From Amphibalanus amphitrite (lineage: Eukaryota > Arthropoda > Thecostraca > Balanomorpha > Balanidae), in contig NW_024881503.1 in assembly GCF_019059575.1 (NCBI RefSeq), positions 2,108,001 through 2,172,000 of the forward strand: a stretch of DNA of 64,000 nucleotides. Reading direction: 5' to 3'. Shown here in pieces: positions 1-64,000 of the stretch (positions are counted from its first letter, which is position 1; each line of letters opens with the position of its first letter). Under the pieces are notes generated by a model, which saw only the letters and a list, made by a program, of their open reading frames with translations, had not been told where the DNA came from and did not search any database. The translations under genes were made by a program, and so were the position numbers.

Positions 1-480
1 TCGTCAATAACTCCCGATCAAATTGAGCTAGCGAGTCGGGAAAGCCACCAATGGACTCAGGAAGGCCTGCCGAATCGAATGATATGCAACATGACCTCCT
101 TCGACCAACTTCGTGATCTGGGGGGCTCTAATTCCTGACCTTGACCCGAGGTCAACACCTTAAGTTGACTTCAGCCGAACAAAAAGTATACCATTCGACG
201 CACCTGAGCGAGGCGAACACGATGATGCCAAAATTGCGGCTCTGCGGCATTTTTTCGCGAAGTTATTAATAAAAAAACGAATCCGTGCCTTGGGCCACTT
301 GACCTGAACTCAGAGGTCACAGGTTAGCCTGAGACCTTAAAATCGGATACCAGTTGCTGCGTCTCGTAACGGCACACACGCTCGTTTTTTTCCGCGAGGC
401 TCTAGCTTCATCAGGGGCGAAACAGCGACGGGGGTCGTACCCCCCCCCCCCCCTTCGGCCGGCGCGTATTTTGAAAACCA
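1..480. mobile_element. AGGTCA-rich repeat fragment (truncated by window start)
   Basis: The first ~120 bases are the near-exact reverse complement of 8100-8205, so this is part of a dispersed repeat. It has the family marks seen elsewhere in the window: GAGGTCAA/GACCTTGACC words, a cattcgatgcg-like motif near 195 (attcgacgcacc), and a C-tract followed by TCGGCCGGCG at ~438-466. The matching end at 8690-8718 carries the same CGGCCGGCG. No TTAA is visible at the right edge, so the copy is degenerate. Confidence 0.7.
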
Positions 481-1166
481 ATAGGTCCGGCGAGGGGTAA
501 ATGTCAGTTTTGGAGCCAGAGAACCATTTTCAGTGGATCCTAGCGGCACTGGGGTTAAATTCGCGCTAAACTGGTGTTCGGCCACACTGTGCACTGGCTA
601 TCCAATTATTAGCTTATTGATGTTCTCGTAGGCCGTAGCCATTGGCCACAGTTATGCCGATATCGTCAGTCCAAAATGCTGCAATGGCTTGTGCACTGGT
701 GGCCCTTGTGCCCTCGTTCGCACATGTGCCTAGTCTAGTACCTACCTATCGTCGTGCCTGAATAACTGAAAGGTAAAATGCGCGAAAGGAGCTAAGTGAA
801 TTGACGACAATCATCCATCCATGTCCATGATGCCGAACGTATGGCACTTTGTCCTCACGGCTCATCAAGGATGGGCACAAGCTTAAACCGTCCATTGATG
901 GATACCATGCCCTAGTTGACGTCGTTAGACCCAATGCCCCGTGGTCGTGGATATATTGATGCTACGTAGGTGATCCTGAATAGTTGATCATTATCAATGA
1001 TGTGGCGTATTCGCATTGAGCAACTGCAGCTCTAGCTCGTTAGGAAGCATTTATTGTCGCCAGTAGTCAGTACCGTGGCAACAGCCGCGGTCCTTTGGCC
1101 GACGTCTCGACCACACGCCAGTGCTGGTGAGTAGGCCGGCAGAGGTGGTCTGGCTGAACACTGGAC
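481..1166. other. Intergenic, upstream of gustatory receptor
   Basis: I see no coding potential, RNA gene or clear repeat here. Presumably it contains the 5' flank or promoter of the receptor gene, but no core promoter element stands out. Confidence 0.4.
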
Positions 1167-2423
1167 ATGGCGCCCTCGCAGGTAGCTCCCGTCCGGTCCC
1201 CTACCTCCGGCTGGTCGGCCGGTCAGCAGCGGGACGGTCCTGCCGCACGCTCCGTGCGCCGTATGACGCGTCTGCTGCGGATGGTGGGCGCGACAGCGCG
1301 GCCCGGCCGCTGCTCCTTGGTGACAGCCCTCCTGCTGTACATCCTCGTCACCGCAATCACCATGCAGAACGTCTACATCTTGCTCAGGCTCGGCTGGACG
1401 CTGCTCGGCCAGGGCCAGCACTGGATCCGCGCCACCGTCCTGTCTCACGTGTTCGGCACTCTGGTGGCCGTTCAGTGGGCCTCCCTGACGGCCACCTTCG
1501 CTGTCGGGAGACGCCGCTACGCCGCGCTTCTCCATCAGCTGCGCGAACTGGCCAGGGAGAAGGACCTGCTGGATGAACATCTCGGCAGCCGGAAGTCGAC
1601 CTTCATCTCCTTATGTATGACCTGTGCGCTGGTGTTCCTCTGGTTCTCAGCCACGGCAGCGGCAATCTCCGTGGATAGGGGAGTCATCGACGCGTGCTCG
1701 CACTCGGCGACCACTTGCGCTCTGGCGCTGGCTCTGGCCTTTGGCAGCTTCATCCCGTCGTTGGCGTTCTTCACCTGCGTGATGAAGTTTATCGCCATCT
1801 GTAAGATGCTGGAACATTGCCTGGACACTTTAAACGCCGGACTGCGTGCGATGTTACCGCTGTCCGAGGATGCCCAGAACCTCCGGCCGGGGTTGGGGCG
1901 GCTGGCGCGCTTCCAGCGACTCCTCTCTGACTGTCTGGCCCGTCTGACGTCCGCCTCCAGCGTCGAGATGGTGCCCGTCATGCTCTACGGCATTCTCATC
2001 CTCGTCTGCCTCATCATCAGCGTGGAGTTCTTCGTCAGGCTCATCCTCAGCCCGTCGGTGATAGTCTATCTGGCGATCACATGCTACGCCTGCGCCGCCT
2101 GTGTGTCACTGATCGGCCCGTGCGAGGCCAGTGAGCGGCTGCTGTCTCGGCTGGCTGCCGGCCGCGATCTGCTACTGCTGCTGCTGCCGGAGAGTCGCCG
2201 CTGGGGGGAGGGCCGTCACCAGCTGGACGTGATGCTGCTGGTGGCCGGCCGTGACCTTGAGACGGTCGGCGACCTGGGCTTGTTCCGGCTGCGACGCTCC
2301 ACCCTGCTCGGTGTCCTCTCCACCGTCGTCACCTACATGGTCATCATGATGCAGTTTCTGACGTCTGCTGGCGGCAATGGTTCTGCTGCGTTTCCCGCCA
2401 CAAATGCCACAGGTGACGACTGA
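1167..2423 (+). CDS. Gustatory receptor (insect-type seven-helix chemoreceptor)
   Basis: A single open frame of 418 codons. Seven hydrophobic segments can be read at about residues 50-72, 88-110, 146-166, 182-204, 267-290, 294-318 and 381-401. The last carries the family signature: FRLRRSTLLG is followed by TYMVIMMQFL, matching the TYhhhhhQF motif in the final helix of arthropod gustatory receptors. Length fits the usual ~400 residues. Family members are ligand-gated cation channels with an intracellular N-terminus, acting in sensory neuron membranes. The C-terminal tail after helix 7 is longer than usual and Asn/Ser/Thr rich. Starts at 1167 or at the internal ATG at 1263 are both possible. 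There is no intron, which is unusual for insect Grs but matches the intronless IR genes beside it. The ligand cannot be predicted. Confidence 0.85.
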   Translation: MAPSQVAPVRSPTSGWSAGQQRDGPAARSVRRMTRLLRMVGATARPGRCSLVTALLLYILVTAITMQNVYILLRLGWTLLGQGQHWIRATVLSHVFGTLVAVQWASLTATFAVGRRRYAALLHQLRELAREKDLLDEHLGSRKSTFISLCMTCALVFLWFSATAAAISVDRGVIDACSHSATTCALALALAFGSFIPSLAFFTCVMKFIAICKMLEHCLDTLNAGLRAMLPLSEDAQNLRPGLGRLARFQRLLSDCLARLTSASSVEMVPVMLYGILILVCLIISVEFFVRLILSPSVIVYLAITCYACAACVSLIGPCEASERLLSRLAAGRDLLLLLLPESRRWGEGRHQLDVMLLVAGRDLETVGDLGLFRLRRSTLLGVLSTVVTYMVIMMQFLTSAGGNGSAAFPATNATGDD

Positions 2424-3207
2424 ACCAACTTCTTCTTGGATCTTGCTACTAGTCAGCTATCGCATCCGTGACCTTTCCTTCTCAGACACTTTCAGCAGCG
2501 AACATAGATATGACGTACTTGTGTTCTGCCATGGTTAAGTGTTCGTTTCGTTATTTGCCAGTTGTCATCTTTGTCAGTAAAAAATGTACGAAGTCAGGCT
2601 GACATCAAGATTCGAGGTCGGCGGTCGCCTTTCCAGGGTGGTGTCATCCGGCCATCGCTGCAAATACTTCAGCAACTATCTCCGCGACATCAAAAGGGCA
2701 CATTACTTGCTTAGGTGATCAGATTGGTTCAGTTTACAGGGCGCTCACTTGCTGTTCCGGTCATATCTTCTAAAAGTCGTTTTCGGTGATGGGATCACGT
2801 CTCTGCATTGATTCATCCGTCATAGAACAACAGTGCAGCGGGGTGTGCACACTTCTAAGGTATGCACTTATCAATAGAAATTGAAAGCAAGGGCCAAACA
2901 TTTTCCGTCGAAAACGATCGACGGTCTACACCAGACAAGGCTGAGGTCACCAATAAGGAAGGAAACTTAATCCACTTAGCTTAGCACAACTTCCACTGCT
3001 GTGTTGTCCATGTCCATGTTAGCCCAGGACAGGGGCATTCTGGTGTGCCATCCACAATATGTTCCAAGTGGCGAAGACACCACATGACAAATGGCGTCGA
3101 CGCGGTCGAAGGCAGCCAACCGAAAAGCTGTTAACCTGTTTGCGGTGCCATCGACCCATTCGGCAGGGTCTGGTCTGGTCGATGTTGCAGTCGATCCTCG
3201 AACTGCG
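2424..3207. other. Intergenic between Gr and first IR gene
   Basis: No supported gene. The last ~90 bases (from about 3120) belong to the block shared upstream of all four IR copies. It includes a cggtgccatcgaccca-like word that can be read as FAVPSTHSAG in frame with the IR here. Confidence 0.4.
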
Positions 3208-4542
3208 ATGGAGGAACGTCGTGGAGGTCTAACTCTGCTGGGACCAAGCTGGTCCACCGGTCCGGGACCTGAATGGTCCGCCGGGACGCCGGACCGGCCA
3301 CTGCGAGTCGTCGCCATCAACGACATGCCTTTTATCTCCGTAGAGCATCGTCCGGACGGCTCGGTCGCATACAGCGGGTACCTGATTCAGCTGTGGCAGA
3401 TCGTCGCCGAAGAGCTGGGTCTTCGGTACCGGATGGTGACCCCGCCCACCGACGGCTACGGCAGTCTAAGTTCCAACGGCACCTGGACTGGCGTGGTGGG
3501 AGACCTGGCTTATGGACGCGCCGACTTGGCGCTGAACATGCTGACTGTCACGCCTGGTCGGGTCAGCGTTGTGGACTTTCTGGATAGAACGCCATTGGCG
3601 TCTGAAACACTCGCGTTCATGGTGCGGCGCGACACGGCGGTGACGCTGCGCCTGTCTCCAGCGATGTTCGCTGGCCTGCTTCGGCCGCTGGGCGCCGACG
3701 TCTGGTGGACGCTGGCCGCCACACTGCTGGCGTTCTCGCTGGTGCTGCGCCTAACGCTGCGGTTCAACAGCGCCAGAGTCGAGGACGGCCGGCAGGTGCG
3801 CAACATGGGCTGGGGCTCGTGTCTGGTCGCCGCAGCAACGATTATTTTGCGCCAGGGCTGGGACAGAACGCCGAAGTCGCTGGCCGGTCGCACAGTCACC
3901 GCCGTTGGCTGGGTGATGGGTGTCCTGATTTACAGCACCTACACCGCCAACCTGGTGTCGATTCTGACGGAGCCAAGGGTCGACCGACCCATCAGCAGCG
4001 TAAAGGAGTTTGTCCAGCAGCCCGACTGGACGCTGGCAATGTACACAGGCGTGCATAAGCTGAACGAGCTGAGAAACAGCTCTGACCCCGACGAACGGGA
4101 GCTGTATCGACGATCCGTCACCGGCGACCGCTTCGTAGCACTTGATACTGTAGCAAAAGGCGTGCTGCAAACAATGGAACCTAGGCTTATGGCGTTTGCT
4201 GACTTTAAGGCTCTCTACCACTTCCTTGGTGAAGACGCGTGCTACTACGTCCCGCTGCAGGACACACCGATCAAGCCCGTCCCACTCTACATAGCGATCG
4301 CAAAAGGAAGAAGAGCTCTCAAGAAGGCAATTACCAAAGTTCTGTTCAAGTTGTACCAAACAGGCGCTGTGTCGCGACTGAAAAACTCTGTTTCGAAGCC
4401 TCAGCAGAGTATTTGTGATCCACCTAACCGCTATGTAGAGTTGTCTGTCCGAGAGCTGATGCCTGTTTTCTGCCTGATTCCCCTCGGCATAGTGGCCAGC
4501 CTGGCATTGTTGATAGTGGAACTACTCGGGCACAGAATCTAG
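3208..4542 (+). CDS. Ionotropic receptor (IR), intact copy 1
   Basis: An intronless 444-residue member of the ionotropic glutamate receptor superfamily without an amino-terminal domain, as in divergent chemosensory IRs. The S1 half contains TWTGVVGDLAYGRADLAL and LTVTPGRVSVVDF; the Arg aligns with the glutamate alpha-carboxyl-binding Arg of iGluRs (LTITxxRE). M1 begins at DVWWTLAATLLAF, the pore loop at GSCLVAAATIILRQGW, and M3 holds STYTANLVSIL, the counterpart of SYTANLAAF. S2 follows, then M4 at FCLIPLGIVASLALLIVE. The frame stays open upstream to 3091. I chose 3208 because two paralogues have an in-frame TGA just upstream of the equivalent ATG. No signal peptide is evident, so a separate 5' exon is possible. 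Likely a subunit of a sensory cation channel working with a co-receptor (inference); ligand unknown. Confidence 0.85.
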   Translation: MEERRGGLTLLGPSWSTGPGPEWSAGTPDRPLRVVAINDMPFISVEHRPDGSVAYSGYLIQLWQIVAEELGLRYRMVTPPTDGYGSLSSNGTWTGVVGDLAYGRADLALNMLTVTPGRVSVVDFLDRTPLASETLAFMVRRDTAVTLRLSPAMFAGLLRPLGADVWWTLAATLLAFSLVLRLTLRFNSARVEDGRQVRNMGWGSCLVAAATIILRQGWDRTPKSLAGRTVTAVGWVMGVLIYSTYTANLVSILTEPRVDRPISSVKEFVQQPDWTLAMYTGVHKLNELRNSSDPDERELYRRSVTGDRFVALDTVAKGVLQTMEPRLMAFADFKALYHFLGEDACYYVPLQDTPIKPVPLYIAIAKGRRALKKAITKVLFKLYQTGAVSRLKNSVSKPQQSICDPPNRYVELSVRELMPVFCLIPLGIVASLALLIVELLGHRI

Positions 4543-4559
4543 CCGACAAGATGACGATT

Positions 4560-4813
4560 GACGATCGACATGAAGCACTGTTTTCTGCAGTTTGTTGTTT
4601 GTCCAAAAGCGCATTGGAAAGTTTCTGCTGAATGCGCAGTAAGTGTCCCACAAAACGAACTGGCTTACCTTCCATTTTGGTCAAAGGCTGAAAGGTGAAA
4701 ACCTTTAAACGGTGCCATCGACCCACTCGGCAGGATCTAGGTCCGTTCGATGTGGCAGTCAATGTTCCAGCCGCGCCTGAGGTGCTAGCAACTCCACCGC
4801 CAGTGCTGCGCCA
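4560..4813 (+). promoter_or_regulatory. Conserved upstream block of IR copy 2
   Basis: This stretch is conserved in the flanks of the other IR copies (about 3120-3207, and inverted at 13653-13870 and 16915-17130). Shared words include ccattttggtcaaa, gtgaaaa and gccatcgaccca-ctcggcagg. In copies 2 and 3 it contains an in-frame TGA before the ATG, so it is non-coding there. It may be promoter, 5' UTR or duplication remnant. Confidence 0.5.
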
Positions 4814-6175
4814 ATGGAGGAACGTCGTGGAGGTCTGACTCTGCTGGGACCGGGCTGGTCCACCGGTCCTGGACCTGAATGGACCGTCGGGATGCTGGAC
4901 CGGCCCTTGCGAGTCGTCGCGATCAACGAATCACCCTACATCTCCATAGAACATCGTCCGGACGGTTCTGTCGCGTACACCGGATACCTGTTCCAGCTGT
5001 GGTAAATGGTCGCCGAAGAACTGGGCCTCAGCTATGAGATGGCGACTCTTCTCACCGACGGGTTCGGCCTACTGGATGACAACGACACCTGGACAGGGGT
5101 GATTGGAGACCTGGTCTACGGGCACGCCGACTTAGCGCTCACCCGTCTGGCCTATAATCCTGATCGCGCTGCCGTGGTCGATTTTCTGGATGGTGTTCCC
5201 ATGGATTCCTGGAGCCCCACATTTTTTGTTCGGCGCGACACGGCGGGGGCACCGCTCTTGTCTCCAGCGATGTTCGCGAGCCTGCTTCGGCCGCTGGGCG
5301 CCGACGTCTGGTGGACGCTGGCCGCCGCGCTGCTGGCGCTCTCGCTGGTGCTGCGCCTCTCGCTGCGGTTCAACAGTGCCAGAGCCGAGGACGGCCGGCT
5401 GGTGCGCGACATGGGTTGAGGCTCGTGCCTGTTCGCCGTGGCTATGGCAGTTGTACGCCAGGGCTGGGTCAGGACACCTCAGTCGCTGGCCGGCCGCACT
5501 GCTACCATCTTCGGCTGGATGATGGGCATCCTGATCTACATCAACTACACGGCCAACTTGATGTCATTTCTGGCTGAACCCGGGGTCGACCGACCCATCA
5601 GCAGCGTTTGCGAGTTTGTCGACCAGCCCGACTGGACTTTGGCAATTTACGCAGGCGAGAAGAAACTAAACGAGCTTAGAACAAGCACTGACCCGGACGA
5701 AATAGAGCTGTATCGACAATCGGTTACCGGCGACAGGTTCATATCATTGGATGGTGCAACAAAAGTCGTTCTTCAAACATTTCAGCCAAGACTTATGATC
5801 TTTGCTGACTTTAACACTCTGTATCACTTCTTTGGCGAGGACACGTGCAACTACGTCCCACTGTTGCAGAACACCCCGATCAAGTACGATCCACTTCACA
5901 TGGCGATCCCAAAAGGAAGGAATGCTTTCAAGAAAGCCATCTCCAAAGTGCTGCTGAAGCTCTACCAAACAGGTTCTGTGTCGCGACTGATTAACACTGT
6001 TTCAGAGCCTGATCAGAGTATGTGTGTTCCATCTAACGGCTATACTGAATTGTCTATTCAGAATCTTATGTCCGTCATTTTTCTTTTGCCGCTGGGACTG
6101 GTTGCCAGTCTCGCCATACTGGCAGTGGAGCTGCTGTTGCACAAAATCTCGTCAATGAGGCACCACCAGATATAA
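4814..6175 (+). pseudogene. Ionotropic receptor copy 2 with two in-frame stops
   Basis: One uninterrupted reading frame of 453 residues except for two premature stops: TAA at 5003-5005, where the paralogues have Q in FQLWQI, and TGA at 5417-5419, where they have W in the pore-loop start MGWGSC. There is no frameshift or deletion. All domains of the family are present: S1 with the ligand Arg in LAYNPDRAAVVDF, M1 at DVWWTLAAALLAL, pore, M3 with NYTANLMSFL, S2 and M4 at LLPLGLVASLAILAVE. It lies 271 bp downstream of copy 1 in the same direction. Preservation of everything else suggests recent inactivation, or stop read-through as described for some Drosophila IR 'pseudo-pseudogenes'. Base error at both sites is less likely but not excluded. 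Confidence 0.8.
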
Positions 6176-8000
6176 CGGAGATGCGTGTTCAGTCTCTCGA
6201 CGTCTGGCCCCAGCAGAGCTGCTGACGATACTGCGGGGACCATGCGGGTCCTCAAGGAGCTATATGGTCCCCTCAATCGGGCGGTACCACTGCGACTTGG
6301 TCAGATCGGCGGAGACACATCACTAGGTGCCTGCCGAAGGACTGTCCTGGAGGCCTGTCGTTTCGCAACGACCCGAGGACTGTGCGAGATGTAGTGATGG
6401 TGAATTCTGCTGAAAGGTCCTGTTCTTGTGTTCTTTCTTCGTCTTGACTTCATTCAAAGGCTGCTTCTGAAAGTTCAGTCTGTTATCTCTGGCATTTTGG
6501 TAAAAGCGCGAGAGGAGTCTCAGTATTTATTTTCCCCGGTAAATGCACGGTGCGCCTAACATGCTCGGGGAACAGCGCCGATATCGATTCTCATCGCTGA
6601 AGTACTTTCCATCATTGACTTTTCCCGTTCTGCCGCACGGCCGATGTGTCGTACGTCGGGCACAAAGCCTGCTCCATTCATTGACAGTGGCGGCGCCTGA
6701 GCTATGCCACCGTCCGGAAACGCCATAAGTGACTTCAAAAACCTGCTGAGTGCTTATCGACGGCCCCAGTGACGTGTCTTTACTCTGTATGACAGCTCCC
6801 GAAAACGTTTTCTGAAATGTATTATATAGCTGCACTACTTAAAACCCGCTGGGGAGTGCACGTCGTTATAAGTAATCTGAATTTCAAGGTGTGTTCGGAA
6901 TGGAATATCGTTCGTTAGGTAGGTATAAGATGATGTCACATGTAGAAAGTAGAGGGTTAAAGTAACCTCTGTCTTTTGGAAAGCAAGACTTGTGATCATT
7001 GATTGCCGTTTTCAACTTAGCACGAGTCTTCTTCACCAATCACAGTTTGTTCAAGAGTAGGTGTCCGTTTGTGGGCCGTAAATACGAGTGGTCGCTAATA
7101 ATTATCACTGCTGCCAACAGCGAGACATGGAACGTGCCGGCGTGGCATATCTCAGCTGTACCTATTACAAGGAGCGTGGTATGCCTGCCTACATGCAGAA
7201 CAATCACTGCAACAAGTGAATAAACTAGCTAAGGTTAACGTTATCCCGGCGATATCTTAGGTGATTGCATTAGTACCTTATTAAGGTCATTATCAGAGGT
7301 GCGAAGCTGCGAAAACATGTGACTAAACCATCGCAACAACGCTTGTTCCTTCTCTTGCACATGCTTCATGTAAATAAACTTTCTCTGGGGCCAGAGGCAC
7401 CGTATGCCTTACGCTGCCTAAAAAGAGTAACGATTACGAAAAGATCGCCCATTCCCTCTACCCTCAGTAGGTTCCTTCGGCATGCATATCTTGTGGCGTG
7501 TCGCTAGAATCCGGAATTGCACCTGTATCAGAATGACAACCTTTAGGTAAAATGACGGATTCCAATATTCCATCCATCCAAGTGTATCTGAAAAATTCAA
7601 CGGATTTGCAGCGTCGAGGTAGGTAAGTATGCCTATGTAGGGGAACCGGAGCAGAGCTCAAGTTCAAGTTCGTTTATTCACGTCGAATCCGCTCTGCGGA
7701 TTCCGGATTCAGAGCAGAGCGGTCACCCTAATGTTTCTTTCTACATATGCCGACGCTTCGTTTTCAAGCTTGGAAAGAGTGCTTCCTATGTCAACATGAT
7801 CCCTATTAATTTGCCTTTCAATTTTCATTTCAACCTCGTTTTATTTCTAAACGCGTTCACATATTCGAGATATTTGCAAAACTTTACATCTAATGCATTC
7901 CGGCCACTTTGCCCCAACCCCCGAGGCAAAGTGGGCACCGGCGATTTCTTAACCCCGACATGAGAGACAGGGTAGTTGCCTCATGCATGCATGATAGTTG
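6176..8000. other. Intergenic between convergent IR pairs
   Basis: I see no supported gene. A small inverted motif occurs near 7900-7940 (ccactttgcccc / gaggcaaagtggg) and another around 7687-7720 (tccgctctgcgga...). Otherwise unremarkable. Confidence 0.35.
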
Positions 8001-8722
8001 CTCAGGCGCGTCGAATGATATCCTTTTTGCTTGGGTGAGGTCAACTTAGGTGGTTGACCTCAGGTCACATTCAGGTCAGCGCCCCCAGGTCACGAAGATG
8101 GTCGAAGGAGGTCATGTCGCATATCATTCGATTCGGCAGGTCTTCCTGAGTCCGTTGGTGGCTTTCCCGACTCGCTAGCTCAATTTGATCGGGAGTTATT
8201 GACGACAAACTAATTTGACCTTGATGACGTCATAAATGATGTCACGCAAGGTAAGCATTCCAAAAGTGACTCATCTAACCTTGCAAGGAGTGCATCAAAT
8301 CACGATTTTGTGTGTTTGAGATAGTTGGAGATCGTTCCCGGCGCCAGAATAGCAGTTTTCATTTTTCCCCATTGACTTATAATGGTGAGGTCACGAAAAT
8401 GCCCTGAGCTCTATACAAGTTGTGAGACTCGTAATGGATACTACATCCTGCAACTTTCATTTCCCTGTGAAAGCTCCTCTGGCAGTGATGGTGTTGCGAA
8501 GTTGCGACATCTGAAGACAGTGCAAAGGTTCACTTATGACGTCATGGGTCAGTGACCTGACCTGACCCGAAAATGCAGTTGGTGTCAAAAGATCCGACTT
8601 GAATCAAAGGTCAGGTATGCCAAGTTTCAGCTCTCTATCGCCGGCTGTTCGGAGCTATCGCGAAAAAAAACCTATGGGGGGGGGGGCGGCACACGCCCCC
8701 CCCCTCGGCCGGCGAGTGTTAA
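8001..8722. mobile_element. AGGTCA-rich TTAA-family element, degenerate copy
   Basis: It contains GGTTGACCTCAGGTCAC and related words. A block at 8100-8205 is inverted relative to 1-120, and the end shows the family pattern: ATCGCGAAAAAAAACC, then a G10 tract, a short core and a C9 tract, then TCGGCCGGCGAGTG before TTAA at 8719-8722. The left edge is not sharp and no matching terminal repeat was found there. Confidence 0.6.
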
Positions 8723-9099
8723 AAGAGTTGCGAATATCAAGGTCACAATCGGTGCACTCCGTGAACGGAAGTGGACCGTTTGAGTGACCGGAAGTTGACG
8801 GAAGGGAGTGGTGGAAACGAAGAGCATCGATTCAATACTCACGCTGTGGCTATTGAATGTATTGACCTTTTTATTTTTGAAGGCCATCGAAATCATAACT
8901 CATAAACTTGTTGAGGGAAATAGAGTACCACGTATATTCAGAGATGATCGTTTTAGGTATGGTGCATACCCTTGCCAAGTTGAAGTCTTCCCAGATTCTA
9001 AGCGCTAGATGCACATTGCACAAGCATAACCAGAGGATGATGAAGGAAGGCTATGTGGTTCAGGTAAGACGAAGAACGCTTATGCATGACCCGTCTATC

Positions 9100-9263
9100 T
9101 ACACCTTTTTGCACTCAAAATAGGCATCTTTTCATTCAATTTCGGCGAATTGCATTCAATTTTAGCGATCTCTCATTTGCTTCGAATAGAGAGATCGCTA
9201 AAATTGAATGCAACTCGCCGAAATTGAATGAAAAGATGCCTATTTTGAGTGCAAAAAGGTGTA
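9100..9263. mobile_element. Palindromic mariner-type MITE or hairpin element
   Basis: Two ~74-base arms (9100-9173 and 9190-9263) are reverse complements with a single mismatch, around a 16-base loop. The outer ends read TACACCTTTTTGCACTC and GAGTGCAAAAAGGTGTA. This fits a foldback insert in a TA target, in which case the outer TA is the target duplication. No protein is encoded. A precursor of small RNA is an alternative. Confidence 0.7.
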
Positions 9264-9527
9264 TAAGATCACCTTCTGTAGTTCACCCTCAACCTAAGAA
9301 CTGCATTCTGTGGTCGGTATCGCAATCTGCTCTCGAGGCGACGGAGCGGCAGGTCTCCTGGTCGGTCTCTCGGCTTTCGCCATGTGTGTCTCAGTCGGTG
9401 TGACCGATATATGTACAGTGGTCTGGTCCGGTCCGTATGTTAAGTTTCCCGCGGCCCTGTGGGCCACGCAGCATCGCCAGCAGCGCTGCTGGTCACGGAA
9501 CATCTCGAGGCTCAACGTTCATGTGCT

Positions 9528-10688
9528 TCATATCTGGTGGCCCCTCGTCTGTGACAGTTTGTGTAAGAACAGTTCCATTGGCAGTGCGATCATACTGGCC
9601 ACTATTCCAAGAGGCATTAAACAGAAAACGGGTATCAGCTCGTTGATAGACAACTCCGCATAGCGGTGTTGTTGGGTACACATGCCCTTATCAGGTTTCC
9701 AGATAGTGTTCATCAGTCGCGACACGGAGCCGGTTTGGTACAACTTCAGCAGCATGTTGTTGATGGCTTTCTTGAAAGCCTTCCTTCCTTTTGGAATCAC
9801 CATGTGGAGTGCGATGGACCTGATATGCATGTCCTGCAGCGGCACGTAGTTGCACGCCTCATCGCCAATAAAGTAATGTAAAGTATTGAAGTCAGCGAAC
9901 ACCATCAGTTGTGACTGAACTGCATGTAGAACGCCCTTTTCCATGCTGTTCAGAGCTACGAACCTGTCACCGGTAACTGATCGTCGATACAGCTCTCGTT
10001 CGTCGGGGTCGGAGCTGGTTCTAAACTCGTTCAGCTTGTCCACGCCTGTGTACATTGCCAGTGTCCAGTCTGGCTGCTGTACGAACTCGCGTATGCTACT
10101 AATGGGCTTGCTGACTGTGTGCATGGCCAGGAATGACATCAAGTTGGCCGTGTAGTTAATGTAGATCAGGATGCCCATCGCCCAACCGAAGATGGTTGCA
10201 GTTCGTCCGGCAAGCGACTGTGGTGTCCTGTCCCAGCCCTGGCGCGCAACAGCCATTGCCACGGCGAACAGGCACGAGCCCCAACCCATGTCGCGCACCA
10301 GCCGGTCGTCCTCGGCTCTGGCGCTGTTGAACCGCAGCGAGAGGCGCAGCACCAGCGAGAGCGCCAGCAGCGCGGCGGCCAGCGTCCACCAGACGTCGGC
10401 GCCCAGCGGCCGCAGCAGGCCAGCGAACATCGCTAGAGACAAGAGCGGTGTCCCCGCCGTGTTGCGTGGCACCAAAAACGTAGGACTCCAAGACTCCATG
10501 GGCAGACCGTCGATATAGTCGATCACGGCAGACCTATCAGGGGTAAACTTCAACAGGTTAAGTCCCAAGTCGGCGCGCCCGTAGACCAGCTCGCCCACCA
10601 CGCCTGTCCAGGTGCCGTTGGGGCTCATACTGCCGTAATCGTTGGTGAGCGGCGTCACCATCTGGTAACTAATGCCCAGCTCTTCAGC
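9528..10688 (-). CDS. IR copy 3, 3' segment (S1 remainder to M4)
   Basis: The uninterrupted part of copy 3 downstream of the transposon. The open frame continues upstream into the element's terminal repeat and finds an ATG at 10784. Transcription from the element could therefore give a 418-residue product lacking the first 66 receptor residues; that product is hypothetical. Confidence 0.6.
   Translation of the reverse strand, partial: AEELGISYQMVTPLTNDYGSMSPNGTWTGVVGELVYGRADLGLNLLKFTPDRSAVIDYIDGLPMESWSPTFLVPRNTAGTPLLSLAMFAGLLRPLGADVWWTLAAALLALSLVLRLSLRFNSARAEDDRLVRDMGWGSCLFAVAMAVARQGWDRTPQSLAGRTATIFGWAMGILIYINYTANLMSFLAMHTVSKPISSIREFVQQPDWTLAMYTGVDKLNEFRTSSDPDERELYRRSVTGDRFVALNSMEKGVLHAVQSQLMVFADFNTLHYFIGDEACNYVPLQDMHIRSIALHMVIPKGRKAFKKAINNMLLKLYQTGSVSRLMNTIWKPDKGMCTQQHRYAELSINELIPVFCLMPLGIVASMIALPMELFLHKLSQTRGHQI
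10681..10688. repeat. Target-site duplication, left
   Basis: TCTTCAGC immediately precedes the CAGGGGCGG terminus and is repeated exactly at 13447-13454. Confidence 0.9.
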
Positions 10689-10808
10689 CAGGGGCGGATC
10701 CAGGAATTTTCGGGAGGGGGGGCGGCAAGTCGAAATGGGGGCGACCTGGCGATCCGGGGGCGCTCCATACAAAGGGGGCGCCAAACCGTCAAAATCGGGA
10801 GCTAAAAG

Positions 10809-12004
10809 CCCGCGCCGTGCTAGGGGGCGTTATTGCGCCCCCCCTCAGGTTTTTCGCAAATATCTGGAAAACGGCTGCGCGCAGCGCCGCCATTTTCAGC
10901 ATACCTTATCATGCATCTTTTTTGCACATGTTGTAAAAATGTCTGACGCGGGTGATGGAAGGTCAGGTCACCAGGTTATGCCAAGTGACCTAGCCTAAGA
11001 AAAAGTTCAAATGCTTACCATTGCTATACCGACTGAACGATTGCTTTGAACCTTTCAGCGATTGATGAAAGCAACACTATTCATGAAATGTATATCTCGG
11101 AATTTCGATATCTGTGACCTAAGGTCAGGTCAGTTGTGCGACGTCTCCATTAGGTAGGTAGGTATAATTAAGTCTTTGGGAGAAAACTGAAAGGCATCTC
11201 TTTTGGACGAGCGCCATTCTAGACAATATCAAGCATTGGGATACATATGTAATTAACACACTGAATAAGAACATTGCACCTAGTGTGACCACTCATTATG
11301 TCCTAGAGGTCATCCCATGTCATGAAAGGTCCGCAGCAGTTTTTTTTTAAAAATAACTTTTGATAGATTCAAGCTAGAACGATAAAAACACCTCGGCTGT
11401 GTTTAGCTCGACGATACGCATCGACTGCTATGCAGCATGACCTTTCCCGGTCAGGTCATGACCTTGACCTGAGGTCAAATTCTCAAAATTACCCTTCATA
11501 AGGTCAACCTTTAGTTTGTTCGACGTGTCTCGACGACAGAAACGCAATGCTGACAAACGTAATGTCGAGACTCTCTTGAGTCAAAAGTTATTGCAGGAAA
11601 ACATTGTTCGTAAAAAGGCTATTTTTAGTCTTTTGCCCTCTGAAGGCTAAACCGTTGACCTGAGGTCAAATCTGAGCGCAGCTTGCAGAAACACCTTTAA
11701 AAGGGCTATCGAATGCGCTTTTCTGCGGCGCTATAGCTCTATTGGTTTCCGAGTTATGTGCCGCTGCTTCGAAAACGGAAAAATGTTGAAACAGGCAACA
11801 TTTTACCTTTGATGACCTCTGGTGACCTGACATTCGACCTGACCTAAAAAATGACCGTTTTGTTTTCGTCCTGTTTTTTGACGATCTTTCGAATGCCGCT
11901 TATCGCGTGTCACTACGCGGCCCAGGAGCCGAATTAGACGAGGGAGTGTGCCCCCCCCCTCCCCAGCAGGACACGGAAAACTCAGACCACCAGCACGGCA
12001 CGGG
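10809..12004. mobile_element. TTAA-type AGGTCA-rich element nested in the hAT element
   Basis: Starts CCCGCGCCGTGCTAG, ends CAGCACGGCACGGG followed by TTAA at 12005-12008. The left target copy is degenerate (AAAG). It has the family body: a G/C palindrome (gggggcgttattgcgcccccc), TTTTTCGCAAATATC, many AGGTCA words, and a C-rich palindrome at the right end. Confidence 0.7.
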
Positions 12005-12099
12005 TTAAAAGTCGTAGATGGGCACCGCTACCCTAGCAAAAGATATTAGCAAAAAGGTGACCTCCATTTACTGGTGCAGTCCTCCTCCTCCCGGTCCTT

Positions 12100-13380
12100 T
12101 TTCTGGAAGCGTCTCACTTATGCTGGTATGCCTCACTTCCCGGGGGCGCCCAACCTCTGCTTGGATCGCCTAATCCATTATGGAGAGACCCACTTTGCTT
12201 AAGTCGCCTCATTTCTTCCTTCTAAGAACGACCAATTTGCTGTAGGCGGCCCACTTATCTGGGACGCCCATCTTTTGCTAGAAGTGCCCCTCTTCTTCCT
12301 GATGCGTCCCACTTCTACTACGAGTGCACCTTTTCTGTTAGGGCGCCCCTTTGCTGCTGAGGAGTCTTTTCTACTGTGAATAGGGCGACCCTCTCCTGTT
12401 TGGCGACCCCAAATTCTGCTGGAGGCGCCCCACTTCTGCCCAACTTTTGGTGGGGTGCCCCTCTCTTGCAGGGGGCACTTCTCTTTTGCTGGAGACGCCA
12501 CTCTTGTGGGGGCGCCCTTCCACTGCGGGGAACGTCGCTCTTCTGCCAGAGGCACCCCTTTTCTTCTTATGGGGCTCCTGTTTTTTTTTTCTGGGGCGAG
12601 GCGACCCTCTGCTGCTCGGAACGGGGCACACCTCTCCTTTTACTGGGGCACCGCCCCTCTGCTGGGGTTGCCCTTCCGCTGTCGTCAGGGGCGCCCCTCT
12701 TGGTAGAATATACTCCTTTTCTTTTTGTAATGGGGCGCCCCTCTTCTACCGGGGGCGCCCATCTGCTGCTGGGGCGTCTGTCTTCTGCCGGATATTGTCA
12801 ATGGGGCGCCCATATCCTGTTTGGCGGGCCCAACCTCTGCTGGAGGCTGCCTATTTCTGATTAACTTTTGCTGTGGCGCCTCTCTTCTGCTGGGGCGCCC
12901 CTCTTCTGCTTGGGGCGCCCGTCTCCTACTGGAGACCCCTCTCTTCTGCTGGGGCGCCCCTCTTCTGCCAGTGGCACCCATTTTCTTACTATGGGGCTCC
13001 TTTTTTGCTGGGGCGCCCAGCTGCTGTCAGGGCGCCCCTCTTCTCGGAATGGGGGCGCCTCTCTCCTTTTGCTGGGGCGTCGCTCCTCTTCAGGGGGACA
13101 CGTCTCCTGCTAAGGGTGCCCTTCCGCTGCCAGGGGCGCCCCTCTTGAACAGAAGGTGTTTTATATTCTTGTAACGAGACGCCCTCTTCTGCTGGGGGCG
13201 CCCTTCTGCTGGGGGCGCCCATCTGCTGCTGGGGCGACTCTCATCTGCTGGGAATAGGCAATTGGGCGTCACTCTCCTGCTTGGTGAGCCCAACTTCTGC
13301 TGGAGGCGCCCTATTTCTGCTGAACCTTTGCTGTGTCGCCGCTCTTCTGCTCGGGGCGCCCTCTCTGCCGCGGGATATGG
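12100..13380. repeat. GC-rich minisatellite inside the hAT element
   Basis: Dozens of degenerate ~20-30 bp units around the word CTCTTCTGCTGGGGCGCCCC. Long open frames on both strands here are by-products of the repeat and not genes. Confidence 0.85.
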
Positions 13381-13446
13381 GCGCCTTTTTCGGATGGCGG
13401 GGGGGGGGGCGGCCGCCCCCGTCGCCCCCCCCTGGATCCGCGCCTG

Positions 13447-13454
13447 TCTTCAGC
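13447..13454. repeat. Target-site duplication, right
   Basis: Second TCTTCAGC copy; on the minus strand it reads GCTGAAGA and encodes the Ala-Glu at the junction of the receptor. Confidence 0.9.
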
Positions 13455-13652
13455 CATGATCTGCCACAACTGGAACAGGTATCCGCTATACGCGACCGAG
13501 CCGTCCGGACGATGCTGTACGGAGATGTAAGGCATGTCGTTGATCGCGACGACTCGCAGTGGCCGGTCCGGCGTCCCGGCAGACCATTCAGGTCCCGGAC
13601 CGGTGGACCAGCCCGGTCCCAGCAGAGTCAGACCTCCACGACGTTCCTCCAT

Positions 13653-14046
13653 CAGCGTAACACTGGCGGTGGGCTTGCTGACACCTCAGGCGGGCTGGAA
13701 CATTGACTGACGCATCGATTAGACCTAGATCCTGCCGAGTGGGTCGATGGTACCGCTAGAAGCTTTTCACTTTGCAGCTTTTGACCAAAATGGAAGCTAA
13801 GTCATGTCGCTGTGTGGGGCACTTACAGCCCATCCATCAGGACCTTTTCAACTACGCTTTGAAAGAAACAACTCCAGGCTCACGGGCCGCCAATATTTCA
13901 ACCTCTTCCGACATTCACCGCGCATATTAGTTGTATACCGAAAGTTTAGACCCCATAAAGTCTTACTGGAACCTTCGTCTTTCACTGCAACGCTGGGTGC
14001 TAACCGCGTGTATGTACAGCATCGCTCAATCCCATTCCCCCAATAG
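13653..14046 (-). promoter_or_regulatory. Upstream region of IR copy 3
   Basis: About 13653-13870 carries the block conserved upstream of the IR copies (ccattttggtcaaaagctgc, tgccccacacagcgaca on the minus strand). An in-frame TGA upstream of the ATG supports translation starting at MEERRGG. The remaining bases to 14046 show nothing recognisable. Confidence 0.5.
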
Positions 14047-14048
14047 TA

Positions 14049-14997
14049 GGGGAAAGTGGGATAAGACGGTCAGGGTAGGTAAGACGGGCACCCCTTCTGC
14101 AGACCAAACCAATAGCGCTACGAGCGAGAAAAATTAGGACCAGAATTGCCTTTCCCACTACACACCACCATTGAAGTCTGGTGAATTTGTGTTCAGTCAA
14201 TACTCAATAATCCTTTATATTGATTTCTTTAAAACACTAATTTCATTGAAAACATCAATAATGTATTGTGCAAGCTTTTGTGCGCAGCACTGTAGAGTTA
14301 AAAACTCGCAATCACTTGTGGTACATTCATATGCCATCAGTGTTCATTTACCGCGAATTTGCTTTGTCTGCAACAAATTGTCCACAAAAAAATCGTGCTG
14401 AACTTCTGACATTGAGTTTGGGGTAAGACGGGCAACTATGAATCCAATGGGTCTGTAATGGTGAAAATATTTTTGTTGCTGTAGGAAAAAAAGAAGCATT
14501 TCTAATAGAATATATTCGATTCCGATACTCACAGACATATTAGCAATACTCCTTCGGCAAGTTTATTCTCGAATAATGAATGTGGAAACGGTTCTACATG
14601 GCTTCTGAACTAGGGCCTATAATTATACGAGCATACGCCTTCTGCATGAATCTCGTATACTGCCATTTCCGAAGCACTTGAGACCAACGAGCGACTGTAT
14701 CAATGCGGCTAATCTCGGGCATTTGTTGCGAGCTGTGCTGGTCGTTGAAAGAAGATGGCCGTCTTGCACTATCCATGTGACCGTCTTACCCCATGGGGTG
14801 GGGTAAGACGGGTTTTTGCAAGGTTTTGCAAAAATAGCTGCAGTTTATTTGTTGAATCAGGTCTAAGTCTCATCTTCTGGCAAATGGAAGTAAAATGTCT
14901 AAAAAAGGTTTTAACTCAGGTTCCCGTTTCTATGATGTTTCTAACCGGCCGAAAAATGGCTCCAAAGTTAAGGTGCCCGTCTTACCCCACTTTCCCC
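14049..14997. mobile_element. TA-flanked MITE with GTAAGACGGGC motifs
   Basis: Ends are GGGGAAAGTGGG and CCCACTTTCCCC, each bordered by TA (14047-14048 and 14998-14999), as in Tc1/mariner-type insertions. The word TAAGACGG or its complement recurs near both ends and inside (about 14061, 14081, 14423, 14782, 14803, 14977). No transposase frame; non-autonomous. Confidence 0.75.
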
Positions 14998-14999
14998 TA

Positions 15000-15689
15000 A
15001 TTGTGGCCATCGCACAACCCCTGAACCTATCGAAGATGTTGTTAACCTGTATCCTCTTGAAATCGGCGACTGCCTGGCCGATGGCGGTCGTGACGACGTC
15101 AAAAGTGATGTGGGCTCGTTTTTTTTTTTTTTTTACCCTGTCTCGAAGTTAAGTCGTGGGACTTTCATAGGTACTGGGGCAGCGCTGAGACCAGAACACG
15201 GTCATCCAGGACCTGTCCACATTCACCTCACATCACTTTTGGACCAGATATGGACGATATAAGTCGCAAACTCTTATGGACAGCAGAGTGGTATGTTTCA
15301 ACATGATCATTGTCCGTAACATATGCTGAGGGAAAGTCCTTCCGGACTCTTTAGGGCACACCGTCTGAGGCCTGAAAAATATACTTCCCAAGCGTATCCA
15401 AAAGATGATAAAGGGAGGTTTTGACGAAGGAGGACAAAAAATATTTAAAGACGACCCTCTAAGTGACCATTAATGTATCGCTCTGGCAGTCTCAAGGCGG
15501 TGGAACTGCCGGCCTCCAGGGCTGTCTTTCGGCAGGCATTGTGTTCTGTTCCCACCGCTCTGACCAAGTCGCAGTGGGTGGGTCCAGTCCGGTCCTCGAG
15601 ACCTCGTGGGACCCTCAGCATCGCCAGTAGCGGTGCTGAGCACCAGACGTCTAGAGACTGAACAGCGAACACCGTCACTTAGGCGCTTC
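15000..15689. other. Intergenic between TA element and IR copy 4
   Basis: A T15 tract near 15119-15134 is the only feature. It is otherwise unremarkable. Confidence 0.35.
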
Positions 15690-16914
15690 GTTTTTTTTTG
15701 GTGGCGCTTCGCCTGTGAGATTTTGTGCAAGAACAGCTCCATTGCCAGTACAACCAGACTGGCCACTATTCCAAGAGACATCAGTGAATGGGCATCACCT
15801 TCTGTACGGACAACTTCATAAGTGTGACGTGGATTGTATGTACTTTGATGAAGCTGCCAAATAGAGTCTATTAATCGCGACACTGAGCCTGTTTGGTGCA
15901 GCTTGAGCAGCACTTCGGTTATATATGGCATTCTTGAAAGCACTTCTTCCTTTGGGAATTGCCATGAAGCCATGAAGAGTGGGAATGGGATGGGCCGGAT
16001 GGGTGTGTCTTGCAGCGGGGAATAGTCGCACGCCTCCTCATCAAGCAAGTAATGCAGAGTGCCAAAATCAGCAAACACCAAAAGTTTCTGTTGGTAGGTT
16101 TCCACTTTCCAGTATGCCTTTGGTTATACGATTTAGATTTTAGTGCTACAAACCTGTCGCCGGTAACTGATCGTCGATACAGCTCTCGTTCGTCGGGATC
16201 GGAGCTGGTTCTAAACTCGTTCAGCTTGTACACGCCGGTGTACATTGCTAGAGTCCAGTCGGGCTGTTTGACAAACTCGCGAACGCTGCTAATAAGTCGG
16301 TCAACCTGGGTTCCGCCAGAAATGACAGCAAGTTGGCCGTGTAGTTCGTTGATGTGGATCAGGATGCCCATCACCCAGCCGAAGATGGTGGTAGTGCGGC
16401 CGGCCAGGGGCTGCGGCATCCTGTCCCAGCTCTGGTGTACAAGCGTCCTGTCCGCGTTTTATTCTTATTTTTATGTTACATTGTTGTACATGAATAGTCC
16501 TGGTGTCAACAAACTCTTCTACTAGTTTTGAATCGGTGTCAAGAAACTCTTCTACTAGTTTTGAACACCGTTGATGTACCGTTATATAAAACGCCGTGCG
16601 ATGTATTAGTTCAGTTATAATTCCTGACAAGTCGTCCATACCTGTGGAGTTGTAAATATACGCAAATACGAGCTGAAAGACTGGAAAATAGGAGCCAGGT
16701 AGAAATAATTTCGATAACAATTGAACACCTGTGAAATCATTAATCAATGTTCGCCAACCAGTTTTCTCCGTAATTCAGCTAGCAATCCTCGTACTGCGTT
16801 TGAAGAGACATTTACAGTGAGGTTCGAACTTATAGAAGACAAAAAAAAAAACGAACTATAGTCCGGTAGACCAGCCCGCTCCCAGCAGAGTTAGACCCCC
16901 ACGACGCTCCTCCA
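15690..16914 (-). pseudogene. Ionotropic receptor copy 4, decayed
   Basis: The start (MEERRGGLTLLGAGWSTG) lies at 16914-16858. Homology then stops and resumes at ~16445 with the pore-side sequence LAGRTTTIFGWVMGILI, so most of S1 and all of M1 (about 580 bp in copy 2) are replaced by ~410 bp of unrelated DNA. A 4 bp insertion within the M3 codons breaks the conserved NYTANL motif and is partly compensated a little downstream. Further frameshifts lie around 16130 and in the A9 run near 15695. S2 and M4 remnants (FADFGTLHYLL, SLGIVASLVVLAMELF) confirm the family. Not functional as it stands. Confidence 0.8.
16445..16857. other. Foreign segment replacing S1/M1 of IR copy 4
   Basis: AT-richer than the receptor and without homology to the other copies. 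It contains a direct duplication of caa-aaactcttctactag (about 16507-16564) and a TATA-like ttatataaaacg at ~16580. It could be a solo LTR or other repeat, but I could not find clean termini or a target duplication. Confidence 0.4.
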
Positions 16915-18648
16915 TAGGCAGCACTTGTGAGCCCGCCAGCACCTCTGCGACATTTGAACATCGGCTAACACATCGAGCGGGCCCTGCCGAGTGGGTCGAT
17001 GGTACCGCGAAGCTTTTCACTTTGCAGCTTTTGACCAAAATGGAAGCTAAGTCATGTCGCTGTGTGGGGCACTTGCAGTGCATTCAGGTGAAAATGTCCA
17101 CTGCGCCTTGGAACATCGAACTGCAGACGACAGCGAAGGACAGGGTATATAATATAAAAACAGCGGCGCAGCTAACTATTCCGACATCTGTTACGCACAT
17201 ACATTGCTGGTGAATTAGGACACCATAGGATCACACAGATAACCGATAAGGATAAGTGGCAATCAGACACAAAAGATCATCAAAACTCATTTTACCTAGG
17301 CTGTGGCTATTAATGAAGAATTTGAGTCTTTCAATTTCCAGGTACCTTTCGTAATATTTTCATTAGTTATTTCAGGTCATGGTCAGTTTTATTATCAGGT
17401 CATAACCGAAGGCTTGTTGTCATTAGTTAAAACACTATTCGTAAGAATTAGTTCAATTGGAAAACGAATCTGAGTTCCCTGTCAATTATGCAAATATCAG
17501 TTTTGACAGCAAGCCTCGGTGATTCAGCGCCGACCGAGAAGTCGGGCTGTGTCATTCGATCCTCTCCCATCGGGCCGCTCATCTGTTCGCTGAATGAGCG
17601 GCTCATCTGTTCGCTAGATGAGCGGCTCATCTGTCCGCCGGATGAACCGAACCCGTCGGAGCGTCAGACGCCCTGCCGTCCGATCAGATGGGACAACCCT
17701 TTGTTGACAGAGGGAGGTTCGGAACGATGACCGGTACTCAGCCTTCTGACACGGGCGCCGTTGGTATGGGAGCGCTATGCGAGAGTCGATCAGCACGTGT
17801 GGGCGGTCAGCTCGGTAAATCGATGGATGGCCAACCTATCTAATGTTTACAGTATGCCGGCCTGCCGTACCGTCCACACATTCCAGTCGTTCATCTACTG
17901 ACATGCGCCGATTGTTGACAATCCCGCTCACACACAAAACATGCCTCCTAGCTCAATTGTTTGAGGTTTAAAGTCTGACAGACACAGGAACTCTGGGAGC
18001 CGCTCAACCCATCTACAACAAATCATTTTGACAGAGGGGTTTCATGATGGCGGTGGTGACCAGTTTGGCGGAAGAGATGGTCTGCGCCAGCTAGGCCACG
18101 TACTCTTCTGCGGTTTTATTTAGGGAGGTGACGCCACTTAATGCGGTTTTCCTTATCTATCATCTCCCATGTTGCCTAATTTTATTATACTTCGTCGGTA
18201 AATTCCACGAAGAAAGGAATTTATTTCGACTATTGCTTGCAATTGTGAAAAATGCGTTCAGTTTTTGGACAATGACACATCGTAGGTATGTAAAATAAAT
18301 AAATGGTTTGCCCTGTTATTCATTTCCAAGTGACATACGTAAACGTGCCGAAGGAGATTTATCGAATGACAAAACTTATCGGAAAAAAGCGCCGGGGCAT
18401 GCGAATGACTTCCCTCTCGTGAAGAGTTATCGGCGAATCTCACGAGACACATGGCAAAGAGCCGACCTGTGTGTTGCCTGGCACGGGGTGAGCATTATTT
18501 CAAACATCTGCTCTCAGTGCACGATGAACGGGAGGGTTGTTTTTCGTTTGACACTTAAAGACCGACCAAGGCCTTGTAGCCGCTGTAGTCTCCGCAACAA
18601 CGACATTTTTTACACTTAGTGAATGCCGTGATAACCATGCCTAATGTA
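16915..18648. other. Upstream of IR copy 4 and intergenic
   Basis: 16915-17130 repeats the conserved IR upstream block (tggaagctaagtcatgtcg, ctgtgtggggcactt). At 17571-17645 there is a short tandem repeat of gagcggctcatctgttcgct (three copies). Nothing else is recognised up to 18648. Confidence 0.4.
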
Positions 18649-18652
18649 TTAA

Positions 18653-19649
18653 CCCGCGCACCGACCGGGGGGGGGGGGCGGATATCCCCCCCCTGAGGTT
18701 TTTCGCGGATAGCGAGAAAACCGCGGCGCGGCGCGAAATTTGGTATGACTATTCTCTCATCAATTTTGCACATGGTGTGCAAGTTTGAACCTCCTAACTT
18801 TCAAGGTCAGGTCACCAGGTCACTTTGAATGACCCAACATCAAGTCACTTTTTTGCAACTTTGTCACCGTGCCAGAGCTACAGTAGATGTCGGAGGCCTT
18901 TGAAAGTCGCAGGATGTTATTAGGTCATTAGTAGCTACAATTTGTATATCTCGGAATTTCGATGTCGGTGACCTAAGGTCAGGTCAATTTCGCGACCTCC
19001 CCATTATAAGTCAATGCAATGGGGGAAAAATCAACTCCCTGTTTTTACCACTAAAACGGGTCGGAATGGCCCCATATACCAAACATGACTTCATATACGA
19101 TCAACCTTCACTACCTTGAGGTCTGTTTTGCTGTTGGGCAGCTGTAAGGTCATGTGACGTCATCAAAGGTCACCAGCGGTTTTTTGCCAATAACTCCGTA
19201 CAGGAACAAGATACAGCCGCGCGGATGGTCTCATTGTGTTCAGCTCGTCAAGACGCATCGAATGATATACATGATGACCTCGAGGTCACGTGACCTGAGG
19301 TCAACTTTTGACCTTGACCTTTCGAGGTCAACATATATATCATTCGATGCGGATTGACGAGAGGATCATGATGATGCCCTTAGTTTGTTCTTATCTTGAC
19401 TAATTCGAAAGTTATTCGAGAAAAACTCCATATCTAGCGCCGCCATTTTGACTTTTTCGACCCCTGTGACGTCATCTTTGACCTGACCTGAAAATGACCT
19501 TGGTAAAAATTGTAGACCTTGTCCGTGCGTATCCGATGCCGTTTGCCGCTTGTCGCTATCTTGCTTCGTTCTCGAGATCTCAGGGGGGGGGGGGCGGTCA
19601 TCCGCCCCCCCGTCGGTGCGAAGTTGGCGCACCGACTTCGGTGCGCGGG
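18653..19649. mobile_element. TTAA-flanked AGGTCA-rich element A
   Basis: Bordered by TTAA at 18649-18652 and 19650-19653, with ends CCCGCGCACCGAC and the inverse GTGCGCGGG. TTAA duplication with CCC...GGG ends is the piggyBac-type signature. Near each end is a G-tract/core/C-tract palindrome. The body has dense AGGTCA words, including a long palindromic stretch around GAGGTCACGTGACCTGAGG, and no transposase. Confidence 0.85.
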
Positions 19650-19653
19650 TTAA

Positions 19654-21448
19654 AATGAATAACTCTCTTAATTTTCACCCTCTTTCATTCCTATTTGTAG
19701 ATTTTATGTATTTAAAGCGCGCACCGTGCAGCGGAATTCAAACTCGCTAAGCAATCAACACCTACAAAACTGCACTGAAAACAGTTTAACCCAGAGCCGG
19801 CGAGTAAACCGGTGTTTCGCGGGTACCCCTATCCGCAACCATTTTTAACCACCCTCCCAGGAGTACAGTAAGGTCCCATTTCAGTGTAGCCGTATCTGCC
19901 TCAGCGGTTATATCCGCTCAGAGCAGGTATGACTAAAAGGGGTTACCCTCCACGCCTACCCTTCACCGACCAAGTCACGAGGGCCAACATTAAAGCCACG
20001 TGCTATGTTACAGCGCCACAGGCAATGGCCATGAATTGGCTATCGTATGCACCCTCGAGGGCAACGGGATGACATGATCGTCCGCCGCCACACCCCCTCC
20101 GCGGGGCGGGTCCTTGAATAGGGGCATTGTACCGCCGCCCGAGGCACAGGGGCGCGGCACGAACCTCTCCTCGGGGTATTTGTTGTCATGCACTTACAGC
20201 TGCTGCATGATCGCCAAATCGAGAATCACGATGTTAATTAGAGAGTATCGTTCGGCTTATGAACTGTGCAAAGATGGCCTTCAAAAGCGCCGCTGGTTTT
20301 CACGTGAGCTGATATCATGGCCGTTTTAGGGCTGCTCAGTTGTCAATGATTACGATCATGGGATTTATACAACTGGAAATGCGTAGTAGGTGTTGGGCTC
20401 TGATGGAAAGGTCAGACCTTCAGCCGCATTTGGGGCATCATTTCGTATCCGCGGTCACTAATCCCACCCTAGCGCGCTCAGTTTTAGACCGAGGCTAAGC
20501 ACGCTCGTATTGGACAAACAAGTTCAGAATACCTCTGAGAGAAGGGGGAGGGGGACATTTTTCACACCCTAATTTTGCAAACTTTTGCGAATAACCGAAG
20601 GTTTGTGTTCAATAGTTATGGAGGTATTCGTTAGTAGTGCTTTTTTATTGAAGAACAAATCTGAGTCCCTGACAATTTTGTACTGTAGAATGATAGCCAT
20701 CAGCATAGTTCGTAGATGTGTAGATCATGATGATACAAACGTGTTTTTTATTTAATTGTCTCTATGGTAGTTTTAATATCATTGTCACATTTACAAAACC
20801 CTCTCTTACTCGCGATTCTTTTGCGAGTTGGCAAAACCATCTTTTTTTTTAGAGATGACGTGAACAAAACCGAAAACACATGCAATATGAAGTCTTTAAT
20901 GAAAATCATTGCTTTTTTGTCTACTTTTTTTCACAAAATCGGGCTCGGTAGCTATCCCTGTCATTTGATTGAGATGTCCAGTACCCCGATACACTTTTCT
21001 GCTTAAAATACCCCTGGTCCTAGCGCTTCCCTATGAGCTGTACAGTGTCCACAGTCCCATGGCAGCCAGCAGCGCCCTCCCATTTTGTCTGAGCCACCCT
21101 CCTATTTCGTCTGAGACAGCCCATGGGAGCCCGGCAACAGCGCCCCCTCATATCACCTGCCCCAGCGAGGCTCAGCCTAGCAGCGCCCCCTCCTCCCAGC
21201 CACCCATATCCCGTCACCCAGCGCCCCCTCGTCTCCTCCAGTCGGTGCCACCCGCCCCCCGTCTCTGAGATGCCCTCGAGCCCGCCGGGCCGTCCGTCCC
21301 AGCTCGGTTCGCTCGGCTCCAGTCGAGTCAGTCGACCGTCGAACCTGACGCCGTGAGGGGCGCTTGTCGCGCGCTCGGGCACAGCTGCTGCGTCCCCCTG
21401 GAGAACGCCTCGAGACGACTGGTGGCCAGGGAGGAGGCGGACAGGAAC
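19654..21448. other. Intergenic and putative 5' region of the peroxidase-family gene
   Basis: No gene is supported in 19654-21000. From ~21090 the DNA is GC-rich with repeated agcgccccct words. An initiator-like TCAGTC at 21328-21333 lies ~120 bases upstream of the proposed ATG and is a candidate transcription start; this is weak evidence. Confidence 0.3.
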
Positions 21449-21459
21449 ATGGACGGAAG
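21449..21459 (+). CDS. Peroxidase-family gene exon 1 (start codon)
   Basis: AACATGGACGGAAG followed by the donor GTGAGG. It adds M-D-G and the first two bases of an Arg codon, completed by exon 2's G, giving MDGRWLSAR then a Leu run. Phase and signal-peptide fit are good, but the exon is tiny and rests on inference. Confidence 0.5.
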
Positions 21460-24400
21460 GTGAGGAAATGGGCTTGGCTGAGGGTGGGTGTATCGCCGAC
21501 AGGAACGAAAACCGAGAGTTATTTTACTCTTGACGGAACAATTTTTATAGGTGCCATGACCATGCGCGCTCCGCGTGGTTAGACGTTTACGAAAATATGT
21601 TAAATATCTGTGATATATTGGATACTGGCTCATCCCTTTTCCCTTAGAAATAAATTTTCCTACAGCCATAAAACAATATTTTGTTATGTCTTTTTATTCG
21701 AGTTAAAACATTTTCCTTAAAATGTTATCTTGCGTCTTGAAATTAAATTTGAAAATGATCTGCTAAATGTCGCATCGCTGATAATAGAAATGTTTTCTCA
21801 ACATATTATTCCTATCAAAAATCAATTTGGAAATGATTGCGGGAGAGTAAATTTTATAAAAATATTACCTACTTTTCGGATTTCTACACAAAATAATACC
21901 GGGCGATGCTTTTTTTTTTGGGGGGGGGGGGCTTCATGGAGCGCTAGTGCCGGCCCGATTTGTTGCTAGTTACTTGGCAAACAGCATTTTCGACTTTAAT
22001 AGCTCTTTAGCTTTTATTAAACTTATGTTTGTGATGCCATTACAAAACGGAACATTGGGTGCATTTACAATTAGCTTATTGTTTTCTAAAAAAGGGTTAT
22101 CAACAACCTATTAAATCACACTTGTCTTACGATTGCAGTCTTTCAGGTTTATTACATAGTTAGACGGTAGCGAAATGCCTTTCATCGTCTGCGAAATGCC
22201 TTTGGTTGGCGTCGGAATGCCTTTCGCCGCGACCCTGTACCCGTTCAGTGACCTTGCTCTGACAGTCGGTTATCGTGTCATTATACGCTCCGGTTCAGTT
22301 TGGGTCGGGTTCGCAGAAATTTCAATGACAGCGATAGGGAACGAATATATTTATCATTACATTTTTAGAATTGATATGCATCTGTGCGTATTTGAAAAGA
22401 ATGGTAGGCATGCATACCACCGGCATGATCAAATAAGATGGTCTCCCTATATACTGTTATCCTTCGAAAAGTTGTAATGCGAACGATCGAGAGGTTCGTG
22501 CGATCTCCGTCCTTTGCAATTGGCTCGTATACATATGTAAGTAAAACACCAAAAGTACGCAACTTAAAGGTGAGCTTATTGGCCTATAGAAGGTAGAGTT
22601 TCAAGGCTGCTTAGATAAACCGATAAATGGTAGGAATAAATTGCGTGCCCCGTATCTGGACGAGAGCTACTAAAAGATGATCGATATAGCAGCTCGTGCT
22701 TACAACACCAAAGGGTTTCCATGAAACTCACTATTGTTAGGTACTTACTCATCTTTGTGTTGCAGCATTGCCCATTGTCTATGGTTGCAAGTGTGCTTAC
22801 TAGCCGCGAACGTAAGTTCTGATGAGTTGTGCGTGCTAAGCTTCAAGGTCATAAAAATGATGTAGATAAGAGGTGTATGTCCATTTATGCCACCGCGTCG
22901 TGGAGTGTTGCGTTAGCTGCAGTTACACTCTATTGCTGCTTGTATCATGGATGTGACATCAAATAGGTAATTTAGTTTTCTAAAGTGATTACTAAATGCA
23001 AATCTGCTAAATAAAAAGTCTTACTAACATTTTTAAGGATTTTTTATGTTTACTCTTGCGGTAATCCTTCCAAATAACTGAAATAATATTTACTGTGTAC
23101 GCGCCTATTTGCCTTGTCTTTCAGAGCGTCATGCAATTATTAGGTAATGTAAAATATACTTCTTACGACATGCTTTATTTCCTGGTGATGGTGATGATGA
23201 TAGAACTATGAAAGCTAAATTCATTTGCTCAAAGTGTATGAACTATCGCCTGAATGGATTTGTCGGATTTATCTGACATTCATCATTAGGTGTAGCCCAA
23301 ATCTCATTAATCCTCATTTTCAAGGATGCAGTTACATGAAATCCTGTGCATTATGCAACGAAAAGCTAACTTCCTTCCGAGGACATCCCACAATTTTTAT
23401 TGCGTCGTACGGCGTCGGTCAGCCCCCCCCCCCCGCCACCTGCACCAGCCGGTCATCGAATGCCCCCCCCCCTCTCCGACTGCTGGAACGTTCCTGGACG
23501 TCTGCCGCGTCCTTCAGTCAGCACTGGGGACCGCCGAACGCTCGCGCCGCTATGAAGGGCTGGTTTTTCACAGTATCAGCACCCGGCCACTCGGACATCG
23601 CTTCAGTAACGAGCCTTGACACAGATCGACAGCGAGCGCATCTTTCCGTCATCTGGCCGCAGCGGTCGATTGTCGAGCCGATCATCGATGAAAAGATGGA
23701 CAATTGTCGTGACCAGTGGAGACGATTTCAATGGATCTGAAGCGTCCTCCAACAGGAGCTATCAGCTACTGCTTACTTCCGGGGGGCTCTATTGGCTCTA
23801 TAGTCAGGGAATAACCGAGATCAATATTAACGATACTGAGCATTGCAAAAATTCCCGGCTTACATACAAATACCTATTTGTAAATCGGATTAGCGGTTAG
23901 CTGGCTCGTCTGTCGTCATGATAATGCGACGCGAGCTGAACTTCTTGATAGTGGTCCTTGGCATTTGGATAGGTTCACCAGAGCTTTGTGCCAACTGGAT
24001 GCTTTCGTTCTACTAAAACCGACACAGCATTAACAGATACAGTCATTGCTTGGTGTGTGACTAGAGCAACTAGAAGTCGCAAATTTTCGTGAGCTGTATC
24101 GAAAGATGACTTGTACCTGGTAAGCATTTCTCAGAGTGGAAATGGGAGTGGATTCTGCCCAAATGTCGTCATGGTATAACACTGCTCCTGGGTTTCCTAC
24201 GCATTAGACAATGTAAAAAAGTCAACAATGCTGCCCTCGTTGCCATGGTGTCAGCAGGCTAGACATTGCGGATGTGTCTACCGGCATGATCAGGGCAGAG
24301 AACGTTCTAGCTTTCTGTGCCCAGTGGATTTTCTTAAATCCTGTATGTATGGTTATGTTTAAAAACAAACATGTAAGATAAGATAAATGTAGCAATGTTT

Positions 24401-27400
24401 TATGGTGTCAGTGACCCTAAATTACATTCATTCTGCAGCTAACTTTCAGCGACATGCCTTTATCTCATGTTGACGGAAAATGTAAAACTCATACATGATA
24501 CCTGAGGCCATTTACCGTTGCGACATGTGTTAGATCGTGACTTTTTCCAAAGATCTGCATGCTTATTCGAGAGCTGATGTAAGACGCCTAGTCAACTGTT
24601 AACCCTTATATAAACTGGTGCAAACTGGCCACTTTTCAAATGATACTTAAAATATCAACGGGCGCACTTGACCCACATCATTACCTATCCATGAAAAAAT
24701 ACCCTCATGGACACCCGTTTCGACTCAGAATTGTGAACTCACGTTATATCTGCGCTGCCCTGAGCTCGGTGACACCGCCGCGAACACTGAGTAAATAATG
24801 GAGGCCGAGCTGCCGCTTGTGACAAGGAGCTATAACCACTCAGCCTTCGCTGTCTCCTTACCGATGGCAGGTGTCCAAAACAGGCCGTCCACCGGGTTAC
24901 CTTGAGCAGCAGTTCGCCGGGGGTTCTGCATGCTATCAGCGGATTAGGTCAACATATATCTGTGTACTAGGTCACGGGTCAAGTGCACGTGTAACAGGGC
25001 CCATGCTGTCTGTACCGGTCACCGGCAGCCGGTGCCGCAGGTCGTGCATATTTAACGGGCGTTTCGTTGGTATTTCCATCACGTTTTGAGTGACGTCAGT
25101 GGGCAAGTTATGGCCCTCTCTTTGTGTCATGCCACCCAGTTGGGGCAGGGCCAACCAGAGGCCGATACTCTACCGCCCACTTGGGTCAACATAGGCCACT
25201 GATTAGACCTTATGAGGTATAGCCTAGTCGCAGCAGGATGACTACAACTTTGACTCAATTTTCTACTCCAGAGCTAAGACAGGGAAGCACCATACGATAG
25301 TTAACAATATTCATTACACGTTGAACAAATGAGAATGATGAGATTCAAAAACGGCAATTCTTGCACAATGGCGTCACACAGAACCCATATTGTAGCATTA
25401 ACCACACTACCCAGCGCGTTCATATAAGGCTAAACTTTCATTGCGCCAATCTGAGCAGTCTCAGAATTCGATCAGTCATCCCACATTTGGCCTGACAGGT
25501 GTCTGGACTGCTGTCATGACAGGGATCTGGCGACAAAACCGCTACCCCGGGCGCCACGTGCCCGCCCGATCAGCCTCGCCCACTGCTATCAACACACTGT
25601 TCTGGGGTTGCACAAGGTTCGTGCGGTTGCCCGCCTCGATTTGTGTTGAACACGACTCAGACACAAATCTATGCTTCAGGTGATTATGAAACCGGGGGCC
25701 TAGAAATGCATCGTTTATATGGCGAAAGTGAGCCCATTGTCTTGACCTCACGTAAGCAAATTGTTTTGAGCGTGAAAAAGAGCCGCTTTGAGTCGACCGT
25801 CTTCCGTCTTGGCATTCAAGCTTTACAAATAGGTACGTTCATCCGAGTACAAAAAAAAGATAAAGTAGAATGAGTTAGGTTACTGAACGGGAGTGATCAA
25901 TATAATTGCGTTTTGAACTGTGTCAACCATACAGCTGATATAGGTACCTACAAGCTGAACTTTGGCAGGCAGAGCTGGGTGAAGAAATCGAATTGCTGAT
26001 ATTTGGACAGGTGCAGCTGGACAACAGAACCAAACTGCTGAGTGTTTTTACAGATTGAGCCAGACGGCAGAACTTTTACTGTCCAGGCTTTCTAACAGGC
26101 GAAGCTTAGCGATGGAACAAAACTACTAAATATTTTTTTAAACAGGCTCAGCTAGGCGGCGGAAATGAACTTCTGAGGCCTTATGCCAACTGAGCTGGCT
26201 TACGGAATAGAGCTGCTAAGGTTTTTGAGCAGGCGAAGCTAGGGTGGGGGAACAGAATGCTGAGTGCTGATACTGTAGCTCACGGATCGGTCGGTTGGCA
26301 GTGTGAACCGGCACACTGCGCGCGCTGCCGGTGGCCTCACAAGGTCGCCAGGCGACCCGGGGCCGCAGAGCCGTGACTGTGCGCTGCACTGCACCATGAC
26401 TGTCTATTAGTCATGCTTCAGCTCTGACGTTCACTGGGGGTGGGGAGCGGCACTCATACACTCACACAGTGCACTATGGCTGGAGTGGGCTGAGGCGGGT
26501 GTGAGAAAAGATGATAAATTGCAAGTAATGCTGCAGTCATCCATTTGTGTGAATGCGTTATCACTAATCGCTTTGACGGCTTGATTAACGATAGTGTAGA
26601 TCTTGTAGGTGTATGAGTCAGACCATTCTTCAAGGAAGCACCTCCATTCAATGCACTGTAACGCGATGCAAAGCTCGCATTGGATGGAATGAATTCCTGG
26701 TTTAATTAATGACGAATTTAGGGAAGTAACCTCAACCAATGGTGGATCATAAGCTACAATATTCTATAATTATACGATAAATAGTTGTTTATGGCTTGCG
26801 TGACAATGCCTTACTACTTTTTGCTGTTCTTGTGTTTGTATCGGAGCAGATGCTGTCGAAAACTTTGTTCGTGTATGGCTGGAAGTGCGTTAGAACGATT
26901 AAGGAGAAGGCAACAATTTTTCGCGCATGATGCATAACTTAGATATTAACCCATTAATGCCGCTTGGGTCATATATGACCCAAAAGCAACATCTTAACAT
27001 TTTTTCTAAATGGAGGCAAGTGGCACTTTGAGGAACTTGTGCGTGTGTTTTGTTGGATTTGTGGGTTCAGCGACGAGCGTCTGAGCCGCATAAAACTCGT
27101 GTGAGCTCGTCCACTGAAGTTTCTGGAGCCAAAGGCGACGGGACTGCACAACCGCCGGTCACAGGAAATGGCGCGCCGTCCCAAAAAGTAATATTATATT
27201 ATGTTTGCACTTTACTATCTATTGAATGATCGTCCACCTGGCATCTAAATTTGTCTGAAAAAGGCATGATGTATATTTTTGCCCTTCTTGTCGCCATCGG
27301 ATAACTTTTTTTCCTCGATAAATATCCTTGGGTCATAAATGACCCAGCCGGCAATAGTGTTGTCAATTTTCTCGTATGTTGAATACAAGGGAAGCAATTG

Positions 27401-30400
27401 ATGATTATACGATTATTTATTTCTGGGGATTGTGGTCAGATCACAGTGGTGGATCCAAAGGAGGGGGGTCATATGGGTCACTCATGACCTCCCCTGGGAC
27501 CCGGGGGCACCACCGACCTATCAGGGGCACCACAGGCCTAGTGTTGCGATGTTGGGATATCATGAGCGGACCGGTTGTCCGGGGCCGTGACGCGGGGCGG
27601 GCCGGCGACTCGGCCGGCCGAGGGGCACCACGGGCCTGTCAGGGGTACCACAGGCTTGTTAGGGGCACCACAGGTCCGCAGGAGCACCATCGGCCTAGCA
27701 AGAGCACCACAGGTCTGTCAGGGGGCACCACAGACCTGCCAGGGGCACCCGCCAGAGGCCTGCCAGGGGCACCATCGACCTCACAGGGGTACCACCAGCC
27801 TCGCACGTGCACCTTGGGCTTGTAAAGGGCTCCACGGGCCTGTCGGGAGCACTTCAGGTTTGTCAGGGGCACCACAGTCCTGCCAGGACCCAGGGGCACC
27901 AGCGGCCTAGCAGGAGCACCACAGGCCCGCCAGGGGCACCACAGGCCTGCCAGGGGCACAACAAACCTAGCAATGACACCACAGACCTGTCAGGGGCTCC
28001 ACAAGCCTGTCAGGGGCACCTCAGGCTTGTCAGGGCCCAGGGGCACCACAGTCCTTCCAGGGACACCACAGGCCCGTCAGGCCTATGGTGTCCCCTCAGG
28101 AGCACCATAGGCCTAACAGGGGTACCACAGGCCTGCCAGCGGCACCAACGGCCTCGCCAATGAGACGTTGCAAAGCATTGCAATGCAGTGCCTCTTAACC
28201 CTATTCCTGGCGGGCTCCGCCGGGACAAGAAACTGGCGGGGGGGGGCCGATTCGGCTCCCCCCTGAGATCTCGAGAACGAAGCAAGATAGCGACAAGCGG
28301 TAAACGGCATCGGATACGCACGGCCAAGATCTACAATTTTTACAAAGGTCATTTTCAGGTCAGGTCAAAGATGACGTCACAGGGGTCGAAAAAGTCAAAA
28401 TGGCGGCGCTAGATATGGAGATAGTTTTTCTCGAATAACTTTCGAATTAGTCAAGATAGGAACAAACTAAGGGCATCATCGTGATCCTCTCGTCAATCCG
28501 CATCGAATGGTATATATGTTGACCTCGAAAGGTCAAGGTCAAAGGTTGACCTCAGGTCACGTGACCTCGAGGTCATCATGTATATCATTCGATGCGTCTT
28601 GACGAGCTGAACACAATGAGACCATCCACGCGTCTGTATCTTGTTCCTGTACGGAGTTATTGGCCAAAAACCTTTGGTGACCTTTGATGACGTCACATGA
28701 CCTCACAGCTGCCCAACAGCAAAACAGACCTCAAGGTAGTGAAGGTTGATCGTATATGAAGTCATGTATGGTATATGGGGCCATTCCGACCCGTTTTAGT
28801 GGTAAAAACAGGGAGTTGATTTTTCCCCCATTGACTTATAATGGGGAGGTCGCGAAATTGACCTGACCTTAGGTCACCGATATCAAAATTCCGAGATATA
28901 CAAATTGCACATACTGGTACCCTAACTAAACCCTGAAGAGAAGAAATTGATCGGTCAAAAACTCTAGCTCTGGCGTGATTGCAAACTTTTCTGAGATAGG
29001 GTCACCAAACCGCCTCTGGTGACCTGACCTGAGGTCAGATCAACTCAAAATTTTCAGACATGTTGCGTAGAAGCCTTTTAGGAAAAGTCAGAAAATTTGA
29101 GCTTCCTAGCTCAACGCGTTTGGGAGAAATAATAAAAAAAACCTCAGGGGGGGGGGGCTCCTGAGGCCCCCCCCCCCCGCCAGGAATAGGGTTAACCCGC
29201 GCACCGACGGGGGGGCGGATATCCGCCCCCCCTGAGGTTTTTCGCGAATAGCGGGAAAACCGCGGCGCGTAGCGCCGCGAAATTTGGTATGACTATAACC
29301 TCATCAATTTTACACATGGTGTGCAAGTTTGAACCTCCTACCTTTTAAGGTCAGGTCACCAGGTCACTTTGAATGACCCAACCTCAAGTCACTTTTTTGC
29401 AACTTTGTCACCGTGCCACAGCTACAGTAGATGTCGGAGGCCTTTGAAAGTCGCAGGATATTATTAGGTCATTAGTAGCTACAATTTGTATATCTCGGAA
29501 TTTTGATTTCGGTGACCTAAGGTCAGGTCAATTTCGCGACCTCCCCATTATAAGTCAATGGGGGAAAAATCAACTCCCTGTTTTTACCACTAAAACGGGT
29601 CGGAATGGCCCCATATACCATACATGACTTCATATACGATCAACCTTCACTACCTTGAGGTCTGTTTTGCTGTTGGGCAGCTGTGAGGTCATGTGACGTC
29701 ATCAAAGGTCACCAAAGGTTTTTGGCCAATAACTCCGTACAGGAACAAGATACAGACGCGTGGATGGTCTCATTGTGTTCAGCTCGTCAAGACGCATCGA
29801 ATGATATACATGATGACCTCGAGGTCACGTGACCTGAGGTCAACCTTTGACCTTGACCTTTCGAGGTCAACATATATATCATTCGATGCGGATTGACGAG
29901 AGGATCACGATGATGCCCTTAGTTTGTTCCTATCTTGACTAATTCGAAAGTTATTCGAGAAAAACTCTCTCCATATCTAGCGCCGCCATTTTGACTTTTT
30001 CGACCCCTGTGACGTCATCTTTGACCTGACCTGAAAATGACCTTTGTAAAAATTGTAGATCTTGGCCGTGCGTATCTGATGCCGTTTACCGCTTGTCGCT
30101 ATCTTGCTTTGTTCTCGAGATCTCAGGGGGGGGGGGGCGGTCATCCGCCCCCCCCCCCCCCGTCGGTGCGAAGTTGGCGCAGACCCCCGTCGGTGCGCGG
30201 GTTAATATTGTTTGGCTGAGACCGCTATACAGTATACACAATAAGGTATCTAGCTAAATTGGTTTTCGTGATAACTCCTTATTTGTGACTATGCCAATGC
30301 CGGTTGGGTCATTTATGACCCATACTTATAACTTGAGAACCGATGGAACAATTTCTTTAAGCTTGCACAGTTTTCTTACTGGGACCCGTGTGGCTAACAT

Positions 30401-33400
30401 TTGTTAAGGACAACTAAAGAATCAAAAAATAAAAATTCCGGCATTAATGGGTTAAAGTTAAAAAATGTTGGAAAAAGTATCATCATCGAAGCGGGCTGGT
30501 GTCAAACTTAAATTTAACTCTCTTTACTCACTCTTTGCTCTTCACTCCCTCAATAACGTTACCCTTTATTCCCTCTTTGCTCACGCCAGGTGGCTGTCTG
30601 CGCGGCTGCTGCTGCTGCTGCTGTGTGGGTGCGCGGCGGCCCTGCGGCACGGCTCGTTCAGCGAGGACGAGGTGCGGGCCGCTCTGGACACTGCCGCCGG
30701 TCAGATTCAGCACCTGCTGCCGTCCTCAGGTCAGTCGATTGGGGGAGCGGGTCGTCGGAGAGCCAAACTGACCTGTTTCTGGACAGGACCCATTCCGACA
30801 CCAAAACACCAAATATATGCTTTACAATTGACCGTTCCAATCTGAATTGTGAACTCATTTGAGCTTTGTTTCTTTTAAAGTGTTGTATCGAGTTAACCCA
30901 CGCCCCGTTGGGCTCTGCCGAGCAACGCGCCCCGTTGGGGGGGGGGCATTTTGGCCCCCCTTAAGATCTCGAGAACCACGCAACCTAGCGACAAGCAGCA
31001 AACGGTGTTGGATAGCCCTATCAGGGAACTACCTTGTGACCCAATTTTATTGACCTAGGTCAAACCGATGACGTCACAGGTCAGGTCAAAGGTCCAATTT
31101 TCACCGTTTACAGGCATTTCAAGAAATGCGTTGTAAAATCGAGTAAAATGCATTTCATTGAAAATCATTGATGGGGAAATGTTCTTCAAACACATATTTT
31201 GCTATTTGAGGTCACTGACACCAGGTCAGGTCACAGAGGTCAGGTCACTGGGGGGTCACAATATGAAAGTGTCGTGTGATGCATGTTTTATGGTCCATTT
31301 TACATGACAAATGCGATTATGTGGGTCAGGCAGCCTTTGGGGCCAGCTTAGGTCACGTTTTGGTCAAGATCAGGTCAAGGTCAGGTCAAGGTCAGGTCAA
31401 ATTAGGTCAAATTTCAAAGTTAATATTTTTCATAAAATGGGTATTGAATCGATGCAGCTTGTCACGGGGAGTTCAATGGTGGTCTTTGTTTTGCCGTACG
31501 TGGTCTAGAATCGCTAAAAATTGAGCTCAAAAATTTGACGTCATCATTTTTGAACAGTTTTTTCGCTATAACTTGGCCAAAAAACGAGGTATCGATCTGA
31601 AATTTGGTATGTATATAGAAGAGAGCAGGGACTATCACATATATTCCGGTTTTCTCGAAATTCGGAAAAAGTTTTTTTTTTAGTTTTTCTAAATAAATCA
31701 ATTTTTTGATTTTTTTTTTGGGGTCAAAAACCAAAAATTTTGAAAATCCGAGATAGCAGTTTTGTAGCGCCGCTTTTTGTCTACTAGACCATATAAAGAA
31801 CTTTGAAATTGCTTGATAACTGTAGATTTGGTGAGCGTTTCAAGATTGCATGTTTTTTGCTCATTTTTGCTCGAACATGACCTCAGTTTGACCTCAATAA
31901 CTCCTGACCTAAGACGACCTTAGACTTGAAATTTGGTGTGAAGGTGTCAAATTGATGCCCGGGAAGGTACTGATAATTTGGCGGCGCTGCGCGCCGCCGT
32001 TTTCTTGCTATTTAGGAAAAACCACAGGGGGGGACCAAAATGCCCCCCCCCCCCAACGGGGCGAGGGTGCTCTATGCTCTTCCAGTCAAAATACGACAAA
32101 TTAATGTCGGTTTGGATGACAGCTTTGTTCAGGAGCTACATCTGTGGCGGCTAGCTTGAGCCATAAAACAAGATTGCAAAGGGACACATCGGTGTCACCC
32201 GTTATTGAGGCGCCTCCAAGTTCCAAAGCGTTGTCGGTCGGGTCGGCCGCTGCTGATATTGTCCTTCAGCGGCGCGGCGCAGAGCTGAGGTGTAACCCAG
32301 CCAAAGCTGGCCAGGTCGCAGCGTTTGGTCGCATGTGTGGCGCAACACGGCCTGCTCATGTGTGCAGCGTCCCGTCCCGGGCGGACAGAATCGAAGGTGG
32401 CCGAGGCTGTTGTAACATCTGACTAAGGACCAGTCGCAGCCAGAGGACATGGGGCTCTCATGGGGGCAGATGGAGGACTTCCTCCTTTCTGATGCTGAAG
32501 GGCCCCAGCGGGGAGCCGGAGGATCTCTCTTCTCTGAAGGCCGATTGAGGTCAGGGTAGGAGCTGGTCCTCTCAGTCAGCAAAATGAGGACACAGCGGAA
32601 ACGCGTCCCCTCAGGACACCGTTGGACGTCCCTCCAAATGAGGCGCAGTACTCTCAGAGGGCCGCTGGGAAGGTCGGGCCAGCGCCGCCGGCTGACGAGC
32701 ACTGGTGTCTGCTCAGTTGGTCGGCTGTCACGGTCAGCGCCGGCGGCGGTCGCCGACACTGACCCGGGTACTGTCCGACTCCCCTGGGCGCCGCCGCCAC
32801 TCCGCCCGGCCTCGGCCCGGGCCCTGCGGGCGACTGTCCACAGCCGCAGGGCTCGCCGGCACCGGCAGACCCAGTTCACGCGCCCCATACTGCCGCTCGT
32901 TACACCCAGCGCGTGCGAACATTCCATTCGCATGCACCAGTTATTGCGGTGAATTTTGGGAAAACCCTGTGATGAGATCACTGCCAATGTCGCGGGCTGA
33001 CTAGCAACGAGGGAATGTCATTCGACTAGCCCACGACGCAGGTTATGCTAATGCTGCTAGAGATAAGACGGGATGGCACCGGCGCGGCAGACCAATGCGC
33101 TGAGTCAGCCAGGTGTGATTCAAGGCCAAGGCAGGTGAGGGGAAGTACCGTCCTTCAACGGCAGCGTGCTCCGACGACAGGTCATCACTGCACATGGGCA
33201 TGCGGGAACGTGCTAGTCGGGCCCTGCATTCTGTCTGAAACCTCAATTTGTCGCCTTGATGAAGCATATGTTTCGCTACTAAGACTGGCGCACGCCGGCG
33301 CAAAACGTTTGTGTGTGTTTGGTACTCAGTGTTACACATTTCATTCATTTAATTTCATCTAACGTAACAACGAACCCTTAGTTTGATGTGTTTATTTGCC

Positions 33401-36400
33401 AGCCTATTTCAACTTCATGTATGACAAGCCCCACTGTTCTTTATTAGAATACGCTCATACTGATGTAGGATGCCGCAACGTTTTTATCTGCGGATGAGCA
33501 CAAATTGCAGGATACATCATGCATCTCTTATCTGCTCATTTATCAGCTTTATCAGTGTTTTTTTTTTCGACCAAATCAATCTAAAGAATCAAGGCCAATA
33601 GTTATCAGGCCATCACAGCAAATCTTCAGTGGCACCTGCACAACTGTCGTTTTCACTGCATTCACGTTCCGTTTCTTCGTTCACGGCCGGCCACTGTCGT
33701 TTTCATTCCGCGCGCTGTTTTCGATTCACTGTCGTTTTCATTCCGCGCGCTGTTTTCGATTTACTGTCTGGTGTGTTGTCGTGTGTTTCTGGCGCACGAG
33801 CGCACCCGTGCCGCCGCCCCGGCTCGTGCCCGAGTCCTGAGTGCGCCCGTGCCGCCGCCGCCCGCCCCGGTCCGTAGCTGAGTGCGCCTGTGCCGCCGCC
33901 AGCTGATTGGGCCCGCCGGTCGACAAGACTGGCGCGGATAGGCAGAGACGACGCACGCCATTACGTTTTGTTTACTTGGTGATTAACGTAACGACTCAGG
34001 AAAGAGTTCTCGGAATAAATCTCGTTTAACTCATTAAATACAACTCTTTCATTCGGACCGACCGAAACACAACATGGCGCGGTCGGTATTGTGATTATTA
34101 AGTGATTGAGTTTTAAAGTATATAGACATGAGTGAGAATGAGAGTGAGGTGCAGACACTATCGGCCCTGCTGCGGAGGCAGGCCGAGCTATCAGCCCAGC
34201 GTGAGGAGCGCCTGACGAGCATGATGGAGAGCCTGATGTCCAGGGAGCTCTCCACGGGAATGGGAACGGACACGACTACCGACGCGGCGGGGGCTGAGCG
34301 GGGCGCTGACGGCCGTTCCACCACCGCCCGCCCAGCCGTCCGCCTGCCGGCTTCGGCGACCCCGGCCCCGTACCTGACCTCTTCAGCCTCACTACGTGAG
34401 TTCACCGTATGGACGGAGAAGGTGAAGGGCTATTTTCTGCTGACCGGAGCCGGTGAACTACACGTGAAAGGCCAGCGCGCCGCGCTGCTAAGCTTGCTAG
34501 ACGAAGACTGGCACCGAGTAATCCGTTTCGGGCTCGACCTGACTGAGGACGCGACCCCGGACACCGTCATGAACGCCATGGAGGGTCACCTGCCACCTGT
34601 AGTGGTCGGTGTCGACCACTACAGTCACCTGCCACCGACCACCTGTAGTGGTCGGTGTCGGGCAGCGCCGCACCTACCTGGTGAAGACGGGAAGCGGAAG
34701 AGTCCTCTGGCGGAATCGGCGATTCCTCCGTCCCTACCGGCCACTGCTTGAGACTGGAGGGCCACCCGCCGCTGAGCCGCCCCGCGCGGCCGCAGATGGC
34801 GCAACGCCCGGCGAGTCCGTCCCCGCCACCGTCGGAGCAGCCGCACCGCGGCCGCCCCCGCTGCGCCGGAGCAGCCGTGCGCGCCAGCCCCCCGATCGCT
34901 TGTCCGTGCGCTGGGGTGGTGTGACCTATTCTCCGTAGTGAAGACGACCGCAGTCGTCTTGGGGGGAGATGGTGTGTTGTCGTGTGTTTCTGGCGCACGA
35001 GCGCACCCGTGCCGCCGCCCCGGCTCGTGCCCGAGTCCTGAGTGCGCCCGTGCCGCCGCCGCCCGCCCCGGTCCGTAGCTGAGTGCGCCTGTGCCGCCGC
35101 CAGCTGATTGGGCCCGCCGGTCGACAAGACTGGCGCGGATAGGCAGAGACGACGCACGCCATTACGTTTTGTTTACTTGGTGATTAACGTAACGACTCAG
35201 GAAAGAGTTCTCGGAATAAATCTCGTTTAACTCATTAAATACAACTCTTTCATTCGGACCGACCGAAACACAACACTGTCGTTTTCATTCCGCGCTGTTT
35301 TCGATTTACTGTCGTTTTCATTCCGCTCGCTCTTTTCGATCCACTGTCGGCTTCTCTCCGGGTCGCCTCTCCTGTGCACTGTTCAGCCGGAGTAGGTCAC
35401 CCCCTCCGGCCACTGCAGGAAGGTCACTGCATGCAACCGGCCGGCCACTTTCAGCATCCAGAATGCAAGAAATCGGCGCGCGAGACACGCTCGCCTCTGC
35501 AGCAGTTGGGAACAGCGCTGACGCCTGCTCGCCGTCACTCTAGTCCGATGGCAATGCTCCAGGATGACAGGAGCAAACCGATCGACGTTACCCAACGGAC
35601 CGGGTGCCGGCGCGGCTGGCAATGCGGCGCACTGAGCACAAACGTGACGGCCGCAGGCGTCGTGTCACGACGTGACGTCATCTCGGTCGTGACTCGTGAG
35701 TCGGCACTGCAGGCGACTCGGCGCTGACTATCGTCGCTGATACTCAGCGCTGACCTCGCCGAGGTACTCAGTGACGTGAAGCACGTGCTGACGGGGGCTG
35801 CAGACCACTGAGGGAGTGGAAGATTGTTTCTCTAACCTTCATGGCTCCCGATGGATTTGGCTTGGATTTGGTTCCCATCCCATCATTTCAATGATTTCAA
35901 TTTGAGCTTGAAATGCGCTGCATTTCGCTTTGCTTATGTTGACTCGTTTCAATGGTCGCTCGTCAATTGACAAGCCTGATTTGGTCTTAATAATTTCGAC
36001 CTCCTATACTACCTTTGACAAACTAATATTCAAAATAAAAACTATGTTTTAGACATAGTGTGGAAAGAACACCTTACGGGCTACTTTTCTGACGGGAGGC
36101 TTTAAGCTAGCTTGTTTCCCAAGCGTCATAGATGAATCGGCTTCGGGAAAAAACTCAAGTGGGTACCTACCGTACTACATTTACATGTCCATATTACGCC
36201 ACTTTTGACTTGGACCGAGCAATCGAAAGGGTGCGTTGTAACTTTATGACCCACTGCTGAGGGCTCGGGGTCGAAAGTCGGCCATCGGAAGATGACTGTC
36301 TGATTTGGACTCCATGACAAATCCGTGCTACCATTTCTGGCTATGGTCCGATCGTAGAGTGAAGAAATCTACCAGAAGCCCGATACCGTCAGTCGTGATA

Positions 36401-39400
36401 CCAAAGGGCTGATTTAGCTGGAAGTTGCGTCCTTTCAGATAAAACATGCAGTGTGTGGAAACCCTTATGAAGGTCAGAGTTACTGAATAAGTTTCGTTCG
36501 GCCACGCTATCGATGACTAGGGCAATATGTTCAGATAATCATGGTACTCAATTTCGAGATTGAAGTCATTGAACAAATGATTAAAGTAATGCTGTTGTAT
36601 GAAAACCGCATCATGTTTCAAGGAGATCAAGCTGGATTTTTCAGCGTGGTCTGTGGCCTGTCATGGTTGATGAAGGCAGCAGAAGCGATATAAATTCAGT
36701 TGTTAGGACAGGACCCGGCCAAGTCGTGTAGGTACAAGGTTCTGCAAGTTTATTCAACTCTCCGGGATTTCCTGAGCGGAAAGGAGGGGTCATAGCCTTG
36801 GCAGCAAGAGAGTTCTTCTGATGCGTAGTTCTGGTCCTTTGCTTAGCAGATAAGTGATAAATGCATCTTGCAACTCTGTGTTGTCATGACAAAATATCAT
36901 CTAAATTTAATCGCTCTGTCGATCGGTACTCTGAAAACGCATCTATTTCTGCTTTCACGCAGGATCAGACACTCGTACAGCCGGAATGTATCACTTGTTC
37001 CGACAGTTTCGGAGTCGTGCTTTAGCCGCGTATCTGCTGATAGCCCTCTTCTGTTGATTTACTCTGTTCCTGTACACTTGAATTACAAGCCATTGGTATG
37101 ATATGCAGTATACACTATGGGTACCACTTGACAACCGTTTTACCTAAAGTCGATAGTTATAAACAAATGTAAGAAAGGGCCAAAAAAGCGATTCTGTGTG
37201 GGTCAGGATCTTGGCCATGTTTTGTTACGTCGTAGCATGAAATTGTGATTTGACGCTTTCGTCTTTTGTTTTCGAGGACGTTTAGGTTTTCAGATAATTC
37301 AGCTCCCGTTCAATAATTCAGTTTATAATTCATAAATTCCCATAAATTCAATTTGGGCTCGAGTTAGAAGTGTAGCTCCTAATTCAAGTGTCCTTTCTCT
37401 ACCTTTCCAGCTCAAACTCAATGCCGGTTAGAGTTAAATTTAGACATGTCCCAAGACGTCGCCGATAAGCCCTTTCTTATGCCAATCACGTGAGCCATAG
37501 GAAGTCAGCATGGTAGTGCTGTTGAGCTTGATGTTATTCCTCGCTGTGCAGCCTGGCAGTAAGGAAGATAATTTAATAAGAGAAGAGGGCTAGGGTGAGT
37601 ATTTACACACGGTGGGCGTCATCAGAATGCAGTGGTAAAACGTCATCAAGGTCAAGCGATTTAGCTGTCCGTTGCACAATTTAATGGTAGGGTGGCTTGG
37701 AAGCAAAGGTTGCAATATTTCGGGGACTCGTGCGTATCGTGAGTACTGGGTAGGTACTCTGTAGCCGCACGTTGTTTATGCCTAACCCAAATAATTCATT
37801 GTGTAGGTATATGGTTGATGGCTCTTCTAGTAAATCGCTCTTATCGCTTGTTGTATTATGCAAAGCACACCTGTAACAAAGATAATTAAAATGAGATGCA
37901 GCTGAATCAACCAATGCCTGATGCAGCACCTATAAAACTGAGTTCACCTTACATATGCCTCATCTCATGGCATCAGTTTGAACTGCTGTTAGCATAAGTC
38001 GAGTATTGCGCGACATTTCCAATCAGTTCCTAGAAGTCGGTGTATTTGAAGGACACAGTTCGAGTGATTTGGCGTTTATATGTATGCAGCGCTGGTTCCT
38101 GGATCATACTGGCATTTCCAGCCACCAGTCAAGGTCAATGCCTCAGGCAGTCACGGTCTGAATGGCTAAACAGCTTGAGGCAAGCGAATTAGCCAGCGAA
38201 TTAGCTCGAGGCAAGTGGTTAGCTCGAGCAAACCAAGTTTGACCTGGTATCAAAGTCCAATTGTTTTGAATAAGCGGCCCTTGTGCACATTTATGATAGC
38301 TTTCGAAGGTCTTGCTTACGAATTCGGCATAAAATTGCACAGCCGGACGGGACTTAAATGTGCAAATCTGCAAAAAAAAAAAAAACAGAATTGATAACGT
38401 GCGACTATGAAAAAACGAGAGCTTCATTGGTAAATTGTCTTTGATTATCTTCAAAATAATAAGGGAAGACGATGAAGACTCCGACATCCATCCAACAGCC
38501 AGCTAGCAGTCGCCAGTCACCAAAGATCCTTCCTATATGTCCATTCAACATCCCCTCATGCCCATCTATCATAGTTCAACATATTGTCTCTGCAGGATTC
38601 CTCCACGTCCCATAAGGAGCCCCTCTATCTGCAGACTCCCATGGCGCAGACCGATATTATAATCAGCTGACCCGTCACTGCACCCCCCCCTGACCCCCCG
38701 CGTCGCAATGGCGCAGCTACGGCCACGACCTTGGACACTGCCGTTATTGCAGGAGGGGGGGGGGGGAGCTCGTCTGGCCAGTCTGCGCCCGTCTCAGATC
38801 GCGCATTGCCCATCACGAAGCCAGAAGACGCTACCGGAGCTTCTTCTACCCCACTTCCCTCCCCCCCCCCACGTCACCGGGAGAGGGGATGACGTCATCC
38901 CGGGGCAGACGACATCCGGCTATGACGATCTCTGAAACAAATGTATGATGAACGCGATAGTGCCGGGATGAGGTATGCAGTCCATGGACCTCGTGGTAGG
39001 CTTAGAGATGTCGGAAATGGTGGGCGACTGCAGACTGAATTTATGTAGGGTAAGGGCGGGTAAGAGTACGCGGGCGATAAGAGTACGCATCAGCTGTTTT
39101 GGTTGCTTAGCAACGCGGGCTTGTCGAGTTCATGATCCTGAGAAGTCAACAAAAACAGAATTGATAACGTGCGACTATGAAAAAACGAGAGCTTCATTGG
39201 TAAATTGTCTTTGATTATCTTCAAAATAATAAGGGAAGACGATGAAGACTCCGACATCCATCCAACAGCCAGCTAGCAGTCGCCAGTCACCAAAGATCCT
39301 TCCTATATGTCCATTCAACATCCCCTCATGCCCATCTATCATAGTTCAACATATTGTCTCTGCAGGATTCCTCCACGTCCCATAAGGAGCCCCTCTATCT

Positions 39401-42400
39401 GCAGACTCCCATGGCGCAGACCGATATTATAATCAGCTGACCCGTCACTGCACCCCCCCCCCCTGACCCCCCGCGTCGCAATGGCGCAGCTACGGCCACG
39501 ACCTTGGACACTGCCGTTATTGCAGGAGGGGGGGGGGGGGGGGGGAGCTCGTCTGGCCAGTCTGCGCCCGTCTCAGATCGCGCATTGCCCATCACGAAGC
39601 CAGAAGACGCTACCGGAGCTTCTTCTACCCCACTTCCCTCCCCCCCACGTCACCGGGAGAGGGGATGACGTCATCCCGGGGCAGACGACATCCGGCTATG
39701 ACGATCTCTGAAACAAATGTATGATGAACGCGATAGTGCCGGGATGAGGTATGCAGTCCATGGACCTCGTGGTAGGCTTAGAGATGTCGGAAATGGTGGG
39801 CGACTGCAGACTGAATTTATGTAGGGTAAGGGCGGGTAAGAGTACGCGGGCGATAAGAGTACGCATCAGCTGTTTTGGTTGCTTAGCAACGCGGGCTTGT
39901 CGAGTTCATGAAGTGACATGAAGCCGCCAGTGCGTGCTTGTCACCAACGGAACGTGGGCGTTGAGCGGTGACGCTGTTGAGTTTAAGGCGATGAATATTA
40001 TTTTCGAGCGTTATGATATTATTATGGTATGGTACAATAATTTTGATACTTGGCAGTTGAGATAAGGTACATTTCCGTGATTGTTGTGGGAAACTTGTGA
40101 GGTTATCTGGGGAAATACTGTGCAGTGCAATATTCTGTTTGCGAAGTTTTGCACAACGTTTCGGGGTTGTTTTGTGCGCGAATTGCATGTACGGTAAGAG
40201 GACGCACTGTTCAGGAGGGTAAGAGTACGCAGAATTATACATTAAATCGAATATACAGAAATATGAAATTATTAATCTATCGCTCAATGACGTTTGTTTT
40301 GTAGGTATATCATCAATGGAGCACTGTGATGCAGATGCGTACCCGAAATTCTTCCAAATACGAGTTATTCTCCCTTTTGATTGTACATTTTTTTTTAAGA
40401 AACACACGACATGATTATTTCCTGATTTATAGACTTCAAAGATTTATTTTATGTTTTTCTTTTTGGATACTAGAATTAACTTAAATGCCTTCTGAGTTTG
40501 AAGTCAAGCATTTGGACAGTACAAGCTGCATAGGTGTGTGTTCATATGCTTGCGTACTCCACCCGCCTGGCGTGCGTACTCTTACACACCCCAGGCGGTA
40601 AGAGTACGCAACTGCAGCGGTTCAGAAAATGTCAGTTTTAGACCACTTCCATTTACGCTGAAGGATCGTTGCCCCATGGGTTGATGGCTAATTCAATGAA
40701 CTTTAATATTCCCTATTTGCGAGTTCTTTCTTTCAAATATTAAACAAATGAGAGCAAGAAATCCACTAAGTGCGTACTCTTATACGACTTCACCCTATTG
40801 CGTTTAGCGATGGTCGCCTGTTTGTCGAAGGTTGCTACGTTGTTGTCCTTTTTCTGCCAGAATGAAGCGGTGGTGCGTTCGTATGACGATGTTGGCCGCA
40901 ACGCTCATCATCTCATGAAGAACTATAAAATGTTTTGAGCCTTAAAAGCATATCTGCACCGCATGCGTATACAGTGGTTTGAGTCATGCAGCTTTCTCAG
41001 ATAATTACTCCAACAACTGGTTAACCCGCGCGGGGCTGGGGTCTCCAGCCGAACGCGCGGGGCTGGGGGGGGGGGGTAAATTTTACCCCCCCTGTTATCT
41101 CCCGAACTAATGGTCCGATTTGGAAAATTCAAACGCCAATCGAAAGCTCTCATCACGAACTACTAAAAACATGTACTTAATTTAAAGTTTGAGGTCAAGG
41201 TCAAGGTCAGGTCAAGGGTACAAATTGCAAGTTTCTACAGTATCGGCCTTGCACCGTAGTTGCCGAAGAATGGAGTCATGGACTGAGACTGATCGCCCAA
41301 AACGTGTTCTTAGGCTACCAAGACAATATTCGTTGCATACAATATCATTTAGAGGTCAAGGTCAAGGTCAGGTCAGGTCAGGTCAGGTCACCAAAAAACA
41401 AAATATAGAAAAGGGCATGTGCGACACATGTTTTATGGGTCATTTTACTCATAGAATTCAATAGGCACACTCAATAAGTGATATGGACCACCTCTGGATG
41501 AATTTCAGGTCGAGGTCAGGTCAAGGTCAGGTCAAGTGAGGTCAAATTTTGAAGTTGGTTGTTAAGGCCTAAAAAGGTGTCTATCTGATGCAGTTTTTCA
41601 CGGCAAATCAAATGGTGCTATTTTTGTTTCCGTACGAGGTCTAGAACTTCCAAAAAAGTCATTTTTCAAAAATTTTGTGTGTCGTGACGTCATAAAATTT
41701 TGAATAACTCCCACATTTTTGAACCGATTCTTCTAAAATTTGGTATGTAGGTGCACATAGACCACTTCTCTGACATATATTCCGGTTTTTTCGATAGACT
41801 AAAAATTTTGGATTTTATAATGATTTTCCCAAAAAAATCAGTTTTTTGAAAAAATTTAGGCCAAAATCCAAAATTTTCAAAAAACCGAGATAGCCATTTG
41901 ATAGACAAAGTAAAATTACGTATAACCTTTTTTGTTACGTCTTGATTCCTTTAAAAATGAAGATGTTAGCGGCGTTTGAACTTTTGCCGTTTTTGAGGCG
42001 AAAATGGCGAACATGACGTCACTAAAACGTCAATTTCTCAAAAATTTTCTGACGGATTTCGCTCAAATTTTCAGGGAATGTGTCAAATTGATGTAAGAAA
42101 AGGTACTGAAAGTTTGGCGGCGCTGCGCGCCGCCGTTTTTGAGATATCGCAAAAATTCGCGAGGGGGGGTAAAATTTACCCCCCCCAGCCCCGCGCGGGT
42201 TAACAACCGGGCGCCCTCCAAATGGAACATTGTAGGTTATCCGAAAACGGACAACGCTTCTAACTCGAACCTCTTCGAGAGACTAGAGAGCGTGAAATGG
42301 CTGGACCCGCTTCCGGCCGAAATTTGGAGCTTTCGTAGGCTGCAGTGTCCCTGACATGTGGCGTAGCACTAAATAGTTCGGTGTGGTCACACAACATAAC

Positions 42401-45400
42401 TGATGTGTGTGCACCGCAATCTTCTGGGTCGTGGTAAAAAAACGGGGTCAGTGTCAAGTCATGTTCATGCAGTTATAAACTTCAAAATCGTGTATATGTA
42501 GGTAGCTAAGCTATCACAACTAGACATTCCTATCGTTACATATTGTTTGCTGAACTGCGAAGTTGTGATGCCTATTTATAGTGTTTGGATCTCAGAGTGT
42601 CCACCATCTTGTCGGACATTAGGTATGCTTCAGGAGCTTCACTGCGTCTCAAGCCCTGACATATGGGCATGTTACGTCTGGGAGATAGTCAGCTACAGAT
42701 CACTGTTCAGTTTGATGAACCCAACCCAGCTGCAGTTTAAGGCCAGTGTCTATGGAGCTATTTCGAGACTTCTCACTCAAGGGGTGTCAAGCGAAGTACA
42801 ACAAAATACCGACCACATAGTATTGTACGGAGAGGTGACATGCTTGCCCAACGCAGCGACAGGATGTAACAAGGATGGGACGGCCACTCAGAGAGGATAA
42901 CAGTCTGTAAGCAGGATGTACGGAGCACCGCGAATAGCTGTTAATCTCTGATAACCGTTATAAACCGGGTCCCGCCTTTCGTGACAATAACTTTTTCCGC
43001 TAATTGCGATAATTATCGGTCATCTTGCGCATTTCACAGCTATGCAGTATGTGTCTACATCAACCCAAATGTGCGTGTATTTGTGAACTCGCTGCTCACT
43101 ACTACGAGAGTGCCATTTTCAGCACTCATTGTGGTGTTTTTCGGTTAAAAAATATTGAAATAACAACTTTAAAATATAAACTTCTCACTTGTGCTGAGCT
43201 CCTTGGTTGACCTTGATTTAGGCACGGTTCCTGTCGGTCCGGGAGGTTACATAACATCTGGATTTTTCGTGTCAGTGTCACCGGGTGATATCCGTTTTCT
43301 GGGCGCGTGATGTATTTACACGGGTTAGACAGGAACTGCGCTCCAGGGCCTCGGCGGCCTTGTCCGTATCGGTTGAAGATGCTGTCATGCGGAGGGGCCG
43401 CGCTGTGGAGACTGCATATTGAGCTGGGTGGGTTTGAATTTCAAACCATAATAGGGCTGACGTGCTTAAAATGAAGCCATTCAACTTGACCTAAATCTGT
43501 GTACTTCGCTCGCAATGACGCGCTTATAGAGCTGCCCCTCCCATCTAAGCGATGGCTTACGAGCGTGTAAAACACATTTCAAGAAAATGTCCTTAAACGT
43601 TTTATAACGAATGGTGCGCAATAGATTCTTCTTCCCTCTTCTACATTCCTCTTAATATTCCATCTGTAACCGACATGAAAGTGAAGGGCATGTTTTCGCA
43701 GGTGGCTGTTAAACTCGCCCGTCCTCGAATGCTCCCGAGGGCATTGACGCCGTGTTGACTCTTGTACGCCAATGTCCCTGCACTTTCTGGATTAATATCA
43801 GGCCACCAGACACTGTGACGAATGCCGATGAGACTGGCATGACGGAGTGCTGCTCTTGCGGAGGAGACACAGAAGGAGTGCCCTCTCTCCTAAACAGGAA
43901 AGGAGAGATCATGTCCCCAGTGCAGGAGAACGATGAATCCTGTCTCAGACACCCGACTGGGGATGGTTTGATTCATCTTATCGCCCCAAAGAAGGGCCTA
44001 CCCCGTCTGCCAGCCGGGGAAGGGCCGGTAAGTCCCATCCAGACGTGGTAACACGCTGCGTGCTGCGCCACACATAATAGAATACTGACAAGGCCAGTGA
44101 ATCCCGCCGAGGAGACCGTAAATATTCAGCAGGTCAGGATGGCGCAGTCGGCCGCACGGCTCACCACCTGCCCTGGCAGGTAGCGACTCCGTGCCTTACA
44201 GTGGCACTGAGCCGACTGCCTGAGCCGACTGCCGCGCTTACAGCCGGTTTGAGAAGATAACGAATGCCCAGGCTGAGTGCCAACTATGCACGGAGAACGT
44301 GTCAGATATGACGGACCGGTGGCAGCGGGATTTTATCGTCGCACAACTTAGCAGCATGCGTACCTATTATCATCACAATTGTAGCTTTTAGAAGTCAAAG
44401 GTTACAGCTAAATAGCTGTTTACTATTTACATCTTGTTATACTTTTTACTGTATTGATACCTACACAACGTTTTATGTAATTACATTTGTCTTATACTAG
44501 ATAATCCTATGCTAGTTAACGATCGATTGGATAACTGTTTGGGCATTTGGTTCACCATCAGTTTGCTAATCTCTCGGGGCTATTTTGCCTGTTGCAAATG
44601 CATCACCGGTTGAGCACTGATTGCAGCTGTCAAAGGTAGTGCAGTGATGTAAATTATTATTCTGTCGTAAAATTGAAAAGCTGAAGTAAGGGTATGCTGT
44701 GTGGATGCAGGGATTAGTTAGACAGTACATACATGGGTGGAGAATGTTTGAAAAAGTTACCCCGGCCGGCGACCGATAGTCGGAAAGACGACTAAGCTCA
44801 CGTTGTTGTCACCGATCATCATAAACAAACCCCTATTCTGACCCATGGAAATGGAATAATGGACGTTGTGTTTGTTCAAGGGTGAGCGTTGTATCCGACA
44901 TTGTATCATTCATAACATTGTTGGCGATGATTGAAAAGGCGATTTTCTTTTAAGTGATTTTCTTTACTTAAACTTTTGCAATTTCACAACATATCCAAAC
45001 CATACCTATCATGAGTCATTATGAGTAAATGTTGCGTTTTCAGCTTTTTATTGTGTCTCAAAATAGCTATAAAAAGATGACAGCTCACCTCGTGGGAGCT
45101 TTACAGAGAAAATTGAACGTTCGAACCAAAGCAGTAAAATGGGTCACTGACATCCAGGGACACAGTCTTTTTCAATGTTGGGTGGCTCAACCTCTCATAA
45201 GACAAACAGGGAGTCTATCCAGGGATATCGACCGGTCCCGGTCTCGTAGCTCAATCGCTTGAGCGTTGGACTCCGCGTGGCGAGAGCACGCGTTCCGGTT
45301 ACAACAGTCCGAGCTCGAAGCGTGACGGACGCTCGGTGTATATGAGCATCCTGACGGCTACGCCCTGACGGTATGGTTACGGTTTGTGGCAGGCCAGTCG

Positions 45401-48400
45401 GAGGCAGTGAGGTCAAGCAGTGGTTCTAAAAAAGTGCGCCGAAGGCGCGCCAAATTTTCGAAACTGAACACGATTTGAGAGCAATCTTGGCATTGGCAAC
45501 CACACGCGGGTCCTAGGGCTCAACGCCACCGCATGGTAAGTTGAGTACCTAAATAGTGTAAATACCTTCCTGATTTGCAGTATTACGCCCATGGCAGTCA
45601 ACATCCGAAAAACGATAGTTTTCTTTTCTCGTATGGCGACAGCTTTTAGGATTTACAAGAGTGGAAAGTTACCCCGGCCGCGCCGGGGTAGGCTGAAAGT
45701 TACCCCGGCCACGGCCGGGGTGGCCGGGGCAGGTTCTCCACCCATGAGTACATACGTTTTACCCTGATGACATTAGCTGTTAATTATGAACACATTAGAG
45801 CGGGTCGACTTCATGGGTAGCAAGTACGAAAGTATTTTTGCGTTCTGGTAAAAAGAAGAATTTTAATTAAAGGCGGGCATTGAGAGATGAGAGTCGGGAC
45901 ATAAGTGAGCATTAAGATTTGCGTGTGAAGGGCGAGGCCAGCTAGACGAGTCAACTTAGCAAGCTAAGTAGACAACAGCTTTAGCTCAGCTGTGAAAATA
46001 ACCGTTCTTCTTAGCTAAGCCGAGCGACTGGTCAGCTGATGCTGGTTCAAAGAGCTAAACAGCGCACCAGAGCTGACATGCAGATGCCAGCTAAGACTTA
46101 GCGGCATGGCTGTTTTACGCTTTCAGCCTCTATGATACCATTTCAAGCGAATCGAATGTTTTAAGTGCTTAGCAAAGTTGAGTGTCGTTGGGCACACTTC
46201 TCATGGACGCACTGACAGTAACGGTCCTGCATGGGCCTTTACAGTTCGAAGTTAACTCAAATGAAACAACCGCAACGAAATCAGCGGTCAAATACACGAG
46301 CTATAAACATTCGGCTTACATTGTAGCGTGTCGCGTCTCCAAGGCAAGACGACTGGCCGACCCCAGATTTTTGTTAAGTCTGCTTCGGGATTCAGTGTTC
46401 TGTGTTCTTCGCTGCATAGTATTCATGGTGTTTATCTTTTTGTTTAACCCGCGCCCGACTGGGGGTCCTGGATTTCCACGCCCTGCTGGGGGGTGTTTGA
46501 ACACCCCCCCCTTCTAACTCGGCTCCTGGGCCACGTAGCGATACGCCGAAGAAGGCGTTCGAAAGAGCGTCAAAAATAATGACGAAATCACTTCGGTCAA
46601 TTTTTTGGTCAGGTCAAAGGTCAGGTCACCAGAGGTCATTGAAGGCAAAATTTCGCCGATTTCCAGGTCGAATGTCGAAAATTTCCAAGAAGCCAACGCA
46701 TAACTCGGGAACCAATAGAGCTACAGCGCCGCAGAAAAGTGCATTCGATAGCCCTATTAACGCCCTTTCTGAGTAATTCTCTCAGATTTGACCTAACGTC
46801 AACGGTTTTGCCTGCAGGGGGCAAAAACTGCAAAAAGAGCCGATTTTTTCGGAAAGTTTTTCTGCAATAACTTTTGACCCAAGCATTGTACGAGCTTACT
46901 TTTACCGTTATCGTGTTCCTCTCGTCAAGACGCATCGAATGAACTATAACTTGACCTTGAAAGGTCAACTTGAAAATTTGACCTCAGGTCAAGGTCATAA
47001 CCTGACTGGAAAGGGTCATGTTGCATATCAGTCGATCCGTATCGTCGAGCTGAACACATCTAAGGCGTTTTCATCGCTCTAGCATGCCTCTATCAAAAGT
47101 TATTTGCGAAAAACTCTTAGATACCATTCGTGACCTAAGATGACCTCAGGGCACAAACAAGGGTCACGGACACCATTTTCATGTTCAGTGTGTCTAAACC
47201 ACTTGTAATTCGGTATTTGGGAGTGTTTATAATGTCTTGCATCCAAAAGAGGCGCATTTCAATTTTCTCCCATTGACTTATAATGGGGAGGTCGCAAAAT
47301 TGACCTGACCTTAGGTCATCGATATCAAAATTCTGAGATATACATTTTGTACATGCTATTGCTCTTAGCAATCGCTGAAAGTTTCAAAGTGATCGGTCAC
47401 TCGGTGTAGCTATGACAGACATTGAAACTTTTTATGAGGTGAGGTCACTTCAAGTGACCTGGTGACCTGACCTTGAATGACCTTGGTCTGAAATTTTCAC
47501 AACATGTGTAGAATTGATGGATGATAAGGTGTACCAGCGCCGCCGTTTTTGAGATATTCGCGAAAAACCACAAGGGGGGGGGGTGTTCAAACACCCCCCC
47601 CCCCCAGCAGGGCGCGGGTTAAAGGCAATGCGCCCTGCATTTAGTTCGCTTCTACCCTGTGCGATGTGTTCCATCTCTTTACGATTGAGAATCTGTCATA
47701 ACTTGTGCTTTATATGGCACAAGTGGCTTGTGCGCGAAGTGGCTTGTGCGTCTATGACCCTGTGTCTATTCCCTATAGTTCATGACTTTGTCTCCCAGCG
47801 CTGAACTCTGCAGTCCAGGCCACTCCTCCCTGTCCAGCTCTGCCGCTCGGTACCATCCACTCAACAGTATCATCCGGTCCAGCGACCCTGCCTGAACCAG
47901 TCCAATCCCACCCCTCCGGTCATCCCAGCATGATCCGCACTCATCCAGGGCAGCAGCCTTACCAGGATCTGCGCCGCCCGAACAGGGTTTTTCTGACGTG
48001 TTAGGCGCCTCGGATGGGCGTCTGCGTATGTGGTGCATGGGATTTGGGGCGTCCAAATGGCGTGAAATGTTCCTTGTTTGAGTTAATCCGTTGATAGTTC
48101 AGCTAAGTGATCGCAATCATTAAACGCGTTGTGTTATATAATGATATTGTATTGAGCACCAGCGAAATGATTTCAAGCAATTCACTCGCAATGGTCATAT
48201 TAATTTATGTTAATGCCTGGATGCGTCGCCGTTTTTCAATTGAACGCATTTGAAAAGTTATGCTGATGCGGGCATTACATTATTTTGCTTTTAAAATGCG
48301 GACATCAAAAAGCAAGCTCGGAAACACATCAAAGAGAGCACTTTTCAAAGCATTACTTCTGCTGAGTATCTTGCGGCGGAGAACAAAAGGATTGGAAGCG

Positions 48401-51400
48401 CACTTTTGCCTGCAGAGACTGCATCAGAAAACAAGAACATAACCGTAAATCTGCGCTGAGCCGTGACTTCATCGGAGAACAGAAACCTAACTCACGGAAT
48501 CGTCCCACGGGAGACTGCAGTCACAACACAGAAAGATAACCCTTCATAGTAACAAGATCACATCAGCGATGCAGTGAATGATAGACGCATCTCTCTACCG
48601 GGTGGGTTGGTCTGTCTACCTCTACCGCCGTCTGTCAAGACACGCTGCTAGCATGATAGCTCCGCCCGAGATGCGCCGCCAAAAAAGTGACGACTCATGC
48701 CGACCGCGCCGGCGATGGGCGCGGGCGCGGCGGGTCCCCGGAGGGCATCAAATATAGGTCGTCTTCGGTCTCAGCTGACGCTCATCAGGCCGCGTGGAGT
48801 GGTACAAGGTCACGAGCGGCTGCGTGATGAATCTCAGTGCCGCTAAAAACTGACCGTCGCGTGAGGAGGAGCGGTGAGAAGCCGGGCGCTGCCCGTGTCA
48901 ATCAAGACGCGTGAATTAGTGGCTGACTGGGGCTATATGTAGGCTGAGAGGCTTCTGTGAGGAGCGGCGCTCTTCCTGTAATTGACAGTGGCCCTCCAGC
49001 GATCGGCACAGCTCCGCAAAAGATGAAGGACAGTGCAGTGCTCCTTAGACCATTGGCAATGCCATCTTTTATGAAAGGGACATGCCAATATACTCGCAAT
49101 TAGTTGGGTCCCTGAGATAAGAGTCCTCTTATCCTACGATGATTCTTACTTCTCTACTGCATGATTGGCAAAAACTCGTCCTGCAATGGGCTCTACGTAC
49201 CCTTCCAGAGGACAGTACAGTAGGTACTCCACTAATAATTGACGCTGCCCCCAGCAATGGTCACTCCCACTTTAGCTTTGAGAAGTGCTCTCCTCGTCAG
49301 ATAACCATCATATAAGTGTGATCTTGCATGTGTAAGATTACATGGCGATGGACGGTGCCGAGCGATGTACTCTGCTAAGCGGTCAAAGTGAACCCTATAA
49401 TATCCGGTTAACAGGTGCGTCCGACTCCACCAAAGCTGTACATTCCGGACCCTAGTCTTATCCCCTGATGCCCGAAATCCAGGCACGCCTCTTGCATGTG
49501 AACCAGAGATTTTGCAGCGGCCGTTACAATGCTTCCGTCTCAACAGCGAAGCCACACGCAAGGGGGATCTCCTTGAAGTACGCGCCGGCGCTGCCTTTGA
49601 TAGCAATCGTTGAAGTATCGTACAAATTTCTTGCATTTTTCTTCAATGGGCGTGCAATGTGAGTAGTATTTTGTACAACCCAATCACAGCAATTGAATTA
49701 AATTGTTTTTCATTCCCCGTTGATGAGCTCAACAGCTCTACCATAACAAAAAGCCATTGCTATTTATGTCGGGTATTCAGCGCTATTCTTAGACCCTTTA
49801 TTGATTAGTGACCCTGAATCTTTCCACTAATCCCAAACAAGCCTGTACCAAGAAGGGAAAGAGATGAGATACATTATACCTACCTGCTGAGGGACAAGGC
49901 TAGGCTTCCCTGGAATTGGTATTTGGCACCAAGGCCGGACGCCAGAGCCATGCGGTCACTCTCGTGTGGCTTTATCAATTACGAATATTGTTCGAAGGTA
50001 GTCGAAAAGAAGGGCTTAGAAGCAGATTCCCTATATTTATAGCGTTATAACTACATTCCCACTCTGCAGTCAGCTGTCTGACTCTCTGGGCGAATGAACA
50101 GGTCCAACTGAAACGCTCCGTTAGCGACTAGACGGCCAGACGAGCGACTGGTTCCCGGTCAGAGCGTCAGAAGTGACGCGGCAAGAAAGGAGATCACTGC
50201 GAGGTTCAACTGGATAACCCGACCGTCTCGAGTGGACGGGGACCGGTCCACATCAGCGTGAAATCCAGAACGGCAGACGCGCACTGCCGCCATCTTCTGC
50301 CAGTCTCCATGACCTCCGCACGCTCGACAGAGACAAGGCTAGCAAATTGAAACGGCAGCGAACTGCTAATACCGTCAGGTGGTGGCGAAAGAGCATGACA
50401 AATCCTGCAATATTTTTTTCTTCTTCAAGAGAATGGTCATGGCTTCACATTAAATTGTTAACAAAAGGATCTAGGTATTTTACAGATTAGCGCCATTCGG
50501 TCACCTATTTAGGGTGAGTGATGTGAAGGTCAATGGCAGGAGTGACGCAATCATAAACTGCAGCTGTGCCAATGAATGTCATGGAATCTGGCACACTGCG
50601 AAACAAATGCTGATTCAAGCACAATGGTGATTTTTCCTTGTTAAATGAATTACATTCGACGGCATTGTCAACGGCAAGCAACCCTTTTATTTTCTTTTTT
50701 CTGTTACTATTTATTTTGATGCGCTCCGACGCCATTTTGATGAAAAATACTTAACAGTGCTACTAGCTATTAGCTACCTCACCTGAACCTAGTTTTGGGT
50801 TCGCGATCATCGTCGAGAGAACCCATAGAGGCTTTGATACAGAGGACCAGCATCCTCTCATGCGTAGATAAGTAGGATATGACCTCTTCGACAATACCTA
50901 TATGGTTCGTGTGGGATGACAGTAAACAAATGCAACTCATCACCCACAATCAATTTGCTACTTTTTTAGTTGATAAATTCATCTCAAATCCAACCCCTTC
51001 TCTTCCAGTGGCACTTTTCCAGGCAGAAGATAAGCCCATGACTTTTCCAATGTGTTCAAAATGTACGACCACTTCGGAGAAATAATTGGCTAGGTATTTC
51101 CTGAGTAAACACCATCAATCAACACCCTTAACTATTCACCCTGCAAACCGGCATCATCTGACCGAAGAGGGCTCCTAACTCATTTCAAACACGCCACACC
51201 ACTCAGTTCCAACCCTGGTCACCCGTGGTATTCAGTCGTGCACCGTTCACGGTCAGATAGACGGCGATAACACGTAATAATTCTCATCACCGGCGCTTAA
51301 TCACAGCTCTGCCGCGGCCTTAGCAGACCGGTTCGGTTCACGGTCGTGCCAGGCTGGCCGCCGGATTGGCCATGCTGGAACGGAGATCTTCCGCCCGGGC

Positions 51401-54400
51401 CGGGATTTGGCTGTCCCGAGGCGGGGTTTGGGCTGTCCCCGGGCCGGGCTTTGGCTGTCCCGAGGCGGGGATTGGGCTGTCCCGAGGCGGGGCTTTGGTT
51501 GTTGTTCCGAGGTGCGGAGCTGGCTGTTCCGAGGTGCGGAGTTGGCTGTTCCGAGGTGCGGAGTTGGCTGTTCTGAGTAACAGCTTTGGATGTCCCGAGG
51601 CGCAGATTCGATTCTGTCCCCGGAAGAGGATTTGTTGTCCTAATGATGACTTTGTTGCACCCGGATGGGACTACGCCCCCGCGGGGCAAAAATCGACTGT
51701 CCTGTGACGCGACATGGCTGCCACGGAACGCGACTTGGCTGTCCCGAGACAGTACCTGGTAGTGCCAAAAAAACGTAACTTGGTTGGTTATCCCGGGAAA
51801 CAGGTTGACTGACCCAGGATGTGACTTTGTTGTGTTTTTTTTTCATGTCGATTAGGGATGTGTAGATTATTGTACCAGGCTGATAAATCTTGTCGCGAGA
51901 CGTGATCTGCTGTCTCAGGACACGGGTCGCTGTCCTAAGTCTCCTCTGCTGGGACCCTCGACTCGCCCTCCCACGTAGGGATTTGCCATCCCTGGACTGG
52001 CTTACCTCCCTCGAAGGCGTGTCGACCGCTGCAGAAAACACTTGTAGTCATGATTCAGCTAGTTTTGACGGTCGCCGCTACTTCATCCAGCGAGAGGCTA
52101 TTACGAGTGGCGTTTCAACTACTCGTAAGCATGTCGGCTGCGGTTATGGTCAAGGCATAATAAGTTTGCAATGGTAGTCACGCATGTGTTTTTGGTTTGA
52201 AGTGATTGAAAATGGACAGGATTAGTGGCTGCTATTTCTCGAGTTATCTAACTACCTGGAAACTGGGAAGTCCTGTGCCAAGTCAGATGGTTGGAACTTT
52301 GGGAAAACCCATTCCCGTTTCGGCTGTTTCGGTGGAAAAGCCCTGACGCATAGACACTGCACAATCCAGAAGCAGCTAGTGGAATGTATTCGCCAACATT
52401 TCATGAATGCTCTTTATCACATTGATGCATTTTTTATTGTATTGTATGCGTTTTGTTCTTGGATGCATTCAGCCTCAGCATACCTGTCAACAGATGGTCT
52501 TCGTGTCGGATCTCCCACTCGTTCGGTTTAACTAGGACGAGGTTTGTCTCAATGGTAACTATTTGATCTACTTATTATCCCTTTTGACCTCCATGTGTCC
52601 CTGTTTGAACACTGTGTAACCTCTCGCCACACTCTTCCCTGTCTAACTCTCGTTGTCCATTGACAGACCTGGGTGCGGGTCGGCCGCGCCCCTCGCCGGC
52701 CTGGGTCGAGGCACACCGTCCTCCGGGCACCCCGTCCGTCGATCAGGCCGTGTCGGCGGCTCTGAGGGCTGAGGCCGCCGCCAAACTGCTTCTGGACGGG
52801 TAATGGACCCTGTTTTTACGTGGTTAAATGCCTTTAATCTCAATGATAAGAAATACATATGTAGACACATAGATAACAGTAGAACTACTGTTACTGTTAT
52901 CTCTACTGTTCTACTGTTATCTATGGTAGACACTACGCGTAATTTATTATTAGGCACTCGTATTGTAAATTTAAACATTGCACCTAACGAATTAGAGTGC
53001 TGGGGACAGCAATATTTAATTAAAGGCTTTGATAGGGACAGCTACACCTGCAGGTAACGAGCTTATCGGATGTAGGTAAATAAGTACTATCCCATTCTAA
53101 AAGACAGCTAACAGCTAACCGCTAACAATAATCACTCTGTTCCCTCAGTCGCGGCGTCCCCGCGGAGTCGGCAGCGGCCCAGCTATCATCGGTCGACCTC
53201 CGCTTCTCCGAGCTGGGAAAACACTGTCCTGGAGCCGACCAGACTCCCTGCCAGCCCAGCAAGTTCAGGTCAGTGACTGATCTTTAAACGCGCCGACTTC
53301 AAATACACTCCTCAGTCCTCAAATGGCGCTGACCTAAAACGGGTTGGTGCATTAGGGTCTACTCTAGACTGAGTCTTCGGGATGAATTATCTACCCCTAA
53401 TGCGGGTTGATGCATATGAGTCTGACGTCTTCGGGGTAAATTCAAAATTTCCTAGATAACTTCCGCTGGTTGCTAGCCAAGGCTCAGTCCAATCGAGAAG
53501 ATAGCTCTACGTCAGGAAAATCCCAGACTCCTAAAAGATGACGTATGCACAGCTGAGTGACAGGCGGATCCAGGCTTGTGGCATTTCGGCGGCATGATGG
53601 CTTTGGACTGTATATTGTGGCGCAGCGGGTGACCCATATAGCCGGCCAGTCAACCTAAAGCGAGCGTTATCTCATGCGCGATGACGAAAACCCGAACAGT
53701 CAACGCCACACAGTTACCTAGGGGAGCTTACCAAACAATGTGCATCCCGGAATGTTATAATTTAGTGGCGCTGACTGAGCACTTTCGCCATGTGCTCCAT
53801 ATTGCTGCTGCGGCGTCTGTGCCAATGGTGACGGTGACCCTGCACGGGCCGACCGTCGCCGTCCGACCCAGCGATTCGTGACCGGACCGCCGAAATAGTG
53901 CCGGTCACGGGCCGGCGCTGGGTGCCGTGACAGCGGCCCGGCCCGGCCCGGACCGGCCCGGCCCGGCCCGGACCGGCCCGGCCCGGCTACAGGCGCCGCT
54001 CGGTCAGAAGCCCGTGTTTTCATTGACACCGGCCGAGCGTTTGGATGTGATCGGCTGTAACCGCCCTTTGACTTCACGCTGCTTCAATGGGGCACAGCTC
54101 TGAGCTCTGAGTGATAATTATAGCCCATGAGTCTCATGGTGCGCTATTGGAATATGACCCAACCTTTCCCAAGACTCTAATATTAACCCGGATTTACACT
54201 ATGCGGGCAATTCACAGCTCCCTGTCTCTCCGAGGTCTGTTTATAGCCTCGATGTTTCACAAGACTATCCAATCATATTCCCCGCTCTATTGAGCCCTGC
54301 CGGGCCGTGACCCGCCCTGACCGGCCAATGTCTTTGCTGACGCACCCCACCTACCGGCAGGTCTCTCGATGGCCGCTGCAATAACGTGCAACAGGCGACT

Positions 54401-57400
54401 TGGGGCAGCGTCGGATCGCCCCTGTCCCGACTGCTGCCGGCTCAGTACTCCGACGGTAAGCAGCGAGATAGCTTTACTCTGCTTCACCAAATTGACGAGG
54501 CAACCCTCTGCAGTTTGGAACTTATTTTTTAAACACTGCGGAAAAGTAACCTTTTATCTCCGCTGCCGTACGAATGTATAAGAGGACGCGATGGTAGCCC
54601 TGTAACCCCTATGGCCAGACAGATGCATCTGAGTTGCTTTAGATGCTTCTTCGCTGTGACTTATGTGCCTCTACCCCCTGACAGGTATATCGGAGGCTCG
54701 CACCGGTGCCCTGCCGTCGCCTCTGGCTCTCTCGGGCGAGCTGACCCACCCGGGACCCCACCACCACCAATTTGTGACCGCCCTGCTGCCAGTCTGGGGT
54801 CAGCTGATCAGTCATGACCTGACCCTCATCTCACCCATGCAAGGTCAGTGGTTTCCTCGGTACACGGACAGCGAGAGTGCTCCTTTGCAATTGTGGTATG
54901 CAAGAAATGGAGTTCGATCGATCCACCTACTGCTCTAATCTCTATATCAAATGTCACAAAGGCGCATCAGCCTCTCCACACGGGTATGCCCTCGAAAGTG
55001 GCCACCAAGGTCAATGCCACTAAGTGCATTGCATAAATGTATCGTGTTTGCCCGAACCGAGCTTATCACATATGCAAGTACAGCACAGTATAAAATGCTC
55101 GACGGTGCAATAATATCAATACCTGGAGTCACCTTCCTTTCATCTCACAGGCGGTGAGGAGCAGTGCTGTCAGAACCCGGCGGGAGCTCACTGTCTGCCA
55201 ATGACCTCGGAGGGACACTGCCAGCAGTACAAGAGGTCAATGCCCTCACTCCGGTCAGACTGCCGTCTTGGTGAGTATCCGCCGGAGTTGCAGCTTTATA
55301 ACAGTATTGTGCTAGCTTTCAAAACTAAACATAACTTTTACAGAACATGTATGGCTCTGTTATTCATTTTACGCTCGAAAGTTTACTCAAGGGCCATCCA
55401 AAATTACAAACACATGAACAAAAGATGTTTTTATGGCGCTGCTCATTCTTCAAGACCACGTATTAAATCTTCCTCACGGTAGACATTCACTTATTGTGAT
55501 GTAGCCGGAGTGTGTCTCGACATGTCTCGATACGGTCTCCATTTGATCTCATCTCCCTTCCTTTCAGGTCCCCGTGAGCAGCTGAACATGGCATCAGCCT
55601 TCCTCGACGCCAGTGCCCTCTATGGTACCGACAAACAGACTGCCAAGCGGGTACGATCGTACTCGCGGGGTCAGCTGCGGCTGAACGCTGATGGTACCCT
55701 GCCCCGGGGTACATTCGGGCCGTGCTCCTCACCCCACGACAGGTAAGGTCATTAGCTGGGATCGCCTATTGGGAAAGAGCGGCAAGGTTGTTATATAGGG
55801 TGCCGAACATGATGACAGAAAATCAATGAAGTACATAACACTTGGCATCGGTTAGTACGATAATGGTTATTCTATTGATAAGGCTGTTGTGGGACTTTGA
55901 ACTACAATGAGAGGTTGAACTAGCAGAGCAGGCTGGTCGTGTAAGCAATCGTCACTCTCCTCACCTCATCATATTCCCCCTCAGATGCCCGGAGGCGGCG
56001 GACCGGCGGGCGGCGACTCACGCCGGCACCACTGCCCTCTACACCCTGCTGACACGAGAGCACAACCGGCTGGCGGGGGGACTGGCCGACCTGAACCCCC
56101 AGTGGAGTGACGAGGACACCTTCCAGGCGGCTCGGCAGCTGCTGACTGCCGAACTGCAGCACATCACCTTCAACCAGTTCCTGCCGGCGGTGCTCGGGCA
56201 GGTGGGTTCATATCCGCAGTAATAGTGATGTCAATTACGGAAAATCGTGATACCGATACCAAACCAAATACCAACAATATCCATGGAAAAATACCGAAAC
56301 CAAACTGACTTGGGAACATGAGGAAAATACCTTTTTTACTTTTTTACTTTTTACCTTTTTACCAAATTCTCAGCCTCTTTGACATTAGTGAGGATTCATA
56401 ATACCAACAAAATACCAAATGCACTCGCCTTGAAATACCAAATACCAAGTTGGTATCGGTTTGGTATCGGTTTACCAAAAAGTTGGTATCCGATTGACAT
56501 CTCTACGCAGTAACCGCTGAGGCTGTTTGAAATAGACAAACACTATTCGTTAGCATTGTGTACGCGGACGGGTGGGTTCATAGTGACAGTGTTGTGACAG
56601 GTCAGTTTAGAACGGCAATAGTTACTGGAAGAGCAGATCAGTTCATATAGTTGTAGCATTGTCCACTGTCCAGGGACAGGTACATAGGCGCGGGAACTAC
56701 TTTCAGACTGGGGGGGGGGGGGCACACCATAATGGAGATGAACCTAGGGTACCCCCAAATCTAGTTTTCTCACCGGTTTTAGGTCACTTGTTTTTCATCC
56801 CTTGGCTTTTTCAACAAAAAAAGAAAAACATTTGCAAAAAAGTGCAGTATTTCGTCTCAAAGTTGTGGGGGCACCGCCCCCACGGCCCTACAGTTGGGGG
56901 GCAAGCTGCCCCCACTGCCCCCCGGCTCCCGCGCCTATGGACAGGTATTTCGCAACGGGTTGCTTCTGATCAACTCGTAACAAGACTGATCACAAAAAGT
57001 GTACGTACAGGCATGAGTGGAAATCTGAATGAGTGAAACGAATTCCCTTTCCATTGTTCACATTCCAAGCTCCTTAAACAATTTGTTTAGCCGCACAGAT
57101 CAGCCGAGCTCCAGACAATCTTACCGGAAGTTTTCCGGCTTAGAACACGTTATGAGTGCGGCGACAATATCACATATCAGTGCACAAACCAGTAGAGCAA
57201 CCGCCAGACCGGTCATCAGCTGGTGACCAAACCGGCTGCGACGGGGCCAGTTTTTCAGCGACCCTGGACCGGGTAACACACAGGGAAGGAAGTGAATCCG
57301 TATATCCGCCCCGGGTGTGTGATTGGACGCTTCCTGATGTGCGTGGGATGTATGCTGTCGTGGTTTTCAGACGTCGGCCACTTATGCATGTTGATCACTG

Positions 57401-60400
57401 AATCCTACCAACTGTAACTTTGAACGGCACGAGCTCTTATACAGTACATACCTATCCGGTTCATGAATTTGTCAATAGATGACGCTAGTGTCGACGCCTG
57501 ATAGGAAACTGTGCCGCAACACTCGAAACGGATATTCAGCGCGCGGCGTGGCTGGCCATTACGCCAAATGTGGCGATCAAATCGTATCAACATGATCAAC
57601 AGAGCAATTCTTCCTAAAGACCAGTGGTTGTCGCCTCTTTGCATAATAAAATACGGTATTTCATATTGTTCCTAGTAGGTGATTAAGAAGTTCCTTCCAT
57701 CTGTCGATGGGAACAGTATCCTAACTTCACCTACCCTTCGTTCTCAGGAGGTGATTGAGTACTTCCAGCTGTCGCCGGGGGTCCAGCAGCGCTACACACT
57801 GGACGAGGAGCCTGCTGTGACGGCCGCCGCTGCCACCGCGGCACTGCACTTCTACCTGGCCCTGCTGCCAGACGCGCTGCACTACCAGAACAGGGTCAGT
57901 CGGGGGATTATTAGTCAGTCTCAAGTTTAGTTCTTCAGTCAGCCGGGAACGACCAGAGGACGTCTAAACTTGTTGCTGTAATTTGACGCATTCTCCAAAT
58001 CGTACATTTTTTGCTCTCATTCTGTCTTCCGAGCTATGAAAAAACGGAATTATTTTTTATCCGTCGTTTATGAATGTTTTTTGTCCGATCAGTTTTCACC
58101 GATAGCTATTTTGTTTGAGCACGGTCGCGTGGCAGGAGCTTTGGAACTATTGTCGTCAGCGTTATCCGGGAATTCCCTGCAGTTTTGTATCTCATACCGT
58201 TTACTGATATCCGTGTTTCTCCTCGGACCCGCAGGACGGCGCGGAGGTGGATCAGACGCCTCTGTCGGACTCCTTCTTCTCGTCCTCTGACCTGTACCGG
58301 ACCGGTCGGCTGGATCAGCTCTTGCTGGGGCTGAGCAGCGGCCCCGCATCACAAGGAGATTCGGTCACCGAACAGGTCACACGAGGTACGTGGGGTCATT
58401 GAGAGCTCAACCGAAGGTAGGTGCGCGTCACAGAAAGGGCCAACCGGTGCGTGAGGTCAAGCAAAGGTCACCTGAGCCGCGGCAGGCCGCGGAACAGGCC
58501 ACCCGGGCTGCGTAGGTTCATCGAGCAAATAAGTTGGCGGAGGTAGAGTTTTTTTTTTGTCAGACCTTCAATATAAGTTTGTAACTTTATACGTAGTGTT
58601 TCTTGCTAATCGTAAATGGTTGATGAATTCCATGTCATTTTGTCGTCTTGAAATAGCCATGCTTGCTTTTAAAATTCGACCCGTTTAATATTTTCAGCGC
58701 TGGACCTGGACCTGCTGGCCTACACTATCCAGCAGGGGAGGGATCACGGCCTGCCGGGCTACGGCAGCTTCCGCAACCTTTGCGGCCTGACCGAGGCCCA
58801 TACCTTCGACCAGCTCAATAAGACGATGACAGAGGACAAGCTGAACCTGCTGCGGACTCTCTACAGCTCTCCTTCCGAGGTAGGCCTGAAAACCCAAAAG
58901 AGCATCTTCATCATCACAGCGGTTGTCCTTTCTTGGCGGGACAAATTGCTAGACGTAGTGAAGATGAAAATTGTGGTTAAGGTTTGATCGGTCTTGATAA
59001 TATACACTTACTTTCAACGCTTATTCCTTTCAATATCTCTCTATCCTTTCCCTCCATCCACAAAGTTTTCACCGGCTCTGCGCTCTCCAGGTTGATCTGT
59101 TCGTCGGTGGTATGCTCGAGTCGCCGCTGGAAGGCGCTGTGGTCGGCCCTACCTTCGCCTGTATTCTGGGACAGCAGTTCCGTACAGCGAGGAGAACAGA
59201 CCGCTTTTGGTATGAGAGTGACACGCCGCCTGCCGGGCTCTCAAAAGGTGAGGCTGATGACGTCAACGGGCTTCTTACAAGCCAGATGCTGATTGTTAAC
59301 CCGGCACCGCCTGGGCTATTTCCGTACCCACGACAGCCTGGGGGGGGGGGGTCGGATCCGACCCCCCTGTTATCTCGAGAACCAATGGTCGTATCGAGCC
59401 CCGCGAGGCGGCGTTCGAAAGGTCTCTACGAGACCTTCCCAAAGCACTCTTAAGATTTTAAGATTGAGGTCAACTTTCGGGTCAAGGTCAGGTCAAAGGT
59501 CAAATTCTGGGGTTTTGCATGATTAAGCTTACGGACAGCGGAATCGACAGCTGCTGCTCGAAACTCACCAAAAATGACCTCAAAGACCTAGTGAAGGTAC
59601 CATGTGCGTATAGGGGTCATACTAAGTACGGGTCAAGGTCAGGTCAGGTCACGAAAGGTCACGGTTTTCACTTTCTGCTACATGGGCGTGCGACACATGT
59701 TTTATGGCTTATTTTTCACGCCGAATCCGATGGTAATGGTTATATGTGACCCCAAGTCACTGTGCTTGGTGATAAGTGTGCATTGAAAGCATAAAAAATC
59801 GTTTATAGGTACCATACATAACTAAGAGAGGGCTAAGAAAAAACGTCAATTTTTCAACTTTTTATTTTTGACATAAAAATGCACTTTTCTAGACTAGCTT
59901 TGTCCCAGGAATCTAGTGGTGCCATTTGTTTTCACATGCGATGTTCAGAAGTGCCTCTAATTCACGAAAATGCTTATGACGTCACCATGCCCTATGCATG
60001 TTGGAGCTATTTTTTACAATTTGGGGGTCAAAAATCAAGATAGAAAGTTGAAATTTGGGACATCTAATGTTCTAATAGAGCTCTATAACATATATTCCGG
60101 TTTTTTGGAAATTCTCAAAATTTTGGATTTTATGAGCTGTTTTCCAAAAATATAGTTTTTTGATTTTTTAGGGGTGAAAAACGCATTTTATGGAAAATCC
60201 GAGATAGCCGTTTTAAAGAACTCGTTGAGCTGCATCTATTCATGCCCTTAATTTGCAATTTGCTTTAAACCCTGATTTTTGGCGATTTTTCAAACATTTA
60301 CCACTTTTTGACTGAAAACGCCATGTAGTTACATCACTAAAATCGATATATCTCAGAAAATTTTGGAAATTTTTTCTTAAAAATTGCACAGGAGACGTCA

Positions 60401-63346
60401 AATTGATGGGGGAGAAGGTATGCCAAGTTTCAAGTCGATAGCGTAAGCGGTTCATAAGTTATTCAAGAAAAACGGAGGGGGGGGGGTCGGATCCGACCCC
60501 ACCCAGGCGGTTCCGGGTTAACACATTAATTGATAAACGCAAATTAACCCGCGCCCCACTGGGGGGGGGCTATTTATAGCCCCCCCTCCCGTTTTTCTGC
60601 AATAACTTCCAAACTGCTTGACGGATCGACGCCAAACTTTCAGGACCTTCGGCTGCATCAATTTGACACCTTGTGTCAAAATTTGAACTTCGTAGGTACC
60701 ATAGGTCGGCCGGAAATGACGTCAGAGTGACGTCATGTTCGTCCGATTTCGACGCAGAACATTGAACCACGGCAATCGCTCCCAAGAGCTCAGTTTTTAA
60801 GCTAGATCCAATTTCTTTGCATGAAAGGACTCAGAATTGACCGCGCTATCAAACTGCTATCTCGGATTTTCAAAAATTTGAAAATTTCCAAAATTTTATA
60901 TAATTATATTCAAAATTTATATTTTTATATTTTTTTCAAAAAGTTTTTGACTTTTCGAAAAAACCGGAATATATGTGACAGAACGCATGATGTTGACTAA
61001 CTCTAGCAAGTTTTAGCTAAATATCTTCAAAAATGGCCAAGTTATACGCATTATTGCAAAAAATTCACAATTATTAATTTTTCAAATCAATTTTTCAGTA
61101 CGTATTTGACATCGTACACCAATATAAATGACACCATCGTGTTCCTGAGCTCAAACTGCATCCATTAGACACCTTTTTTGTTGAAAAATGTAAACTTCAA
61201 AATTTGACCTTTTTTGACCTGAAAGTGACCTGACCTAAGCGAAATTCGACTCCAAATGACCTCAAATGACACAGACGACATCAAATTCGAAATCTATGGC
61301 CTAAATGGACCATAAAACATGTGTCACGTGACCGACGCATGATATAATATTTTCGTGACCTGTGATGACCTGACCCTGACCTGAAAATCAAAGTACAAGT
61401 TTGGTACCCTCAAAGTATCTAGAGCATCTCTTCACGAGTGTGGAAACCAAAAATGAGCCTGATCTGACTTGTAAGACGGCGGCCAGAGCCCAAAATGTGA
61501 ACAAGCCAAAATGCTAATAATTTTTACTTTGACCTGACCTGTGACGTCATCGGTGACCTCGAGGTCAATGAAATTAGGTTTCGCTCGACAGTTTTTCCGG
61601 GGCTATCAGACGCCGTTTGAATTTTGACGATCGGTCCAGTAGTTTCGGAGTTAGGAGGGGGGGCTATGAATAGCCCCCCCCCCCCAGTAGGGCGTGTTAT
61701 ACACAGACCCCAGTGGGGCGCGGGTTAACATTTCGATAAGTAAGCAATAAGCATACGAGCAAGTATAATGTCACAACACTGACTTCAATAATAACTTATC
61801 GATTATTGTTAATAAATTGATAAATACAATGATAATCAATTGTTGCCTACTCACACTTTTCATCAATAATAGGTACGGGGAACGTCTAAATCAGACGGCC
61901 ATCACGGTCAAACCCACTCTTAGGTCATGCCTGTTACTCAGCCCATCCTGACTGTCTCACTCCCCGTCCACAGAGCAGCTCTATGAGATCCGCAAGGCCA
62001 GCGTGTCCCGACTGCTCTGTGACAACGTGGGCAGCCTGCAGTCTGTGGCCCCCAACCCGTTCCTGCGGGCCGACACCTTCCTGTGAGTGAGACGCGGACG
62101 CGGCTTGGTGTGATTGGCGTGTTCTTCTCGTGTTTGTGGTCTTTCTATCACCAGCCATGCTATACTATACATAAACTGGCTTTGAAATGGCAAGCACCCA
62201 TCACCCATGAACCAGTATTCAGAGTAGGTATAATACGTCCTGTTGATGCCTCTTGCTGGTACCCTTCTCTGAGCCTATGTAACTCCCTACCCTCCCACAG
62301 GAACGCCCCCGTTCTGTGTAATATGCTGCCGGCCATGGACCTGCTTCCCTGGAAGGTGGCCGGCTCGGGACTCCTCGTGCCAGAGCCCCTCTTCGGCGAC
62401 GTCATTGGCAGCGCCAAGAGCGACCTCGAGCGGCGGAGGCACGAAGAACGGCTTCTATTTGAGCTCGGTAGGTGGCACGGCACTGTCAGCCTGCATGTCA
62501 AATAGGTACACTTTAGTCTGAAAATGGCCTGTTATATATAAAAGCTCTGTATTAATCATCCTTCACCTTTCCATGCTTCTATCCTCAGGATACTGAAATC
62601 CTTCTCCTCCACGCCGCAACCCTCCTCCGGGCTGGACAGGCAACTTTATCTCATGCGGGCTGCTCCCTTGGAGCGGCACCGCTGCTCCCGAGGGAGCGCA
62701 CCCCGTAGCCGGGTGCAGTGAGTGCCTTGGGGCTGGGTGGCCTGTCTTCGGACGGGCTCAGCCCCGGCGACTCACTAGGGTGCCTGCCCAGACCAATGTC
62801 TCCCCCTAATTCCTATCATCCTTCCGGCTCTGCAATGGTCTTGTCGACCGAAAGGGCCTAACCCAACAAAACAAACAAAAAACAAACAAATAATCATCCT
62901 TCTTCCGACTTCATAAACAACTTAATGCCAAAGTATCCATGTCATTCTGCTAATAACATCACCGTAAAACTGGTAAAATCGTTCCATCTGCCGCTCATCC
63001 ATTGCCTTTTTCTCTACAATGCTTGTCTGCCAGTAACATCATAATTTTCATGCGAATATCTTGGTAACTTCTCCCAAATAGCCAGCCTGTAAAATAGCCA
63101 GTCAGCTCAATGATTGACCTATCATTAGAGCTCGTAAGGCGTCCGTATTTCCGCTCACGCCGGATGACCTACCCCTCTCCCTTTGACTCAGTTCATACCG
63201 TCCATTCCAGACATGTCAGCGGACCACAAGTCGGCGCTGGGCACGGCCCTGGCTCAGAGCAGACCCACTGAACAGGCTCTGGTGGTGGCCAATACCTCGC
63301 TACTGCTCGAGTACGCCTCCAGGAAACTGATGCACACTATGATGAA
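21449..63346 (+). CDS. Animal haem-peroxidase-family protein, probable pseudoenzyme (3' end outside window)
   Basis: Sixteen exons with matching phases give ~739 residues: 21449-21459, 30590-30729, 52667-52799, 53149-53268, 54361-54455, 54685-54843, 55151-55270, 55568-55742, 55985-56201, 57748-57894, 58235-58385, 58698-58879, 59091-59247, 61974-62082, 62301-62467, 63211-63346. Exons 1-2 give a signal peptide, so the protein is secreted. Family marks: RSLDGRCNN (135-143), distal His210 in WGQLISHDLT, calcium loop SAFLDAS (269-275), catalytic Arg326, REHNRLA (342-348), IQQGRDHGLPGY, VDLFVGGMLE, DRFWYE. Compared with myeloperoxidase, Asp94 is Ser209, Glu242 is Thr329, proximal His336 is Leu427 and Asn421 is Thr499. 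Haem ligation therefore looks lost. The frame is otherwise intact, so it is not a decayed pseudogene. Subfamily unknown. Confidence 0.85.
21460..26949 (+). other. Intron 1, proximal part
   Basis: 5.5 kb without recognised genes. It holds C-tracts at ~23425 and ~23465 and a degenerate ~44 bp tandem repeat at 25955-26275. Its far end is occupied by the nested transposon complex. Confidence 0.45.
25955..26275. repeat. Degenerate tandem repeat, unit ~44 bp
   Basis: About seven units built on CAGGC-AAGCT-GG--GGAACA-AACTGCTGAG and a T-rich tail, strongly diverged from one another; an old minisatellite. Confidence 0.6.
27480..28165. repeat. Minisatellite, ~20 bp unit AGGGGCACCACAGGCCTGTC
   Basis: Roughly 30 imperfect direct copies of the unit, with some longer variants. 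It yields long spurious frames on both strands. Confidence 0.85.
28199..29191. mobile_element. TTAA-flanked AGGTCA-rich element B
   Basis: TTAA at 28195-28198 and 29192-29195; ends CCCTATTCCTGGCGGG and CCCGCCAGGAATAGGG. The body from ~28255 to ~28900 is the reverse complement of the body of element C and of element A, but the terminal repeats are of a different sequence. Confidence 0.85.
29196..30201. mobile_element. TTAA-flanked AGGTCA-rich element C
   Basis: Shares the TTAA at 29192-29195 with element B and ends at TTAA 30202-30205. The ends CCCGCGCACCGAC and GTCGGTGCGCGGG are those of element A, and the body is in the same orientation as A. Confidence 0.85.
30590..30729 (+). CDS. Peroxidase-family gene exon 2 (signal peptide)
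   Basis: Pyrimidine-rich tract then acceptor CGCCAG; donor GTCAGT. It encodes WLSAR, a run of six Leu, CGCAAAL (signal core) and the start of the mature region SFSEDEVRAALDTAAG. It leaves phase 1, matching exon 3 about 22 kb away. It starts only 134 bases after the end of element D. Confidence 0.65.
30897..32067. mobile_element. TTAA-type AGGTCA-rich element E (intron 2)
   Basis: TTAA at 30893-30896; ends CCCACGCCCCGTTGGG and CCCAACGGGGCGAGGG. The right target copy has mutated to TGCT. Palindromes with core CATTTTGG (left) and CCAAAATG (right) sit between the G and C tracts. It belongs to the second body subfamily, with ATATATTCCGGTTTT and ATGTTTTATGGTCC words. Confidence 0.75.
32068..33640. 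other. Intron 2, segment after element E
   Basis: 32200-32950 is GC- and CpG-rich and open for 261 codons on the minus strand. The product has no recognisable domain, so I do not call a gene. It may be a CpG-rich regulatory region. Confidence 0.3.
33655..33768. repeat. ~37 bp tandem repeat around the LTR element, left part
   Basis: Units of CACTGTCGTTTTCATTCCGC and GCGCTGTTTTCGATT. The same array resumes at 35276-35350 after the retrotransposon, so the insertion split a minisatellite. Confidence 0.65.
33769..34074 (+). repeat. 5' LTR
   Basis: 306 bp, starting TGGTGTGTTGTCG and ending AAACACAACA. Identical to the copy at 34970-35275 as far as I can read. Contains AATAAA at about 34015. Flanked on the left by CTGTC. 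Confidence 0.9.
34128..34751 (+). pseudogene. Truncated gag-like frame of the LTR element
   Basis: Begins MSENESEVQTLSALLRRQ, a charged coiled N-terminus followed by a Pro/Ala-rich linker and a capsid-like stretch (FTVWTEKVKGYFLL, DEDWHRVIRFGLDL). It runs out of homology at about 34590, where a 21 bp direct repeat (34594-34614 and 34640-34660) marks a rearranged junction. Downstream codons are out of frame with the pol remnant. Assignment to gag rests on position and character, not on a specific motif. Confidence 0.6.
34640..34938 (+). pseudogene. Pol C-terminal remnant of the LTR element
   Basis: A frame ending at 34938 contains GRVLWRNRRFLRPYRP and RRSSRARQPPDRLS, the basic tail typical of Gypsy-type integrase/pol ends. 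Protease, reverse transcriptase, RNase H and the integrase core are absent. Confidence 0.6.
34970..35275 (+). repeat. 3' LTR
   Basis: Same 306 bp as the 5' LTR, followed by the target duplication CTGTC. Confidence 0.9.
35281..38380. other. Intron 2, mid part
   Basis: Begins with the rest of the split minisatellite (to ~35350). No other gene, RNA or clear mobile element is recognised. Confidence 0.4.
38381..39135. repeat. Tandem duplication, copy 1
   Basis: Starts aaaaacagaattgataacg and ends cttgtcgagttcatga. It is repeated 770 bases downstream at 39151-39911. The copies differ mainly in lengths of C and G tracts (for instance G10-11 versus G16-17 near 38753 and 39528). The copy contains the first ~85 bases of the TA-flanked element. 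Confidence 0.9.
39151..39911. repeat. Tandem duplication, copy 2
   Basis: Direct repeat of 38381-39135, continuing into the full TA-flanked element, whereas copy 1 stops inside it. Confidence 0.9.
39824..40795. mobile_element. TA-flanked MITE with GTAAGAGTACGC motifs
   Basis: Ends GGGTAAGGGCGGGTAAGAGTACGC-type (left) and GCGTACTCTTATACGACTTCACCC (right, as read), bordered by TA at 39822-39823 and 40796-40797. The word TAAGAGTACGC or its complement occurs at about 39835, 39855, 40220, 40552, 40572, 40598 and 40771. No transposase frame. Organised like the element at 14049-14997 but with a different motif. Confidence 0.65.
41025..42199. mobile_element. TTAA-flanked AGGTCA-rich element F
   Basis: TTAA at 41021-41024 and 42200-42203; ends CCCGCGCGGGGCTGGG and CCCAGCCCCGCGCGGG, perfect inverse. 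G-tract/core/C-tract palindromes have core TAAATTTTA at both ends. The body has runs such as AGGTCAAGGTCAAGGTCAGG, ATATATTCCGG and GGCGGCGCTGCGCGCCGCC. Confidence 0.9.
42204..44723. other. Intron 2, segment between elements
   Basis: Short open frames occur at 42547-42900 and 43752-44051 (the latter Cys-rich in part). Neither has a recognisable domain or splice context. I see nothing else. Confidence 0.35.
44732..45746. mobile_element. hAT-type non-autonomous element, 8 bp duplication AGTACATA
   Basis: Ends CATGGGTGGAGAA and TTCTCCACCCATG, bordered by AGTACATA at 44724-44731 and 45747-45754. Sub-terminal GTTACCCCGGCC repeats occur at both ends. No transposase. A tRNA-like stretch lies inside at about 45237-45310. 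Confidence 0.8.
45237..45310 (+). other. tRNA-derived-looking segment
   Basis: GTCTCGTAGCTCAATCGC resembles a tRNA 5' half with a good A box (TAGCTCAATCG). The B-box position (GTTCCGGTTAC) is poor and no full cloverleaf could be drawn. Likely a SINE head or a decayed tRNA. Confidence 0.35.
45755..46443. other. Intron 2, short segment
   Basis: 45940-46100 is unusually rich in AGCTAAG/AGCTGA words. Otherwise nothing is recognised. Confidence 0.3.
46448..47618. mobile_element. TTAA-flanked AGGTCA-rich element G
   Basis: TTAA at 46444-46447 and 47619-47622; ends CCCGCGCCCGACTGGG and CCCAGCAGGGCGCGGG. Palindrome cores GTGTTTGAACAC (left) and its inverse GTGTTCAAACAC (right). The body resembles A, B and C (cattcgatgcg, GACCTCAGGTC, AATGGGGAGGTCGC). 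Confidence 0.88.
47623..51340. other. Intron 2, segment without recognised features
   Basis: GC-rich around 48640-48780 with an AAATATAGG word; nothing else stands out and I see no gene. Confidence 0.35.
51341..51640. repeat. Minisatellite with TGTCCCGAGGCGGGG / TGTTCCGAGGTGCGGAG units
   Basis: About ten imperfect units of 22-27 bp, in two variants arranged in blocks; weaker units extend to ~51750. Confidence 0.75.
51760..52666. other. Intron 2, end
   Basis: No gene recognised. The last bases (tctcgttgtccattgacag) form the acceptor for exon 3. Confidence 0.4.
52667..52799 (+). CDS. Peroxidase-family gene exon 3
   Basis: Acceptor TTGACAG, donor GTAATG. Encodes the propeptide-like region DLGAGRPRPSPAW to AKLLLDG, rich in Pro and Ala; phase 1 in, 2 out. 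Confidence 0.75.
52866..52925. repeat. Small inverted repeat in intron 3
   Basis: catagataacagtagaac and the inverse ctgttctactgttatctatg form a ~22 bp imperfect hairpin. Confidence 0.5.
53149..53268 (+). CDS. Peroxidase-family gene exon 4
   Basis: Acceptor CCCTCAG, donor GTCAGT. Encodes the region before the peroxidase domain and its first cysteines (GKHCPGADQTPCQPSKFR). Confidence 0.85.
53933..53990. repeat. Simple repeat (GGCCCGGCCCGGACC)n
   Basis: Short GC-only tandem repeat in intron 4. Confidence 0.8.
54361..54455 (+). CDS. Peroxidase-family gene exon 5 (domain start)
   Basis: Encodes SLDGRCNNVQQATWGS and PLSRLLPAQYSDG, the canonical entrance of animal peroxidase domains; donor GTAAGC. 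Confidence 0.9.
54685..54843 (+). CDS. Peroxidase-family gene exon 6 (distal His)
   Basis: Encodes WGQLISHDLTLISP. Distal His210 and the calcium Asp211 are kept. The residue before His, Asp94 in myeloperoxidase (haem ester), is Ser209. Confidence 0.9.
55151..55270 (+). CDS. Peroxidase-family gene exon 7
   Basis: Cysteine-rich segment EEQCCQNPAGAHCLPM to CRLG, matching the family's CC...C.P...C...RS...C pattern; donor GTGAGT. Confidence 0.9.
55568..55742 (+). CDS. Peroxidase-family gene exon 8 (calcium loop)
   Basis: Encodes REQLNMASAFLDASALYGTD. S-x-F-x-D-x-S matches the T/S-x-F-x-D-x-S calcium-binding loop; donor GTAAGG. Confidence 0.9.
55985..56201 (+). CDS. Peroxidase-family gene exon 9 (catalytic Arg)
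   Basis: Encodes AADRRAATHAGTTALY then TLLTREHNRLA. By alignment 20 residues before REHNR, Arg326 equals Arg239 of myeloperoxidase and Thr329 replaces haem-ester Glu242. Ends phase 0 at FLPAVLGQ. Confidence 0.9.
56223..56505. mobile_element. hAT-type MITE, duplication CGCAGTAA (intron 9)
   Basis: Ends TAGTGATGTCAAT and ATTGACATCTCTA, flanked by CGCAGTAA at 56215-56222 and 56506-56513. The interior is a set of ATACCAA/TTGGTAT words that can pair. Confidence 0.8.
56683..56939. mobile_element. hAT-type MITE, duplication GACAGGTA (intron 9)
   Basis: Ends CATAGGCGCGGGA and TCCCGCGCCTATG, flanked by GACAGGTA at 56675-56682 and 56940-56947. Contains a G13 tract and a ggggcaccgcccc hairpin. Confidence 0.85.
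57748..57894 (+). CDS. Peroxidase-family gene exon 10 (proximal-His region)
   Basis: Encodes ATAALHFYLALLPDALH where family members have ATAAFRFGHSLLP. The proximal haem-ligand His is Leu427 and the Gly before it is Tyr426. His424, three residues upstream, is the only nearby His. Confidence 0.9.
58235..58385 (+). CDS. Peroxidase-family gene exon 11
   Basis: Encodes LSDSFFSSSDLYRTGRLDQL and VTEQVTR, the family's L.D.FF...L...G.DDLL segment; donor GTACGT. Confidence 0.9.
58698..58879 (+). CDS. Peroxidase-family gene exon 12
   Basis: Encodes LAYTIQQGRDHGLPGYGSFR and CGL. The Asn that hydrogen-bonds the proximal His (Asn421 in myeloperoxidase, N in NIQRxRDHG) is Thr499. Confidence 0.9.
59091..59247 (+). 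CDS. Peroxidase-family gene exon 13
   Basis: Encodes VDLFVGGMLESPLEG, VGPTFACILGQQF and DRFWYE, all conserved family blocks; donor GTGAGG. Confidence 0.9.
59300..60517. mobile_element. TTAA-flanked AGGTCA-rich element H (intron 13)
   Basis: TTAA at 59296-59299 and 60518-60521; ends CCCGGCACCGCCTGGG and CCCAGGCGGTTCCGGG. Palindrome core TCGGATCCGA at both ends. Second body subfamily. Confidence 0.88.
60548..61724. mobile_element. TTAA-flanked AGGTCA-rich element I (intron 13)
   Basis: TTAA at 60544-60547 and 61725-61728; ends CCCGCGCCCCACTGGGG and CCCCAGTGGGGCGCGGG. Palindrome cores CTATTTATAG (left) and CTATGAATAG (right). The body is inverted relative to F and H (AAACATGTGTCACGTGACC, AACCGGAATATATG). 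Confidence 0.88.
61974..62082 (+). CDS. Peroxidase-family gene exon 14
   Basis: Encodes QLYEIRKASVSRLLCDNV and NPFLRADTFL, the typical C-terminal part of the domain; donor GTGAGT. Confidence 0.9.
62301..62467 (+). CDS. Peroxidase-family gene exon 15 (domain end)
   Basis: Encodes NAPVLCNMLPAMDLLPW, the closing cysteine and MDL..W block, then a charged stretch (SDLERRRHEERLLFEL). Confidence 0.88.
62565..62890 (+). mobile_element. 5'-truncated LINE 3' end with 12 bp duplication
   Basis: The fragment ends in a CAAA-rich tail (acaaacaaaaaacaaacaaa) and is flanked by TAATCATCCTTC at 62553-62564 and 62891-62902. Tail plus duplication indicate target-primed retroposition. No protein remains. Confidence 0.7.
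63211..63346 (+). CDS. Peroxidase-family gene exon 16 (last in window)
   Basis: Acceptor ATTCCAG, donor GTGAGT after ATGATGAA. Encodes DMSADHKSALGTALAQSR to KLMHTMMK, a helical tail beyond the peroxidase domain; phase 2 out, so at least one more exon lies past 64000 or undetected. Confidence 0.75.
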
Positions 63347-63393
63347 GTGAGTTGTGTGGTGAGGGAGGAGAGAGAGGGAGGGAGGGAGGGAGG

Positions 63394-63448
<55 letters not shown>

Positions 63449-64000
63449 AAGAGGAAGAGCAAGGAGGGAGGGAGGAAGAATGAGCCGTAGAGTCGATGAG
63501 TTGGAGTTGAGTGAGGAGGGAACTAGGACAGGGGGGATACCGATAGTGTTTTTGTCTTGCTATTTATAACAACGATTTATGCCATCAATATTCCGCTTCT
63601 CCGTAATTACAGCAAGCACGGTCCTCGTGATGAATTTATCGGCATTCATACTTCTATCGCGGTCCACCAGGCTGACTAATGAGACCGTTCAGCCGTGTGT
63701 GTAGGTTAAGTACCGACAACGTCCCCTGACAAAATGTCATTTGTCGCTGTACCGAGGCGGTCTTATGGTCCTACAATAGCCGGTAGTAGCGGCTCCCGTG
63801 CTCATACCCATTGCATTGTGGCGGGACGGGGGTATTCATATGCCTGCTGGCGTCAGTCATGGTTTGAAGGTATCGCTTTGAGGTGCGGCCGAGGCACTGC
63901 TCGGTGAACCCACGCGATGCAAGTTTGGTGTGCACGTCGCAGTAATGGGATCAACTCACGAAACGGAGTTTGGGGTTCAACATGTTTATTATGATTTTTC
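63347..64000. other. Intron 16 start with (GA)n/(GGGA)n repeat
   Basis: 63360-63480 is purine-only simple repeat. No further exon is supported to the window end. Confidence 0.6.

Follow-up and report, generated by a model that had tools for sequence, protein, structure and literature searches.

TTAA-flanked elements of Amphibalanus amphitrite: end motifs that match within copies and an interior exchanged between neighbours

A tip beginning with CCC is a feature of piggyBac itself. For the piggyBac element of Trichoplusia ni, the excerpted descriptions give a right end with a 17-bp insertion and a sequence duplication, a 19-bp palindromic repeat at both ends that is bound by a dimer of the C-terminal domain and, for shortened ends in cells, a wild-type enzyme that needs an asymmetric pair of ends for full transposition and a hyperactive enzyme that is less strict (PMC7351741, PMC11707139). 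Small relatives have been described in corals, where the CMITEs of Acropora, which are piggyBac/TTAA MITEs, measure about 100 bp and, in the first eight to be discovered, have TIRs of 13-14 bp, according to the sections consulted (PMC2872659). In Daphnia, the corresponding extracts assign Pokey/mPok to the piggyBac superfamily and report MITEs of about 750 bp in two lineages, with ITRs that match the autonomous lineages A and B (PMC3849761, PMC4912750).

Based on nine near-complete copies, all from one window (the whole 64-kb stretch of Amphibalanus amphitrite DNA analysed here), we propose, with moderate confidence, that the elements of this locus are non-autonomous piggyBac-like TTAA elements in which each pair of ends fits one transposase lineage, none being seen among the 30 of 106 ORFs scanned, and the interiors of which can recombine. 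The copies, located via TTAA sites and self-comparison of the window, are 1001-1226 bp long. An earlier sequence-only reading had described ten elements, A-J, with TTAA targets and CCC...GGG ends. The target and the tips are confirmed, with TTAA at both ends of 7/9 copies (A, B, C, F, G, H and I; one is lost in E and one in J) and CCC at 18/18 ends, but the range that it covered holds eight complete or near-complete copies, the ninth, J, lying outside it at 10.8-12.0 kb. The letters used here may not coincide with the earlier ones.

One asymmetric end plan, with a long and a short end, is common to all nine copies. The short end reads TTAACCC, a 10-bp motif termed R, a G-tract, a core and a C-tract; the long end reads TTAACCC, R, a linker of 15-17 bp (17 bp in 6/9 copies), a second R and then again G-tract, core and C-tract. 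R is thus found once at the short end and twice at the long end in 9/9 copies, starting at bp 8 (bp 9 at the short end of E), with the inner R of the long end 25-27 bp inside the outer one. The G-tract/core/C-tract arrangement is present at 18/18 ends (with just three C at the long end of J), three of which, the short end of H and both ends of J, are missed by a strict G6+...C6+ pattern. This strict pattern occurs 16 times in the 64 kb, and 15 of these sites start at a distance of 17-18 or 42-44 bp from the end of an element, while the sixteenth, at 8676, falls in an apparent decayed relative. Spanning about 8200-8726 of the window, this relative has a single G/core/C site (8676-8704) alongside several AGGTCA sites, and its opposite end was not located.

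The cores, delimited by hand for all nine copies, show a dyad symmetry of 0.75 compared to 0.59 when shuffled, a value reached in 0 of 5000 shuffles. Symmetry exceeds the shuffled mean at 14/18 ends, the exceptions being three long ends (A, C and J) and one short end (E); the long-end core of E is barely above that mean. The E cores are indeed hardly symmetric (0.50 and 0.44 vs 0.46 shuffled): E carries the non-palindromic core CATTTTGG at both ends, one letter off between them. Moreover, in G, and in F by its centre base, the cores depart equally from symmetry at both ends when read inwards. A literature search, conducted largely outside subscription journals, did not find G/C-tract palindromes of this kind.

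On the plus strand are located E (30893-32072; G/core/C sites 30937-30960 at the long and 32027-32054 at the short end), F (41021-42203; long-end palindrome 41065-41092, short-end palindrome 42163-42186), G (46444-47622; 46488-46511 at the long end, 47574-47605 at the short end) and H (59296-60521; 59340-59367 at the long end and about 60477-60500 at the short end). The right TTAA of E is lost, and we set the right limit of this copy through comparison. On the minus strand are A (18649-19653, from TTAA to TTAA; palindromes 18667-18693 at the short and 19583-19611 at the long end), I (60544-61728; 60561-60586 at the short and 61657-61685 at the long end) and J (10805-12008; short-end palindrome 10823-10844, long end about 11940-12008), in which the short-end TTAA has decayed and which is 73% identical to G across 1182 aligned positions. 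The remaining two copies, B (28195-29195, plus strand; G/core/C sites 28238-28263 at the long and 29147-29178 at the short end) and C (29192-30205, minus strand; palindromes 29209-29232 at the short and 30126-30161 at the long end), are inverted neighbours with one TTAA common to both. They are hosted by a second kind of TTAA element (26946-30455), which is about 1.5 kb without them, has CCCATTAATGCCG as the first 13 bp of both ends and contains a GGGTCATATATGACCC-like palindrome, which lies some 20 bp in from the left end and roughly 130 bp in from the right.

For R and for the core alike, agreement between the two ends of a copy exceeds chance. Between the short-end R and the outer long-end R, 9.3 of 10 letters agree within copies and 4.9 between copies (reached by 1 of 200,000 permutations); for the inner R, the figures are 8.0 within and 4.8 between (3 of 200,000 permutations). 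Mean core identity is 0.78 within copies and 0.44 between them, as reached by 4 of 100,000 permutations; omitting A gives 4 of 50,000, omitting A and B 15 of 50,000, and omitting A, B and J 77 of 50,000. That the cores match end to end had been claimed before, and this stands for F, G and H, with identical cores, for E and I, with a single letter off, and in part for A (0.7) and C (0.8), but not for B (0.45) and J (0.30), the two of nine copies with unmatched cores. The other end of the same copy is the sole best core partner in 5/9 copies (E-I). In A it shares first place with C, and in C with A and H (the C short-end core being equally near to the long-end core of H and to that of C itself); B and J have their best partners in other copies. 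The match of R, its doubling at one end and copy J go beyond the earlier description.

The matching is confined to these motifs. For the 30 bp just inside the palindromes, end-to-end identity is 0.50 both within and between copies (45,737 of 100,000 permutations reach it), yet flanks on the same side are alike between copies, at 0.65 for long and 0.70 for short ends or, without A and B, at 0.63 and 0.71 vs 0.52 across sides. The matching hence spans R and the palindrome and stops at the C-tract. Same-side cores have an identity of 0.43 between copies (0.40 and 0.46 without A and B).

Alike bodies are found only among A, B and C. Every other pair is 38-75% identical in a multiple alignment, and between the two groups formed by A, B, C, G and J and by E, F, H and I the bodies are near the shuffled baseline, as are the long-end flanks of many pairs; we do not claim for all pairs that cores evolve faster than bodies. 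The bodies of A and C are 97% alike, their R is the same, and their cores are equal end for end, long to long and, except for one letter, short to short. A difference between the long- and the short-end core (GATGAC vs GATATC) is kept in both, and end-to-end copying is therefore not seen since the split of A and C, i.e. over about 3% divergence. The sequence-only reading had held that cores differ between copies with alike bodies, and had named cores that simply track body subfamily as an outcome that would speak against it. This outcome is what A and C display, and B, alone in pairing an alike body with different cores, is a recombinant.

B is a chimera with its own ends and an interior from the C lineage, and the only clear chimera among the nine copies. 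In the exchanged interior (28264-28906, plus strand, with limits chosen by us from sequence differences), B differs from C at 5/643 positions (99.2% identical) and from A at 17/639, compared to 18/639 between A and C, and the sites unique to one copy number 15 for A, 1 for B and 2 for C (p 0.002). Outside the interior, 29/69 positions of the long-end tip and 111/247 of the last part differ between B and C, while A and C differ in these parts at just 3/71 and 12/252. With an interior nearest to C, outer parts unlike C, and A and C alike throughout, it follows that B acquired its interior from the C lineage after the A/C split. At the long end of B, the last clear difference to C is in the core/C-tract, and about 44 alignment columns inward comes the first site to group B with C, placing the breakpoint between these two positions. 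As B and C stand side by side, inverted and sharing a TTAA, local gene conversion or template switching would be the simplest route of exchange.

E may represent a second, weaker case of exchange, again with ends of its own. Its long-end inner flank (30961-31014, plus strand) resembles A, B and C, and the remainder of the element resembles F and I. In quartets (pairs separated by a slash), the 60-bp long-end flank groups E with A or C in 4/4 cases (EA/FH 1.00, EC/HJ 0.98, EA/IG 0.95 and EC/IJ 0.75), whereas the body groups E with F, H or I in 4/4 (EF/AH 0.84; EH/CJ, EI/AG and EI/CJ each 1.00); with 110 bp in place of 60, flank support is 1.00, 0.87, 0.64 and 0.54. Across the sample, long-end flanks of 60 bp agree with the body in 3/6 quartets and disagree in 3/6, all three involving E. 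A general shuffling of all modules is rejected, since short-end flanks are concordant with the body in 5/6 quartets (FH/GC at only 0.74), one giving no resolved grouping.

Taken together, we suggest that the elements operate as follows. Each copy would carry one recognition set, consisting of R, two at the long end and one at the short end, and one G-tract/core/C-tract site per end. If piggyBac is a guide, R may be bound by the transposase core and the palindrome by a dimer of the C-terminal domain. Each distinct set would then mark an end lineage of its own, presumably with its own transposase, and interiors would be exchanged between lineages through gene conversion or template switching, with the consequence that copies with unlike ends can have similar bodies. 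A chimera would be mobile only if both of its ends still fit one transposase, and this demand for fit to one enzyme is our proposed cause of the matching within copies. A more far-reaching version, in which the three tip motifs and two palindromes form an end cassette, the shared G and C tracts act as recombination joints and interiors travel between elements that answer to different transposases with the end pairs staying matched, appears doubtful to us. In B and in the long-end flank of E, own sequence first visibly gives way to shared sequence at the C-tract of the palindrome, although the true breakpoint in B could be up to about 40 bp further in.

How the two ends of a copy came to match can be approached from the non-palindromic core shared by the ends of E and the equal asymmetry at both ends of G, which suggest that the ends of a copy derive from one sequence and have not converged; old inheritance and end-to-end copying are both compatible with the nine copies. 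The sequence-only reading had concluded that both ends must be changing together. Such concerted change, in which inverted ends are kept alike via gene conversion or template switching and a new motif at one end is copied to the other, would account for the features of E and G, and of F by its centre base, that convergence on a symmetric dimer site alone does not predict, and in Galileo, as the part consulted describes, insertions in one TIR became part of both (PMC4168063). We nonetheless find it unlikely here: A and C have retained their between-end difference, the flanks are not copied, long and short ends are distinct in 9/9 copies, and in B it is the interior that moved and not the ends. 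It is possible that end-to-end copying took place at the founding of a lineage, the identity in kind of the two E cores being a candidate trace.

Somewhat less likely still is that new transposase specificities favour fast parallel change at all recognition sites, by selection on both ends and without exchange of bodies. The low identity of same-side cores between copies relative to the adjacent same-side flanks (0.43 vs 0.65-0.70, or 0.40 and 0.46 vs 0.63 and 0.71 without A and B) and the symmetry of the cores above shuffled levels agree with this idea, but B, the only copy that combines an alike body with other ends, shows direct interior exchange, and a non-palindromic core common to both ends, as in E, is unexpected if each end changes independently. 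The length of the G and C tracts and the symmetry of most cores might also point to a role in pairing, through hairpins, cruciforms or annealing end to end, instead of protein recognition; we deem this highly improbable, as the core of E is matched between ends despite its near-lack of symmetry and R, too, matches between ends. We hence favour matched end pairs that each fit one transposase lineage, with recombining interiors.

Regarding affiliation, the elements combine a TTAA target with piggyBac-like asymmetric ends, including a motif duplication and a palindromic internal repeat, and this end plan and target, both read from DNA, support a putative piggyBac membership. The consulted portion of the coral study gives the piggyBac TIR start as CC[C/T]T (PMC2872659); here, the fourth tip letter is T at 3/18 ends (both of B and the short end of E), A at the long end of E and G at the other 14. 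With nine copies of similar size, 1001-1226 bp, the elements are short and present in several copies without coding capacity, as is characteristic of non-autonomous elements and MITEs: the longest listed stop-to-stop ORF wholly inside a copy has 125 aa (31465-31839, in E) and no Pfam match. No transposase was detected among the 30 of 106 ORFs of at least 100 aa that were scanned with Pfam, as expected for non-autonomous copies. Weak matches to HSL_N (E 0.042) and PcRGLX_3rd (E 0.04) fell below the curated score cut-offs. In viral contigs, a scan with the end pattern returned three matches, all to one conserved stretch that no G/C-tract palindrome follows in the bases displayed; we consider these unrelated, and two scans with body patterns returned none.

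Several further features of the window were recorded. The bodies of all nine elements contain AGGTCA/TGACCT, which we take to be the nuclear receptor half-site, often in tandem, with 150 occurrences in the 10.2 kb of elements vs 72 in the other 53.8 kb. TGACGTCA is found in 7/9 elements (14 sites, and 7 elsewhere in the window), and TATTCCGG occurs within the window at 31642, 41778, 60093 and 60964, i.e. only in E, F, H and I, as part of a conserved stretch of bodies that are otherwise 52-59% alike. Two identical direct stretches of 300 bases (the length reported by the tool), at 33769-34068 and 34970-35269, lie 1.2 kb apart and flank an ORF, possibly as a short LTR element, and 38378-39911 holds a tandem duplication, its copies nearly identical and its period about 770-779 bp. 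A fragment of an animal haem peroxidase (59001-59296; Pfam E 4e-18) ends about 20 bp before element H. Pfam matches among the scanned ORFs include a 7tm_7 (chemosensory) receptor, ion-channel and ligand-binding domains and a peroxidase; the ion-channel genes are presumably of the ionotropic-receptor type. By the receptor and ion-channel genes, the window is arthropod-like.

If the pattern holds genome-wide, these elements would offer a natural series of end sets, each of a tip motif and a dimer palindrome, for piggyBac-like transposases, and with it a readout of how a transposase and several binding sites shift specificity together and of whether interior exchange lets non-autonomous elements switch helper. 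As a caution, similarity of bodies and similarity of ends may record different histories in such elements.

In comparison to known systems, the elements share the CCC start with piggyBac. As far as the extracts describe the piggyBac ends LE35 and RE63, the elements further resemble these in the TTAA target, the asymmetric ends and the duplication of a motif at one end with a 17-bp insertion, and likewise in that one palindromic internal repeat recurs at each end, lying deeper at one of them (63 vs 35 bp, i.e. 28 bp, with R displaced by 25-27 bp here). In contrast to piggyBac, no transposase was found here (30/106 ORFs scanned), G and C tracts frame the palindrome, and several end sets coexist. 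In piggyBat, too, an imperfect palindrome comes after a repeated motif and is bound by a dimer of the C-terminal domain, yet, in the account consulted, the palindrome is present at the left end only (PMC11707139). Pokey/mPok, as excerpted, is similar in representing the piggyBac superfamily in a crustacean with large MITEs, but has known autonomous partners; the string "palindrom" gave 0 matches in PMC3849761. Galileo, of the P superfamily, likewise has subfamilies with different TIRs in one genome, and changes in one TIR that are found in both, but according to the same partial source its TIRs diverge less than the transposase segment, and its superfamily and target are different (PMC4168063).

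The closest precedent is provided by the coral CMITEs, which share the TTAA target and, in the portion of the report consulted, have TIRs that differ between families, interiors more conserved than TIRs and, like B here, one copy with an interior from another family (PMC2872659). The main oddity of the present locus is thus of an already known kind. Among our copies, an interior more conserved than the ends is seen for B relative to A and C; elsewhere, inner flanks exceed cores in identity and the bodies are just 38-75% identical. Unlike CMITEs, the elements here are 1.0-1.2 kb long, with a duplicated R, palindromes (0 matches for "palindrom" in the text of PMC2872659) and a traceable exchange between B and C. 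As far as our literature searches went, three features are new: palindromes with G and C tracts, ends that match at five sites in each copy, and an exchange that can be traced between neighbouring elements.
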